Assembly: GCA_922989275.2 (NCBI GenBank) | Contig: OV277869.1 | Coordinates: 23,012,189 to 23,076,188, forward strand | Length of the DNA stretch: 64,000 bases | From: Gari tellinella | Lineage: Eukaryota > Mollusca > Bivalvia > Cardiida > Psammobiidae | Direction: 5' to 3' | Part shown: piece by piece, positions 1 to 64,000 of the stretch | Layout of the letters: each line of letters opens with the position of its first letter | Numbering within the stretch: position 1 is the first letter of the stretch | The notes under the pieces: model-generated | The model's database searches: none | The model's input: the letters and a program-made list of their open reading frames with translations, nothing else | What the model was told of the DNA's origin: nothing | Made by a program: the position numbers and the translations under genes

Positions 1-42
1 AGCAACAACAACAACTATACCGTCTACTAGTCGGTATAGAAA

Positions 43-212
43 AACGATGGAAAATATCTAAAAATCTAAGATTCGGTGACGATTCTTGAGACTTTTTTTG
101 GACTGATCATATTTTTTTAATGTCAGAAGCCAAATAATGCCACAAATTTGCTTTTATTTGAGTATTTTATTTTATTTTGACAAGTACACCATCCGGTTGC
201 GAGTCCCTTTAA
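43..212. repeat. Dispersed repeat, copy 1 of 2
   Basis: This segment aligns, with many differences, to 2640-2804. Shared stretches include GATGGAAAATATC, an AAGATT block and GGTTGCGAGTC immediately before CTTTAA. The family is unknown. It is useful because in the second copy a core-1 hairpin begins exactly at the terminal TTAA, while here the sequence continues without a hairpin. Confidence 0.55.
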
Positions 213-314
213 GTGATTTGTCCTTATATTTTATGAGCTCATTATTATAACTTATAAGCCAATGCAATATTTTCAGACAATAGATGTTTATCAGTATTTG
301 GATTTCAAATTTGA

Positions 315-539
315 AAACAGCGCTTAACGCGGCGTCTGATCTGGGTAAAGCTGTTTTTTACTTGTCATGAAGTTGTTTCTGTCAAAATGTCCATTATGTA
401 ACTTTGAGAAAAACAGCAGACAACAATTTTAAGAAGACGATATTGCAGCAGTAAAAGCGTTTGACATAATTGTCCTGTTTATGGAACTGTGTCAAGGGTT
501 GTTGTAAAGAGGGAGTCATTGTTGGGAGGGAGCACTGTA
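315..539. mobile_element. MITE-K, right-hand part
   Basis: It ends GGGAGGGAGCACTGTA, matching the K-family terminal inverted repeat, and shares GTCAAAATGTCCATTATGT with the fuller copy at 9909-10239. The left part holds a core-2 remnant with GCGGCGTCTGATC. The left terminus is missing. Confidence 0.55.
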
Positions 540-552
540 GTTAACTTATTAA

Positions 553-798
553 CCCTTTACCCCATAGAAGCGACTTTTAGCGAAATCTGATTTATTCCTC
601 CGCTGAAGAAAATAGTTCCAATTTAATCAGTCATGAATATATATTATAGGGAAAATTTTCAATACATTCTAGTACAGGATAGTTTAAAGCAGGCTGAAAG
701 TAAAGCAGAATGCGCCTTAAGCGCATTCTGCTTTACTTTCAACCTGCTTTAAGTAGTAACCTATTTTCAATTCTAGAAATATGCTATCAGGTAAAGGG
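553..798 (-). mobile_element. MITE-A, intact, TTAA-flanked
   Basis: A 246-bp non-autonomous DNA transposon with TTAA on both sides (549-552, 799-802) and CCC...GGG ends. The centre is a core-1 palindrome around CCTTAAGCGC, whose arms read GCAGGCTGAAAGTAAAGCAG and its complement. TTAA targeting and CCC-type ends are what is known for piggyBac-like transposons, so a piggyBac origin is likely. It has no coding capacity. It shares its right TTAA with the next copy. Confidence 0.85.
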
Positions 799-802
799 TT
801 AA

Positions 803-1043
803 GCCTTTACTCCATAGGCTAGTTCTAGTATTGAAGATAGGAGGCCACTTAATGCAGATTGAAAGTAAAGCAGAATGTTCCCTTATGCACATTCTACATT
901 ACTTTGAACCTGCTTTAATTAAGCTACCATCTGCTTGAATTAAGAAAATATTTTTATGGTACATATTCATGTTGGAAATGTTTTTTCAGAGGAGGAATAA
1001 ATGAAATGCGTGAAAATGCATATCTATGGACTGGAGTAAATGG
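803..1043 (+). mobile_element. MITE-A, TTAA-flanked
   Basis: Second of three A copies in a row that share single TTAA sites (799-802 and 1044-1047). The arms are diverged (AATGCAGATTGAAAG) and the palindrome is imperfect, so this copy is older than its left neighbour. Confidence 0.8.
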
Positions 1044-1047
1044 TTAA

Positions 1048-1241
1048 CAAGCCCATTACCCCATAGCCCATTTCTAGTATTGAAGATAGGTGACCACATA
1101 AAGCAGGTTGAAAGGCCTAAAGGCACATTCTGCTTTACTTTCAGCCTGCTTTAAGCTTTTATGACTTTATAAATTGGAACTATTTTCTTAAGTGGAGGAA
1201 TTAATTAAAGGTATAAAAAGGTGTATTTAGGGAGGAATGGA
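1048..1241 (+). mobile_element. MITE-A, internally deleted
   Basis: Third member of the chain, between TTAA 1044-1047 and 1242-1245. Part of the left core arm is missing (GAAAGGCCTAAAGGC), as is most of the segment right of the core, giving 194 bp. Confidence 0.7.
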
Positions 1242-1484
1242 TTAATAAGCAGCAAGCCACATTATGAGTCCTCTATATGCTTCTATATTTATGACAACTG
1301 CACACAATGTGTTTCTGTATCATATAATTAACTTTATCAGTGAATTAAATTTTTTGCATTTTTGTTTGATATCCAAGTTTTGCCTGATTCAAAGGATGGT
1401 AGGCCTTGTTTTCCAAACCTTGTTTACAAACTGCGCCTATTGATGCATCTCTCTCTGAGGTGTAATGAATGAGAATGTAATTTA

Positions 1485-1654
1485 CAGGTCTCCAGATAAG
1501 GGGGAGTAAACTGAACAAAACCAACATTTTCTCACTTATTTTAGCACCAAATCCTATGGTGTTACTACTCATTAGAACCGTCTCGACACCATAGGGTTTA
1601 AAGCAAAATTAAAGATTTTAATTTTTGAAATACTCCCCTTATCTAGAGCCCCTG
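1485..1654. mobile_element. MITE-E between 31-bp direct repeats
   Basis: Ends are CAGGTCTCCAGATAAGGGGG and its near-complement TATCTAGAGCCCCTG. The interior palindrome around ACTCATTAGAA is shortened compared with other E copies. The element lies exactly between two identical 31-bp copies of flanking DNA (1454-1484 and 1657-1687), with two extra T at the right junction. See Findings. Confidence 0.8.
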
Positions 1655-1873
1655 TTTCTGAGGTGTAATGAATGAGAATGTAATTTATGTAGGCTTGTCA
1701 CGGCACACTCTTGTTGTGGTCATTCCTGTGGTCGGCCTGGACATGGCCCAGCATAATTTACCTGATAAGATTAGCCCCATTCTGATCATATGGTTATTCT
1801 CAGGGTGGATTACACTTGAATTATTCCAACAGAAAGTTCAATGAACTAGCATAGAGCAAAGATGTCTGCTTAA

Positions 1874-2133
1874 AATTTCCCTCAATAAATACACCTCTTT
1901 ACGCCTTCAATCTGTTCTTACATTGAAGAAAAACAGTTTCACTTAATTTATACCATCATGAATAATTATGTTTCAAATGAAATATTTTCTTTAACATGTA
2001 TCTAGCAGATGGTATCTTAAAGCAGACTGAAAGTAAGGCAGGATGTGTTCTAGGCACATTACTGCCTTACTTTCAACCTGCTTTAAGTGGTCATCTATTT
2101 TGAAAACTAGAAACGGGCTATGGGGCTAATGGG
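1874..2133 (-). mobile_element. MITE-A with matched arm variants
   Basis: TTAA 1870-1873 and 2134-2137. The right end GGGCTAATGGG is typical, the left end is decayed. Both palindrome arms carry the same change, GTAAGGCAG instead of GTAAAGCAG, which suggests arm-to-arm correction. Confidence 0.75.
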
Positions 2134-2209
2134 TTAAAATTTTCATCCGTAGCAATGCACCATGCTAGTCCTGTCATGCCCTCATAAGACACCGTACTGT
2201 TCACCGACG

Positions 2210-2350
2210 GTGTTTTACCCATTACCACATAAAATGCCCTTTAAAGCCCTTAATTTATTCCTCCACTGAAGAAATTAAATTCCAATTTTATATAGTCATG
2301 AATATGCACCTTAAAAACATGTTCAATATCCTAGTAGGCTAGTACATGGT
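2210..2350 (-). mobile_element. MITE-A left half only
   Basis: Starts near ACCCATTACCACATAAA and runs through the AATTTATTCCTCCACTGAAG segment, then stops before the core. The right half is missing. Confidence 0.6.
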
Positions 2351-2430
2351 AAATCCTAGTTTAAACGGATAAGAATTAGTTTAGGATAAGAAATTCTGTT
2401 TAAAAAATGCATTTGAATAAAAAAAAATAT

Positions 2431-2520
2431 TGAGCTCTGGTGGGAATCGAAACCAGGAGCCGGCATGCATGGACGGAATGCAAAATAGGGAAACCACTTA
2501 GACCTCTGTGATACCGAACC
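2431..2520 (-). repeat. tRNA-like SINE head (degenerate)
   Basis: On the - strand there is a B-box-like GGTTTCGATTCCC (2442-2454) and an A-box-like GGTCTAAGTGG (2494-2504), about 90 bp in all, followed by a T-run (2419-2427) that would end polymerase III transcription. The T-arm does not pair cleanly, so this is not offered as a functional tRNA gene. It is more likely a SINE head with a long-variable-arm ancestor. Confidence 0.4.
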
Positions 2521-2639
2521 ATTCTTATATCTGTGATCGATTTAAAGTATTTCAGTGTGTAGCGATGGAGAGTACATACAACTACATAATTGGCCTTGGG
2601 TTTTTGTCTGAGTCCGTAATCAATTTCTATAGTGTCTTT

Positions 2640-2870
2640 CGACGCTAGGGATAAAATGATGGAAAATATCAAAAAAATAAGATTTGAAGACTTTTCTAGA
2701 GGGTGTTATTAGACTGGCCATATTTTTCCAATGCCAGATGCACGATAATGCTACCATTTTCTTTTATTTTGGCAAATACAACATCTGGTTGCGAGTCGCT
2801 TTAAGGCAGACAGAAAGTAAAGCAGAATGCACCTTAAGGTGCATTCTGCTTTACTTTCAATCTGATTTAA
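2640..2870. repeat. Dispersed repeat copy 2 plus solo core-1 hairpin
   Basis: 2640-2804 aligns to 43-212. A 70-bp core-1 palindrome (2801-2870) starts and ends with TTAA, with a central CACCTTAAGGTG. None of the MITE-A outer sequence is present on either side. The right flank does not resume the copy-1 sequence clearly, so independent insertion of the hairpin is suggested but not shown. Confidence 0.6.
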
Positions 2871-3179
2871 ATGGATGAGGATGCACATAGTGGTCCTTAA
2901 AGACAGGTGACGGCTAATGCAGGGCAAATGTCAAGCAGAATGCTCCTATAGGAGTCTTTTACAAGTATGCCTTTTCTCATGTATAAATCTGCCACCTAGT
3001 ATGACACATACAACAAATTTATCGTCTTTTCAGTGATTGCTTGGCACAGATTTTAAGTACCATACAATATATGTACACAATGACATACAATACATATTTA
3101 TGACATTGTACTACTAGCAGAGGCTGCATGAGTATTTCTGCTAGACCTATATTAGCCCTAGTGCAGTGTTGGCACTTGG

Positions 3180-3429
3180 TACAGTGGAGAATCTGTTATT
3201 CTTTCCCAATAAACGCGTTTACGCTAAAACTATTATTTGCAGTGCAAACAGTTTGGAGCCAGATCAGACGCCAGGTAACCCGGCGTCTGATCAGGCTTCA
3301 AACTGTTTGCCACCAAGATAAACAAGAATTATCAGAATTGTCCCAAAGTTGTTCTTTTCTACGTTTTAGTGCTTTGCGTTTGCGTACGTTTGCGTTTAAA
3401 CGGGAAAGAATAACAGATTCTCCACTGTA
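3180..3429. mobile_element. MITE-L, intact, TA-flanked
   Basis: A 250-bp element bounded by TA, with ends TACAGTGGAGAATCTGTTAT and the exact complement at 3410-3429. TA target and CAGT-type ends fit Tc1/mariner or pogo relatives. The centre is a core-2 palindrome (GCAAACAGTTTGGAGCCAGA and complement around CCAGGTAACCCGG). Other copies are at 13160 and 24294. Confidence 0.85.
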
Positions 3430-3984
3430 TATATCCATCCTTTGCAAACAGTGCAGACCCAAATCAGAGGGCTCCTGAAGGAGGGAGAGTTCCCAGCAAG
3501 GAATGCAGATTCATGTTTTATAGATTCTATAAGAATCAGTGTGGATCCTGATCATAAGATATGGATCTGCAATGTTTGCAAAAGGTGTCAATTTAGAAGA
3601 CTGGTATACATGCTATTACTATTAGCAAGAGAAACGTTGACTCCGTGAATTCAAATTTAAGGTTCATTACTCACAGGAGGGATGTTGTAGGTAAAGAGTG
3701 ATTTGGTCAATGTTCAAAAGCATATTGATAGGGAAGCTTAGACGTGACAAACCTGTTTGAGATTTGAAGCAGAGTCTGAGGGTATAAAAGATTTTAGCTG
3801 AAGATCATTGAGTGAATGTATGGAGCACCTGATCACCTGTGGACTTGCTCTATTTAAATGTACATGTACATGGTTCACTAGTCATTTATTGATTAGTACA
3901 TGTATTTAGTTACCCTTTGAATGCTGACTTTATATACGGTAAGCTGCCATTTCTCATGATTTTTCCGAAATCTGCAGATTTATA

Positions 3985-4072
3985 TCCAAGCAGATGGTAG
4001 CTTAAAGCAGGCTGAAAGTAAAGCAGAATGCACATTAAGGCGCATTCTGCTTTACTTTCAACCAGCTTAAAA
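3985..4072. mobile_element. MITE-A core fragment
   Basis: AGCAGATGGTAGCTTAAAGC followed by a complete core-1 palindrome. Outer ends are absent. A small core-2 scrap (AACAGTGCAGACCC) lies at about 4210-4260. Confidence 0.6.
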
Positions 4073-4423
4073 AATAGAACTTTTGGAAATCTTAGGATAT
4101 TCCATGATCAACTTATGGCAGGGCCGCAGGCCTGTATATGAAGTTTACCATTTCCTGATGAATTGCTGGTTTACATTGACTAAGAGTTGGTCTGTTCCCC
4201 GAATATGACAAACAGTGCAGACCCTTCAGTAACTGTCTAATCTGGATCTACATTGTACATGTATTAAAATGTCATCCATAAAATTAAATGCTGTTAGTTA
4301 AGAAGGGTTAATATTTCTTGATGATTGCTAAAAAATTGATTTTCAAAATGTTGTGTGTAAGATTCAATTCAAGAATGCTAATTAATATAAAGTTACCTAC
4401 AGATTTTAAGTTCACTTAATTAA

Positions 4424-4690
4424 CCCTTTACTCCATAGCCTGTTTCTAGTTTTGAAGACTGGTGACCATGTATTTAAAAGCAAGCTTAAAGTGAAGCAGA
4501 ATGCGCCTGAAGGTGAATTCTGCTTTACTCTCAGTCTACTTTAAGCTATACCATCTGCTTGCTAGGGCATAGAAAATATTTCTTTTGGTACATGTACATG
4601 CTCATGACTGTATAAATTGGAACTACCAGTATTTTAATCAGTGGAGTAATGCATTAAATGGGTTAAAAGGCACTTCTGTGGGAAAAAGGG
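4424..4690 (+). mobile_element. MITE-A, TTAA-flanked
   Basis: TTAA 4420-4423 and 4691-4694. Left end CCCTTTACTCCATAGCCTG; right end GGAAAAAGGG. Arms are moderately diverged. A decayed TTAA-type core-2 element (CACTTACTGTGTTGG) starts directly at its right TTAA and fades near 4800. Confidence 0.75.
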
Positions 4691-4805
4691 TTAACACTTA
4701 CTGTGTTGGAAACAATTTGCAAACTGTGTAGACCCAGATCAGAGCGCTCCTTAAGGAGGTGTCCAATCTTGGTCTACATTGCTTTAGTTTTGAATATTTT
4801 TGGAA

Positions 4806-5042
4806 CCCATTACCCCATAGATTTTTTAATTCTGAAGACACATGACCACTTAAAGCAGGTTGAAAGTAATGCAGAATGTGCCTTAAGGCACATTCTGCTT
4901 TACTTTCAGCCTCATGCTTTAATTTAAGTTACTATCTACCAGGATATAGAAAATATTTCTTACGACATTATAAAATGGAACTGTTTTCTTCAGTGGAGCA
5001 ATAAATTAGAAGCGTAAAAACGCATATTTATGGGCTAATGGG
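4806..5042 (+). mobile_element. MITE-A, left target site mutated
   Basis: Ends CCCATTACCCCATAG and GGGCTAATGGG. The right flank is TTAA (5043-5046), the left flank now reads GGAA. Full core-1 palindrome around GCCTTAAGGC. Confidence 0.75.
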
Positions 5043-5423
5043 TTAAGAATAGATGTCAACTAGGCATTATTTAGAAAATGGAAGAGTCCACTTGATTTGA
5101 TTTTCGAAGTCTTCGAAAATCGGTATTAAAGACCAAGGATGTAGTATTAGGGGGATTCAATAGACTGGCTACAGTAGATGAATACAGCACATATTTCTGA
5201 CTGTTGGGTATTGTTCTAGTGGGTGAGTTAACAATCTCAGAAGATTTAAATCATAATACAACCTGACATAGTATGCATATCAGCATGACATAACTATAAA
5301 TCTAGATGTCACAGACTTTATTAATTGCTAATCCCTATATAAATGAGTTGTAAGTTAAATATTAAATTTGTATAATGTGTTGCCTCACATTAATGGGACT
5401 CTGAAAAAAATAGGAGGGTTGAA

Positions 5424-5498
5424 CCCATTACCCCATAGTCTGTTTCTAGTTTTGAAAATAAGTGACCACTTAAAGCAGGTTGAAAGTAAAGCAGAATG
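5424..5498 (+). mobile_element. MITE-A left end, broken in core
   Basis: Starts CCCATTACCCCATAGTCTG and stops in the first core arm at GCAGAATG. The remainder is absent, so it is a deletion derivative. Confidence 0.65.
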
Positions 5499-5834
5499 TA
5501 GTGGAGTAGTGGCTAAATACTATCAGCAGCTATGAGGGGAATCATTAGGCAGGGTTCACTCCCTTCTATACAGCATATATAAAGACTGCAATTTTCCAAG
5601 TTTGTTATGTTGTAAACATTTGGCTATAAAACTTGATAAGTGTTTAATTGGGTTGGTGTCATTTAACTGACAAATATTTGAGCTAGGGTCATAAATCATA
5701 GAATGGTCACCTGTCACAGATAACGATCAAATTTAATAGGTCACTGGTCAAACAGTTTGACCCTTCTTTTTAATTTAACCCCTGTTGAATGTGTAGTCAT
5801 GAGAAAAAATTGTCATGTTGTTAATTGAATTTAA

Positions 5835-6073
5835 CCCTTCACATATCGAGAATGATGCTTTTTGAAAACAGTGCAGACCCAGATCAGACAGCTCCTGAAG
5901 GAGATGTCTGATCTGGGTCTGCACTGCTTTTTGTAAGATCTTGATATGTCTGGCATACGTCTGTACTGTTTCCTTGGGAATTGTTTTATTACTTTTTCAG
6001 CCAATGTTATAGTTCAGTTGATACATGTTCATAGTGGACAGTGTTTTACACAGTATTATTTTGCTGTAGAAGG
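5835..6073. mobile_element. MITE-C, truncated at right
   Basis: Begins after TTAA (5831-5834) with CCCTTCACATATCGAG. It carries a core-2 palindrome at about 5867-5932 (ACAGTGCAGACCCAGATCAG and complement around CTCCTGAAGGAG), then GCCAATGTTATAGTTCAG. The right terminus is lost where MITE-E begins. Confidence 0.65.
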
Positions 6074-6266
6074 CAGGTCTAGATAAGGGGGTATTTCAAA
6101 ACATATAAGATCTTAATTTTTGCATTAAACCATAATGGTGTCACTACTCATTAGAATCACCTCTTGGAGAAGATTCAAATGAGTAATTACACCACAGGAT
6201 TCCACGATGAAATAAGTGAGAAAATGTTGGATTTATTTAGTTTACTCCCTCTTTTCTGAAGTCCTG
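6074..6266. mobile_element. MITE-E, diverged copy
   Basis: Ends CAGGTCTAGATAAGGGGG and TTCTGAAGTCCTG. The internal ACTCATTAGAAT palindrome is decayed. No convincing target duplication. Confidence 0.7.
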
Positions 6267-6392
6267 TATAATGGTAAAAAATACAGTAGAAACCATTTAA
6301 TCTTAAAAACGGCTGATTGCTTAATGTAGGATCTGAATTGTTTTTTAAGCCTGCATGAATTATGTCACTTGTCTTTAATGAATGCATCTTAA

Positions 6393-6627
6393 CCCATTCC
6401 CCCATAAATACGCATTTTTACGTCTTTAAATTATTCTTCCACTGAATAAAATAGTTCCAATTTATACAGCCAAGAATGTGTACCATAAGAAATATTCTAG
6501 CAGATGAAAGATTAAAACAGGCTAAAAGTAAAGCAGAATGTGCCTTAAGGCACATTCTGCTTTACTTTCAGCCTGCTTTAAGTGTTCAACTATCTTCAGT
6601 ACTAGAAACAGGCTATGGGGTAATGGG
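6393..6627 (-). mobile_element. MITE-A, TTAA-flanked
   Basis: TTAA 6389-6392 and 6628-6631, ends CCCATTCCCCCATAAATACG and GGGGTAATGGG, 235 bp. A right-hand A fragment (6632-6797: second core arm to the AACTATTGTCTTCAG segment) abuts it at the shared TTAA. Confidence 0.8.
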
Positions 6628-7249
6628 TTAAGGTGGATTTTGCTTTAATTTCAGCCTGCTTTAAGCTACCATCTGTAAGAATATAGAATACATGTACATG
6701 TTTATCATTTATAGTGCATATGCACTTCATGACTGTATAAATTGGAACTATTGTCTTCAGTTAGAGGACAAAATAAGAGGCATAGAGATCTACTTTCTAT
6801 TTGAGTTGTTTCTCAGTGTATACAAATAATTTGAATGTGTACTAAAGTGTAATAGTGCCGAAAGTTTGTTTTCATAGTTGTTAATCTTTAATTTAACAAT
6901 TGTGCAAACTGCTAAAAATAGGTACGGAAGACTGATTGTGACTTTGATAACGGGGATGTTTTGAGTGTGGGTGTTATGAGTAACAGCCGTCTAATTTTAT
7001 GGGTCAGAATTTGAAGTGATTTGAACTGATATACTGACCACACTGCCCCACCCACATTGAAACACAAGGGTACATAAACCACATAATATCATAGTCATAC
7101 TGTGGGGATCAATAGGGGCCATTAGCCCACACAATACCCAACATTCAGGGCTTGTAATTAACTTTCTCCCTCATTGCTTGTTTACAGAGTTTAATGCTTT
7201 TCCCTATATAGCCATCAGTGCATATCACCAATATCCAACTAATTTAGCA

Positions 7250-7444
7250 TAGTTTAACTTCCATATCTTAAACTCGATTAGGTCGAACATACCTGTATTT
7301 CAAAGTTCAAACGTAGCTTAGCCACATTTTAACTTTGAAATACGGGTATGTTTGACTTAACCCAGCATGAAATAATGCAATTCATGTGTCGACAAATCCG
7401 ATCATTTGAATTAAGCGAGTTCGAGGTATCGAGGTTCAACTGTA
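7250..7444. mobile_element. MITE-F, TA-flanked
   Basis: Terminal repeats TAGTTTAACTTCCATATC / GGTATCGAGGTTCAACTGTA, with a second inner palindrome of ATTTCAAAGTT and complement. CAGTCGAACTTCGATATCTCG-type ends with TA target are typical of pogo/Tigger-derived MITEs. Cleaner copies lie at 19058 and 50346. Confidence 0.75.
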
Positions 7445-7589
7445 CATGTATTGGGTTATATACAAACTAAAATTCCAGTTGATCATCTTTGCATAGTGGA
7501 CAAAAAACACGCTGCCGTGATCACTGGTGATTTTGTGTTAAAATAAACTGCTTTACTTTCATCTTACTTTAGAAAGTCACCTGTATTAA

Positions 7590-7823
7590 CCCATTATCGC
7601 ATTTAGGCTAATTTACAGTATTTCTAGTTTTGAAAATAGGTTACCATTTAAAGCAGTACGTGCTTTACTTTCAGCCTTGTATAAGCTACATGTACCACAG
7701 GCTAGAATATAAAAAAAATAATCTCTTATGGTACATGCTCTTGACTATATACAAATTGGAACTATTTTCTTCAGTGCAGGAATTAATAAGATGCGTTAAA
7801 AGGCGTATTTATTGGGTAATGGG
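7590..7823 (+). mobile_element. MITE-A, core partly deleted
   Basis: TTAA 7586-7589 and 7824-7827. The core is shortened to TTAAAGCAGTACGTGCTTTA. Outer arms are well kept. A second-arm core fragment precedes it at 7547-7572. Confidence 0.75.
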
Positions 7824-7928
7824 TTAACCCATTCAGTGTTACTTTTGAGTGTATTTATCAGGACTGGTCTGGGTTGAGGTATCCTATTGATGTTAGGTCG
7901 AGGAATATGTACAGGTTTCTTAAGTTAA

Positions 7929-8164
7929 CCCTTTACCCCATAGCCAGCTTCTTGTTTTAAAGACAGGTGACCACTTCAAGCAGGTTGAAAGTAAAGCAGA
8001 ATCATTCTGCTTTACTTTCAGCCTACTTTAAGCTACTATCTGCTCATCTGCTAAGATATAGAAAATATTTCTTATGATACATATTCTTGACTATAAATAG
8101 GAACTATTTACTTCAATGGAGGAATAATTCAGAAGCGTAAAAAGGTGTTTTATGGGGTAATGGG
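7929..8164 (+). mobile_element. MITE-A, near intact
   Basis: Left TTAA 7925-7928; right flank is TTTA. The core centre is shortened to AATCATT. Ends CCCTTTACCCCATAGCC and GGGGTAATGGG. Confidence 0.75.
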
Positions 8165-8286
8165 TTTACCCATTCTTCTTTCTAATTGCTGAATCGTTCA
8201 AATGGACTATTTAACTTTTTGAAAAATGAACAGTTTATGTTGTTTTAAAGACTGTTTTTTTCAAAATTATTTGAGAAAAATTAAAG

Positions 8287-8356
8287 TAAAACAAACTGAA
8301 GACCCTGATCAGAGGGCTCCTTAAGGAACCCTCTCATCAGGGTCTCCAATATTGCA
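8287..8356. repeat. Core-2 hairpin
   Basis: Palindrome of about 70 bp (ACCCTGATCAGAGGGCTCC and complement) inside a decayed TTAA-type element that seems to start near 8165. From 8357 to 9136 I see only AT-rich intron and a weak core-2 remnant near 9065-9115. Confidence 0.6.
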
Positions 8357-9136
8357 AATTAAGTTTACTGTGTGTAAATTACATGCAGGTTATATTGGTT
8401 TAGAGGAGGTTTCTGCTTTCATTTCGGACAGCTATAAACAACCACCGGTCTGTAACATTTAAAAGTGAGAGCTAACTGTATATGCTTGAAAAGGTTAAAT
8501 TAGAACGAGTTTGAATTTAATGGGGGCTACAGTTCTAATATATTTTATATATTTAATATTGCTATTTTTTAGTACAATTTACATAATAACTCTTATGAGC
8601 TGAGCGACCCACACTCTTATTTAGCTCTAATTATTGGGGTCAACAATATTTATTGTTTCCTATGGAATCATACCCTGTATTTAAAATAGTCAGAGGCATT
8701 TTAAAGTCACTGATTTGGAAAAACATTGTGGTTATTTTAATGTGACTCATTTTGTTACGGCCTTGACATTTTGATTGGTTGCGCAATATTTATACATGGC
8801 AGTAATATATATGGGTAATCTTTCTCACCTTGTCATTCATGCACCAGTAGTCAAAGTTCTATTAAAACCTGTTAACCCTTCTCAACATCAAGCCATACTT
8901 TTGTCTGCCTTACAATTTAAATTTTGTAAAAAAAATTAAATTTAAAAAAGAAACTTTATCCTTTTTTCGATCCTGAACATTCCTTTATGGATGTCCTGTA
9001 CATGACCTATTTCATTGACAGACACAGGAAAGAATTTATTCTCATGTTAGTCTGACAGATCCTGGTATACAAAAACAGTGTAGACCTTGGTCTCATCAGA
9101 GTCTAGTCTGTTTTCTAACAGCATCAATATAATATG

Positions 9137-9328
9137 CAGGGCTCCAGATAAAGGGAGTATTTCAAAAACTAAAATCTTTATTTCTGCTTTAAACCCTATG
9201 GTGTCACTATTCATTAGAATTGTCTCGAAGAGACAATTCTAATGAGTAGTAACACCATAGGGTTTGGTTTGAAATGAGTGAGAAAATGTTGTTTTTGTTC
9301 AGTTTTCTCCCCCTTATCTGGAGCCCTG
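9137..9328. mobile_element. MITE-E, intact
   Basis: 192 bp with ends CAGGGCTCCAGATAAAGGGA and TTATCTGGAGCCCTG. The centre is a long palindrome ACTATTCATTAGAATTGTCT and complement. Flanks AATATG / TATATG differ by one base, so a 5-6-bp target duplication is possible. Confidence 0.85.
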
Positions 9329-9908
9329 TATATGCTTTTAGCAGGAGAAAGATGGATAATTTATAACTTGTTACAACAAAGAACTCTTCCTTTCAGAGCT
9401 TTCTTCTTTACTTTCATTTTGCATTGAGCAGCCTCCTGTCTACATGATGTAAGACTCTTGTAACACTGCAAACAGTCTGGTTTTGAAAAATGGTAAATAT
9501 GACACAACTGTACCTCATATTATTGATGTATTAAGCCGAAGACTGTTTTAAAGAACATGAAAGTAAACAAACAGATGACTAAAGAAGATGAAAGTAAAGT
9601 AGAAAGCTCCAAAAGAAAGGTCGAGTCTGGGGATTCTTGTAATTTACAAAGCGGGCAACCAAATCACTTTGCCAAGTGGAAGCTGCTCTGTTGGTAAAAG
9701 TTAACCCATGCCTCTAAAACTTCTGTTTATGTTATGTCTTTTTCCTACATCGTTGGCTGTGGAGGACAGGATTAACCCTTCTCGAGATAATTTTGTAAAT
9801 AGTTAAAGGTGTTGATTTAAAACGCAAATCTATTGAGTATGGTAATTGGTTAATATATGAATACATGTACCGTTTGCATACGACATTCTATTACACAAAC
9901 TATAATAA

Positions 9909-10239
9909 TACAGTGCTCCCTCTCTTTGTACAACAACACCCAATGGGGGACAAAAATTGTGTGTGTTGTTTGGAGGGAGTTGTTAGGGGGAAGGAAATTT
10001 GCTTTAAGCGGCGTCTGATGTGGATTCAAGCTGTTTGTAACTCATCATTATGAGTCTGTCAAAATGTCCATTATGTGATTTTAAGAAAAACATCAAACAA
10101 CAATTTTAAGCAGAAGATATATTGCAGTCGTGAAAAGGTTGGACATAATTGTCTTGTTTGGGGAACAGCGGCAAGCATTGTTGTTCGATAGGAATCGTTG
10201 TTTGGAGGGCAGTTGTAGGGAGGGAGAAGGGTTAGTGTA
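9909..10239. mobile_element. MITE-K, TA-flanked
   Basis: Starts TACAGTGCTCCCTCTC and ends near GGGAGGGAGAAGGGTTAGTGTA. Between the ends are GTTGTTTGGAGGGAGTTGTT repeats in inverted order and a D-type remnant (GCGGCGTCTGATGTGGATTC). CAGTGCTCCCTCCCT ends and TA target suggest Tc1/mariner ancestry. Confidence 0.65.
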
Positions 10240-10251
10240 ACCATGGTTTAA

Positions 10252-10464
10252 CCCATTGCATGCTGGGTGATATTTGGCGGCCATTTTTAAATGTTGTCTG
10301 CAGCGGGTATAACTTAAATATTTGCAAAAGATTGTAGCAGTTTCTGATAGAATATTGACTTAGCTGCAAACAGTTTTGATCAGGCCCCACAATGTGGGGC
10401 CTGATCTGAGATCAAGACTGTTTGCCTTGAGGTACACCTAAAAGTGTATCCCGCATGAAATGGG
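10252..10464. mobile_element. MITE-D variant, TTAA-flanked
   Basis: TTAA 10248-10251 and 10465-10468, ends CCCATTGCATGCTGGG / CCCGCATGAAATGGG. Core-2 type palindrome: GCAAACAGTTTTGATCAGGC and complement around CCCCACAATGTGGGG. Confidence 0.8.
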
Positions 10465-10696
10465 TTAATGCCAGTGAGTCTGGTGTTGAAATGGTACATG
10501 ATTGCTAATGCTAATGCCTTGATGTGAATTAGCCACCAGGTATGTCCAATACTTTAATTGGTTCAATCTGGAGCCAGAGCTTGAGAAATGATAGAAATGT
10601 TCTGTTTTCACGGAGGTTTTAATTGAGGCATGTACAACTGTTTAGATAAGCAACAAATTGAAGCATGTGTTTTTAGCTCTTACCAGAGTTGAACTC

Positions 10697-10876
10697 CAGA
10701 GCTTCCAGATAAGGGGAGTATTTCAAAAACTACAATCTTTATTTCTGCATTTAACCCTATGGTGTCACTATTCATTAGAATCGTCTCTTTGAGTAGCTAC
10801 ACCATAGGATTTGGTGCTGAAATGAGTGAAAAAATGTTGGATTTGTTCAGTTTACTCCCTCTTATCTGGAGCCCTG
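10697..10876. mobile_element. MITE-E with 7-bp target duplication
   Basis: Ends CAGAGCTTCCAGATAAGGGG / CTTATCTGGAGCCCTG. Identical 7-bp flanks TGAACTC (10690-10696 and 10877-10883). Half of the central palindrome is deleted. The best-defined E insertion in the window. Confidence 0.85.
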
Positions 10877-10975
10877 TGAACTCTTTGAAGTAATGTTTCT
10901 TCTACAACAATTGTTGTCTGCTTCTGTTGCAGTTCTTAATTTAGAATTTCCTAAACTTCTTTTCAAACTAGAATG

Positions 10976-11225
10976 TCAACCTGTTTGGATCCTGATCAGA
11001 AGCCTGAGGCTGCGTCTTATCTGGATCCAAATTTGTTTTCAGTGGTAATAATAGTTTCGCCGTTAGTGCAAAGAGTTCATTGTCCTTTCAAAACTGTCTA
11101 ATGGATAAATTCTTAAAAGTCAGTTGTTTGCTTTATTAAAAAAAACCTTAAAAATATGTTAGACATAGGATCCTGATCATACAGCTTTCTACTTTATGTC
11201 TGATCTTGATACAAAATGTTTGTAA
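10976..11225. repeat. Two core-2 (D-type) fragments
   Basis: 10976-11043 pairs CTGTTTGGATCCTGATCAGA with TCTTATCTGGATCCAAAT. 11165-11215 is a second, weaker one (GGATCCTGATCATAC...GTCTGATCTTGATAC). No termini are recognisable. Confidence 0.5.
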
Positions 11226-11612
11226 ATGCATATCAAGTTTGGAAGAAATAGGAAAATGGTCAACCCTTTGCCTGCTGAATATCATTCAGGTATATGTATA
11301 TAAATGATTTACAAGTAATCATTGGGCATCTGATTCTGATTCAAACCGGTTTGACACTGAGGTTGCACACCCATAGCAACAGCAATAAGGAATGAAAAGT
11401 CATTGTCTGAAATATGGAGGACTGGATATTTGAAGAAGACAACTGTCATCCCGGTTCAAATTGGTCTGTATTTTATTTAACAAAAACAGGCAAGAGAACG
11501 CTACACCCTTACTATTACAATTCTTACTATTCTTTTGGGACTCAATCGTTTTCTGATCAATTACCAGCTTTCATTGACTGAAGCGATTTGTCCCAAAAAT
11601 ATTTAAAAGTGT

Positions 11613-11681
11613 TACAAACGGTGTAGACCCAGATCAGAGGGCTCCTTCAGGAGCCCTCTGTTCTAGGTCTACACTGTTTGC
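11613..11681. repeat. Core-2 hairpin
   Basis: ACAAACGGTGTAGACCCAGA and complement around GGCTCCTTCAGGAGCC. It probably lies in a TTAA-type element ending at GGGTTAAG near 11720, but the left terminus is not clear. Confidence 0.6.
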
Positions 11682-11920
11682 TATAGAAGTATAAATTTAA
11701 TTCCAGCATTATAAGGGTTAAGACAGATGCTGGAAATGTGTACATGTATGTATGTAGGTAATCCTGACAGCTAGTCTAGGCCTTTTGCCATAATATTTTG
11801 TGGGAAATCTTTGGACTTAAGTTTCCAGATGAGTCCTGTTAATATCAGTTTTAATTTGTGGGATATTTGTGAATGGAATGAACAATGTATTTATATTCAA
11901 GACAGAATGGAATATGTGTA

Positions 11921-12053
11921 TTTCTAAAACTGAAATAGTTATGTCTGCATTTAACCCTTGGTGTCACTATACATGTATACTCATTAGAATTGTCTCTTCT
12001 ATCATACAATGTTAACTTTCTTTTAGTGGTCGTAATAGAGAGGTTTTACTGTA
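11921..12053. repeat. MITE-E fragment followed by MITE-G end
   Basis: 11921-12003 carries CATTTAACCCTTGGTGTCAC and CTCATTAGAATTGTCTCTTC from E. 12015-12053 ends with the G terminus TAGTGGTCGTAATAGAGAGG and CTGTA. Both are incomplete. Confidence 0.55.
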
Positions 12054-12072
12054 TTTGAAGTATTTGCCTTAA

Positions 12073-12285
12073 CCAATTATCCCATAATTATGCCATTTTA
12101 TGCCTCTAAGCTATTGCTCCACTGAAGAAAATAGTTCAATTTATACAGACATGAATGAGTATGATGAGAAATATTTTCTATAACCTAGCAGATGGTAGCT
12201 TAAAACAGGCTGCAACTAAAGCAGAATGTGCCTTAAAACCTGTTTTAAGTGGTAAAGTGTCTTCTCAACTAGAAACAGGCTATGC
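12073..12285 (-). mobile_element. MITE-A, right end decayed
   Basis: TTAA 12069-12072, then CCAATTATCCCATAATTATG. The core has lost its second outer arm (GCCTTAAAACCTGTTTTAAG). The right terminus fades at GGCTATGCTGTGA. Confidence 0.65.
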
Positions 12286-12625
12286 TGTGACTCTGATGTT
12301 CTATTGCGTGTTACATTTTAACCATTATATCTGTATAAAGATACTTAGATAGAGTTTGTTTCATAAGCCCAGGACATTTGATATTTATAGGAAAACCTCC
12401 ATTATATGAGGCAATTTTCCCAACATTCATACTGTATGCTAAAACGCAGATAATCACCAGTAAATATGTGGTGGATTCGCTCAGGTGTGCAACGTAATGA
12501 TAAATTAACTTCTCATAAAATGTACATGGCTACTGAACTGTACCTAAAATTACAGTCATTATAAACCCATAAGCTTTTCTTCCAAAGAAGCACAAACAGT
12601 GAAGAAGACGAAATAATATTTTCCG

Positions 12626-13076
12626 CAATTATCCCATAAAAAACGCCTTTTTATGGCTTTGATTTATTCTTACACCGAAAGAAAAAGTACCATTTTATAC
12701 AGTTATGAATGTGCACCATAAGAAATATTTTCTTTTTCCTAGCACCACTAGGTGTATTGTATTTTACTTTAACCCTTTGAACCCTAGTCCCGCATATAGA
12801 CGTCATTTTCAAACAGTGTATATATAAATAGTACACTTGTCCTGTGCAAACAGTGAAGACCCAGATCAGAGGGCTCCAAAAGGAGCCCTCTGATCAGGGT
12901 CTTCACTGTTTGTCATAATGCCAAACATTGACAAAAACAACCCTTAAAAGTAAAAAATGGACTAGACTTAAATGGAAACTGGAATTGTCCATTTAAAGTC
13001 TTAGGGAGGAAAGAGTTAAACCTGCTGTAAGTGGTCATCTGTCTTCAAAACTAGAAACAAGCTATGGGGTAATGGG
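12626..13076 (-). mobile_element. MITE-A split by MITE-B
   Basis: The left part (12626-12768) runs from the decayed terminus ATTATCCCATAAAAAACGCC to the core. The right part (13016-13076) resumes TTAAACCTGCTGTAAGTGG and ends GGGGTAATGGG. MITE-B occupies 12773-13015 with TTAA on both sides, so B entered after A. Confidence 0.8.
12773..13015 (+). mobile_element. MITE-B, intact, nested in MITE-A
   Basis: 243 bp between TTAA 12769-12772 and 13016-13019. Ends CCCTTTGAACCCTAGTCCC and TTAGGGAGGAAAGAG. Core-2 palindrome of TGCAAACAGTGAAGACCCAG and complement around GGCTCCAAAAGGAGCC. TTAA target and CCCTTT ends suggest piggyBac ancestry. Confidence 0.9.
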
Positions 13077-13159
13077 TTAGCAAAAGTACACAGACACGAT
13101 GCAAATTAAATGTAGATAGGGACAACTTTGAAAATGTTGATAATTTATTCTGACCTGAA

Positions 13160-13279
13160 TGGCAAACAGTTTGGAGCCAGATCACCCAGCATTTAACCAG
13201 GCTCCAAACTGTTTGCAATAGCATTAACTGTTTTTAGTATCAACAAGTTTATTGGGAAGGAATAACATCTCCACTGTTT
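13160..13279. mobile_element. MITE-L, partial
   Basis: Core-2 palindrome GCAAACAGTTTGGAGCCAGA and complement, then TTATTGGGAAGGAATAACAT and CTCCACTGTTTG, matching the L right end. The left terminus is absent. Confidence 0.65.
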
Positions 13280-13289
13280 GCAATAGATA

Positions 13290-13499
13290 TACAGTAAAAC
13301 CTCTCTATTACGACCACTAAATTTTGCTAATTATTCGGGTGTTTACGATAGGTGACCGCTTAAAGCAAGGTGAAAGTGAAACAGAAAGCTCCTACAGGAG
13401 CTTTCTGTTTCACTGTCACCTTGCTTTAAGCTGCCACCTCTCTATTAGACAATCAATTTGCCTTCGTTTTAGTGGTCGTAATAGCGAGGTTTTACTGTA
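13290..13499. mobile_element. MITE-G, intact, TA-flanked
   Basis: 210 bp from TACAGTAAAACCTCTCTATT to its complement at 13480-13499; TA on both ends. The centre is a core-1 palindrome: GACCGCTTAAAGCAAGGTG and complement around GCTCCTACAGGAGC. TA target and CAGT ends point to Tc1/mariner or pogo, yet the core is homologous to that of TTAA-targeting MITE-A. Confidence 0.9.
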
Positions 13500-13610
13500 C
13501 TTGTTTTTAGTATAGGGAAAGAAAAACATCTTCTCTGTTATCTGTAGTATTTCATAATTCTTCCTTACCAATTCCTGCCTGCTTTACTTTTGTCTTGGTT
13601 TATGCATGCA

Positions 13611-13888
13611 CCCCTGTGGGAAGGTATTGAATTATTTTAGAACAATTCCAGAATAATTTCTTGGATATTTGAAATTATTGAATTCTAGAAGCGGCCATTT
13701 AATGTTCATGAACATTCTGCAAATAAATCTAGAGATTTGATGGTTTTAGAACCATTGTTCTAAATTACAAATGTTTTGGAACTCCTTTAGAATTTGTAAA
13801 GTAATTCTTGAAGCTCTAGAACAATTCTAGAAGCGGCCATTTAATGTTCTTGAATGTTCTAAAATTCTTGGAACACTTTTCACAGGGG
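13611..13888. mobile_element. MITE-M, single copy with internal direct repeat
   Basis: 278 bp between CCCCTGTG and CACAGGGG. It contains a perfect 27-bp direct repeat (13682-13708, 13823-13849; TTCTAGAAGCGGCCATTTAA within) and many TCTAGAA/TTCTAGA motifs in both orientations. No target duplication seen. Superfamily unknown. Confidence 0.55.
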
Positions 13889-14191
13889 CTGTCACCTGCG
13901 TTAAATTTAAATATTATCATCAAGACAAGATAGAGGTTTTGCTCATCCAAAAATAATGTGAAATTACAACTTAATTTAATATGACATCATAGTAGAAAGA
14001 GACCCCTATGACATTGAGTTGAAAGGTTACGTGGTATTAGTATGTTTGGAATGTTATGAGAATTGCCCCAGGGCTATAGAACAGTAGTAAAATTTTGAAT
14101 AACATCTTGTTAGTATGGGAATAGCAATTAATTTGTATCACTGGCGTAGATATTAATCCTTTAGATGTTGGATACAAGTTTTCTTGACATT

Positions 14192-14264
14192 TTCAAACAG
14201 TTTGGATCTCGATCAGACATCCAGTGCAGTAACTCAGTGTCTGATCTGGATCCAAACTGTCTGT
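14192..14264. repeat. Core-2 (D-type) hairpin
   Basis: CAAACAGTTTGGATCTCGA pairs with GATCTGGATCCAAACTGTC; the centre is decayed. No outer termini identified. Confidence 0.55.
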
Positions 14265-14478
14265 CACTCAAGAGCGTATACTTTCAAATCAAGAAATGAA
14301 CAAGTCAAGTACATAATTGAGGTAGTTGATATTTTGAGTAGAAAATATTTATTCAGTGATCAAAAGGCTGTAAAAATGTTTTGATGTCTATTATGAGGAT
14401 TAGCACATAGCTATAGGTTTAACTTATTGTAATAATTTAATTATTTAGCATATCTATGGTCAAACATAAGTGAATTAA

Positions 14479-14618
14479 CCCTTGTCCCCATAGCTTTTCC
14501 ACTAGTGTTAATGCAGGTGGTTGCTTAAAGTAGGTTGGAAGTAAAGCAGAAAACTCTTGAAGGAGCTTTCAATTCTGCTTTACTTCCGGTCTGCTTTAAA
14601 CCTCCACCTGTCAGTATG
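14479..14618. mobile_element. Core-1 element, TTAA left flank (R-like)
   Basis: Starts after TTAA (14475-14478) with CCCTTGTCCCCATAGC. Palindrome GCAGGTGGTTGCTTAAAGTA and complement, ending TAAACCTCCACCTG. The right terminus is uncertain. Confidence 0.5.
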
Positions 14619-14867
14619 CAGGCTCTTTCTGTCTTACATATATAGGACATGTTAAAAAGGTGGTTCTTAGATTGGGGGAAAGAGTTATATATATGTAATG
14701 AAGATAGAAGCATGGGTGTCTGTAAGGACAGGTGGCTGAATGATGCAGGACCCGAATCAACAAAGCTCCTGTTTGAGATAGCTGCATTTCCTTTGGTCAC
14801 CATTAAATGTCATGGTGTCATCATTGAACTGTATGTATATAGAACTGAACAAGTTTGAATGACTAAC

Positions 14868-14976
14868 TCATTTCCCCATAACCTGTTACTTAATATTGAA
14901 GATTGGTGACCACTTAATACAGGTTGAAAGTAAAGCTTTACTTTCAGCTGGCTTTATAAGCTATCATCTGTTAATG
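14868..14976 (+). mobile_element. MITE-A fragment abutting exon acceptor
   Basis: Runs from CTCATTTCCCCATAACCTG through a collapsed core (AAAGTAAAGCTTTACTTTCA) to AGCTATCATCTGTTAATG. It ends 22 bp before the exon at 14999, so the region where a branch point would lie is transposon-derived. Confidence 0.75.
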
Positions 14977-14998
14977 TGTTTACTGTTGTGTGTTTCAG

Positions 14999-15100
14999 TC
15001 TACAGACTACTGGGTGAGTGTGCACTTCCTGCGGACCAGTGATGACTCTATACTAGATCCAGATGATACTCTCAATGATGTGGTTGATGATAGGGAACAG
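14999..15100 (+). CDS. PARD3: PARD3 (par-3/bazooka) exon: end of N-terminal oligomerisation domain
   Basis: A 102-bp internal exon of 34 whole codons (phase 0 on both sides), bounded by acceptor TTTCAG (14993-14998) and donor GTAGGA (15101). It encodes STDYWVSVHFLRTSDD, SILDPDDTLNDVV and DDREQ. From family knowledge, this aligns to human PAR-3 residues around 40-73 (YWIQVHRLE, then ILDLDDILCDVADD). That is the second half of the PB1-like N-terminal domain through which PAR-3 self-associates into filaments at the apical cortex with PAR-6 and aPKC. The acidic run DPDDTLNDVVDDRE fits the acidic face of that head-to-tail contact. PARD3B is also similar in this region (YWVKIHHLE, ILDPDDVLADVV), but invertebrates generally have a single orthologue. 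The upstream exon with the MKVTVCF start is outside the window. Confidence 0.9.
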
Positions 15101-15236
15101 GTAGGACTGCAGCATAGCTTATTGTCACAGTGCATACGACTTTGTGTAGAAATTATGAAAACTTTAATATTTATGCCTGGCCATGAAGTGATACGAGTCA
15201 GTGAGCGAAATCATGTGAACTATCGTCAAGTCTCTA

Positions 15237-15442
15237 GTCTTCCTCCGCAGAAGAAAATAGTACTAATTTATACAGTCATGAATATGTATCATGAGGAATA
15301 TTTTCTTTATTCTAGCAGGTGGTAGCTTTAAGCTGGCTGAAAGTGAAGAAGAATGCGCCTTAAGGCGCATTCTGCTTTACTTTCAACCTGCTTTAAGTAG
15401 TCACCTATTTTCAAAATATGAGACAGGCTATGGGGTAAAGGG
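15237..15442 (-). mobile_element. MITE-A, left end lost
   Basis: Begins in the TCTTCCTCCGCAGAAGAAAA segment and has a full core-1 palindrome around GCGCCTTAAGGCGC. It ends GGGGTAAAGGG at TTAA 15443-15446. It lies 137 bp downstream of the preceding exon. Confidence 0.75.
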
Positions 15443-15636
15443 TTAAACTATGAAAGCAGTTGTTCCCTTGCTAGCACTAAGCATTAAATAAAACAGGGAG
15501 TATTACAAAGTATATACTGATAGTGTCTGGCAGTTCTTTGTCTGTCTGAAGTAGGCATAGTAAAACTGAAATACATGTATAGTTGGTGGGAGGATGAATC
15601 TAACTCTCTCACTTGTTCAAATGTCCCATTGGTTAA

Positions 15637-16096
15637 CACTTTCACCCATAGAAATGCCTTTAACCCTTTCCCACATAGCATATCTCTAGTATTGAATATA
15701 GGTGTCCACTTAAAGCAGGTTGAAAGTAAAGCATGAGAATGCGCTTTAAGCGCATTCTGCTTTACTTTCAGCCTGCTTTAAGCTATCATCTGCTAGAATA
15801 AAGAAAATATTTTGTATTATACATATTTATGAACTATTTTCTTCAGGGCAAGAATAAACTGAATGCGCTAAAAGGCGCTTCTATGGGGGAAAGGGTTAAG
15901 CATATTTAACTTAATCCTCCATTGAAGAAAACCTTTACAGTGATTAACATGTATCATATATAAGAAACTGTTTGAGTGCTCTAGCAGGAGTTAAAAGTAA
16001 AGCAGAATATGCATTAATGGGCATTTTGCTTTACTTTCAACCTGTTTTAGGTGGCAACCTGTCTTCAAAGCAAGAAACAGGCTATGGGGTAAAGGG
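15637..16096 (-). mobile_element. MITE-A interrupted by another MITE-A
   Basis: The host left part is 15637-15659 (after TTAA 15633-15636) and the right part 15900-16096 (before TTAA 16097-16100). The host breaks at a TTAA in its own arm, AATGCC-TTTAA, and resumes GCATATTTAACTTAATCC. The inserted copy is 15664-15895. Confidence 0.8.
15664..15895 (+). mobile_element. MITE-A nested inside MITE-A
   Basis: TTAA 15660-15663 and 15896-15899, ends CCCTTTCCCACATAGCA and TGGGGGAAAGGG. The core centre CGCTTTAAGCG is symmetric. Younger than the host copy. Confidence 0.85.
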
Positions 16097-16343
16097 TTAA
16101 TTAAGCCTTTGCATTTATGGACAAAGCACTGCAGCTAGGGCCACTTGACTATACATACTCATGAGTCTCAATACCTACAGCATGAAGCATGGCGGTAAAT
16201 GTTGATGACCCTGGCTTTTGACCTTGACCTCTGTGACCTTGTGACACTGTTTGCAAAGGACACATGTACTCTATACAAAAGTATGCTGTTTGTCAAGGCC
16301 AAGTATACTCATTGCTAGGGTTCATCGGTAATAGGATGTTAGA

Positions 16344-16525
16344 CAGGGCTCCAGATAAGGGGAGAATTTCAAAAACTTAAATTTCTATTTCTCAATTGTT
16401 ACTACTCATTAGAATTGTCTCTTCGAGACAATTCTGATGAGTAGTAACACCATAAGATTTGGTGCTGAAATGAGTGAGTAAATGTTGGATTTGATTGCAT
16501 TACTCCCTTTTATCTGGAGCCCTGT
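16344..16525. mobile_element. MITE-E directly upstream of exon
   Basis: Ends CAGGGCTCCAGATAAGGGGA and TTTATCTGGAGCCCTG. Palindrome ACTCATTAGAATTGTCTCTT and complement. It stops 28 bp before the exon at 16554, leaving only the pyrimidine tract TATCTCTTACAG as non-repeat intron. Confidence 0.85.
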
Positions 16526-16553
16526 AGAAGCAGTCATTTAATATCTCTTACAG

Positions 16554-16776
16554 TTGACAGCAGACTTTGAGGAGCAGGGTGGCTCTAGAGTGCCCCACAA
16601 TGGGGACGGACAGAGTGTGAGCTCCACCGGTACAGCCAGTCCTGATATCTTCCAGAATGAACTCACCAATAACAACAATAACAACAACAATGTTACTAAC
16701 AATAGACACCACTATCGAGGGTTTTCATTGGATGGAGGAAATGATGTCATTGTGACAGCTACTGATATTTCATCTG
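16554..16776 (+). CDS. PARD3: PARD3 exon: linker after N-terminal domain
   Basis: A 223-bp exon, acceptor TCTTACAG (ends 16553), donor GTAAGT (16777), entering in phase 0 and leaving one base of a split Gly codon. It encodes LTADFEEQGGSRVPHNGDG, QSVSSTGTASPDIFQNELT, eight consecutive Asn and RHHYRGFSLDGGNDVIVTAT. Human PAR-3 has LVAVFDEQ and SSTGTQSPEIF at the matching place and a matching exon boundary, by my recall of the family. The segment joins the oligomerisation domain to PDZ1 and is probably disordered. The Asn run (16668-16691, mixed AAT/AAC codons) is not known to me from vertebrates. If the donor were skipped, translation would add KFDG and stop. Confidence 0.9.
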
Positions 16777-17464
16777 GTAAGTTTGATGGATAATTTTATC
16801 TTGTCTGCTTTGACAAAGATTAGACTAAGTTGTAACTTAATGTTTGTCCATCCTGCTTTAGTGGAGGCATATGACTTTTCTGATGGTGACAGTGCCCAAT
16901 CAACAATAACTAAACTTGAATCACTCAAAATGTTGCTTGTTTCTGAAGGATATTTAGATCTCTTATAAAAACATGTACATTTAAACCTATTGAGCCATAG
17001 GGACCTGAAGTTTGACTCCCGACAACCTAACACTAAAGCCCGTCACTCACCCCTCTTACAAAAAGCTCTGTGACTTTTCTAGATTTATAGGTTTTCCCCA
17101 GATTCTTTCTACAATAGAGAGCTGAAACATTTATCTACATTTATCATTTAAACACAAATGTTCAATAAAAAGCAGTTTATATGCCACATCGTTGAAACTT
17201 AATGCCATTTGCACACTGTTTGAACAAATATATATATGTAATACCATATAAAGGGTTAAAACACAAAAAGCCAATATATAGCCTAAACATCCATTGTTGT
17301 CTGAAAGGTGAGAGCCGGTGTGTCATCCTCTTTGTTTTTTAGTCACTGTTGTTTTTTCGGTAACAATGTATGTCACAATATTGTGTGCACAATGTCATAG
17401 AGAATATGTGAGAAAATAGGTACATAAAGTACAGTCTTACATGTGTTTAGCAGTTATACATTAA

Positions 17465-17708
17465 CCCATTACCTCATAGCCATTTTCTAGTTTTGAAGAC
17501 TGGTGACCACTTAAAGCAGGCTGAAAGTAAAGCAGAATGCGCCTTAAGGCGCATTCTGCTTTACTTTCAGCCTACTTTAAACCATCATCTGCTAGGATAT
17601 AGAAAATATTTCTCATAATACTTATTCATTAGTGTAAAAGGTAGAACTATTTTCTTCAGAGGATTAATAAATTAAAGGCATAAAAATGCGTATTTATGGG
17701 GTAATGGC
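17465..17708 (+). mobile_element. MITE-A, intact reference copy
   Basis: 244 bp, TTAA 17461-17464 and 17709-17712. Ends CCCATTACCTCATAGCC and GGGGTAATGGC. The core-1 palindrome around GCGCCTTAAGGCGC is nearly perfect over about 70 bp. Confidence 0.9.
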
Positions 17709-17800
17709 TTAATGTTGCTCTGTGGTCCTTGAGGCGGGTGACAAAGTTATGCAGAAAGCTTCTGTATGCTGCATTAAGATGCCACTTGTCTTTACCCTTA

Positions 17801-18009
17801 CTGTGCGAGAAACAGTATATCAGTAAAGTGCATACAATGTAGATCCAGATCAGAGGGCTCCTTCAGGAGCCAACTTATCAGGGTATGCAATGTTTACCAT
17901 GATTTTGATATTTTAAATTTTGGGACACACCCTTGAGAGTCAACATAAACTGGCCATTATTTAGAAAATGGAAGAGTCCACTTTGAAAGTCGTCATAGTA
18001 AGGGTTCAA
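17801..18009. mobile_element. MITE-B-like element, decayed
   Basis: Starts CCTTACTGTGCGAG. It carries a half-preserved core-2 palindrome (GTAGATCCAGATCAGAGGG) and ends GAAAATGGAAGAGTCCAC with GTAAGGG. The same right part occurs near 5075 and 44410, defining a B subfamily. A core-1 scrap (ATGCAGAAAGCTTCTGTATG) precedes it. Confidence 0.55.
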
Positions 18010-18209
18010 GATGTAGTCCACTCAACCTCTTTTGAAATGGGTGTTTGACATAGAGTTGACTGCACTTATAAGGAAGTTTTAATACAGCATACATTCAATT
18101 TTATACAAAGTATACATGTACAAAAGAAACACTGCTGTATATTCATATAATTTCTTTAATAAAACTGTGCCCACTAGGATCATCTATCATTTAATTTTGA
18201 ACTATTAGA

Positions 18210-18440
18210 TACTTTGGTTAATGAAATAATAAGTTCAGTTTTCACCCAGAGAAGAGTGCAGAATCATGTCAGACATTCTGTCAGCAAGCAATGCAGATGC
18301 TGATCACTGACGGACCTGTCTGATCTGGGTCTACACTGTTTTCAGAAAGTATCATTATAGATCTGTGCTAGGAGAAGGGTTAAAGCAGACAGAAAGTAAA
18401 GTTAGGAGAGAGCTTCCTGATGGAGATTTCCGCTTTACCT
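18210..18440. repeat. MITE-C remnant and core-1 scrap
   Basis: 18240-18378 has TGTCTGATCTGGGTCTACAC and AGGAGAAGGGTTAA, the C right end. 18380-18440 is a degraded core-1 hairpin (GCAGACAGAAAGTAAAG). Confidence 0.5.
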
Positions 18441-18456
18441 TCAAATCTACTGTTAG

Positions 18457-18726
18457 CCTCAGTGGCCTAGTTGTATAGTCAGTGTGACTTACATCACTAA
18501 GCTCCTCACCGCTGTGAGTTCGAATCCCAGTAGGGTCGTTCGGATTTTTCATGTGGGGAAGCCTTCCAGCTGGCTTGCGGAAGGTCGGTAAATCTACCCA
18601 GTTGCCAATTTGTGCCTATAACAGTGCATAAACGGGCTTCTGAGGTCTTCCTACACCTGTTATTAGCTGGACGTCGAGATATGACTGAAATACTGTTGAA
18701 AGCGATGTAAAATCAAAACAAATGAA
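18457..18726 (+). repeat. tRNA-derived SINE with 13-bp target duplication
   Basis: Polymerase III promoter: A box TGGCCTAGTTG (18463-18473) and B box GTTCGAATC (18518-18526). A central domain with GGAAGCCTTCCAGCTGGCTT and GGAAGGTCGG follows, then a LINE-like tail GATATGACTGAAATACTG and AAAGCGATGTAAAATC. Flanks AATCTACTGTTAG (18444-18456) and AATCTTCTGTTAG (18727-18739) match at 12 of 13 bases. The central domain resembles mollusc SINEs I have seen (RUDI/Meta-type), but the family assignment is from memory and uncertain. Confidence 0.85.
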
Positions 18727-18780
18727 AATCTTCTGTTAGCAAAGATCTATTTATAATGCTTGAGATTTGAAAAGGGTTAA

Positions 18781-19040
18781 CCTATTACCCCATAGCCTGT
18801 TTCCAGTTTAAAAAAAAAGTTGATCACTTAAAGCAGGTTTTAAGTAAAGCAGGATAAAAGTAAAGCAGAATGTGCCTTAAGGCACATTCTGCTTTACTTG
18901 TAGCCTGCTTTAAGCTATTATCTGCTAGGATATAGAAAATATTTCTTATGATACATTATTCATGACTGTATAAAAGGGAACTATCTTCTTCAGTGACAGC
19001 GGAGGAATAAATTATAGGTGTAAAAAGGTGGAACAGGTAA
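18781..19040 (+). mobile_element. MITE-A, right end lost
   Basis: TTAA 18777-18780, CCTATTACCCCATAGCCTG. The first core arm is partly duplicated (GGTTTTAAGTAAAGCAGG then AAAAGTAAAGCAGAATG). It ends in TAGGTGTAAAAAGGTGG without the GGG terminus. Confidence 0.75.
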
Positions 19041-19057
19041 AATATTGCAAAACTTGA

Positions 19058-19247
19058 TAAGTAGAACTTCAATATCTCGAACTCGCTTAACTCGAACTAT
19101 CCAATAGTTCGACACATGAACTGCATAATTTCATGCTCGGTTAGGTCGAACATACCTATATTTCAAAGTTAAAACGTGGCTAATTTAACTTTGAAATACA
19201 GGTATGTTTGATTTAACCGATTTTTGGGATATCGAAGTTCGACTGTA
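19058..19247. mobile_element. MITE-F, TA-flanked
   Basis: Ends TAAGTAGAACTTCAATATC / GGATATCGAAGTTCGACTGTA, with inner palindrome TATTTCAAAGTTAAAACGTG and complement. The cleaner arms make the pogo/Tigger-like assignment firmer. It lies 182 bp before the exon at 19430. Confidence 0.8.
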
Positions 19248-19429
19248 TATCAGAAAATATAGTCAATTTATAATTTGGGCTTAATACAAGGTTCTCATAA
19301 AATTTTTAAAAGCATTATAAGAAAAGAGAATATCCCATTCTCTGTATACGATGGAACTTCTTTCATCTTATGGTATGTTAAATACATTTGAATCTATTTA
19401 TCAGACTGTTACTTTCTGTATAATTTCAG

Positions 19430-19548
19430 GATCTGGATTAACTGTACGTAGGGGCAGCGAGCCTGCTCTCAATGTGTTAGACAATGACACTGACAAACCA
19501 CTGACCAATGGAGGAGGCCTCATTGTACAACTGAAAGTACAGGAAAAG
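19430..19548 (+). CDS. PARD3: PARD3 exon: conserved RRxSxP phosphosite segment
   Basis: A 119-bp exon, acceptor ATTTCAG, donor GTAAGC (19549). With the G carried from the previous exon it gives 40 codons and leaves in phase 0: GSGLTVRRGSEPALNVLDND then TDKPLTNGGGLIVQLKVQEK. VRRGSEPAL matches vertebrate VRRSSDPAL, the site (Ser144 in human, Ser151 in fly Bazooka) that PAR-1/MARK kinases phosphorylate to recruit 14-3-3 and keep PAR-3 off the lateral cortex. Here R-R-G-S-E-P still satisfies the R-x-x-S-x-P 14-3-3 pattern. The next exon, expected to lead to PDZ1, was not found in the remaining 44 kb. Confidence 0.88.
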
Positions 19549-19585
19549 GTAAGCTGAAATACCTGTTATAGGTTAAAGGTGTTAA

Positions 19586-20074
19586 CCTTTTGCCTGATGG
19601 CCTGTTTCTTTCTTTTGAAGAAAGGTGACCACCTTAACCCATTACCCCATAAATAGGCCTTTTTACACCCTTTAATTTATTCATCCACTGAAGAAAATAG
19701 TTAAAATTCATACAGTCAGGAATATTCAGCATAAGATTTGTTTTCTATATTCTAGCAGATGGTAGCTTAAAGCAGGCTGAAAGTTAAGCAGAATGTGTCT
19801 TAAGGCACATTCTGCTTTATTTTCAACCTGCTTTAAGTAGTCACATTGCCTCCAAAATAGAAACAAGCTATGGGATAATTGGTTAAGCAAGTTGAAAGTA
19901 AAGCAGAATTCACCTTAATGCTTTACTTTTAACCTACTATATCCTAGCAGATAGTACCTTAAAGCAAGATGAAAGTAAAGCAGAATGCACCTTAAATGCG
20001 CATTCTGCTTTACTTTCAACCTGCTCTAAGGGATCAGCTGTTTTCAAAACTAGAAATGAGCTATGGAGTACAGA
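19586..20074 (+). mobile_element. MITE-A hosts with nested MITE-A
   Basis: The host starts after TTAA (19582-19585), only 33 bp past the exon donor, reads to GGTGACCACC-TTAA, is split by 19638-19882, and resumes TTAA-GCAAGTTGAAAGTAAAGC. From about 19940 a second A fragment (core plus right end) follows to TTAA 20075-20078. Confidence 0.7.
19638..19882 (-). mobile_element. MITE-A, intact, nested in MITE-A arm
   Basis: 245 bp with TTAA 19634-19637 and 19883-19886, inserted at the TTAA that opens the host's core-1 arm. Ends CCCATTACCCCATAAATAGG and GGGATAATTGG. Confidence 0.85.
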
Positions 20075-20162
20075 GTTAAGTGAACACATTTCTTTAAAAC
20101 AGAAAAGGCTTATGTATGAAAGGGTTAAATGATAAGAGGGGTTTCCATACAATATTATATTG

Positions 20163-20355
20163 CAGGGCTCCAGATAAGAGGGAGTAAACTGCAAAAATCC
20201 AACATTTTTTCACTTATTTTAGCATCAAATCCTATTGTGTTACTACTCATTAGAATCGTCTCTTCGAGACGATTCTAATGAGTTGTGACACCATAAGGTT
20301 TAAATCAGAAATAAAGATTTTAGTTTTTGAAATCCCCCCCTTGTCTGGAGCCCTG
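20163..20355. mobile_element. MITE-E, intact, 6-bp duplication
   Basis: Ends CAGGGCTCCAGATAAGAGGG / TTGTCTGGAGCCCTG. Perfect inner palindrome ATTAGAATCGTCTCTTCGAG continuing symmetrically. Flanks ATATTG on both sides (20157-20162, 20356-20361). Confidence 0.85.
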
Positions 20356-20792
20356 ATATTGTGGTGACTGTTTCATGACTGGAAATGGTATTACTGGCAC
20401 TAGGCAAACTGTTTTGGCAGTCAGCCCCACCAACTGCCCCATCACTGTGTGTGTTAGTGTGTGAAATTTTGTGTGCATGCACTAAAATGTAAGAGAGCCA
20501 TACCGCCAGATCCTCTGACATGCCCTGGGGGAGTTCAGTCATTGATCAGCCGTCTAATTCAACGCTGTTAGTGTACCGAAAAATAATTAGATCACGTTTG
20601 TATCAGATTGATTCAGATCTTTTTCCTCAATCGTATTTTGAATATCTGACTATGACTTGTGCAGTAATATAATTGTATTTATATATTTTGTCAGTATTTG
20701 TATTAAGGGGGGTTGTGCGGGGGAAATGGATGGGGTCTCTAGTTGTGACGTTTCCAACAAAAGGGTTTACTCTTTTCCTGCTTAGTGTGACT

Positions 20793-20870
20793 GGACATGC
20801 ATTTGAAAACAGTGTGGATTCAAATCAGACACCATTCACTTGGCATCTGATCAGGATGTAATTTATTCTA
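20793..20870. repeat. Core-2 fragment
   Basis: ATTTGAAAACAGTGTGGATTC and CATCTGATCAGGATG around a decayed centre; part of an old C or D element. Confidence 0.4.
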
Positions 20871-20999
20871 TTTCTCATGTTGTTTAATTTTATCAAAAAT
20901 TATGTCAAATCTTTTTGAATATTATGGTGGAGGACAAATTTTATTGGAGACAACTTTGTTTTTGCGTGATAATGGTTAAAATCAATAGGAAATGGTTAA

Positions 21000-21204
21000 T
21001 TCTTAGCACGCTAGCGTTAGAAATATGACTATCTTTGTAAACAGGTTGGATCCTGATGAGATGCCGCTTAACGCGGCATCTCATCAGGATCCAAACTGTT
21101 TGACACTCGGACCCTGTTTTGAAAAGAAATTTTAAAAATTCAATTTTTGGAACGGTAGTAGATGACAGTTCATGCAGACGAAAAATTATTCAGCGTGCAA
21201 AGAG
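21000..21204. mobile_element. MITE-D, one target site mutated
   Basis: Left TTAA 20996-20999, right flank CTAA. Ends TTCTTAGCACGCTAGCG / CAGCGTGCAAAGAG. Core-2 palindrome AACAGGTTGGATCCTGATGA and complement around GCCGCTTAACGCGGC. The tail contains GCAGACGAAAAATTATT, typical of D. Confidence 0.8.
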
Positions 21205-21341
21205 CTAATTGTGAAAATTGCACACTGGTAATTGTCCCTTTCCTGGCGATATCCCATCCTTCACCAAACATTGCCATGCATTATGTCACGCTGCAGTAAA
21301 AAACATGGTGTAACCCTTTCTGTGCTGGTTAACAGCATAAA

Positions 21342-21466
21342 TACAGTAAAATGTCTTTATTTCAAACACTAAAACAAAGGCAAATTGATTATATAACATA
21401 CAGTCACCTGTCTTAAACACCTCATAATAAACACAATTAGGTGGTAGTAATAGACAGGTTTTGCTT
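21342..21466. mobile_element. MITE-G, core deleted
   Basis: Starts TACAGTAAAATGTCTTTATT and keeps GTCACCTGTCTTAAAC and GTGGTAGTAATAGACAGG. The core-1 hairpin is missing. Confidence 0.5.
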
Positions 21467-21477
21467 ATTTTATAAAC

Positions 21478-23109
21478 CAGGGTTCACCCTGGGTTAAAAT
21501 TTTCTTGCGCCAGCACTTGCGCCAAATGAAAAAAGTTTGCGCCAAAATAATATTTTTGGAGCCAAATTTTTCGCCATTTTTTTATGTGTGTTATACATGT
21601 ACATACATGTGATATTTTTTTGGACCCAAATAGGGAGATTTTGTCATTTTAATAGGGGGATTGGGGTGCCAAATAGGGAGCTTTTTTCGCCACACCTTTT
21701 TCGCGATTTTTTTTAAATCAGTGAATCTAGATAAGTCTATAGACCACTAAGACAGAGACAATTTTCACCCAGAGATATACTTTTTATAATACTGATTCTA
21801 GCATCTAGGCTGAAAATTAAGCAGAATACTCTTCAGGAGCATTCTGCTTCAGTAAAAGTTTAAGCCTGCTTTAAGCTAGATCTTACATCTGCTAGGATAT
21901 AAGAACTATTTCTTATGGTTCTTATATATATTATTCATTCATGACTAGTAAAGGTAAACTGGAACTATATCTATTTTCTTGAGAGAATAAATGAAGTAGT
22001 TCAAATGTTCTAGATTTCTATCTATGGAGTAGATCTAGAAAGAGTAAGCAACTTAACAATCTGTTATTCATTAAATTATGCAAACAGTATGGATCAAGAT
22101 GAGACGCGCATCATCTTATATAGATACAAACTGTTTGACACTGATATTTTCTGAAAAAAAAAATGCACAAAAATTAACTCAGAGAATTGTTGCAGATGAC
22201 AAAGGTTGCAGACGACAAATTCTGCAGACGATATTTACTAGCGCCATAAAGTGGGTGTGGTTTTAACAACGAAATAACGCGTCTTAATTTTCTACCGCGA
22301 AAACTGATTGCAACTCAATTTTACGAGCGTAATTGGTTGTAAAACCTAACTTAATAATTATACATTTGCACAAATCGTATGTAACAAACAGAAGAATTTA
22401 GGTCCAATGTTTAATTTTAATTTATTGTTAGAAAACGGCGCTGGGGAATAGTTTTTAGACAAACAAAATATACGTAGTTCTCGTAGCAAATGTTACGGCG
22501 CCCCGTCATTTTGTAACGGTATCATTTTCGAAGTATTTTGCTGTTACGTGATTATACAAAGTTTTTTGTGGTGGAAATCAATTCATGAATGATAAATTCT
22601 GATCAGCTTTCATATAAAATGTGTGTTTGTCCAGAACTTACGGATAATTATCTGATTTTAATCCGACCCGTATCGGCGACATAGATCTTTATCCTTCGCA
22701 TCACCGCTTCTAAAAATTGTCGTTGAAAAGGTCTTCGATTCGGGGCGAACCTGTCAATCACTTATTTTGATAACCAATTAGATCTACAACACATTAAAAG
22801 CAATCTCGGCACGTGTGGTCAAACATTGTTTGGCAGCCTGCCATTACACATGCCGTTATCGACGATTGCGTAATGTGTTTACACGCATCAGTAGCGTTTG
22901 GTGATAGGCTAAGAGTGTGTATGGATTAGCCGAACTCTGAAGCCAATTTTAAGATTTTTAGAGACGGCGAGAAAATAAACTGTACTATTATACGGCGACA
23001 ATTCCGAAATTTCTCGGCGCCAGACACTTTCGCCGATTCGAAATTTCTGTCGCCAGAATTATTTTTTTTGCGCAAATGGCGCCGTTGGCGATGCCCAGCG
23101 GGAACCCTG
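21478..23109. mobile_element. 1.6-kb element with CAGGGTTC terminal repeats
   Basis: The left end CAGGGTTCACCCTGGG and the inverted right end CAGGGTTCCCGCTGGG match at 14 of 16 bases. Flanks TAAAC (21473-21477, 23110-23114) are a possible 5-bp duplication. Subterminal regions are rich in TTGCGCCA/TGGCGCC motifs. No transposase reading frame. It carries older passengers: a decayed MITE-A (about 21770-21990) and a core-2 scrap (22078-22140). CAGGG ends recall hAT elements, but the short duplication does not settle it. Confidence 0.65.
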
Positions 23110-23269
23110 TAAACAGTGTAGGCCTTGTTTAAGTATTTTTTTCTGGAACCTTTGTTAAAAGAATTTAACATAAACTAGTCATTTTCAAAAGAAAAATAGT
23201 CAGTAAGTTAAATAATTTTATGAAAAAAGTTTCAACAGAAGCGTTCTGCAATACTTCTGTTCTGCCTGA

Positions 23270-23513
23270 AAAATTACCCCACAAATACGCCTTTTTACGC
23301 CTTTAGTTTATTTCTCCACTGAGGAAAACAGCTCTACTTTATACAATCATGAATATGTACCATTATAAATATTTGCTGTATCCTATAAGATAGTAGCTTA
23401 AGGCATGCTGAAAATAAAGCAGAATGCGCCTTATGGTGCATTTTGCTTTACTTTCAACCTGCTTTAAGTGGTCACTTATTTTCAAAACTAGAATCAGGCT
23501 ATGGGGAAATGGG
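23270..23513 (-). mobile_element. MITE-A, left terminus worn
   Basis: AAATTACCCCACAAATACGCC to GGGGAAATGGG at TTAA 23514-23517. Core centre GCGCCTTATGGTGC is imperfect. Confidence 0.75.
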
Positions 23514-23577
23514 TTAAGCTATCACCTAGGGTAAAGAATATTCATGCATCCTCTCTCGCAATAATTATTTAATAAAC

Positions 23578-23815
23578 TCATTGAACCATGGTGATGTGTA
23601 TATGTGCATTGTACAAACAGTGTACCCAGGTAAGAGTACACTTGTCCTAAAACAGTGTAGATCCAGGACTAAAGGTATTTGTAGGAGTTGATCAAGGTCT
23701 GCACTGTTTGTTATTTTGTGGTACATTGTGAAAACAAGGTTCCTGAATAGTCAAACATAGACTCGACCTGATTTTGAACTGGAATTGTCCATTTGAAGTT
23801 TCAAGGATCAGTGAG
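23578..23815. mobile_element. MITE-B, diverged
   Basis: CATTGAACCATGGTGATGTG...TCAAGGATCAGTGAG before TTAA 23816-23819. It retains AAGAGTACACTTGTCC and half of the core-2 hairpin. Shares the right TTAA with the next element. Confidence 0.65.
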
Positions 23816-23819
23816 TTAA

Positions 23820-24037
23820 CTCTTTCTCCACTAAGTAACTATTGTGGTTATTAGGTTCCTTTATGGATCATTTCAATTACCAAAACATGAATCAGTCTAC
23901 TTGGAATTTTCAGTAGTTTGATAAATACTGGTCTAAATTATCTAACAGTGTAGACCCAAATCAGAGGGGCCATCTTGGTCTTCAGTGTTTACAAATTTAA
24001 TGAGTATGATTTAAACAGGTCCATGGTGTTGAAAGAG
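23820..24037. mobile_element. MITE-Q, right site lost
   Basis: Begins CTCTTTCTCCACTAAGTAAC after TTAA 23816-23819 and ends CCATGGTGTTGAAAGAG. The middle core-2 palindrome is decayed (GTGTAGACCCAAATCAGAGG). Better copies are at 34000 and 45750. Confidence 0.65.
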
Positions 24038-24293
24038 CAAGCTTGAATTTTCGATTCTTGACTAAAGAAATGTGGGCAAGTTCAATACAAGCTATCTCCA
24101 GTTATAAAGGTTCAACTGTATTTTAATTAAGAAGAATTTAATTAATGATAATTTGATAACAGGATATTGAGCCAATCTCACTATACTAAATGCCTGAGTA
24201 TTTTCTATTAACTTTCATTGTGCTTGTTTCGGACTGTTCAATACCAATTAAATAGATGTTACATAAACTGGTACATTTCCTTTTCCATCCATG

Positions 24294-24440
24294 TACAGCG
24301 GAGGAAACGTTATTCTTTCCCAATAGATGCGTTTATGCTAAAACTATTATTTCCATTCCAAACAGTTTGGAGCCAGATCAGACGCCAGGTAACCTGGCGT
24401 CTGATCTGGCTCCAAACTGTTTGCCACTTAGATTAACATG
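24294..24440. mobile_element. MITE-L, left half
   Basis: TACAGCGGAGGAAACGTTAT and a perfect core-2 palindrome (AAACAGTTTGGAGCCAGATC and complement around CGCCAGGTAACCTGGCG). The right terminus is not found. Confidence 0.65.
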
Positions 24441-24517
24441 AACAGTCAGAATTGTTAGAATATTGTTGCAAACTGTGTAGGTTTCTATTGTATGATACAG
24501 AACCCCTTCAGCTAATA

Positions 24518-25015
24518 GCATATATTGATGCTTATTGAAAACACTGATTAGACATCTCCTGAAGGAGCTGTCTGATTAGTGTTGTCTAATATGATTTTGC
24601 TCTCTTTCTTGGAAAATTGCTCTTTATTCATCATCATCATCATCATCATCATCCAGTTTAGTTTAACCAGGCCATTGATTAATCCTTCTTATAAGGGTGA
24701 GGCCTGGCTGTCCAGTCTGGAACGAAGTCTCCCTCTCCAAGCTTGGCGGTTTTGTGGGTTGATGTTTTCCAACCCTAGAGCTTCACGGTCTCTTTTTACA
24801 AGGTCCTCCCAAGATAGCTTTGGTCTGCCTGGACCCCCCTGTGTTGGGATGTTCAGGCATCTGATTTGAGAGATCTGGGACAGCTAGAGCTTCTCTCTAC
24901 ATGGCCAAGCCATTTCAACCTATTTGATTGCAGGGTCTCCGCAACGCCTCTGTATTAGCCAATGTAATAGTTCAGTTGATGTTTTTAGTGGGCAGAGTTT
25001 TATGTATGACTATTG
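24518..25015. mobile_element. MITE-C split by a LINE
   Basis: Left part has TGATGCTTATTGAAAACACTG and GACATCTCCTGAAGGAGCTGT; right part resumes at 24957 with AGCCAATGTAATAGTTCAGT and TTAGTGGGCAGAGTTTTAT. The LINE fragment lies between, so it inserted into an existing C element. Confidence 0.6.
24628..24956 (-). pseudogene. 5'-truncated LINE, end of reverse transcriptase
   Basis: On the - strand a frame (about 24944 down to 24885) reads NRLKWLGHVERSS. A second frame (24838 to 24686) reads GRPKLSWEDLVKRDREALGL and continues to RQAWRGRLRSRLDSQASPL, then stop. RLxWLGHVxR followed by GRPxxxWxDxxKRDxxALG is the usual carboxyl end of non-LTR retrotransposon ORF2 proteins. A frameshift and a stop separate the two blocks, so it is dead. 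After the stop come about 35 bp and an (ATG)n tail (24628-24651). Simple-repeat tails are common in RTE/CR1-type LINEs; the clade is not determined. Confidence 0.85.
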
Positions 25016-25383
25016 AGCATGAAGACAGGTTCTGCTTTACTTTCAGTCTGCTTTAAGCTAAGTGGTCAATTCACTCAACCGTCATCAAAACTAGTTAACA
25101 GGCTATGTAGTAAAGTGATAATGCCTGGTTAGGTTGAGATTGGGGTGAGGTGGACTGTGCTTATTTGACCATACTTTGATATGAACATAATTATTTATTA
25201 TGAATTGGTGAGACTATAATTATTATCATCATAAAAGGGTATATTGATTGCTAAAGTCTTCCAGGAATCCCGAAAGCCTATAAGTGTTTGACTTCTAAGT
25301 GAGTTAATGTTTCATTAGACTGAACATTGGATTGAAACAGCTATCTCCTTGCACAGCAAGAGAGCAACATTTATCAGCCTTAA

Positions 25384-25573
25384 CCCATTACCCCATAAAT
25401 ACACCTTTTTACACCTTTAATTTATTCCTCCACTGAAGAAAATATTTACACTTTATACTTTCATGAATGTGTACCTTAAGAAATATTTTCTTTATCCTAG
25501 CAGATGTTTCGGGAACAGGGGCAAGCATTGTCGTTAGGAGGGAGTTGTTGTTCAGAGGGTCCTTGTAGGGAGG
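25384..25573 (-). mobile_element. MITE-A left half joined to MITE-K right end
   Basis: TTAA 25380-25383, CCCATTACCCCATAAATACA to TATCCTAGCAGATG (25505). Then K sequence (GGGAACAGGGGCAAGCATTG) follows to GGGAGGGAGCACTGTA (25573). The A core and right half are lost. Confidence 0.7.
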
Positions 25574-25609
25574 GAGCACTGTACTCCTGTCGTGATTAAG
25601 AGCCATAGG

Positions 25610-25700
25610 CGATATATGCTATATCCATTAAGATTGGTGCTTTGAGCAGGCTGAAAATAAAGCAGAAATCTCCTTTCGGTTTTAGCCTGCTTAAAGCAGC
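25610..25700. repeat. Core-1 hairpin, imperfect
   Basis: TTTGAGCAGGCTGAAAATAA and TTTTAGCCTGCTTAAAGCAG around TCTCC. Termini not identified. Confidence 0.45.
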
Positions 25701-25809
25701 CAGCTGTATTCACCCCTGAATCTTCATATGGGCAGTTCCAATTTCCAAATGAGTGCATTACATACCGGCAATTATTTAGGATTGATTTCAACAATACATT
25801 GTAAAATGA

Positions 25810-25876
25810 CAAACAGTGTAGACCCTGATCAGAGGGCTCCTACAGGAGCCCTCTGATCGGGGTCTAGACTGTTTGC
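25810..25876. repeat. Core-2 hairpin (B-type)
   Basis: CAAACAGTGTAGACCCTGAT and complement around GGCTCCTACAGGAGCC. Followed by ACAGGACAAGTTAACTCCTC, the reversed B flank, so a minus-orientation MITE-B with worn ends. Confidence 0.65.
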
Positions 25877-26234
25877 ACAGGACAAGTTAACTCCTCACAG
25901 GTACTTTGTTTGTAAAAGACGAGTATACTTGTTGTAATGGTACCGAATGTGTTAAACATTAAAACTATGATGAAAAGAATTAATACAGCAATGGGTGGCC
26001 ACTGGCCATAAAAACGTGTTACCTAAAGCAATAACAGTGATTTTAGACATGGCTAGTAGCGACTAGTATCATCAGTATGTCACAGTAGCTAGCAACACCG
26101 AGTGGCATATCAAGTATGACAGTTAAGTCATTTCTGATTGTCCTTATGTGGGCAGAATTTAATTAATTAGCAGCCAGTTGCTGGAAAACAGAAATCCCCG
26201 GGGACACTAACTTATTTTTCATACACCAGTTTAA

Positions 26235-26413
26235 CCCTGTTGCTCATTGCTTGTTTTCACTGTCTTAGAGACAGGTGGCTGTTTAAAGCAGGCTAAAAGT
26301 AAAGCAAAAATCTCTCTAAAGGGAGATTTCTGCTTTACTTTAAGCCTGCTTTCTTAGAAGCCACCTGTCTGAATCCAGGAACTGTTTATTATCAATCATT
26401 TGTAAGGACAGGG
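26235..26413. mobile_element. MITE-R, intact, TTAA-flanked
   Basis: 179 bp, TTAA 26231-26234 and 26414-26417. Ends CCCTGTTGCTCATTGC and TTTGTAAGGACAGGG. Core-1 palindrome GACAGGTGGCTGTTTAAAGC and complement around TCTCTCTAAAGGGAGA. Third terminal type carrying core-1. Confidence 0.8.
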
Positions 26414-26504
26414 TTAATATATTTGAGCTGTGCCATGAGAAAAACGAGACCTACATTGCATTGCAAAACATTGTATTGCAAGACGTTGACCTAACCAACC
26501 AAGG

Positions 26505-26697
26505 CAGGGCTCCAGATAAGAGGGAGTAAACTGAACAAATCTAACATTTTCTCACTTATTTCAGCACCAAATCCTATGGTGTTACTACTCATTAGAAACG
26601 TCTCTTCAAGACGATTCTAACGAGTAGTGACACCATAGGGTTTAAAGCAGAAATAAAGATTTTTGTTTTTGAAATACTTCCCTTATCTGGAGCCCTG
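26505..26697. mobile_element. MITE-E, intact
   Basis: Ends CAGGGCTCCAGATAAGAGGG / CTTATCTGGAGCCCTG. Flank CCAAGG occurs directly left (26499-26504) but five bases beyond the right end (ATGGTCCAAGG), an untidy duplication. Confidence 0.85.
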
Positions 26698-26803
26698 ATG
26701 GTCCAAGGTGTCATATCTCAGTCTCAGCATCTGCTCAAGGTCCACAATTGCAAACATGTTACCGTACAGCATTGAAGGTTGGTCTCTTGTTCTGGATTTG
26801 ACA

Positions 26804-26919
26804 TTGTTTAGTTTTATCCATTGACTCAGAACAATCAGCTGATGAAGACTGTAGGATATAGTCGAAATATCCAAAGTAAGTCAAATAATTGTTCTGAGTC
26901 AATGGATAAAACTAAACAA
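26804..26919 (+). repeat. Perfect 32-bp inverted repeat with hammerhead-like loop
   Basis: Arms 26804-26835 and 26888-26919 are exact complements over 32 bases. The 52-bp spacer reads CAG-CTGATGA-A, a 7-bp hairpin (GACTGTA / TATAGTC with GGA loop), then GAAA and TATCC. CTGATGA, stem II and GAAA are the conserved core of a type-I hammerhead ribozyme, and the arms sit where stem I belongs. Against activity: one extra A after CTGATGA, no good stem III, and no base pair next to the expected cleavage site. Penelope-like retroelements carry hammerheads, so this may be a terminal remnant of one. No protein domain was recognised nearby. Confidence 0.6.
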
Positions 26920-27302
26920 ACTGTTACTGGTAGGTAATGATACACTAGACATGGTGATCAGTGCCAAACAGTGTTGACAAATACCAGTCATGGCATCTAG
27001 AGGATGTAGCATTTGGTCTTGGTGTACCCTGTTTGCAATGGCAATAAGTCTGGTTTTGTCAGAATATAGCTCATTTCTGTTAAGCAGTCATCTGCATTAA
27101 GCACATGGTGGCTATGGGGTCTTTAGGCATTGTCATACGTCTTCAGAGAAATACCATGTAACACTATTTTGACTATAAACAGAGAGATAAGGATGCGACA
27201 AAAGACAGTGCTTTAGGTACTAAATAATTCAGTGAGAAATGAGAGCTCACAAGGGTGATACTAGTAAGTTGCTGTAGCATGGTAGTGTTAGACTATGTAT
27301 TA

Positions 27303-27510
27303 TCTCTTTGAACCCTAGTCAGATGTATATGCATCATTTGCAAACAGTGTACCTGTGAGAGGACACTTGTCTTATGCAAACAGTGTAGACCTTGATCAGA
27401 GGGCTCCTTAAGGAGCCCTCTGATCAGGGTCTACACTGTTTGTCATTTTGACATATATTGTAAAAATCAACCCTAAAAAGTCAGAAATTTTAGGCTTCAG
27501 GGAGGTTACT
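27303..27510 (+). mobile_element. MITE-B, right end lost
   Basis: CTCTTTGAACCCTAGTC start and a perfect core-2 palindrome (27371-27442) around GGCTCCTTAAGGAGCC. It ends at TAGGCTTCAGGGAGG without TTAA. Confidence 0.75.
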
Positions 27511-27635
27511 GTGTGGTGTGCAATTATTGAAAGGCAATTTAAAGTGATGTTAACCCATATCATGCAAATGATGAATCAGCATAACATAATAATATACATG
27601 TAGTTGAATGTTAATCCTTACAGTGAGGAACCAAT

Positions 27636-27968
27636 TACAGTAAAACCCCTCTTTTACAACCAATAAAAAGAAGGCTAATTGGACATGAAAGAAAGGTGAC
27701 AGCCTAACTCTGCATGCTGGGTAATTTTTTTCGTCTGCAGCAATCGTCGTTTGCTGCTGATCTGAAAATAGAGTTTTCAAAATTTCTTTCAATTCAGGGT
27801 CAAAATGCAATTATCATGGTTTCACCACTATAAGCATGCTAAGAGTTAAAGCAAGGAGCTTTCTGTTTTACTTTCACATTGCTTTAAGCTGCTACCTGCC
27901 TCACCTGCCTTTAACACCGACAAATATCTAACCTTATGAAGTGGTCATGATTGATGGGTTTTATGGTA
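27636..27968. mobile_element. MITE-G split by MITE-D
   Basis: G starts TACAGTAAAACCCCTCTTTT and ends GGGTTTTATGGTA. Its core-1 arm GTGACAGCC-TAA is interrupted by D (27708-27845) and resumes TTAAAGCAAGGAGC. A TTAA-specific element has therefore inserted into a TA-specific one. Confidence 0.75.
27708..27845. mobile_element. MITE-D, short, nested in MITE-G
   Basis: 138 bp, flanks CTAA (mutated) 27704-27707 and TTAA 27846-27849. Ends CTCTGCATGCTGGG / AAGCATGCTAAGAG. The core-2 hairpin is deleted (only GATCTGAAAATAG remains). Confidence 0.75.
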
Positions 27969-27974
27969 TACATC

Positions 27975-28187
27975 TTTTGCAAACAGTTCAGACCCAGATC
28001 AGATTGCTGCTGAAGATATGAGCCCTTCTATTTTGGTATGCACTGTTTGTTGTTATTGGATAAAATTGCTCTTTTCTAATAGGGCAATTTTTACATGTAC
28101 ATATAATTTGATAATGATGTTATTTGATTTTTAAATATTTTGGAGACAAAGTCTGTCAATACAAAGTCTATATATATATATATATAG
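27975..28187. repeat. Core-2 scrap and (TA)n run
   Basis: 27975-28055 is a half-decayed core-2 hairpin (GCAAACAGTTCAGACCCAGA). 28169-28186 is nine TA units. Confidence 0.5.
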
Positions 28188-28524
28188 GACCTGCACTATT
28201 TGTCAGACATTTAACTATTATGGGACAGACATGTCAAGAACCAATGGAGAAAAAAAAATCGGCTTTACTTTCAGCCTGCTTTTTAGCAGCCTCTAGTTAA
28301 CCAAAATGTGAGTGAAAAGGTTAACACAGTGGGTTAATTGGCAATTAATTAGCCTGTATGATAGTGACATGTTTGTTTCAACAAGACATTTTTATTTTCT
28401 AAGCTGTGATAACAGGGGAGGTTTGATGGGGCAATTTATGATGTGGGAGGTAGTGGTGAAGTCTTCTGTAACTAAGGCTGGTTATATATGGGGTTAGGCC
28501 GAGACCAGAACAGTTCTATGTATT

Positions 28525-28684
28525 CAGGGTTTAGAGAGGAGTAAACGGAATGAATCCAACATTTTCTCCTCATACCAGCACCAAATCCTATGGTGTTACT
28601 ACTCATTAGAATCGTGACACCATAGGGTTTAATGCAGACATAAAGATTTAAAATTGTGCACTACTCCCCTTATCTCGAGCCCTG
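28525..28684. mobile_element. MITE-E, deleted centre
   Basis: CAGGGTTTAGAGAGGAGT...CTTATCTCGAGCCCTG. The palindrome is reduced to ACTCATTAGAATCGTGACAC. Confidence 0.75.
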
Positions 28685-28798
28685 TTTATGTAGCCATTGG
28701 TTGACAAAAAATGTCACAACTGCTTCAGAAATACATGTATCAAATAATAGTTGAACTCGGTGACCTTGAGTGTGCTTTTAAGTTTCTAAATGTGCCGA

Positions 28799-28833
28799 TG
28801 GCGAGCTTTGTTGTCTCTCTGACAACTCTTGTT
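28799..28833 (+). mobile_element. Helentron-like 3' terminus, isolated
   Basis: GGCGAGCTTTG, hairpin GTTGTC-TCTCT-GACAAC, then TCTTGTT. Same layout as the end of the element at 51353-52182, but with a different paired stem. Confidence 0.55.
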
Positions 28834-29096
28834 GATAACCTGCTAGTCTACTGGGCCCTAGTAGTACCGTAAGTATACTTGTCCTTTACAAACAGTATAC
28901 CTGTGGAGAATACACTTCATACTTGTCCTGTGCAATCAATGTAGACCAAGATCCAGCTGATTCTAATAACTCAGTAGTCACAACTGATAGTTTCATAGGG
29001 GTTACTTATGACAAAAAGGAGAAACTTTTCATTTGCTGCAAGCTAGACATCATTGGCTTGCAGATGGCTTAACTTTGAAACAAAGTGGACAATTAA

Positions 29097-29250
29097 CCCA
29101 TTACCCCATAGCCTATTTCTGTATTGAAGATAGGTGACCACTTAAACCAGGTTGAAAGTAAAACAGAATGCATCTTAAGGTGAAGAAATAGTTTGACTTT
29201 ATTCAGTGGAGACATAAAGGTGTAAAAATGTGTATTTATAGAGTAATTTG
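29097..29250 (+). mobile_element. MITE-A, internal deletion
   Basis: TTAA 29093-29096, CCCATTACCCCATAGCC. After CATCTTAAGGTG it jumps to the AGTTTGACTTTATTCAG segment, having lost the second core arm. Right end TATTTATAGAGTAATTTG is worn. Confidence 0.7.
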
Positions 29251-29613
29251 TTGCTAAATATATTAACTCTCGGATGTTTCTTCACTTGTAACTCCCAGCA
29301 AGATGCTTGCACTTTCTCATGTTCTTATCTGACACGGAGACCTGTAACGTGCAGCAAGTGCAGTTGGGCGCCAGCTGTATGCAGCAAGTTTATTTTCTTT
29401 CTGTTTTAACACTAATTTGGATTAAACTCCATGAACCTGCCAAAGCCGTCTTAAATTATACTGACTCTTACAAATATTTCATAACACTCTATAACAGAAC
29501 AATCATTATGCTGAATAGTCTATAGGCATCAAAAATAGGAATTCAACTTTTAGATGGTCAATTTATATTTCAAGAGCTAGAATGACATACAGCATTGAAG
29601 ACAACTCCTTTAA

Positions 29614-29840
29614 CCCTTTGAACCGTAGTCCTGTATATAGGCATCCTCTTCAAACAATGTACATGTGAATAGTACACTTGTCCTGTGCAAACAGTGAAGA
29701 CCCAGATCAGAGGGCTGGTCAGGGTCTTCACTGTTTGTCATAATGCCAAACATTAACAAAAACAACCCTTAAAAGTCAGAAATGGACTAGACTAAAAAGG
29801 AAACTGGAATCGTCCATTTAAAATTTTAGGGAGGAAAGAG
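29614..29840 (+). mobile_element. MITE-B, core centre deleted
   Basis: TTAA 29610-29613 and 29841-29844, ends CCCTTTGAACCGTAGTCC and TTAGGGAGGAAAGAG. The centre of the hairpin has lost GCTCC...GGAGC (CAGAGGGCTGGTCAGGG), giving 227 bp. Confidence 0.85.
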
Positions 29841-30355
29841 TTAAAGGAAACTACTGGTAAATGCAAACACACTGCAATAACTTGTAGAAAGTGATCAAGC
29901 TAACATGTAAAACATGATAGGTTCATGAAAATATTTGATGATTTATGAAACTTTGGTGGCAAACTGTTTGGAGCCAGACAAAATGTCGGGAAAATGAGGA
30001 ATAGTTGAAGATGTTTCTATTTTTGGTGTGTAAAGGTGTAAAACACCATGTTTCTTTGAGGGATAGAGTTGACACTTTCCTTCATAACACATTTTTTCAT
30101 ACCTTATTAAACATGATTTTCTTCATAGAACTGCCTTTTCATGCTTATTACCATGCTTATACCGTGTCATATGCAATGTGCTTCTGCACCTGTCAGTTGT
30201 GGTAATCAGGAGCTTTCTACTTTACTTTCAGTCTGTCTTAAACACTGAAACAGGTACCAGAGTTGAAGCAGCTAGACAGTCTAACTAGTTTAATTACCCC
30301 ATGAGAGTTATGTAATGTATTAGTACATCAGTCAATAGTCAGTTTATTATTGGTA

Positions 30356-30560
30356 TAAACCGTAAAACCTCTCTATTACCACCACTACATTGTATTGGTT
30401 ATTAGATGTTACAGATAGGTGACTGCTTAAGACAAGGTGAAAGTAAAACAGAAAGCTCCTTTAGGAGCTTTCTGTTTTACTTTCACCTTGTCTTAAGCTA
30501 TCGCTTGTCTTTTATAGAATCATGTCTACTTTTAATAAGACGTAAAGGGGTTATACTGTA
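30356..30560. mobile_element. MITE-G, near intact
   Basis: CGTAAAACCTCTCTATTACC to AAAGGGGTTATACTGTA. Near-perfect core-1 palindrome 30421-30497 around CTCCTTTAGGAG. Confidence 0.8.
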
Positions 30561-31011
30561 ATACAATAGTAAGCTGAATTATGCATCACATGATTTCATA
30601 AAAGTAGGAATGTGCCAGTGGCTGGCAATAATCAAAGACAATTTACACATGTTATCAGCCCTTGGAGTCCCAACAATATTGCTCATAATACAGGAATAAA
30701 GTGGCAGTTTTCATTGAGGGAGATTATGTGTTGGATCCCCAGCTAAGTCAATGGTACAAAACAGCAGTCAGAGACCGAATATTGCAGGCAACTCAGGGGT
30801 AAAGTGTCAACTTCCATTCTTTGAGATCATGGGTTGGATTCCCAGCATTTAAAACAGGCATACAAATGACTGCTTAAAGCATACATAAAGTAAAGCAGAC
30901 TTACAAGTTAAGCAGATTTAGGATGTAGAAAAAGTTTCCCATAGTTCATTTATCTCCAATTTAGGAGTAGAGTTAATGTCTCTATTAAAATAATTTCTAT
31001 GATAGACACTT

Positions 31012-31460
31012 TATAAGAGAATATGAGAAACTGTATACAATTAATAACAGAATATGGGGAAAAATGTATGGAAAATGTATACAACTGATAACAGAATATG
31101 GGGGAAATTAAATGTGTATACAATAAATAACAGAATATGGGAAAATATATACAATTAATAACAGAATATAGGGAAAATGTATTGTAACAATTAATAGCAG
31201 AATAAGGCAAAAATGTATACAATTAATAACAGAATATAGGGAAAATATATACAATTAATAACAGAATATAGGGAAAATGTATTGTAACAATTAATAACAG
31301 AATAATGGAAAATGGATACTATTGATAACAGAATATGGGGAAGTGTATATAATTAATAACCTAATATGGGGGGAAATGTATTGTTACAAATAATAACAGA
31401 ATAAGGGAAAATGTATACAATTAATAACAGAATATGGGAGAAATGTATACAATTAGTAAC
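31012..31460. repeat. Minisatellite, 32-36-bp unit
   Basis: About 13 imperfect units of the form AATAACAGAATATGGGGAAA plus ATGTATACAATT. Some carry the variant ATGTATTGTAACAATT in alternating positions, hinting at a higher-order pair unit. Bounded by unique AT-rich sequence. Confidence 0.85.
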
Positions 31461-31858
31461 AGAAAATGGCTCCCAAAGTGCTTGAAAATTAGCTGTGTAA
31501 TTCGAGAAATTAAAAGATTTGTTTCCTTACGGAGTTACTCAAGACCTGACCCAGTGAACCAATGGTGTTTGCAAAGGTATTCTATGCTCCCTCATATTCA
31601 ACATATTAATGTTCTTTTTGGATGATAGATTGTGGTGGAAGTCTGCTGCTGTTGTGGTCTCAAATGATACATTAATACAGTTAAACCTGTTAGAAGCAAT
31701 TAGACAATATTACAGGCATGGCGATCTCCAAAAGATGGTGACTGGAGTTTTGTGCATTACTTTTGTTCTGTATTTGCCAGTCATTGGTCTGTGAAGACTC
31801 ACTAGAAGCATGGAGAATCTCTTCATCAAATCATTTCCAAATTGCCCATCAATGCATG

Positions 31859-32310
31859 TACAGTCAAATGTTATGTTAAGAACCCAATAATTGAAAATAT
31901 TTGGACATGTTTCAATACAGATGGCTGCTTAAGACTGAACAGAAGTAGTACAGAGCTTTTTGGATTACTTTTATTATGCATTAACCCTTTACCCCATAGC
32001 CTGTTTCTAGTATTTAAGATATGTGACTACTTAAAGCAGGTTGAAAGTAAAGCAGAATGTGCCTTAAGGCACATTCTGCTTTACTTTCCGGCTGCTTTAA
32101 GCTACCACTGCTAGAATAAAGAAAATATTTCTTGTAATAGAAATTCATCACTGTATAATTTGGAACTATTTCTTCTCTTGATGAATAATTTAAAGGCGTA
32201 AAATCTAAGGCGTATTTATTGGGTAATAGGTTAAGATGCCACCTGTCTAACGGTCTATAACTATACTTTAAACTGTATTTTAGTGGTCCCTTAATACAGG
32301 TTTGACTGTA
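31859..32310. mobile_element. MITE-H split by MITE-A
   Basis: TACAGTCAAATGTTATGTTA...AATACAGGTTTGACTGTA with TA at both ends. The core-1 type arm GGCTGCTTAAGACTG...ATTATGCA-TTAA is broken by an A copy (31985-32230) and resumes TTAA-GATGCCACCTGTC. Confidence 0.75.
31985..32230 (+). mobile_element. MITE-A, intact, nested in MITE-H
   Basis: 246 bp, TTAA 31981-31984 and 32231-32234, at the TTAA closing the host hairpin. Near-perfect core-1 around GCCTTAAGGC. Confidence 0.9.
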
Positions 32311-33190
32311 TATGATAAATCTGATGGACAGTTGTAAAGTTTTGTTATTCTCATTATCTGTGGATGGGTGCACAATACAAGGGGCATGTTTGTTTGGCAG
32401 TTGTTGGGTATCTGTTATGATTGAATAGATATTCCAGAAGTTCCACATAAACTCACTCAGTTTTACAGATAAAGTTTTGACGCTGGATTTGAGATGCTAT
32501 CTCTTGGAAGATGATTTGCTTAGATTGGAAAATGATAAAATTGAGGTTACCTTTGGGTGTGCTGATGTTTCATAATGTTTTGTCCCTTTGGAGAAATTAG
32601 TTGAGCCCATTGGCTTTGAAAGGGTATACTTTTGATATTGGTATATCAAAGGAAGACAAGTTCAGGCTCTGATTAGCACTGACTCTGATATCTGCTTGAT
32701 ATTCAAATATGTAATGCTATTTCTTAGCCTTAGGTCTTTCATAAAGGTCATACTTTTTCTGCATTAAAAAAATGTTCCAAGAAGAAATCTTGATATCAAA
32801 TTTGGTCTGGGTTCAAACTGTAATGAAATGGTAAGATGACTTGTGTCAAATATTTTCAGGTTTTTGAATATTGTTACCTTCATCCTGCTATTATATAATG
32901 GTTTGAAATTGGAATTTTAAAAAATATTCCTAATTAATCTTTAATGTATCATTTGATTGATGAAATATTGTAAAGTCGAAAAGTTACTTGTCAAATTACA
33001 GATGATCGAGGCCGGAACTGGCGATTAATGTTGACTTGTTTCGTCTGTAATTAGACTCTTCAGAATGTACTGCTGATTAGCAAGTTGGTAAAACATTAAT
33101 TACAGTGAAGAAGACATGCAAATTATACAAATTAATAAAATGCAGAAAATGACGACTCAATAATGAAAATGTTAAAAATCACTTTTAATC
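32311..33190. other. Unique AT-rich intron
   Basis: No repeat, palindrome or coding signal recognised over 880 bp. A small L-type core-2 scrap (AAACTGTTTGGAGCCTGATT) follows at 33205-33255. One of the few stretches free of MITEs. Confidence 0.5.
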
Positions 33191-33284
33191 TGAATTATGG
33201 TAACAAACTGTTTGGAGCCTGATTAGATTCCTAGCTCTAAACTGTTTTCAAAGGACATAGGGTGTTTAATTTAAATGCCCTTAA

Positions 33285-33528
33285 CCTATTACCCCATAGC
33301 CTGTTTCTAGTAATGAAGATAGGTGGCCACTTAAAGCAGGTTAAAAGTAAAGCAGAATGTGCCTTAAGGCACATTCTGCTTTACTTTCAACCTGCTTTAA
33401 GCTACCATCTTCTAGAAAATAGAAATTACTTCTTATGATACATATTCATTACTGTATAAATAAGAACTATTTTCTTCAGTGGGGAAATAAATTAAAGGTG
33501 TTAAAAGGCATATTTATGGGGTAATGGG
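33285..33528 (+). mobile_element. MITE-A, intact
   Basis: 244 bp, TTAA 33281-33284 and 33529-33532, ends CCTATTACCCCATAGCC and GGGGTAATGGG. Confidence 0.9.
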
Positions 33529-33999
33529 TTAATTGGGAAAGAATGATATATGTCTTCATTGCATGTTGAGAGCTAGGTAGAAATGTCAGCTTACAAGCTT
33601 CTGTAGAGGATATGGTTAACAATACCTCATTTTCAGCCTATCTCTCAATGGAGAAGCCCTACCGGAAGAAAGCTGATACCTCAATTTCTGCTACTTATCT
33701 CATGAAAAGGTAGCCTTTCACCTCAGTGTAACTAAATCACAGATTTAGCTCTCTTCAAGCTCTCATAACCTTTCCAATAAGATTAATGTATTTTATGCAT
33801 AAAACCTTGTCTGCTATAAGTATGTCATTTGAACTATTACATTGGCTTACAAGGAAAGAGTGCCTCAGACTAGACTCATATCTCAGAGAGATACTACCAG
33901 CAAACAGTGCAGACTCTGATCAAACAGCTCCTTTTAGGAACTGGAGCCCTCTAATCTTGGTCCACATTGTTTTTAAAAAGCATCAGTACATGCTATTAA

Positions 34000-34234
34000 C
34001 TCTTTAAACACCATGAACATGTTCAAAATATCCGCATTTCATATGCAAACAGTGTAGACCCATATCAGAGGGCTCCTATAGGAGCCCTCTGATCAGGGTC
34101 TACACTGCTTGCTAACTTAGAGCAGTATCTATTAAACTACCCATAATTCCAAGTAGACTGGTTAATGTTTTGGTAACTAAAGATATTCACAAGGGAACAT
34201 AATAACCCACAAGAGTTACTTAGTGTTGAAAGAC
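34000..34234. mobile_element. MITE-Q, intact
   Basis: 235 bp, TTAA 33996-33999 and 34235-34238. Ends CTCTTTAAACACCATGAACA / TTAGTGTTGAAAGAC. Core-2 palindrome ATGCAAACAGTGTAGACCC and complement around GGCTCCTATAGGAGCC, off-centre toward the left. A separate core-2 scrap precedes it at 33898-33975. Confidence 0.85.
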
Positions 34235-34651
34235 TTAAAGTAACATCTATAAGGGATAAGCATGCTCTGTTTCTTCACCCCCAACCCTACAAAGGTGACT
34301 GGTGAGGCCTTTTATCAGCAATATAATCATTGAAGTTATGTTACCAGAGAGTTATCTTTAAATTATCATTTAACAGAACTAAATGTAATTTGAAAAAGAA
34401 AAACTAATCTAGATTCGGAAGCTTGCAGAGAGCCTGCTTCGATCTTAAACATAGTGAAACCAGAGGAGAAAGGGTTGAAAAATAACTCATTGCAGAAACA
34501 TTAATTGGGATGGTGGCTGCTAAAAATGAATCAGGATAAATAATGCAGAAATTTCTATAGGAGTCAATTCATACCTACTTTGCATTACGCAACCACACAT
34601 TGCAATAATGAAAAGAGAATAGATTGGTCAAGTCTTACATTGATTTTAATG

Positions 34652-35161
34652 CAGGATTCCGTTATGGATCAGCCTGGGAAGCCATTTTAGCTGTCAAACC
34701 TACGGCTTTACCCCGGCTCGAAAGCAGTAGATTTACCACTGCACCTGCGCAGGGTTCAAGCTCAATTGTCACATGGTAAAATGATAATTGAAAAAAGTTT
34801 CGAAACATAATCAAACCGTTTAAAACACCGAGACCGGTAAACTACTCGCTTAATTCACTAAATAAGTACTTTAAATGTATTTGTATCTGTTGAATTTGTC
34901 AAATATTGACCAACTTGCTTGAGTATTAAAGACTGAGCGTAACAATTATAGATTTTTGTTTGCGTCCCATAGACGCAACGACCATCATTTTTTTCCTCCT
35001 TGCCGATTTTAATACGTAGTTAGATATGATTACGGCGTAAGCGCGAACCCTGTCGTCTCTTCGAGACGATTCTAATAAGAAGTGACACCATAGGATTTAA
35101 TTCAGAAATAAACATTTTAGATTTTGAAATACATTTGTACTCCCCTTTTCTGCGAACCTGA
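34652..35161. mobile_element. Possible CAGG...CCTG element next to half a MITE-E
   Basis: 34652 starts CAGGATTCCGTTATGG and 35041-35052 ends GCGCGAACCCTG, weakly like the 1.6-kb element at 21478. From 35053 the right half of a MITE-E follows (TCTCTTCGAGACGATTC to CTTTTCTGCGAACCTG, 35161). The link between the two is unclear. Confidence 0.35.
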
Positions 35162-36070
35162 AAATGTATTAAATATGTCAAATCAGACATAGTTCAAGCA
35201 TTATGACACTTTTACACTGGAGAAAACAAGGCTCCAGACTAAGCAAATCTCCAAATTTGAGAGACCCAAACCACACCCGTTTCCAAGAAAACAAACTACA
35301 AAACGTGTAGTAGAACGTACCAAAAACTTTGGACACAGAGAAACAATCAAATACTCAACAAAATCAATGTTGGGACAGAATATCTTTGATTATATAAGGA
35401 TTTTCTTTGATTTGGGATAATTTCTCTAACAACCGGAAGTCATTTTTTGGCCTTAGTTACACAAACAAGGCCCTTAGTTACCATAATAGATCGAGCTACG
35501 TCACCAAAAACAGTGGATGACGCAGTCAAAATCTGCGCAAACATGCGTAATTTGTCATCAAAAAATGCGTAAAACGTGTCAAAAACGTAATAAAAGATAT
35601 CACGTGATACAATCCCAAGGGTATAAATTACGAAGTTTCAATACGAAATTTCATACGTTCTGATGAGTTGCAACTGCAACGAAACTAGTCAACGGAAATT
35701 ACCTACTCTGCCGGAGTTTCTGCAAGAAGCAAACATTCTTTTCGACTGTTATTGTATTAAATATTAAGATTTATTCATTGAAAACATCTAGTTATGATCT
35801 TCATATAATCTGAAATGTATAATTTATATAGAAAAGAAAGATGCTATCACCTTCCTCTCTCATCCCAAATACCTTGTGGAGAGGGTGAGGAAGTTACTTT
35901 GTTTTATCAGTAAACCAATCATTGCAGTAATATTCTTATCAACATTTATCTCTAAATGTCTAATTTAATTTGAAAAACAAATTTTGGTCTGGAAGCTGTT
36001 TTACGGTCGGATCACCAGCTGTAGGACCAGGAAACACAAATACATGGAATTTTCTACACTTCAATTTGTA
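35162..36070. other. Unassigned intron sequence
   Basis: About 900 bp with no match to the families here. GC is locally higher around 35450-35700 and several CG dinucleotides are present (ATCACGTGAT). It may be an old unrelated element; no open frame of interest. Confidence 0.4.
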
Positions 36071-36074
36071 TTAA

Positions 36075-36265
36075 CCCATTACATGTACACCCTTTTACAC
36101 CTTTAATTTAATCATCTAGTTCCAAAAGTAATACAATCACAAATATGCACCATATAAATATTTACTGTAGTATAGCAGATAGTAGCTTAAAGCAGGTAAA
36201 GAAAGTAAAGCAGAATGCACCTTAAGGTGCATTTAAAACCCCAAACAGGCCAACTAGGTAATGGT
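36075..36265 (-). mobile_element. MITE-A, second core arm deleted
   Basis: TTAA 36071-36074 and 36266-36269. Left end CCCATTACATGTACACCC. After CACCTTAAGGTGCAT the arm is lost. 191 bp. Confidence 0.75.
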
Positions 36266-36304
36266 TTAATTTGACCATTTATTGAAGAAGCTTAAGTTTA
36301 ATAC

Positions 36305-36473
36305 CTTTAAAGATAAGCAACGACTTAATGCAGGATGAAAATCATGTAGAAAGCTCCTATAGGAGCTTCCTGCAATATCATTTTTATCCTTCATTAAGCA
36401 ACCACCAGACTCTCAAAGACTTTCCATTGGTCTTCTAATGAGTGACAGCTTATATAATACAGCTTTGACTGTA
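36305..36473. mobile_element. MITE-H, left end unclear
   Basis: Hairpin GACTTAATGCAGGATGAAAA and complement-like arm around CTCCTATAGGAG, ending ATACAGCTTTGACTGTA (TA 36472-36473). Confidence 0.6.
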
Positions 36474-36799
36474 TTTACCGTACCACGTATTTCGTGAATA
36501 TTTATCTAGAACGGAAATGTCTAGCTCTCTTCAAAATTTCACTTTTAATGCCATTATACAAATTATCATGGTATAAGGTTCACTGAAGAAGCTTCAGCAA
36601 TTGTGCAAATTACAGTTTTGCATGCGATGAATAAGCCAGCAACAATGGCTGTGGTTTTCCGACTTTTGCGTGCAACGAGATAGATTGGCTGATTATGTTT
36701 CACAGATTTTGATGTTTGTGACTAAATGTGATTTTGATATGACAGGATGTAGAGCTTATAGCCCTTGAAGTGATGGAACTTGGTATATACGGTACTCTG

Positions 36800-36867
36800 G
36801 CAAGCAGTATAGACCCAGATCAGAGGGCTCCTTCAGGAGCCCTCTGATCTGGGTCTACACTGTTTGT
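36800..36867. repeat. Core-2 hairpin, near perfect
   Basis: GCAAGCAGTATAGACCCAGA and complement around GGCTCCTTCAGGAGCC. Outer element not resolved. Confidence 0.65.
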
Positions 36868-37574
36868 AATACCTTTAGATAGTGTGGGAATGAATGTCTC
36901 CATAGTTAATGTTAGTTAGTCAGTATTGAGAAAACAGAAGACGTACTCTATTTAGTATGTCAGAATGTGGACCATGGATTCTCCACATGCTAATTAGTGA
37001 GCTGATTGGAACATATAGAAGCCAAGGGTACGAAGCTGGCAGTTCAATGTGTCGAGCTTTCTGCTTTACTTTCAGTTTGCTTAAGCAGAGCTCAGTTGTT
37101 AAGATTTAGTAAAACTTTCCTTTGGCATATTTATCAGAAACTTGGAAAGGCTTTTCCATGCAGAGTAAACATAAGGATGAGAGAAAGGGTTAAGGTAGTA
37201 CACCCTGAATGAGATGAGGCTAATGACATCAATATTAGTACTCAGTGTAGCTATAGAGCAATTTGCCAATCTTGTCATGTAATGTTTTGCAGCTTGAGCA
37301 TGGTTCGGTGTTGCCATTAGTTGACGAGAATGGCTCATTTGCGATCACTAATCTTCTTAAGAATGATTCTGATTTACTTTCAGTTGTCTATATTATTGAG
37401 CAACCATCTGTTTTCAATTCTGAAAACAAGCTTAGGAGGAATAGGTTAATGAATAGTGTCTACTAAAAATAACTTCATAACTGTGTCTGCTGAAATTTTA
37501 AAGCACTTGATCAAGACACACAAGAGTTACTCGGCTCCTGATCAGGAGCCAAATTATTTTGAAAAGCAAGTTAA

Positions 37575-37809
37575 ACCTTTGAGCCCTATAGTCACGCATA
37601 TAGGCATCCTTTGTACATGTGTAGAGTATAGGTCTTCCTATGCAAACAGTGCAGACCCTGATCAGAGGGCTCCTAAGGAGCCCTCTGATCAGGGTTTGCA
37701 CTGTTTGTCATATTGCAATACAGTAACTACAACAATCTTAATAGTCAAAAATGGACTTTACTAAATTGGAAACTGGAATTGTTCATTTCAAGTTTCAGGG
37801 AGGAAAGGG
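37575..37809 (+). mobile_element. MITE-B, intact
   Basis: 235 bp, TTAA 37571-37574 and 37810-37813. Ends ACCTTTGAGCCCTATAGTC and CAGGGAGGAAAGGG. Core-2 around GGCTCCTAAGGAGCC. Confidence 0.85.
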
Positions 37810-38243
37810 TTAAGTCCCGATACCCACTCAGCTTTCCTGTGGTGGGTAGGGTATCATGAAGTCCCTCTCCTCAACACCTGGGCAGATAGATAATCATTGA
37901 TGCATCAACCAGGACACAAGATATGATAGAGGAAACTAAATGTTTTCTGCTTGACTTTGTAACAATTGTTGAAATCTCTACTTACATAAGCTGGCTTTGC
38001 ATTGTTGGGTTTTGGAACTCAATCCCTATATAACTTCATTAACCCTTTACCCCATAGCCTGTTTCTAATTTTGAAAACAGTTAATTACTTAAAGCAGATT
38101 GAAATTAAAGCAGTATGAGCCTTAAGGCACATTCTACTTTACTTTCAGCCTGCTTTAAACTAAAACCTGCTGGAATAAAGAAAAATTTCCTTATGATACA
38201 TATTATGACTTATAATTGGAACTATTTTCTTCAGGGTATATAT

Positions 38244-38415
38244 ACACATTACCAGTTGACAGAGCGATACAGAGTGATGTATTTAGCTCGAGACGTGTTT
38301 GGCGGAAATAGCCGATCTGACGAGCGCCTTGGCGCGAGTCTGATCGGTTGTTTCCGCCAAAAACGTCGAGAGCTAAATGCAACACTCTGTTGCTCACTGC
38401 CAACTGGTAATGTGT
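38244..38415. mobile_element. 172-bp long palindrome
   Basis: Symmetric about 38329.5: ACACATTACCAGTTG (38244) pairs with CAACTGGTAATGTGT (38415), ATTTAGCTCGAGACG with CGTCGAGAGCTAAAT, and GATCTGACGAGCGCC with GGCGCGAGTCTGATC. GC-rich compared with neighbours. Only copy here; perhaps a MITE with very long arms. Confidence 0.75.
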
Positions 38416-38680
38416 TTATTATATGCCTTGAATACAAACCAGAAACAACTAACTAGTTGTTTAAATAAATTAGTAATTTGAAGCAGAACAAGACTTTTGT
38501 ATGCCACAAAGAATAATGCGGCACTCGTACATGTGCGTAAATGACGTCACTTTAAATCGAAAGCGAGGTCAGAGTAAAATACAAAGTGGCTGATACATTA
38601 GGTGGCTGATACAGACTCTTGTATTTTACTGAGCAGATACACACGGAAACGCTCGATATCATTCGAAGGCATATAATAAA
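38415..38680. mobile_element. 266-bp element with 19-bp inverted ends
   Basis: TTTATTATATGCCTTGAAT (38415-38433) and ATTCGAAGGCATATAATAAA (38661-38680) are complementary apart from one inserted G. It contains a TGACGTCA octamer (38542-38549) that would match CREB/ATF sites, but its significance is unknown. Confidence 0.55.
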
Positions 38681-38745
38681 TAGTAATAAACTGAATGCGC
38701 TAAAAGGCCCTCTTATGGGGGAAAGGGTTAGGTTAAGTTGCTTAA

Positions 38746-38982
38746 CCCTTCTCCTGCTAAATATTCATATATAAAACTCCGCCCACTATGAATATTTATC
38801 ATCTGAAATATTACATTGGCTAGTAAAGTTCTTCCACAGAATAGTGAGCAGACTCGTGCATAAAAATATCCTATAAGAAAATCAGTGCATACCCTGATCA
38901 GACAGCTCCTTAAGGAGCTGTCTGATCTGGGTCTACACTGTTTTCAAAAATTGCCAATACAATTATGCTATTAGGAAAAGGG
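38746..38982. mobile_element. MITE-C, intact reference copy
   Basis: 237 bp, TTAA 38742-38745 and 38983-38986. Ends CCCTTCTCCTGCTAAAT / TGCTATTAGGAAAAGGG. Core-2 palindrome ACCCTGATCAGACAGCTCC and complement around CTTAAG, right of centre. Confidence 0.88.
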
Positions 38983-39143
38983 TTAAGTGAGTCATTTGTG
39001 TAATATTCTCTATCGCTGTGACTAGATACAAATAGTTTAACAAATCATTTCCCATGTAAAGTTTTTGTATCAGTAAAATTTTTATGTTAAAGATTCGGAT
39101 GAACTAAAATAAACCAAAGTTCACATTAATGTTACATGTTTAA

Positions 39144-39338
39144 CTCTTAGCATGCCAACAGTGAAACCATGGTAACCGTTGCAAACAGTTTCGATCCTGA
39201 TCAGACACAGCGTAACACCAAATCATTTGACACTCTGACACTGTTTTGAAAAGAAATTTATAAAAAGATATATTTTAGAACAATAGCAGACAACAATTAT
39301 TGTTGCAGAGAAATAAATTTCCTGAGCATGCTAAGAGT
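39144..39338. mobile_element. MITE-D, intact ends, core collapsed
   Basis: TTAA 39140-39143 and 39339-39342, ends CTCTTAGCATGCC / GAGCATGCTAAGAG. The core is reduced to CAAACAGTTTCGATCCTGAT and AAATCATTTGACAC. Confidence 0.82.
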
Positions 39339-39417
39339 TAATCACAATGATCGAGATGTTTGTAGTAGATGCTTTGTTTTTAGCCCATCTCTTACTGATA
39401 GCATGTATTGATGCTTT

Positions 39418-40678
39418 TTTAGCTCACCTGAGCCAAAGGCTCAAGGTGAGCTATTGGGATGGCCCTGTGTCCGGCGTCCGTCGTCGTCCGTCGTGCGTAT
39501 GTGCGTCGTCGTTAACAATTGCTTCAAATGACATCTCCTCCTATACCCCTTGACAGAATTCAACCAAATTTTACAGAAATGTTCCTTGGGTCAAGCTCTT
39601 TCAAAGTTGTTCAAAGAATTAAAAACAATGCAGAACTCTGGTTGCCATGGCAACCAAATTGAAAAAATAAGGAAATCTTAAAAAATCTTCTTGTCAAAAA
39701 CTGCAAGGGCCAGAGCTTAGATATTTGGCACATAGCATCATCTACAGGTCCTCTATCAAGTTTGTTCAAATTATGCCCCAGGGGTCAAAATTGGCCCCGC
39801 CCCGGGGGTCACAGTTTTACATAGAGTTATATAGTGAAATTTTCAAACGTCTTCTTCTCTGAAACCAATGTGGCCAGAGCTTTGATATTTGGCATGGAGA
39901 CACTTCTAGATGTCCTTTACCAAAATTGTTCAAATGGTTGTGGTCGGTTGCATAACTAGGTCACATGAGCTAAAAATAGATTTTTTCAATGAAAACTTAA
40001 AAAATCTTCTTGTCTGAAACTACAAGGGCCAAAGCTTAGATATTTGGCACATAGAATCGCCTACAGGTTCTCTATCAAGTCTGCTCAAATTATGCCCCTG
40101 GGGTCAAAATTGGCCTGGCCCCGGGGGGTCACGGTTTTACATAGAGTTATATAGTGAAATTTTCATACGTCTTCTTCTCTGAAACTAATATGGCCAGAGC
40201 TTTGATATTTGGCATAGTGACACTTCTAGATGTCCTATACCGAAATTGTACAAATGGTTCTGGTCCGTTGCATAACTAGGTCACAGGAGCTAAAAATAGA
40301 TTTTTTCGGTGAAAACTTAAAAAATCTTCTTGTCTAAAACTACAAGGGCCAGAGCTTAGATATATGGCTAATATCATCGCCTAAGGGTCCTCTATTAAGT
40401 TTGTTCAAATTATGCCCCTAGGGTCAAAATTGGCCCCGCCCCGGGGGTCACTGTTTTACATAGAGTTATATAGTGAAATTTTCAAACATCTTCTTCTTTG
40501 AAACTAATATGGCCAGAGCTTTTATATTCTGTATGGTGACAATTTTAAATATACTTTACATATTTTGTTCAAATTGTTCCAGTCTGTTGCATATCTAGGT
40601 CAGTCCTGAACATAAATCAATATCTCCATTTTCCCAATTATTCTCAGGTGAGCGAATATGCCCCATGGGGCTCTTGTT
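39418..40678 (+). mobile_element. Helentron-like non-autonomous element, copy 1
   Basis: 1.26 kb. 5' hairpin AGCTCACCTGAGCC-AAA-GGCTCAAGGTGAGCT (39421-39452), next to a CCGTCGTCGTCCGTCG microsatellite. Three tandem units of about 320 bp follow (landmark ATTATGCCCC at 39770, 40089, 40409). It ends with CTCAGGTGAGC (complement of the 5' motif), hairpin GCCCCATGGGGC (40660-40671) and TCTTGTT. Subterminal inverted repeats, a 3' hairpin, no TIR and insertion into a T run (GATGCTTTTT before, TTAAAACAGTG after) fit Helentron-associated elements (the DINE-1/pearl type). No Rep-helicase frame. The host is a MITE-C. Confidence 0.75.
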
Positions 40679-41115
40679 TAAAACAGTGCAGACCCTGATC
40701 AGAGATAATCTTAAAGAGTTACTTTTTATTTTGTGAAATGGTTTGTAATAACAGCTCTAAAAAAGAAGTGTTTTTTAGGGTTGCAAACCTGATAATTTTT
40801 TAGCATGTATAAATTTAAAGTCTCTTAAATCCATTCCTGTTTGAGTAGTTAATAATAAAACATGATGGAAATAAAGATAGTCACTGGCACATTACATTAG
40901 CTGCAGTTCTTGAGGTGAAAAGATTTAATCCTAGGTAACCCACTTACCACAGCATTTGTTATGAAATCTGGGTCATCTTTGATTGTTTGAAAATAATCTG
41001 TAAAACTCTCTTCTCAGAGCTTTAACACTAAGTTATAACTTAGGATCAGGCTGAAAGGCTGAAAATATAGATAGAAATATTTAAGTCTAGTACATTTAAA
41101 CCTAGGCCATTGCTA

Positions 41116-41190
41116 ATTGAAAAATAGTGTAAACCCAGATCAGAGGGTTTCTACAGGAGCCTTCCCAGGCTAGAGTCTGTACTGTTTGTC
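41116..41190. repeat. Core-2 fragment
   Basis: ATAGTGTAAACCCAGATCAG and CTAGAGTCTGTACTGTTTG around TTCTACAGGAGC; decayed. Confidence 0.5.
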
Positions 41191-41261
41191 ATTTTTGCAA
41201 TATGTTGTAAACATAATGTACTAAAGTATGCCCATCAGGCCTCTATTGAATGATTGTTTAA

Positions 41262-41488
41262 CCCCTTATTCCAAAGATATGCATGTTTAGGCACTTAATT
41301 AATTCCTCCACTGAAGTAAATTATTCTGATTTATGTTTCATAAGAAAAAATTTCTATATCCTAGCAGATGGTAGCTTAAAGTGCGCTGAAAGTAAAGCCA
41401 AATGCGCCTTCAGGCGCGTTTGGCTTTACTTTCAACCTGCTTTAAGTGGTCTCCAAAACTAGAAACATGCTATACTCGGAGTAGAGTG
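41262..41488 (-). mobile_element. MITE-A with co-varied core arms
   Basis: TTAA 41258-41261 and 41489-41492. Core arms read AAAGTAAAGCCAAATGCGCC and its complement instead of the usual AAAGCAGAATG, so both arms carry the same substitutions. The right end ACTCGGAGTAGAGTG is worn. Confidence 0.8.
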
Positions 41489-41569
41489 TTAATACAATAT
41501 TGACCATGTGTTAAAACACATTGTTTAATGGTAATCAAAGTACTGTAGTACTGCAGGCTCGGACTTTAA

Positions 41570-41665
41570 GTTTAATGTAGAATAAAGTAATGCAGAAAGC
41601 TAATTATGGAGTGTCTGCATTACCATTGCCATGCATTAAGCAGAAACCTGCAGCGCTTAAAGACC
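41570..41665. repeat. MITE-H-type core-1 hairpin, imperfect
   Basis: TAAAGTAATGCAGAAAGC and GTCTGCATTACCATTGCC, then GCATTAAGCAGAAACCTG. Termini not visible. Confidence 0.45.
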
Positions 41666-41894
41666 CTAAAAACCCCGTATGACAGGATTTGTTTGTAGGG
41701 GGAGCTAGACTCGCACCAATATTTTTCTTAAGGATTCCATATAGGCTCTCCGAGCCAAAAATCACCATAGTATAGGGACAATTCATTTTGCAATTCTATA
41801 TTGGGAGTTTTTCTTCAAGCCTGAGGTCTGTCGTGTCATGTCAAACCACCACCATCCCATCAATCTAAACTTTCAAAATCAATGTGGGCCTATT

Positions 41895-42130
41895 GTTAGA
41901 CCAGTTACAATCACACCTGTAGTCAGCAACCACTTAATAGAAAATATCAATGGATTGTGCTTTAAAACAGGTGGCTGCTTAGTGCAGTACAAAAGTAATG
42001 CAGATATATATATCAAAAGCTCCAGAGGATCTTTCTGCATTACTTGTGTTCTGCATTAAGCTACAACCTGTCTTTAAGAGACCTTCTTCCTTCTTCATTA
42101 AGTGGCTGTTCAGTAGAGGTTTGACTGTAT
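41895..42130. mobile_element. MITE-H, right end clear
   Basis: Hairpin ACAGGTGGCTGCTTAGTGCA and complement-like arm around AAAGCTCCAGAGGATCTTT. Ends TCAGTAGAGGTTTGACTGTA. Confidence 0.65.
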
Positions 42131-42404
42131 TAAAGATCACTATTTAGATACGCATGTAACCTGACCAGCCAGAGGTTTTATGGGTTTCACCCTTAGTTGG
42201 TGTCTGCAGCTGAGACTTGACTAAGAAATATTGCGAAACAGTTTGGATCTAGATCAGATTCCAATAAGTTATATTAGCATGTGATCTGAATTTGAATGGT
42301 TTGTCTGCAGCTAGGAGTGTATTTCTGTAAATGTACAGAACATGGTGTCAATTTTGGTAGAAATCAAGTTTTATCAATCTATGAAATTCATCTTTTTAAA
42401 GCGA

Positions 42405-42762
42405 GTACCAAAAAACTCCTGAATTACGACCACTACGCGAAGTTTAGTTTTAGATGTTTAGGTGTATAAGGCAAGTGGTTTGTTTAAAAGCAACATGAAA
42501 GTAAAGCAGAAAGCTCCTGTAGGAGCTTTCTGCTTTACTTTTATCTTGCTTTAAAGCAGTGACCTGTCTTTACTCCTATGAATTGGGTTTGTTTTCAGTG
42601 GTTGTAATAGAGGGGTTTTACTGTATATGTAAAGTAGGATTTTAAGACCTGGGAATGGTTTACATGTCTTTACTCCTATGAATTGGGTTTATTTTCAGTG
42701 GTTGTAATAGAGGGGTTTTACTGTATATGTAAAGTAGGATTTTAAGACCTGGCAATGGTTTA
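42405..42762. mobile_element. MITE-G with tandemly duplicated right end
   Basis: A core-1 palindrome (CAACATGAAAGTAAAGCAG and complement around CTCCTGTAGGAG) is followed by a right end TAGAGGGGTTTTACTGTA that occurs twice: 42565-42664 and 42665-42762 are a 100-bp tandem duplication with about two or three differences, covering the terminus plus 40 bp of flank. Confidence 0.75.
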
Positions 42763-43581
42763 TTCAGGGACATGCACAGTAAAACTTTGAAAACTAAACT
42801 CTACCTTAACGGACTGAGCAAAAACCTGGTTTTAAAGAGATATATTGATTAGGGACATTTAGTGACCCTTTAAACATAATTTAAATTGGCAATCCTTAAT
42901 CCAAATAGAAGCATCTTTTAGAGCATTTAACTACTCATTCCTCATAGTGGTGCCTTTCATACTTCTACTATGTCTATGGCAGACATTACCCCAGTTCATT
43001 CAATGACCCCCTTCCTACAGGAGCTTTCTGCTTTACTGTCATCTTGTTTTAAGCAATCACTTGTCTTAAACATTGAAAACAAGCTATAAGGAAAGCTGTA
43101 GATTTAAATGCTCAGGACAACAGTAATGCATTTATAAAGCATTTTTCTTTTGGGCTGTTGTTGAAGAAACAAAGAAGAGATGTCCTTTCCAACAGTTTGC
43201 CATAGGGCGAGATCAGTAGCTGGCATCTTATCATGCTATCATGAAACTTAAATAGCATATATATTTAAAAAGAAAACACACAAAACCCCTGCCATTTTGT
43301 ATATTTAATTGCAATTATGTTTTTGGGTTGTAATTTGTTTAAAAGGGGGGACAGAATTAGCATTTTCACTAGTGTGACTAAGTCTTTCTTGGGATGGGGG
43401 GAAAAGCAATTTAATTTAATGGGGTTGGACTATCTGATTTCAAGCATTGGTCTGCTGTGGTTGATGTATTGGTCACACAGTCAGATAGTGTAGGCTGTTA
43501 CAATCAGACAATGCCAGTTTGGGAATACAGTCAAACCGGGGTATATCCTTTCCTGGAATTGTCCATTTGAAGTTTCACTTA

Positions 43582-43820
43582 ATAGAAGTGCCTTATTAGG
43601 GCATTTTATTTATTCCTCCACTAAAGAAAGGAGTCCCAATTTATACAGTCATGAACATGTATCATATGATAAGAAACATTTTCTATACCCTAGCAGATGG
43701 TAGCTTAAAGCAGGATGAAAGAAAAGCAGAATGTGCCTTCAGGCACATTCTGTTTTACTTTAAATCTGCTTTAAGTGGTCACCTGTCTTCAAAACTAGAA
43801 ACAGGCTATGGGGTAAAGGG
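43582..43820 (-). mobile_element. MITE-A beside MITE-B end
   Basis: The left terminus is replaced by a B right end (GGAATTGTCCATTTGAAG, 43555-43575). A then runs AATAGAAGTGCC to GGGGTAAAGGG. The core around GCCTTCAGGC is good. Confidence 0.7.
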
Positions 43821-44259
43821 TTTAAACTCTTTCCTCTATATAGCCATATGTACGAATCACCTATTCTTGATTGACATAATTCCAGTTTCCATTTAAGTCT
43901 TGCCCATTTCCAACTAATTAGGGTTGTTTCAAGTAAAATCTGCTTGTCTGTGTGTCAGGTTCTAATTATAGGGTCTGATCTGAGGGTCTACATTGTTTGC
44001 AAATACCAATAAATCTGTGAGCTCTAACATCAAAGTGCTGGATGGACAGGATTAGGGGTCAAACAGCCCTTGTTTCAAGTGTGTGACAGGTTCTAATAAC
44101 AGGAATGGACTCCCATCTTTGTGTCCTGACTAGGGGTCAAGGGTGAATGGTCATTCTAGGGCAAGATAATGAAAAGGGTCTGGTAATTCTCAGCTGACCC
44201 ATGGCTATGGCAGTTAGGACCCAAAGTCATTGTTCTTTATGCCATTAATTTACCCTTAC

Positions 44260-44500
44260 AGTGTGGAGACTGTCGTTTTCATCAGTTGCAAACTGTAGGT
44301 CCAGATCAGAGGGCCCTATACACTGTTACAGTTTGCAGAGGATGAAAAGGTCTGCACTGTTTGTTATACTTTTGACATTTTAGCCCCTTAAAAGCTAATG
44401 TAAACTGGTCATTTATCAGGGAAAGGAAGAGTCCATTTGTAGAATTTAGCAATGTTTTGAAACTGAATACCCGTAAATGATTGGGTATAGTTTTAGAAAC
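44260..44500. mobile_element. MITE-B subfamily, decayed
   Basis: CCTTACAGTGTGGAGACTG, core-2 pieces GTAGGTCCAGATCAGAGGGC and GGTCTGCACTGTTTG, then AAAGGAAGAGTCCATTTG. Same subfamily as 17801-18009. A smaller core-2 scrap precedes at 43965-44010. Confidence 0.55.
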
Positions 44501-44571
44501 AGGGGTGTATTATTTTGCAAATATTGAGCTATGTTTAAAATATTACTAGAGACTGAATGGAAGAGATTTAA

Positions 44572-44785
44572 CCCATTACCCCATAAATATGCCTTTTTAT
44601 GACTTGAATTTATTATTACAATGAAGAAAATAGTTCCACATTATACATCCATGAATATGTATAGCATAAGAAATATTTTCTATATTCTAGCAAATGGTAG
44701 CTTTTGGGCACATTCTGCTTTACTTCTAACCTGTTTTAAGTGGTCAATTCTCTTCCAAACTAGAAACAGGCTATGGGGTAATGGG
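44572..44785 (-). mobile_element. MITE-A, first core arm deleted
   Basis: TTAA 44568-44571, right flank ATAA. After GCAAATGGTAGCTTT it jumps to GGGCACATTCTGC. Ends CCCATTACCCCATAAATATG and GGGGTAATGGG. Confidence 0.8.
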
Positions 44786-45194
44786 ATAATTAATAGGCAC
44801 TCGGATGAAGATGTAAGAAGAGAAGTATTGGACAGATGCTTGTTTTAACCATTTTTATGCTCCGGACTTTGTAAAATAACCAATTTATGTTGAGTTTTGT
44901 TGCTGTTTTAAGTAAATATTTCTGAAGAAAAAAAATCACAACCAGTCATCAACATACCTTTATAAGAGGGTTCCTTAAAGGAGCTCTGAGACCAGGGTCT
45001 ACACTGTTTTTTATATGCTTGTAATGGTTTCCAGCATTGAAAAGGTCAACGTGAAGGACAAAGAAACCATAAAAATAATAAGGCATGCCCTGAAAGAAAA
45101 ATACATTGATTTCCTTTATTTTGTGGTCTTGATGGATGTAATTTGACCATTTCTGCCATCAGAAGATCAGTTATTCTCCTTCACTCATTACTGT

Positions 45195-45487
45195 TTGAAT
45201 ATGCCTTTTTACGCCTCCAATTTACTCTTTAAAGCAGGTTGAAAGTAAAGCAGTATGTGCATTAACCCTTTACAACATTGAAACACATTTCAATGCCTTT
45301 GATTTACCACTCCACAGAAGTAAATAGTTGCACTCTATAGTCGTGAATGAATATGCACCATATGAAATATAGTCAATAGCAGAAGATAGCTTAAAGCAAA
45401 TTGAAAGTAAAGCAGAAGCAAAGGGCATTCTGCTGTTCTTTCAGCCTGATTGAAGCGATCACGTCTTTTAAACTATGGGATGAGGAG
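45195..45487 (-). mobile_element. MITE-A fragment followed by MITE-A at its central TTAA
   Basis: 45195-45261 is an A left part ending in its core at GTGCA-TTAA. A second, worn A (45266-45487: CCCTTTACAACATTG to GATGAGGAG) follows. Chain continues with B and Q. Confidence 0.6.
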
Positions 45488-45491
45488 TTAA

Positions 45492-45745
45492 CCCATTGAA
45501 TCCAAGTGACGTCATGATTATACTTGTCATTTACAAACAGTGTACATAATTATGAAGAATTTAGATTAAACAGATTTAAATCTTTTATAGATGCAAATGG
45601 TGAAGACTCTGATCCAAACATCAGATCAGGGTCTGCACTGTTTGTTATTTTGATATCCATTGCAGTTCATTACCTAAATAGCAAAGATGGTCTAGATTTA
45701 ATTTGAAACTTGAATTATCCGTGTGAAGTTTCAGGGGCCAATTAG
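45492..45745 (+). mobile_element. MITE-B, TTAA-flanked
   Basis: TTAA 45488-45491 and 45746-45749. CCCATTGAATCCAAGTGACG to CAGGGGCCAATTAG. Core-2 has lost GAGGGCTCC. It shares each TTAA with a neighbour. Confidence 0.75.
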
Positions 45746-45749
45746 TTAA

Positions 45750-45982
45750 CTTCAAACACTATGTAACTGTTGTGGCTTATTAAGTTCCCTTGTGGATAAT
45801 TTTACTTGCCAAAACAAAAACCAGTCTAATTGGAATTCTGAGTAGTTTAATAAAATAATGCTCTAAATTAGCAAATAGTGTAGACCCTGATCAGAGGGCT
45901 CCTATAGGAGCCCTCAGATCTGGGTCTACACTGTTTGCAAATGTAATGAGTATATTTTAAACAGGTCTATGGTGTTGAAGAG
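45750..45982. mobile_element. MITE-Q, intact
   Basis: 233 bp, TTAA 45746-45749 and 45983-45986. CTTCAAACACTATG to ATGGTGTTGAAGAG. Perfect core-2 (45873-45940) around GGCTCCTATAGGAGCC. In the opposite orientation to the copy at 34000. Confidence 0.85.
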
Positions 45983-46207
45983 TTAAGTTAGCCTTCGTTA
46001 TCAGAACCCAAACTGTCATTCAGTGCGTTTTTGTGCAATTTTAAGTATAGACAAAATGAATATCAGAATTAAAGCAGACAGCATTTTGAGCACATCAAAG
46101 GGTTATGAATATTCATGATGAAGGGGGTCATTAAGGGATGTAAACAGTACAGCATCTACAAAGTTACAACTCCCTTTTCCATTAGAGAGATGCATCCTAT
46201 TGATTAA

Positions 46208-46437
46208 CCCATTACCCCATAGTATGTTTCCAGTTTTGAAAGCAAGTGACCACTTAAAGCAGGTTGAAAGTAAAGCAGATACACTTTTTACTTTCAACCT
46301 GCTTTAAGCTACCATCTGCTAAGACAAAGAAAATATTTCTTATGATACATATTCCTGATTGTATAAAGGGGAACTATTTTCTTTAGTGCAGTGATAAATT
46401 CAAGGCATTACTATTTGCATATCTGTAGAGTAAATGG
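46208..46437 (+). mobile_element. MITE-A, core shortened
   Basis: TTAA 46204-46207 and 46438-46441. CCCATTACCCCATAGTATG; core collapsed to AAAGCAGATACACTTTTTAC. A second-arm A fragment (GCACAATCTGCTTTAC to CAAAGAAACAGG) adjoins to 46507. Confidence 0.75.
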
Positions 46438-46689
46438 TTAATGCACAATCTGCTTTACTTTCAACCTGCTTTAACTGGTCACCTGTCTTCAAAACAAAGA
46501 AACAGGAATAATTTGTATGAAGCTATATGCAAGGGCAAACAAAAATTGTGTTGGAAAGCAGAGAAAAAATTTAACCAATGTGTTTATTTGCAGATATTCA
46601 TTTGCTTATCATTATGGTCTTTGTTTATAACAGTTGCCTCCCTTGGCATGATTTTGTAAAAATTAAGTTCACATGTGTTATCTCCCTTT

Positions 46690-46829
46690 ACATATTGTTT
46701 GTTTATACAGAACCTGTCAAAACTGCCTCTGGCTACTGATCTAAAAATAGAATTTTCAAACTTCATCTTGAGTGTCAAACAGTTTGGATCCAAACTTCTT
46801 GTAAGTTTCACTACTATCATGCTTATAGT
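46690..46829. mobile_element. MITE-D, partial
   Basis: GTCAAACAGTTTGGATCC and CTACTATCATGCTTATAG-TTAA; the left terminus is lost. Confidence 0.5.
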
Positions 46830-46951
46830 TAATAACATATAAATATGGTGAATCTGTTGAGTCTAATTCACAACAATAGTTGTCAGTTTTGTTCTTATTG
46901 TTTATTTAATGTTTCCTGATTATCTGTATAAACCTTTTCCAACCAATTTGC

Positions 46952-47079
46952 ATGGCTCCAGATAAGACCAACATTTCCAATACTAAATTATTGTGTTTCA
47001 ACCGAACAAAATGTTGTGACTCTTCATTTGAAATATCATGAAGAGACAATACTAATGAGTAGTCACAACATAGGGTTAA
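46952..47079. mobile_element. MITE-E left part, hosting MITE-A
   Basis: GGCTCCAGATAAGACC to CTAATGAGTAGTCACAACAT and AGGG-TTAA, where a MITE-A begins. I could not find the matching E right part beyond 49246. Confidence 0.6.
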
Positions 47080-47207
47080 CCCATTACCCCATAAATACGC
47101 CTTATAACGCCTTTAATTAATTCATCCACTGAAGAAAATAGTTTCAATTTTTACTGTCACAAATAAAAATCATAGGAATTTTTTTTCTATATTCTAGCAG
47201 ATAATAG

Positions 47208-48874
47208 TGTTGTAAAACTGGAGTTGACCCGACATGCTTGAGCAGATTTCTGCTCAGATAGCAAATTGCTTATTTTGATTCTTAAGACTTGTAGACCAAA
47301 TATAGTTATGATTTTGGTCACGGTAGCTGCGAGATATGTTTCCGCAACTACCGGTGCAAATATTTTAGGTTGATATTGCATTTTTAGTGTTTTAATAGAG
47401 ATTTTCTATCTTGGCCATTTTCTACTATATAACCATATAGAGGGAATTGGCTCAGGTGTGAAATCTTATTTAATAAACATAAATTCAGTAGAAACTCAGC
47501 CTGATTAGGCATTTATACTTTATTTCTACCTTTTCTAATAGTTTTTGGTGGATGACATTGTTTGGATCCTGAGTTACCTGCTCAAATGTAGATCTGTCTA
47601 CATTTGGCAGGTGGCCCAGATCTGTCATTCAGACTCTAATAAGTGCAATATCTTCTTGTACAGTGGTATTTTTCACACATTTAAAAGCCTACTATGTAGA
47701 CTTTTGTTGTCTTAAGGGTTTTCACATGTTCATTTGTATGAATAGGGCCAGGTAATGCTGTAATTTAGATAAATTGTGTTGAGGAGCTAGATCCTTAGTA
47801 AAGATAGGCATTCAAAATGGCCGCCAGCTGAAAAAGCAATGATTTGCTCTTCCAATTGGGGCTTTATCTCTGTCAATAAATTACTATAAATTCTAGATTT
47901 ATACTCATAATATGTCTAAAGGTTTAAAGTTTATGATAGATATGTTTAGGGAACTTGATAAAGTAGGATTTTTGTGTATTTGATGATTTTCGGCTGATAT
48001 CTGGGTCTAGAAATTCTAGACCCTTCACTGCTCATATTTTGAAACATCACTTATATATTGTATTTGGCCACTCTGAATATAGATTTGATAGTTTTGATTT
48101 AATAGCTGTTATTTGAGCTACTTTTTAGTAATTTAGAATGTGTCTTTATAATAAGTAATTATTTTGTATTTAGCCCTAAAAACAGGAAGGGCTATTATTT
48201 GCCCTCAGCCAATGAGAAGGCTCGATTAGGGTCATGTGATTAAGGCTCTCCCTCTAACCTATAAATACAGGTGGAGAAGCTCAATCACACACACTTACTC
48301 AGACCAGCAACTAGAAAGATACATTCTACCCTGCCTTACACTGGCAGGTTAGATTTTGTTCTTCTAGGTGGAACTTATTTATTGCTTAGAATACACTTAG
48401 GAACATTTTCTGCTTTATTTAACTACATTTCTAAATTGAGTGTGTCACTTTTAAAGCCATTTAACTTAGCACCATTTTTAGTCTTCACTTCTTACTTTAA
48501 GCATTTTGGCTGTTTGCTATTTAGATCTTTTTGCTAAATTATTGATTGCATTTAAAGCAGCATACTTAAGTTTTTATCTGGCTTTAGTCATTTATGTAAA
48601 TAATGCTTTTATTCTTTAGATTAGATTAGATTAGAACTGTTTGATAAAATACAAGTGATTAACACTGATTTTATTCTTTTGTTTTACTTATTTAGTTTTT
48701 TCTGACCATTTGGTCAGTGGTGTCCATCCTGACAACTGTTTATCTCACTAATGTTATGTAAAACACCTTATCTTCTTACATAACATTGGCAAGGTAAACA
48801 ACCTTAGTTAAAACCCAGCTTTTGGGTTGCCTTCCGCTCGTTAAAAACCCGTGTAAAAACCCAGCCATTTAACA
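47208..48874 (+). mobile_element. Solo LTR, 1667 bp, TG...CA
   Basis: Begins TGTTGTAAAACTGG and ends CCATTTAACA. Flanked by ATAG (47204-47207 and 48875-48878), a 4-bp duplication (5 bp if the last A is counted). No gag-pol sequence is present, so it is a solo LTR left by recombination between the two ends of a retrotransposon. Superfamily undetermined: the duplication length fits Ty3/gypsy or BEL. The longest frame (88 codons at 48271) resembles nothing and is not called. Confidence 0.82.
48205..48275 (+). promoter_or_regulatory. Predicted LTR promoter (CCAAT and TATA)
   Basis: CCAAT at 48209-48213 and TATAAATA at 48260-48267, spaced about 50 bp, followed by a CA-rich start region (TCAATCACACACAC). 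The layout of a U3 promoter reading in the same direction as PARD3. A clear polyadenylation signal downstream within the LTR was not found. Confidence 0.55.
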
Positions 48875-48916
48875 ATAGCTTAAAGCAGGCTGAAAGTAAA
48901 GCAGAATGCGCCTTAA

Positions 48917-49159
48917 CTCTTTCCTCCCTGAAACTTTAAATGGACAAATCCAGTTTCGATTTTAGTCTAGTCCATTTCTGACTTTTAAGGGTTGTTTTTG
49001 TCAATTTTTGGAATTATGACAAACAGTGAAGACCCTGATCAGAGGGCTCCTTTCGGAGCCCTCTGATCTGGGTCTTCACTGTTTGCATAGGACAAGTGTA
49101 CTATTCACATGTACACTGTTTGAAAAGCACGCCTATATGCGGGACTAGGGTTCAAAGGG
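48917..49159 (-). mobile_element. MITE-B, intact, in hairpin centre of MITE-A
   Basis: 243 bp between TTAA 48913-48916 and 49160-49163; the host reads GAATGCGCC-TTAA before and TTAA-GGCGCATTC after. Ends CTCTTTCCTCCCTGAAAC / TAGGGTTCAAAGGG. Core-2 around GGCTCCTTTCGGAGCC. Confidence 0.92.
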
Positions 49160-49345
49160 TTAAGGCGCATTCTACTTTACTTTCAACCTGCTTTAAGTGG
49201 TCACATGTCTTCAAAACTAGAAACATGCAAATGGGTTATGGGTTAAGTGGAGAAGTAAAAGAGATAAATCAATAGTTAATTCTCTGTCTTCTATAGCAGC
49301 AACTTATAATTAGAATTCGAAAATTATTATCTGCTTTACAATTCC

Positions 49346-49597
49346 TTTACTCCATAGCCTGTTACTAGTTTTGAAGATTGGTAACCACTAAAAAGCAGGT
49401 TGGAAGTAAAACAGAATGTGTCTTAAGGTGCATTCTACTTTACTTTCAACTTGCTTTAAGCAACCAGCGACTGGCCGGGATATAGTAAATACTTTGTATG
49501 GTGCATATTCATAAGTTCATAACTGTATTAAGTGGAACTATTTTCTTTAGCGGAGGAGTAAATTAAAGGTGTAAAAAGGTGTGTTTGGAGTAATGGG
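49346..49597 (+). mobile_element. MITE-A, left site lost
   Basis: CCTTTACTCCATAGCCTG to GAGTAATGGG, right TTAA 49598-49601. Core around GTCTTAAGGTGC. Confidence 0.78.
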
Positions 49598-50312
49598 TTA
49601 ATACAAACCAGGGAAATGTTATCACAGCTGTTTTCCCTGGCATCACCACTCTCCAATCAGAAATGATAAACTCCACAAAAATCAAAGGAAGAAAACATTC
49701 CATTTTCCTGAACTCATTCACAAGTAAAATTTATATCTCTTTGTAGCCATTTTGAATCCAGATCAGATACTCATTCAGCAGGTTTCTAACTTTAATCCTA
49801 GGATTTTCCCAGAAAGAATATTAAATTTTCCAATGATAGGGAATAGTGGATTTTTTCTCAAAAGATTTTAAGCCAACTATATATTCGAAGCAGCAAACAG
49901 TCTTAAGGTATGAGAATGATATCATAAATACTTGTTGATGTAAGATAGGCGAGGCTTCTGGGTTAGATAACTGATTATGAATGGACGTGCCACTTAGAAT
50001 CCCCCACCCATGAGATAAAAACATATATTTAACCCATGAGATATTGAAATATATTTAACTAATGTCAGGTATAAGTCAACATGTGCTCAGTAAATACTGA
50101 ATAAAAGAAGCATAGCTACTTAAATGTTTGCTTAATGAAGGACAAAAGTAATTCAGAAAGCTCCTACACTAAGCTGTCACCTAGCTGTTCTTGAGACTAC
50201 CACAATTCTATCTTCTCTTTGTTTTGTTGTTTAGAACAAGTTTCATTATATAGAAAGGTGAAAAGTACAAATATGAAGAAAAAACCTTTTCAACCATGAA
50301 AGAATATTGGCA

Positions 50313-50725
50313 GTCCTTCTTCTGCTGAATATTCATGTAGTGATGTACAGTCGAACTTCGCTATCTCGAATTCGGTTAAGTTGAACATACCCGTATTTCA
50401 AAGTTAAAACGTTGCTAAGCCACGTTTTAACTTCGAAATATGGGTATATGTTCGACTGAACCGAGAATGAAATAATGCATTTCATGTGTCGAACTATGGG
50501 ATAGTTTGAGTTAAGAGAGTTCGAGCTTTCGAAGTTCAACTGTATAAAAGTCTGTACAATGAAATAAATACCTATAATCTGAACTCCCCAGGAGAGATGC
50601 AAACTCATGTCAAACATATCCTATAAGAAAACAGTGCAGACCCTGATCTCAGGAACTGTCCGATATGGGTCTTCACTGATTTCTAAAAGTGTTAGTATAG
50701 TATAATACATTATTTAGTAGAAGGC
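50313..50725. mobile_element. MITE-C split by MITE-F
   Basis: Left part CCTTCTTCTGCTGAATATTC; right part resumes after the TA-flanked F at 50545 and holds CAGTGCAGACCCTGATCTCA, then AGTAGAAGG-CTTAA. C is older than F. Confidence 0.65.
50346..50544. mobile_element. MITE-F, intact reference copy
   Basis: 199 bp TACAGTCGAACTTCGCTATC to CTTTCGAAGTTCAACTGTA, TA at both ends. The inner palindrome TATTTCAAAGTTAAAACGTT is nearly perfect. Confidence 0.87.
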
Positions 50726-51055
50726 TTAAAATTAGAGCCACTAAAACACATCCTTAATTAAAGCTATTGACTTACTACATGTATGATGAGATAAACTTCA
50801 CAGTGGGGTAATTAATTTGAGCTTAATCAGTGAAAATTGTGTTGTGTATATTTGTGTATTATGGAGTTATAGATTGCTCGGGTCAGATAGTCTTGCCATA
50901 TCTAGTGTATCATTCAATATATCATATTACCGGGTAAAGCCCGTAGAGTGCTGAATTTACAAATGGGTTCTTCCATTTTCTGATTAAATAACAATTTTAT
51001 TTTGACTCTTGAGGGATTTGTTCACTCTGATCAAATATTTAAATGTACATGTTAA

Positions 51056-51123
51056 GCAAACAGAGTAGATCCTGATCAGAGGGCTCATTAAGGAGCCCTC
51101 TGGTCTGGATCTATGCTGTTTGC
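51056..51123. repeat. Core-2 hairpin
   Basis: GCAAACAGAGTAGATCCTGA and complement around GGGCTCATTAAGGAGCCC. It sits in a decayed B-subfamily element that includes TCTTCCATTTTCTGATTAAA upstream. A core-1 scrap follows at 51195-51330. Confidence 0.6.
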
Positions 51124-51352
51124 AAAGGATCATTATACTCTGACCCACTGTAAGAGATAATTTTCAACTTAGATTGAAACATGTATTCAACAGTCATTCC
51201 AAGTAACGGATACAGGGAGGGTCTTTTAAGATAGGTTGCCGTTATACACAAGAAGAAAAGCTCCCTTAAAAGCTCTTTGGGGAGCTTAAATATCTGCATG
51301 ACTTTATGTACATGCACTAAGAAGCCTCTACCTGTCTTTAGAGATACCTTTA

Positions 51353-52182
51353 AATAGCTCGCCTATTCGGAGAATGTGGGGGGGGGCTTATGGAATCACG
51401 TTGGCGTTGGTTTTTCATGGTTAAAGTTTTGGGGTAAGTGTTGTAATGCACTAACACTACATGAAATATTTTCATTAGGAAGCTGATATTTGGAATGGAG
51501 GTGCCCTGTGGGTTAAACATTGATGTTGTGTAGTTAAAATTTAAAAAAATTAAATTTAGTCAAAATTTCACCTTTTGTGGACTTAGGTTTTTCGGCTGAT
51601 TTCTCATGGTTAAAGTTTTGGGGTAAGTGTTGTAATGCACTAATACTACATGAAATATTTGTATTAGGAGGCTGATATTTGGAATGGAGGTGCCCTGTGG
51701 GTTGAACATTGATGTTGCATAGTTAAAATAAAAAAAATAAAAAATTTAGTCAAATTTTCACCTTTTGTGGACTTAGGTTGGCTGAATTCTCATGGTTAAA
51801 GTTTTGGGGTAAGTGTTGTAATTCACTATAATACTACATGAAATATTTGTATTAGGAAGCTGATATTTGGAATGGAGGTGTCCTGTGGGTTGAACATTGA
51901 TGTTTCGTAATTAAAATTAAAAAAAAGTTTAAATTTAGTCAAAATTTTACCTGTTGTGAACTTAGAGTTTTGGGACTGAAATTTCAAAGTTAGTTATTTA
52001 GTAAGTGTTTGAATGCACTTAATATACTACATGGCATATTTGCATTATAATAAGCTGATATTTGGAATGGAGGTTCCCTGTGGCTTGATCAATGTACTGA
52101 TACACTTTTCTATTGATAGTTACCTATTTAAGAAAGGTTTATATAGTAAGGCGAGCTTTGCTGTTCTCCGACAGCTCTTGTT
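51353..52182 (+). mobile_element. Second Helentron-like family, 830 bp
   Basis: 5' AGCTCGCCTATTCGGAGAA (51356-51374); 3' AGGCGAGCT (52149-52157), then hairpin GCTGT-TCTCCG-ACAGC (52160-52175) and TCTTGTT. Inverted subterminal pairs are AGCTCGCCT/AGGCGAGCT and TCGGAGAA/TTCTCCGA. The body is three clear tandem units of about 187 bp (CATGGTTAAAGTTTTGG at 51416, 51605, 51791) and a diverged fourth. Same plan as the elements at 39418 and 62335, with different sequence. Confidence 0.7.
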
Positions 52183-52487
52183 GGATATATATTCTATTAA
52201 TGTAGCTAATGTAATGTATCATATTTAATATTTTGTTTGTTCAGCCAGACATATCATATTGTAAAAGAAACTATTTTCATCCATTTAGTATTTTTAGATG
52301 TACACCTATGAAGAAGACCTAGTTGAATGCTGTCATAATTGGTATATTTTAGATGTTTATGTAATTTTGGCAACCATGAACTAAGATATATTATTTGACA
52401 TCCTTGGGTAGCATATCAGGGGGTATTAAGCACAAGCCGTATACTTGTGATTAAGCACCCATCCACTGCATTGGACCATGTCATGTT

Positions 52488-52660
52488 AACCCTTTACCCT
52501 GTATCTGGTTTTCAGTATTGAAGACAAATGGTTACTTAAAGCAGACTGAAATTATAGAATTTTCAAAGTTTTGTTTTAATACAAGGTCAGCAAGTCAAAC
52601 AGTTTTGATCCTGATGAGACCTGCTTGCACAGATACTCACGATTCCATTCTAGTGTGCAA
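52488..52660. repeat. MITE-A start fused to MITE-D end
   Basis: CCCTTTACCCTGTATCTGG to GACTGAAATTATAG (A), then GTCAAACAGTTTTGATCCTG and TAGTGTGCAAAGAG (D right end). Both truncated. Confidence 0.5.
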
Positions 52661-52680
52661 AGAGTAAATAGTCCAATTAA

Positions 52681-52933
52681 CCCAATACCCCATAAATACA
52701 CCTTTTTACGCCTTTATTTCATTTCTCCACTGATGAAAAAGAGTTTCAATTTATATAGTAACTGTTTTGAATATGTTTAATAAGAACTATTTTCCATATT
52801 CTAGCAGAAAGTAGCTTAAAGCAGGCTGAAAATAAAGCAGAATGTGCCTTAAGGCGCATTCTGCTTTACTTTCAACCTGCTTTAAGTGATCATATTTCTT
52901 TAAAACAAAGAAATTGGCTATTGGGGAATGGGT
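52681..52933 (-). mobile_element. MITE-A, intact
   Basis: 253 bp, TTAA 52677-52680 and 52934-52937. CCCAATACCCCATAAATAC to GGGGAATGGG. Core around GCCTTAAGGC. Confidence 0.85.
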
Positions 52934-53086
52934 TTAAGATCTGAATATCTTGGGTATCCTGTACAGTAATTACCTGACTAGACTGCTAATTAGATTAATC
53001 TGAATATGGAGTTCAAGCTTATATAACACTATATAGTATATCTGTAGTCACTTGATTACGTGATATATTAGTCCAAGTTGCATTAA

Positions 53087-53170
53087 CCCATTACTCCCTA
53101 GATACACATTTTTACGTCTTTAATTTATTCCTCCACTGAAGATATTAGTTCAGTATATGACAGTTTTTAA
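53087..53170 (-). mobile_element. MITE-A left end only
   Basis: TTAA 53083-53086, CCCATTACTCCCTAGATACA to CTCCACTGAAGATATTAG; rest deleted. Confidence 0.6.
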
Positions 53171-53406
53171 AGCAGATTGCAGAACTAAACTTTCTATATT
53201 TACTTCTATACTTTCTGATTTACTTGCATAATGTTTTTAAGGTCAGTACTACCTGTATTTAACACTGTCAGTGATTCTAAACCTTTCCATTATAAAATAA
53301 ACTGTACTTTGAATTCATCCATATTGTTGAGATCATCAATAATGATTGATATATACACTATTATAGTAATATTGACATATTATTTTGTATTGTATGGGCT
53401 GCTTAA

Positions 53407-53646
53407 CTATTTACTTCGTAGCCTATTTCTAGTTTTGAAGACACATGACTTGACTTAAAGCAGGTTGAAAACAAAGCATTTAAGATCATTCTGCTTTACT
53501 TTCATCCTGCTTTAAGCTTCCATCATCTACCATATAGACAATATATCTTACAGTACATAATTCATGACTATATCAAATGGAAATATTTTCTTCAATGGAG
53601 GAATAAATTAAAGGCGTATTAAAATGCACATCTATGGAGTAATGGG
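53407..53646 (+). mobile_element. MITE-A, TTAA-flanked
   Basis: TTAA 53403-53406 and 53647-53650. CTATTTACTTCGTAGCC to GGAGTAATGGG. The core centre is decayed (CATTTAAGATCATTC). Confidence 0.8.
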
Positions 53647-53783
53647 TTAATGTACTTCTGTTAAGGAGAGGGTTTATTAGCAGAAATATGGTAATGGAGT
53701 AACATAATATGTAAAATGATATAGTAGAGATTGTACCCTAGCATGGGCAACCCTTCCAACACTGAAAAACATGTATTAAAGAC

Positions 53784-53955
53784 CCTTGCAAACAGTTTAG
53801 ATCCTGATCAGGCTCCACTGAAAGTGGGGGACCGATCAGGATCCAAGCTGTTTGTCACTTGGATCTTGTGTCTGTCAATATAAAGAAGGCGGAGTCAAAT
53901 TTCCGAATGTCAGCAGATGAGATTTTGTTGCAGACGACAATAAGTCAGAGTTAAA
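53784..53955. mobile_element. MITE-D, left end unclear
   Basis: Core-2 hairpin TGCAAACAGTTTAGATCCTG and complement around CTCCACTGAAAGTGGGG, then GCAGACGACAATAAGTCAGAG-TTAA. Confidence 0.65.
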
Positions 53956-53963
53956 GGGGTTAA

Positions 53964-54171
53964 CCCTTATCATGTTGAATTGTCGTCTGCTTCAAATATA
54001 TCATCTTTGAAAATAAGACCAAAATAAGTTTTTAAGCGTTTCAAACTTATGAAAGGTTGAAAATGAGTGACAAACAGTTTTGATCCAGATCAGATGCCGC
54101 GTTACGCGGCATCTGATCTTGATCTTAACTGTTTGCAAACGTAGGCCAAATCACGCTTTGCATGATAAGGG
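53964..54171. mobile_element. MITE-D, intact
   Basis: 208 bp, TTAA 53960-53963 and 54172-54175. CCCTTATCATGTTGAATTG to TTTGCATGATAAGGG. Core-2 palindrome around GCCGCGTTACGCGGC. Confidence 0.85.
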
Positions 54172-54604
54172 TTAATGTATATAGCTGGTTCTGATTTACA
54201 ATAAATATACTACGCTTGTGTACATGCGATAAAAAAGTCCAAAAAAGGATAAAAATATGTGACTTTCAGATAGAAGTGTTTATAGAAAGGTTTCTTATCA
54301 ACACAATATATCAGCACTCGTCAGGGAGTAAATGGTTAATAATTTATATCAATTGGGTAAACAGTATACCGGGTAGCTTGTTTTGAAATCTGATCAGGAT
54401 AAGAAACTGTGTTACATAGGAGTGGATTATGTTTTAAAAGTTTACATTCTGAAAATATGAAGTAACAATGAATCAGAACAAATTTGGATTGGTAGAATTT
54501 AAAGCAAGCTTCGTTTTAGTGAAATATGTGTTGTATATGTGTGAAATATATTGTGCCAATTTGTGAACATATAAAAAAAGCAAGCATGGAAATTATTAGT
54601 TAAC

Positions 54605-54815
54605 CCCTACAATGCTAAAATTTCAAATGAACTCTTCCATTTTGCAATAAATAACCAGCTTACAATGACATTTGAGGGTAACTTTTGTCCTCAAACTGCC
54701 GCTACTATAGTTATGTTATAGTTTGACAAACAGTGCAGTCCCTGATCAAAGAGCTCCAGAGCTGTAGAATTAGCCCTCTGAGCTGAGTCTTTGCTGTCTG
54801 CAAATGATGTTTGTA
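54605..54815. mobile_element. MITE-B subfamily, decayed
   Basis: After TTAA: CCCCTACAATGCTAAAAT, CTCTTCCATTTTGCAATAAA, then core-2 pieces ACAAACAGTGCAGTCCCTGA and CTGAGTCTTTGCTGTCTGC. Right end unclear. Confidence 0.5.
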
Positions 54816-54907
54816 CTGGTTCCCCTTACTGTTAGGGTGACACATATGAATAGTGTATATATTTAGATATTCATCATTGCTTAACCTGTAGTACACTTGG
54901 CAGTTAA

Positions 54908-55112
54908 ACCTTTTACTCTATTTCCTGTTTCTAGTTTTAAAGATAGATGACCACTTAAAGCAGTTTGAAAGTAAAGCAGAATTCTGCTTTACTTTCAACC
55001 TGCTTTAAGCTACCATCTGTTAGAATATAGCAAATATTTCTTATAGTACATACTCATGACTGTATAAAGTGGAATTATTTTCTTCAGTGGAGGTGCTTCT
55101 ATAGGGGAAGGG
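54908..55112 (+). mobile_element. MITE-A, compact
   Basis: 205 bp, TTAA 54904-54907 and 55113-55116. CCTTTTACTCTATTTCCTG to TAGGGGAAGGG. The core centre is deleted to a perfect CAGAATTCTG, with part of the right arm also lost. Confidence 0.8.
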
Positions 55113-55177
55113 TTAAATATCTGCCTAATTGTCTACTATAGTCTTTCACAGAGGTGATCTAATTTTGCCATTCCGTT

Positions 55178-55401
55178 TAACTGTTTAACTGTTGTCCTGC
55201 TATAAGTGTAAATTTAAGAAAACTATGTAGACCAACAGACAGTCACTTCTCTTGAACGTACAGGATCAATCGGACATGAGTCTCTACTCTTTCTCGAGAA
55301 AAATGTCCTTATTTTACAAGCCAATGTAATAGTTCAAAACTTCAGATGAAAGATGTTCCTAGTGGGTGGAGTTTCATATATGAATATTTACAGGAGAAGG
55401 G
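55178..55401. mobile_element. MITE-C, reversed and worn
   Basis: Ends CCAATGTAATAGTTCAAAAC, TAGTGGGTGGAGTTTCATAT and CAGGAGAAGGG before TTAA 55402-55405. The core-2 hairpin is decayed. Confidence 0.65.
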
Positions 55402-55405
55402 TTAA

Positions 55406-55623
55406 CGCTTTGCACGCTAGCGGGGGATATACCTGCCATAGTGATTATCTCGGCAAACAGATAAGATCCAGATGAGACGCCGCGTAATGCGGCGTCTCAT
55501 CAGGATCCAAACTGTTTGCCATTTTTGACACTGAATTTAAAAGAAATTTTGAAAATTCTAATTTTAGAACAATAGTGGACGACAATTTGTTGCAGACGAA
55601 AAAATTACCCAGCATGCAAAGAG
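55406..55623. mobile_element. MITE-D, intact
   Basis: 218 bp, TTAA 55402-55405 and 55624-55627. CGCTTTGCACGCTAGCG to CCAGCATGCAAAGAG. Core-2: ACAGATAAGATCCAGATGAG and complement-like arm around GCCGCGTAATGCGGC. Shares its left TTAA with MITE-C. Confidence 0.87.
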
Positions 55624-56059
55624 TTAATAGAGTTGGCAGTTTCATTTGGCAAATTGTCTACAACAGCATTTTACTGAATTGATCTATTTGCCATTCCGTA
55701 TAGAAAATATCATACAAGTGTCAAACAGTTTGCAAAATAACATTCACACTTGCGCCTGTAGCATTTGAAAGGATTTAAATTATGCAATAAAGATAAATCA
55801 GAACTGACTTAATGTAAATTACAATACGGTATCAATGTCTATATTAAGCTTTATGCTTCTAGCATACCAGTAAGTGTTTAAGTTAATGGCATTTGCATTT
55901 GTCAACAATTTGGATCCTGATCTGATGTACTGAGATTGATCACGGGTATAAACTGTTTGTCAGGTACCATATTTCTAGGAATGTAAATTAAAAGGATTAG
56001 AATCAAGTCTAAAACTTTTGAAGCTGATGTTTTATTCAGTGTTAAGAAATTAGCTTTAA

Positions 56060-56316
56060 CCCATTACCCCATAAAACACCTTTTTCCACCTCTAATTCAT
56101 TCCTCTTCTGAAGAAAATAGTTCCAATTTATACAGTTATGAAAATGTAACAAAATATAATAATTATATTCTGTATCCTAACAGAGGGTAGCTTAAAGCAG
56201 GCTGAAAGTAAAGCAGAATGCGCCTTAGGGCGCATTCTGCTTTACTTTCAACCTGCTTTAAGTGGTCACCTATCTTTAAAACTAGAAACAGGCTATGGCG
56301 AGTATGGGGTAAATGG
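56060..56316 (-). mobile_element. MITE-A, right site mutated
   Basis: TTAA 56056-56059; right flank TTAT. CCCATTACCCCATAAAACACC to GGGGTAAATGGC with a small insertion (GGCGAGTAT). Core around GCGCCTTAGGGCGC. Confidence 0.82.
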
Positions 56317-56585
56317 CTTATAAGTGAATACTGTGTAAACTGTCTGATATATTGAGTGTAAAACTAAAAATCTAGGGATAAACAGGTTGGTGATGTTTGT
56401 GATGCCTGATCTAAATACAAACTTATTTCATCCCAGATCCTGTTATTACAGAGTTATTGATGCTTTGATGAAATAGTGTAGACCCAGATCAGATAGCTCC
56501 CTTTTTTAAATGATCACTATAGAAAATTCTGATTTTAGATTAAGAGCAGACAACAGTTGTTGCAATTGACAAAATAATTCTTTAG

Positions 56586-56825
56586 CCTTTTACTCTTTAT
56601 CCCAATAGCATGTTTCTAGTTTAGCATACAGGTGACAACTTAAAGCAGGTTGAAAGTAAAGCAGAATGCTTTGTTTTCAGCCTGTTTTAAGCTACCACCA
56701 GCTTGAATATAGGAAAGATTTCTTATGGTGCACAATAATTATTCATGACATTTTAAATTGGAACTATTTTCTTTTGTGGAAGAATGAATTAGATGCACTA
56801 AAAGGTGGTTTTGTGAGGAAAAGGG
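56586..56825 (+). mobile_element. MITE-A, core shortened
   Basis: CCTTTTACTCTTTATCCC to GAGGAAAAGGG at TTAA 56826-56829. The core is reduced to GCAGAATGCTTTG. Confidence 0.72.
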
Positions 56826-57109
56826 TTAAATGCCTACAGAATACAGGATAGCCTGAATCAAAGTAAATACTGGCAGTAGGTTGTATGTGACTGCTGTTTT
56901 ACAATTCACCAACACAAATTTATTTTGTTTTTGCTGACGGTATAATTTGATAATCATCGGAATTTAGCATCACTTTTAAGTAGGAGGTTTTTCTAAGATT
57001 TTTTATTCCCCCCCCAGCCGTTGGCTTTTCAAGGTGTTCTCTTAACAGGTGAACATCCATTGATAAACACTGTAAAATCTTATGTTCGGAGATACTTTAA
57101 ATAAGATGC

Positions 57110-57215
57110 AGGATGTACACCAGTTGATAGCTTAAAGCAGAACAAGAGTAATACAGAAAGCTCTTTAGGAGCTGTGTGCATGTAACTTTTGTTCTGTATT
57201 ATTCTACCACCTTTC
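57110..57215. repeat. MITE-H-type hairpin, imperfect
   Basis: AGCTTAAAGCAGAACAAGAG pairs with CTTTTGTTCTGTATTA around CTCTTTAGGAGC. Ends not resolved. A D-type scrap lies at 57305-57360. Confidence 0.5.
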
Positions 57216-57408
57216 TGTCAATTTCCACTCTTTATCTTTGGACTGTTGATAAACTCAGGGTTATCAGTAATGTTCCTTTTACTGCCAGAATTGAAAATCT
57301 TGACATTTGCACACACTTTTGATCCTGATCAGATGCTAAATAAATTGACTGTTTGCCACTCCGATTGTTGCTGTGCTAATGTGGAGAAAGGAAGATCCTC
57401 AAAATTAA

Positions 57409-57643
57409 CCCATTACCTCATTAATACACCTTTTTACACCTTTAATTTATTCCTTTACTGAAGAAAATAGTTTCGCTTTATACAGTCTTGAATATGCAAT
57501 ATAAGAAATATTTTCTATATCCTAACAGATGGTAGCTTAAAGCAGGTTGAAAGTAAAGCAGAACGCACATTCTGCTTTACTTTCAACCTGCTTTAAGTGG
57601 TCACATGTCCTCAAAACTAGAAATAGGCTTATGGGGTAATGGG
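57409..57643 (-). mobile_element. MITE-A, intact, short core
   Basis: 235 bp, TTAA 57405-57408 and 57644-57647. CCCATTACCTCATTAATACA to GGGGTAATGGG. The core centre is AACGCACATT, with perfect arms. Confidence 0.88.
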
Positions 57644-58235
57644 TTAAGCAGAGGACATTTTGAAAAGACAACTTTTTATTCGGCAAGACTGTTTTGAAGA
57701 GCATCCAGCCAGTGTATATAAATACTATAGCCTTGTAAACTATAAACTTTGGGGATATATAAACTGTATATATACTGGTATATATATAAAGGTAGGGTGG
57801 TGTGTGTGTATTTTGGCAAGTGCCATATTCGAGGTGGCTGGAATTTAGACGATGAGGGATGTACATCATATGGTGTGTTCAATCATATTTCAGTAATGAA
57901 TGGACAGGGCCGATAGATAATAGTTTGCGGTGAAAAAATGGAGAAAATAATGTCAGAACTTTGGTTTAAGTTTTTCAGTAACGAATAAGCTAGATGTTTG
58001 AATCTAAGACAGCTAGGTGGATGTACAAAGTACATCATAACACTGAACATGTGATACAGAAAGTTCAGAGTATCTGTGGTTTTATTCTGTATTCATGATT
58101 GCAAACTGGTACTTGTCGAAAAAGCGTTATCTTCTGGGTGGTCGGTAGACACAGGTTTTACTGTAATAAAATCTGTGTCAACATGCCACTCAAAAGAGAA
58201 TGAACTGGTTGTGATACATAAAAGTAGTATCTTTA

Positions 58236-58479
58236 CCTGTTACCCCATAGCCTGTTTCTAGTTTTAAAGATTGGTGACCACTTAAAGCAGGTTGAAAGTA
58301 AAGCAGAATGCGCCTTAAGGCGCATTCTGCTTTACTTTCAGCCTGCTTTAAGCTAGAATCTGCTAGAATATAGAAAACATTTCTTATGAAACTTATTCGT
58401 AATGTATAATGGTGGACCTATTTTCTTCAGTGAAGGAATAAATTATAGGTGTAAAAAGGCGTATTTATGGGGGAACGGG
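58236..58479 (+). mobile_element. MITE-A, near intact, sites mutated
   Basis: Flanks TTTA and TTGA. CCTGTTACCCCATAGCC to GGGGGAACGGG; near-perfect core-1 around GCGCCTTAAGGCGC. A small core-1 hairpin of H type follows at 58490-58545. Confidence 0.82.
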
Positions 58480-58559
58480 TTGATGTAAGAAAAAAATAAT
58501 GCATAAAAACTCTCATTGGAGCTTTGTGCATTACTTTTTCTCTGTACATATGTTATCCC

Positions 58560-59170
58560 TTCTCCTGCTGGTAGTGTACTTTGACGCCTTTGAAAACATT
58601 AGACCTAGATGTTTTACCCTGTTTTCTTACAGAATTGGAAACTCTTGAAAGAATTATGACAGTCAGATTTTTATCTTCTGTTTAATGTGAGGAATAAATC
58701 ACTATCAGCAAACAGCATCAATTAACACTTGATGAATGATCTTATAGCCAAGAAGAGATGGTTGGCTGACTGTTGTTAAAAAGATAATACATGTAGATTG
58801 TATATACAGAATATAAGTTTGGGCAAGGTTTTTGTGACAGTCATATGAAGTGCAACTGCATGAGACTGAAGTTATTGAGGAAGTGATGAAAACATGTATA
58901 TAATTATATAAAACATAGAACTGATTAAAGGTGTAAAAAAATAGGAAGACATATGAAAAAGTGTAAAAAAATAGAGCTACAAAATTAATGTACCTCGGAT
59001 TACATGAAGGCCAGCGAGATATATCATAGTGACCCAGTTACATCAGTGTATGTTAGTGTATGTATATGGTAGTAAACAAAAATGAGGGTGACATAGTGGA
59101 TGCAGTTAACATGGATGTATACCCATTGTAAATGGAGCTTGACACTATTGCCGAGGTAATAATTGTTATA
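58560..59170. other. Mostly unassigned intron
   Basis: A MITE-C-like start CCCTTCTCCTGCTGGTAG at 58557-58575 has no recognisable continuation. GTGTAAAAAAATAG occurs twice near 58935-58975. Nothing else recognised. Confidence 0.4.
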
Positions 59171-59178
59171 TACTTCAT

Positions 59179-59375
59179 CAGGGCTCCAGATAAGGGGAGT
59201 ATTTCAAAAACTAAAATCTTTATTTCTATTTAAACCCTATGGTGTCACTACTCATTAGAATCGTCTCGAAGAGACGATTCTAATGAGTAGTAACACCATA
59301 GGATTTGCTGCAGTATTAGTGAGAAAATGTTGGATTTGTTCAGAGTTATATACTTTCCCTTTTCTGGAACCCAGG
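59179..59375. mobile_element. MITE-E, intact
   Basis: CAGGGCTCCAGATAAGGGGA to TTTTCTGGAACCCAG. Perfect palindrome ACTCATTAGAATCGTCTCGA and complement (59249-59289). Flanks CTTCAT and TTTCAT, the latter one base off the end. Confidence 0.83.
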
Positions 59376-59663
59376 TTTCATACTATAATTATATTTACCC
59401 ATTTATGCCTGAATATTGCAATGAACTCTCTTTTCACTGTAGATATACAAGGGTTTTCTAAAGGCCCTGCAGTGTTTGTCCATATAGCAAAATATTTCAT
59501 AATCAAACCAGTGCAGACCCTGATAAGAGGACATATTGCTTTAATCTTTTGCCTTTTAGATATCTGTTTTACTTCCTTCTTAATGTATTAAACTATTACC
59601 ATATGGAAGATTATAGAAGCTTTGCTCAGTATTCTACCGCCTTCTATAGGGTAATGGGTTTAA

Positions 59664-59887
59664 CTCTTTCAACACCATGGACCTGTTTAAAATATACTCA
59701 TTACATTTGCAAACAGTGTAGACCCAGATCAGATATAGGAGCCCTCTGATCTGGGACTACAATGTTTCTAATATAGACCAGTATTTATTTAACTACCCAT
59801 AATTCCAATAAGACTGGTCCATGTTTTGATGACTAAAACGATCCACAGGGAAACCTTATAATCCACTAGAGTTACTTGTTGAAAGAG
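59664..59887. mobile_element. MITE-Q, right site lost
   Basis: TTAA 59660-59663, CTCTTTCAACACCATGGACC to ACTTGTTGAAAGAG. Core-2 with its left centre deleted (CAGATCAGATATAGGAGCCC). A MITE-A right end (GGGTAATGGG) precedes the same TTAA. Confidence 0.75.
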
Positions 59888-61020
59888 TGTACAATGTATT
59901 TGGGAGGGAGAGAACATCTTCATCAATGCATATATACATGTATCTCTGCTCATATGTGCATGTAGCTGTGCCTGCTCATGTATCTGTCTGTCTGCACACC
60001 TGTATCTCTATCTATCTTCCTGTCAATTTGTGCCTGCGTTTTTTCCCTGTCAATGCAATATCTTGGGCGTAATTTTTCTGTTTCTCTGCACCTGATGGCT
60101 TAGGTATAAATTTCATGTTAAATGTCATCTTTGATAAGGTTTGATCAAGTATGCATGGTGCATTAATCAAGCTCATTAGACTGTCATCTCCTTTCTTCGG
60201 TACAACACAAATAAATCTGAACGAATATTGCATGATATTATAGTACTTTTGGGTTTATTCAAGTACATATAGTTGCTAAACTCTTGCTTCTGTATAATCC
60301 CCACAGGACACCAATATCTTATTATGATAATTAAATGCCCTCAGTTAGGATTCACTGACAGTTTGAAATCCAGATTATTATAGCTGCATGATAAAACAAG
60401 GTAAAAGTAAAGGAGATAGCTCCTGTAGGAGTTTCTGCTTTACTTTCATCTTTCTTTAAAGCTGTGTGAGTCACAGTTTCTTAGGCTCAAAAATAGATAA
60501 ATAAGCTATTTCAGTTTGATACATGGATAATTAAATGGCTATGGAAAATTAAAGGTTATCAGAAAAAAAAAGAGAAGGTAAATCTAGAAACTTAGCTCCC
60601 ATAGAAATTTATATAGCTGTCACGGTCACCTAACTGTTTTTGATTTACATTCATGTTTTAAAGTATGACTGCTAAGAAAAGTATGCAAAATTTTAACTGC
60701 CTCTCAGTATGTCAAATGGATGCAAGATACATATTAACCATCGGTCCTTGGTGTTTGAACTACTTGTTATGCATAGTAAATCATTGATATAATGCATATC
60801 AGATTGAACCTATAGTATAATTAAATCAAATGAGAAAAATTGAGTAGGCTTAACCTTTGAAAACATGTGATGGGATGCCGAGTTACTTGATGTTGCATCA
60901 AGATCAAATCTGTCGTTCAGACTATATGTCAGACAAATTTAGAGATGAACAAGCCAATTTAATATTTATATTAAATTACGCATTTTCGAGCAGATGATGT
61001 TTTATTCAGTGCCCAAAGCG
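59888..61020. other. Intron with little recognisable structure
   Basis: 59930-60050 is low-complexity CTGT/TCTAT pyrimidine-rich sequence. A core-1 hairpin (ACAAGGTAAAAGTAAAGGAG around CTCCTGTAGGAG) lies at 60381-60466. From 60470 to 61020 nothing is recognised. Confidence 0.45.
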
Positions 61021-61023
61021 TTT

Positions 61024-61230
61024 ACCCTTAATATCTTGCTACGCCAGAATTGTTAAGCTTTTGCAAACAGCTTGGATGCAGATTAGACGCTGGGTAATGC
61101 GGCGTCTAATCTGGATCCAAACTGTTTGTCATTCATATTCAATTTTTCTTCAGTGAGTTTTATAATAAAGCATGTAAACTGATTTTGAAATTTTTCACAG
61201 ACGATATATTTCAAGCAGACAACTCAGCAT
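61024..61230. mobile_element. MITE-D, ends worn
   Basis: ACCCTTAATATCTTGCTACG to CAACTCAGCATAAGGTTG. Core-2 at about 61061-61131 around GACGCTGGGTAATGCGGCGTC. GCAGACAACTCAGCAT matches the D right side. Confidence 0.65.
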
Positions 61231-61545
61231 AAGGTTGAAGCGATGCAAAGTCATTATTCAGGTGTTTTTTGCCATGGATGCAGGGCATGCAATGAAAAGG
61301 AAATGATTGCGCAATATGTCAGACAGCCAAGTTTGTCAAGTCAGTCTTTCATCTTTCCACCATTGCCATCAGTGCAATTTCATCGTGATTGGAACCCTCT
61401 GATCTGGGTCTACACTGTTTTCTAAGGATATTTATATTTACTGATGAATGACAAGCCTCTCATGATCAAGGGGTGTGTCCCAAAAATATTTAAAATTATA
61501 ACTAGCAGTAAAGGGGAATAGACTTATTTCAGATGGCTCCTTAAC

Positions 61546-61853
61546 CCCATAATTACACCTTTTTATGCCTTTAATTTATTCCTCTGCTAAAGAAAATGGT
61601 TCCAATTTATATACAGTCATGAATATGTATTATAAGAAATATTTTCTATATCCTAGCAAATAAAGCTTAAAGCAGGCTGAAAGTAAAGCAGAATGCGCCT
61701 TAAGGCGCATTCTGCTTAACGTTCAACCTGCTTTAAGTAGTCACCAATGTTCGAAACTAGAAACAGGCTATGGGGTAATGGGTTAACTTGTTACTACTCA
61801 TTAGAATCATCTGATCAAAGAGACCATTCTAATTAGTAGTCACAACATATGGT
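61546..61853 (-). mobile_element. MITE-A followed by MITE-E centre
   Basis: A is 61546-61782 (TTAA 61542-61545, 61783-61786), left end shortened to CCCCATAATTACACC, right end GGGGTAATGGG. Directly after, 61789-61853 is an E palindrome fragment ACTACTCATTAGAATCATCT and complement. Confidence 0.75.
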
Positions 61854-62334
61854 CTAGTGGTTAGGTGGAGACATAATGGGAGACAAACTGTTGGACTGTT
61901 TTGTTTTATTTACATTTTTACCTGAAGCAATGTTAGATATGTGTAGGAGGTCAAGTGTTATAATGTAACCATTAGCTGATATATCTGACACAATCATTGG
62001 AACCTCTCAGCTTCATATCTCAGGAAGTAGAAGTATGATAATATAAACTATAAAACCACCTGCCACCATCCTGGTTGTTCCTTCGATACCAGGGCTCCAG
62101 ATAAGGGTGAGTGAACTGAACAAATCGAGCAATTACTCACTCATTTAAGCACTAAATCCTATGGTGCTACTACTCATTAGAATCGTCTCTTCGAGACGAT
62201 TCTAATGAGTAGTGACACCATAGGGTTTAACCCTTTCCCCAATAAAAGCGACTTTTAGCGCAATAAATTTATTCCTCCGCTAAAGAAAATAGTTCCAATT
62301 TATACAGTCATGAATATAATTGATAATAGTTATT

Positions 62335-63605
62335 TTTAGCTCACCTGAGCCAAAGGCTCAAGGTGAGCTATTGGGATGGCCCTGTGTCCGTCGTCCGTCG
62401 TCGTCCGTCGTTAGTCGTGCGCCGTCCGTCGTCGTTAACAATTGCTTCAAATGACATCTCCTCCTATACCGCTTGACAGAATTCAACCAAACTTTACAGA
62501 AATGTTCCTTGGGTCAAGCTCTTTCAAATTTGTTCAAAGAATTAAAAACAATGCAGAACTCTGGTTGCCATGGCAACCAAAGTGAAAAAATAAGGAAATC
62601 TTAAAAAATCTTCTTGTCAAAAACTGCAAGGGCCGGAGCTTAGATATTTGGCACATAGCATCATCCACAGGTCCTCTATCAAGTTTGTTCAAATTATGCC
62701 CCTGGGGTCAAAATTGGCCCCGCCCCGGGGGTCACAGTTTTACATTGAGTTATATAGTGGAATTTTCAAATGTCTTCTTCTCTGAAACTAATGTGGCCAG
62801 AGCTTTGATATTTGGCATGGTGACACTTCTAGATGTCCTATACCAAAATTGTTCAAACAGTTTTGGTCGATTGCATAACTAGGTCACAGGAGCTAAAAAT
62901 AGATTTTTTTCATTGAAAACTTAAAAAATCTTCTTGTCTGAAACTGCAAAGGCCAGAGCTTAGATATTTGGCACATAGCATCGCCTACAGGTCCTCTATC
63001 AAGTTTGTTCAAATTATGCCCCTGGGGTCAAAGTTGGCCCCGCCCCGGGGGTCACAGCTTTACATAGAGTTATATAGTGAAATTTTCATACGTCTTCTTC
63101 TCTGAAACTAATATGGCCAGAGCTTTGATATTTGGCATGTTGACACTTCTAGATGTCCTATATCAAAATTTTTCAAATGGTTCCGGTCGATTGCATAACT
63201 AGGTCACAGGAGCTAAAAATAGATTTTTTTCAATGAAAAGTTAAAAAATCTTCTTGTCTGAAACTACAAAGGCCAGAGCTTAGATATTTGGCACATAGCA
63301 TCGCCTACAGGTCCTCTATCAAGTTTGTTCAAATTATGCCCCTAGGGACAAAATTGGCCCCGCCCGGGGGGGGTCACAGTTTAACATAGAGTTATAGAGT
63401 GAACTTTTCAAACGTCTTGTTCTCTGACACTAATATGACCAGAGCTTTTATATTCGGTATGGTGACACTTTTAAATATACTTTACATATTTTGTTCAAAT
63501 TGTTCTGGTCTGTTGCATATCTAGGTCAGTCCTGGACATAAATCATTATCTCCATTTTTTCAGCTATTCTCAGGTGAGCGAAATATGCCCCATGGGGCTC
63601 TTGTT
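62335..63605 (+). mobile_element. Helentron-like element, copy 2
   Basis: 1.27 kb, same family as 39418-40678. 5' hairpin 62338-62369, CCGTCGTCGTCCGTCG stretch, three 320-bp units (ATTATGCCCC landmark at 62693, 63013, 63333), CTCAGGTGAGC, GCCCCATGGGGC (63587-63598), TCTTGTT. Inserted in a T-rich site of MITE-A (AATAGTTATT before, AGTTTACTTGC after). Confidence 0.78.
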
Positions 63606-63630
63606 AGTTTACTTGCAGATTATAGCTTAA

Positions 63631-63873
63631 CCATTTGAACCCTAGTCCCGCATATAGGCGTCCTTTTCAAACAGTATGCATGTGAAAAGTGCACTTATGC
63701 TATGCAAACAGTGAATACCCAGATCAAAGGGCTCTTTACAGAGCCCTCTGATCTGGGTCTTCACTGTTTGTCATAATGACAAATATTGACAAAAACAACC
63801 CTTAAAAGTCAGAAATGGACTATACTCAAATGGAAACTGGAGTTGTCCAAATTAAGTTTTAGGGAGGAAAGAG
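63631..63873 (+). mobile_element. MITE-B, intact, in arm of MITE-A
   Basis: 243 bp, TTAA 63627-63630 and 63874-63877, placed at the TTAA opening the host's core-1 arm (TATAGC-TTAA / TTAA-AGCAGGTTG). CCATTTGAACCCTAGTCCC to TTAGGGAGGAAAGAG. Core-2 around GGGCTCTTTACAGAGCCC. Confidence 0.9.
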
Positions 63874-64000
63874 TTAAAGCAGGTTGAAAGTAAAGGCACA
63901 TTCTGCTTTACTTTCAACCAACTTTAAGTAGCCATCTATCTTTAAAACTAGAAACAGGCTATGAAGTAAAGGGTTAAAGCAGAAATAAAGATTTTAGTGT

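Follow-up and report, generated by a model that had tools for sequence, protein, structure and literature searches.

Two long hairpins, core-1 (a palindrome of ~98 bp) and core-2 (~66 bp), are each carried by miniature inverted-repeat elements (MITEs) with unlike ends and different target duplications in the 64,000-nucleotide stretch of Gari tellinella DNA analysed here (the window). This sharing is real, and what it resembles is an infrequent, ancient exchange of a retained hairpin among ordinary mobile elements, not a new self-moving system. We give roughly even odds (about 0.5) to the reading that these are ordinary cut-and-paste MITEs, with at least two end types, around long kept hairpins that only seldom moved from one end type to another, through nesting or recombination.

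The window lies in the Par-3 gene region, which is dense in MITEs; a closed ORF of 150 aa was not found in it.

14996–15106, plus strand: host-gene exon, Par-3 N-terminal domain (Pfam PF12053, E 8.2e-11; PDB Par-3 chains, E about 1e-5)

A scan for palindromes (arms 25–90, score of at least 18) returned 69 in the window and 0 in each of 3 Markov-shuffled sequences, confirming that the core-1 and core-2 hairpins are real. Sorted by eye, 34 of the 69 are core-1 and 23 core-2. Arm profiles gave 118 core-1 arm matches at 74 loci in the window (44 paired) and 103 core-2 arm matches at 65 loci (38 paired). The preliminary description had placed core-1 both in TTAA elements (A and R) and in TA elements with CAGT-like ends (G and H), which the ends, sequences and TA checks bear out:

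31981–32234, plus strand: family A element with TTAA ends and core-1, inserted into a TTAA within the core-1 of a TA element; A profile 245 bits, TTAA on both sides, junction inside a 13.5-bit core-1 arm match
33281–33532, plus strand: family A element, core-1 at 33330–33401; A profile 268 bits, palindrome
17461–17712, plus strand: family A element with core-1; A profile 262 bits
26231–26417, plus strand: TTAA element R, left end A-like, core-1 at about 26269–26372; sequence and end comparison
13292–13497, unstranded: TA element H, CAGTAAAACCTC ends, core-1 at 13345–13442; TA on both sides, arm match z 15.0 and 10.6
30360–30558, unstranded: TA element H copy with core-1; right TA intact, left TA reads AA; ends and arm match
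42408–42623, unstranded: copy of TA element H, carrying core-1 and decayed at its left end; ends and arm match
41902–42127, unstranded: divergent TA element G, degraded core-1; left TA lost; arm match z 5.2 and 5.1

A further TTAA element carrying core-1 starts at 14475. While both A and R hold core-1, R is not independent of A, as their left ends match (z 6.2). Core-2 was likewise confirmed inside several TTAA families and the TA element L, by arm profile, ends and the TA on both sides of 3182–3427; the family letters D, E, F and M below are those of this analysis and may differ from the C, D and Q used previously.

12769–13019, plus strand: family B element (TTAA), core-2 at 12847–12912, nested in the core-1 of an A element; ends and empty-site reading
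48913–49163, minus strand: family B element sitting in the apex TTAA of a core-1 that belongs to an A element; with the flanks joined, the core-1 is uninterrupted and the A profile scores 128 bits over the junction
63627–63877, plus strand: family B element nested in a core-1 arm TTAA; the A profile scores 71 bits over the junction
33996–34238, plus strand: family D element (TTAA), core-2 at 34045–34112; core-2 arm profile and ends
55402–55627, plus strand: family M element (TTAA), core-2, GGATCC/GACGCCGC variety; core-2 arm profile and ends
38742–38986, minus strand: family E element (TTAA), core-2 at 38879–38944; core-2 arm profile and ends
11615–11680, unstranded: core-2 of a family F element; palindrome and core-2 arm profile
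10248–10468, plus strand: TTAA element, core-2 by eye with another apex (CAGGCCCCACA); inward TTAA end pair
3182–3427, plus strand: TA element L, CAGTGGAGAATCTGTTATTCTTTCCC terminal inverted repeat (26 bp, perfect), core-2 at 3244–3310; TA on both sides, arm match
24296–24423, plus strand: copy of L with its left end and a core-2 (24359–24423), right end not found; ends and arm match
13150–13276, minus strand: L copy with core-2, inner limit approximate; TT instead of TA after its end

The elements are MITEs by their shortness (A consensus about 256 bp, H 199–216 bp, L 246 bp), lack of coding capacity, terminal inverted repeats and fixed target duplication (TTAA in A and B; TA at 13292–13497 and 3182–3427). 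Those with a TTAA target have TTAACCCTTT or TTAACCCATT ends, TTAACCCTTT-like ends being common to the TTAA families; a terminal repeat starting CCC(T) with a TTAA target is what we take to be the mark of piggyBac, and from these letters the TTAA elements are probably piggyBac-like. The TA elements have CAGT ends, presumably the mark of mariner, and are by the same reasoning probably Tc1/mariner-like. In many MITEs the ends are all that is held in common with an autonomous partner; such partners here would be transposase-bearing elements with TTAACCCTTT (TTAA) and with CAGTAAAACCTC or CAGTGGAGAATC ends.

To compare the cores across the two end classes, 8 arms from four TA elements were aligned to the A core-1 arm, giving z 5.1 to 15.0 with 0 or 1 of 1000 dinucleotide shuffles as good. 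For core-2, comparing two copies of L with 8 TTAA copies gave z 6.7–14.5, values somewhat inflated by scoring the best of four arm pairings, with 0 of 1000 shuffles as good in all 16 comparisons. As a negative control, a single core-1 arm of A was compared with the 8 core-2 copies and gave z -1.0 to 2.6. Cores aligning no better than shuffled arms had been named beforehand as the result that would undo the claim of sharing; the opposite was found for both cores. The terminal repeats are unlike, as had been claimed: the z comparison by shuffles found no similarity between TTAA and TA ends, although the arms match. Subterminal DNA of the two groups is mostly unrelated, and similarity outside the palindrome is lost within about 5–10 bp. 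With core-1 flanks anchored at the core, 3/48 TTAA–TA pairs reach p <= 0.05, which is about chance, and 2/48 reach p <= 0.01 (R right with 42519 right, T right with 42020 right); these flanks give no similarity supporting TA/TTAA nesting, a point against the reading preferred here. Overall, the data support different histories for cores and ends. That the core-1 arms arose from subterminal repeats belonging to the ends of the TA family itself was also considered and not borne out, five end stretches from four TA copies (the 32308 end left out) scoring z -0.9 to 1.9 against A core arms.

The cores also look conserved beyond their surroundings. Across 33 A copies, inner arms diverge by 0.064 per site compared to 0.145 in the flanks (p 5e-9), while the outer arms, at 0.178, diverge no less than flanks. 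In trees from parts of A, core changes are fewer on inner branches and end branches alike. Free arm-to-arm correction was not supported as the cause of the low inner-arm divergence: complementary double changes are in excess, 6 in 970 pair cells versus 1.97 in permutations (14/2000 reach 6), but far too few. The proposal that the core/flank difference predates insertion, private mutations being equally frequent, was withdrawn, as singletons saturate at 15% divergence. Lower inner-arm divergence could also be a mutation or repair effect, which counts against the preferred reading.

TTAA elements that carry a core insert into other MITEs. Empty sites could be read for some A and B copies, which have TTAA at both ends. 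By empty site, 8/41 whole TTAA elements are nested in core-1, with one more in an A flank. This is no commoner than TTAA supply predicts (142/723 sites; p 0.42 for 9/41 and 0.57 for 8/41), a further point against the preferred reading. The hairpin passed rarely between end types would be a cis-acting part retained in the lineages that go on multiplying, presumably through selection, with turnover of the DNA that separates it from the ends. It would pass to other ends because core-bearing TTAA elements nest in MITEs, and the composites then recombine or erode to new ends plus hairpin. This account joins the observed shared cores, unlike ends, fade at the palindrome edge, TTAA nesting in core-1 and lower inner-arm divergence to a presumed selection on the hairpin, the likely transposase types and the conjectured route of transfer. 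It also draws on the cross-class arm matches, the core-2 identity that drops outside the arms, the single end-class change on each core tree and the abundance of core arms within TTAA end pairs, all given in this text. A further point for it is that, when anchored at the core, the left flanks of two L copies resemble that of the TTAA copy M 11007 (1 and 3 of 20000 shuffles); this single M copy was chosen as the best pair of an earlier comparison, and an unanchored profile search did not recover the match. Set against the account, random erosion of nested composites would leave less sharp edges at the palindrome border than those seen.

A possible, though clearly less probable, account is template switching or conversion, in which gap repair after excision jumps to a like hairpin elsewhere and cores or ends are swapped at the hairpin borders. 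The fade of similarity at the palindrome border would follow, as would the several TTAA families with like core-2 and mostly unlike flanks: between these families, the 30 arm bases have a mean identity of 0.63–0.80, and flanks further out 0.23–0.39. Furthermore, H core-1 and E core-2 have 11–12/14 apical bases in common in three comparisons (0–3 of 20000 shuffles), as if the apex itself were exchangeable, and several A copies have gaps at the apex. However, the first 5 flanking bases of the core-2 TTAA families are 0.45–0.59 identical on the same side compared to 0.21–0.32 on the opposite side, and such same-side similarity over ~5–10 bases makes the passed piece more than a bare hairpin. No chimera has been caught in the act, and the TA label is one change on each core tree of window copies (support 68/19, weak, for core-1 and 86/90 for core-2). 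The preliminary description was thus right about separate histories of cores and ends and about conservation of the cores; its suggestion that hairpins are mobile, or still converting repeatedly between end classes, is not supported, given this single end-class change per tree and the one solo candidate discussed below.

Gradual divergence of ends and flanks among same-core families descended from one element is unlikely, and disfavoured for TTAA versus TA. The TTAACCCTTT-like ends across TTAA families and the same-side flank remnants fit such descent, as does one-sided flank similarity, with z (from 100 shuffles) up to 7.6 for B–F, 6.1 for B–M, 4.6 for B–D and 4.2 for B–L. The shared flanks of B–F, B–M and B–D are as plain descent gives and also count against the preferred reading. 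Against such descent, B and D arms are 0.75–1.00 identical per 10-base bin where flanks beyond +15 are at 0.25–0.48. Moreover, TTAA and TA elements have unlike ends and different target duplications, making gradual conversion not easy.

Less probable still is a tiny mobile or foldback unit inserting into MITEs. Core-1 arms have TTAA on both sides, and one locus resembles a hairpin on its own:

2801–2870, unstranded: inner core-1 hairpin alone, from TTTAA to TTTAA, beside repeat X, the only solo candidate; palindrome and core-1 arm profile

The match of repeat X to its second copy stops exactly at this hairpin. Of its two flanks, however, only the left recurs in that second copy; repeat X is not resumed on the right, and there is thus no empty site. 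In 3/44 paired core-1 loci (2798, 21807 and 60392), neither arm match starts before model position 14; of these, 21807 is flanked on the right by A sequence and 60392 is degraded, leaving one candidate. Among the core loci of the window, none was seen to stand alone with a clean empty site. A random inserter is also not expected to favour TTAA end pairs, yet among 42 inward pairs, 21 hold core-1 arms, 13 core-2, 1 both and 7 none; these 35/42 are twice the mean of 16.9/42 for random same-length intervals (maximum 27 in 2000 draws). Chance resemblance between palindromes is refuted by the Markov sequences and by the arm matches of both cores, which beat their shuffles.

Palindromic MITEs, piggyBac-like (TTAA) and Tc1/mariner-like (TA), form a general class, and the present elements resemble it in being short and non-coding, with terminal inverted repeats, TTAA or TA duplications, a hairpin interior and many copies. 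They differ in that one interior hairpin lies behind two end classes, and TTAA ends hold two hairpins. In foldback elements such as FB, the terminal repeats themselves fold. Long foldback-forming inverted repeats are a likeness to Galileo, Tetris and FB; in the elements of this window, it is a short hairpin in the centre that folds, and the ends are short repeats of their own. The palindrome is internal and TA ends do not resemble core arms (the z -0.9 to 1.9 above). A foldback element in the sense that its ends are themselves the long foldback repeats is not borne out. In excerpts of PMC6887750, MER6 is a composite of mariner ends around a fish SINE domain; the likeness lies in a conserved central domain under unrelated ends, composite origin and Tc1/mariner-type ends. 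The MER6 domain (V-SINE highly conserved domain) came from a SINE, whereas here MITEs are on both sides of the exchange and what they share is a long palindrome. Given this published composite and the many MITEs that resemble their autonomous partner in the ends alone, the premise that a MITE inherits ends and interior from one parent was too strong. Pearl-family MITEs of bivalves (PMC5139131, in excerpt) are likewise modular, non-autonomous mollusc elements, and DTC84 has a conserved palindrome near its repeat junction; pearl differs in its satellite-like tandem repeats, and those excerpts do not describe a single hairpin core under differing ends. The open-access papers surveyed by title and abstract opening include none on a single hairpin core shared by MITEs that differ in their ends. 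Core patterns had 0 matches in viral contigs and only 2 in genome contigs, by eye chance ones in bacterial coding regions; phage and plasmid searches returned no related DNA, and Rfam 0 matches.

Why hairpin folding is so common among MITEs, and whether it helps them spread, is an open question. The elements of this window offer a natural swap, with one hairpin under two end kinds and one end kind with two hairpins. Tentatively, the hairpin might be a separate heritable module selected for its own spread and repeatedly re-capped by ends of different transposase classes, with the CAGANNGCTCCT-type apex exchanged between core-1 and core-2 and MITE families assembled from ends plus cores. Should it turn out that the hairpin is what is retained, ends and cores would serve better as two separate criteria for sorting MITE families, and the influence of a core on mobility could be put to a direct test.

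The window (64 kb, 64% A+T) holds no closed ORF of 150 codons, and approximately 57% of it has a match elsewhere within it. A Par-3 exon identifies it as an animal gene region; two further putative exon stretches in the window are without Pfam match.

14996–15106: exon for the Par-3 N-terminal domain (Pfam E 8.2e-11; PDB Par-3 chains also match)

Long ungapped palindromes number 69 in the window compared to 0 in each of three shuffled sequences. Assigned by reading the list, 34 correspond to core-1 and 23 to core-2, with seven core-3 palindromes located in elements starting CAGGGCTCCAGATAAGG and three core-4 palindromes in elements starting CAGTCGAACTTC. When four core sequences are folded as single-stranded DNA, each gives an almost perfect hairpin (−36 to −43 kcal/mol, z −13 to −17). 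Adjoining an A element (the TTAA family containing core-1), a 180-bp near-palindrome with 89-bp arms (82%) is found at 38240–38419. Third and fourth hairpins are located as follows:

9137–9328, 16344–16524, 20163–20355, 26505–26697, 59179–59374 and 62090 ff.: third hairpin (CTATGGTGTTACTACTCATTAGAATCGTCTC...) in elements with CAGGGCTCCAGATAAGGG ends, no clear target duplication
7250–7442, 19059–19245 and 50348–50542: fourth hairpin (GGTCGAACATACCTGTATTTCAAAGTTAAAACGTGGC...) in TA elements with CAGTCGAACTTCG-like ends

Family A is ~256 bp in length and starts with TTAACCCTTTACCCCATAG, with a matching inverted repeat at the other end; 33 copies cover at least 200 model positions. The same palindrome occurs in four TA elements whose ends resemble CAGTAAAACCTC, and the A arm matches their eight arms with z 5.1–15.0 (0 or 1 of 1000 shuffles). 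When A ends are compared to seven end stretches (five from TA elements, two from R, a TTAA element with core-1), z is −1.5 to 2.5 with the exception of the R left end, which matches the A end (z 6.2) and hence groups R with A. Beyond the palindrome, flanks of TA copies match mostly other TA copies, and A, R and the copy at 14558 match each other on the left side. Three of 48 TTAA–TA flank pairs anchored at core-1 reach p ≤ 0.05 (2 reach p ≤ 0.01); cross-group flank similarity is little or no more than chance.

Several irregular copies were observed. An H-type end (CAGTAAAACCTC..., as in the TA element H) at 11918–12051 precedes one half of the third hairpin; this is either a neighbour that has been truncated or another pairing of end and core. 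At 42520–42723, an H element apparently has its right part duplicated in tandem, ~100 bp apart, with like ends at 42623 and 42723. At 2801–2870, an inner core-1 hairpin without outer arms is bounded by two TTTAA sites, and the match between the two copies of a repeat (15–213 and 2627–2805) ends exactly at its edge. A AGCTCACCTGAGCC...GGTGAGCTATTGGGATGG repeat adjoining an A end (approximately 62320–62480) looks like a further mobile element.

Core-2 is hosted by the TTAA families B, D, E, F and M, as well as by a TA element:

3182–3427: L, perfect 26-bp inverted repeat with TA on both sides and core-2 inside

Comparing two L copies with eight TTAA copies across core-2 gives z 6.7–14.5. The claim in the preliminary description that hairpin cores are common to MITEs with unlike ends is thus borne out by the arms of both cores. 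Mean identity between copies from different TTAA families is 0.63–0.80 over the outer 30 arm bases, 0.45–0.59 over the next 5 flanking bases on same sides compared to 0.21–0.32 on opposite sides, and 0.23–0.39 further out. The higher same-side identity indicates that the shared piece consists of the palindrome plus ~5 bases per side in fixed orientation. Apart from this, most family flanks are dissimilar, with exceptions (B–F z 7.6, B–M 6.1, B–D 4.6, B–L 4.2, F–M 4.1, each the highest among many pairs per family comparison) that count against pure modularity.

Over the 14 bases at the apex, H core-1 agrees with E core-2 at 11–12 positions (three comparisons, 0–3 of 20000 shuffles), and with B, D, F and U at 9–11 (twelve comparisons, 0–411 of 20000). 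Otherwise, the A core-1 arm does not match core-2 arms. The apical likeness reflects either an exchanged apex or both cores being drawn to a similar stem end.

TTAA sites are present in both arms and the apex of core-1; of the 723 non-terminal TTAA sites in the window, 142 fall within core-1. Joining the flanks of 41 TTAA elements placed the junction within core-1 in 8 and in an A flank in 1, some of these being called from weak profile matches (13–25 bits). This is near the 19.6% expected (p 0.42 counting 9, p 0.57 counting 8), indicating that elements with one core land within elements with another without core preference. Nesting of core-bearing elements is thereby demonstrated, with examples at:

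48913–49163 (within 48876–49248): B element inserted at the TTAA in the apex of an A core-1; clean empty site, joined flanks restoring unbroken core-1 (clearest case)
31981–32234: A element nested within core-1 of a TA element

Among 42 inward-facing TTAA end pairs (one end mismatch allowed, some pairs approximate or chance), 21 contain core-1 arms and 13 core-2 arms, with arms of both cores in 1 and of neither in 7. Core arms are therefore held by 35, compared to a mean of 16.9 and maximum of 27 in random intervals of equal lengths, and at least two arms by 31 (random mean 7.7). Of these 7, by eye, 10248–10468 contains a core-2 with another apex and 62227 is an A end that carries a different insertion; the remainder resemble other repeats or chance pairs. 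Non-CpG divergence from consensus in the 33 A copies is 0.064 per site for inner arms versus 0.145 for flanks (p 5e-9), the same values being obtained away from gappy columns; for A/T sites outside CpA/TpG it is 0.041 versus 0.125. The apex has 0.104, and the outer arms (0.178) are not reduced. Taken as a whole, the core is nearer consensus than the flanks in 28 of 33 copies. Inner-arm divergence would be lowered in this manner by selection in the lineage that multiplies, and might be lowered by a reduced mutation rate in the paired stem. Arm-to-arm correction does not account for the difference.

Maximum-likelihood trees of 28 core-1 and 26 core-2 sequences each require one change of end class. 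In the core-1 tree, a strong branch (97/99) separates A (and the copy at 2835) from R, 14562, G and H (TA elements) and 60426, with the TTAA versus TA split itself weakly supported (68/19). In the core-2 tree, M and L are separated from B, D, E and F (99/98), with L grouped with two M copies (81/82). These topologies fit rare transfer of cores between end classes, for core-2 from M-type TTAA elements to L. The left flanks of two L copies resemble that of the M copy 11007 when anchored at the core (matched by 1 and 3 of 20000 shuffles, and by 1 of 8000 random positions in the window), this pair being preselected as the best of an earlier comparison; an unanchored profile search with this flank did not recover 11007. 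Overall, the results point to MITEs of known kinds centred on hairpins, with cores rarely passed between end types, in preference to an undescribed, self-moving foldback system.
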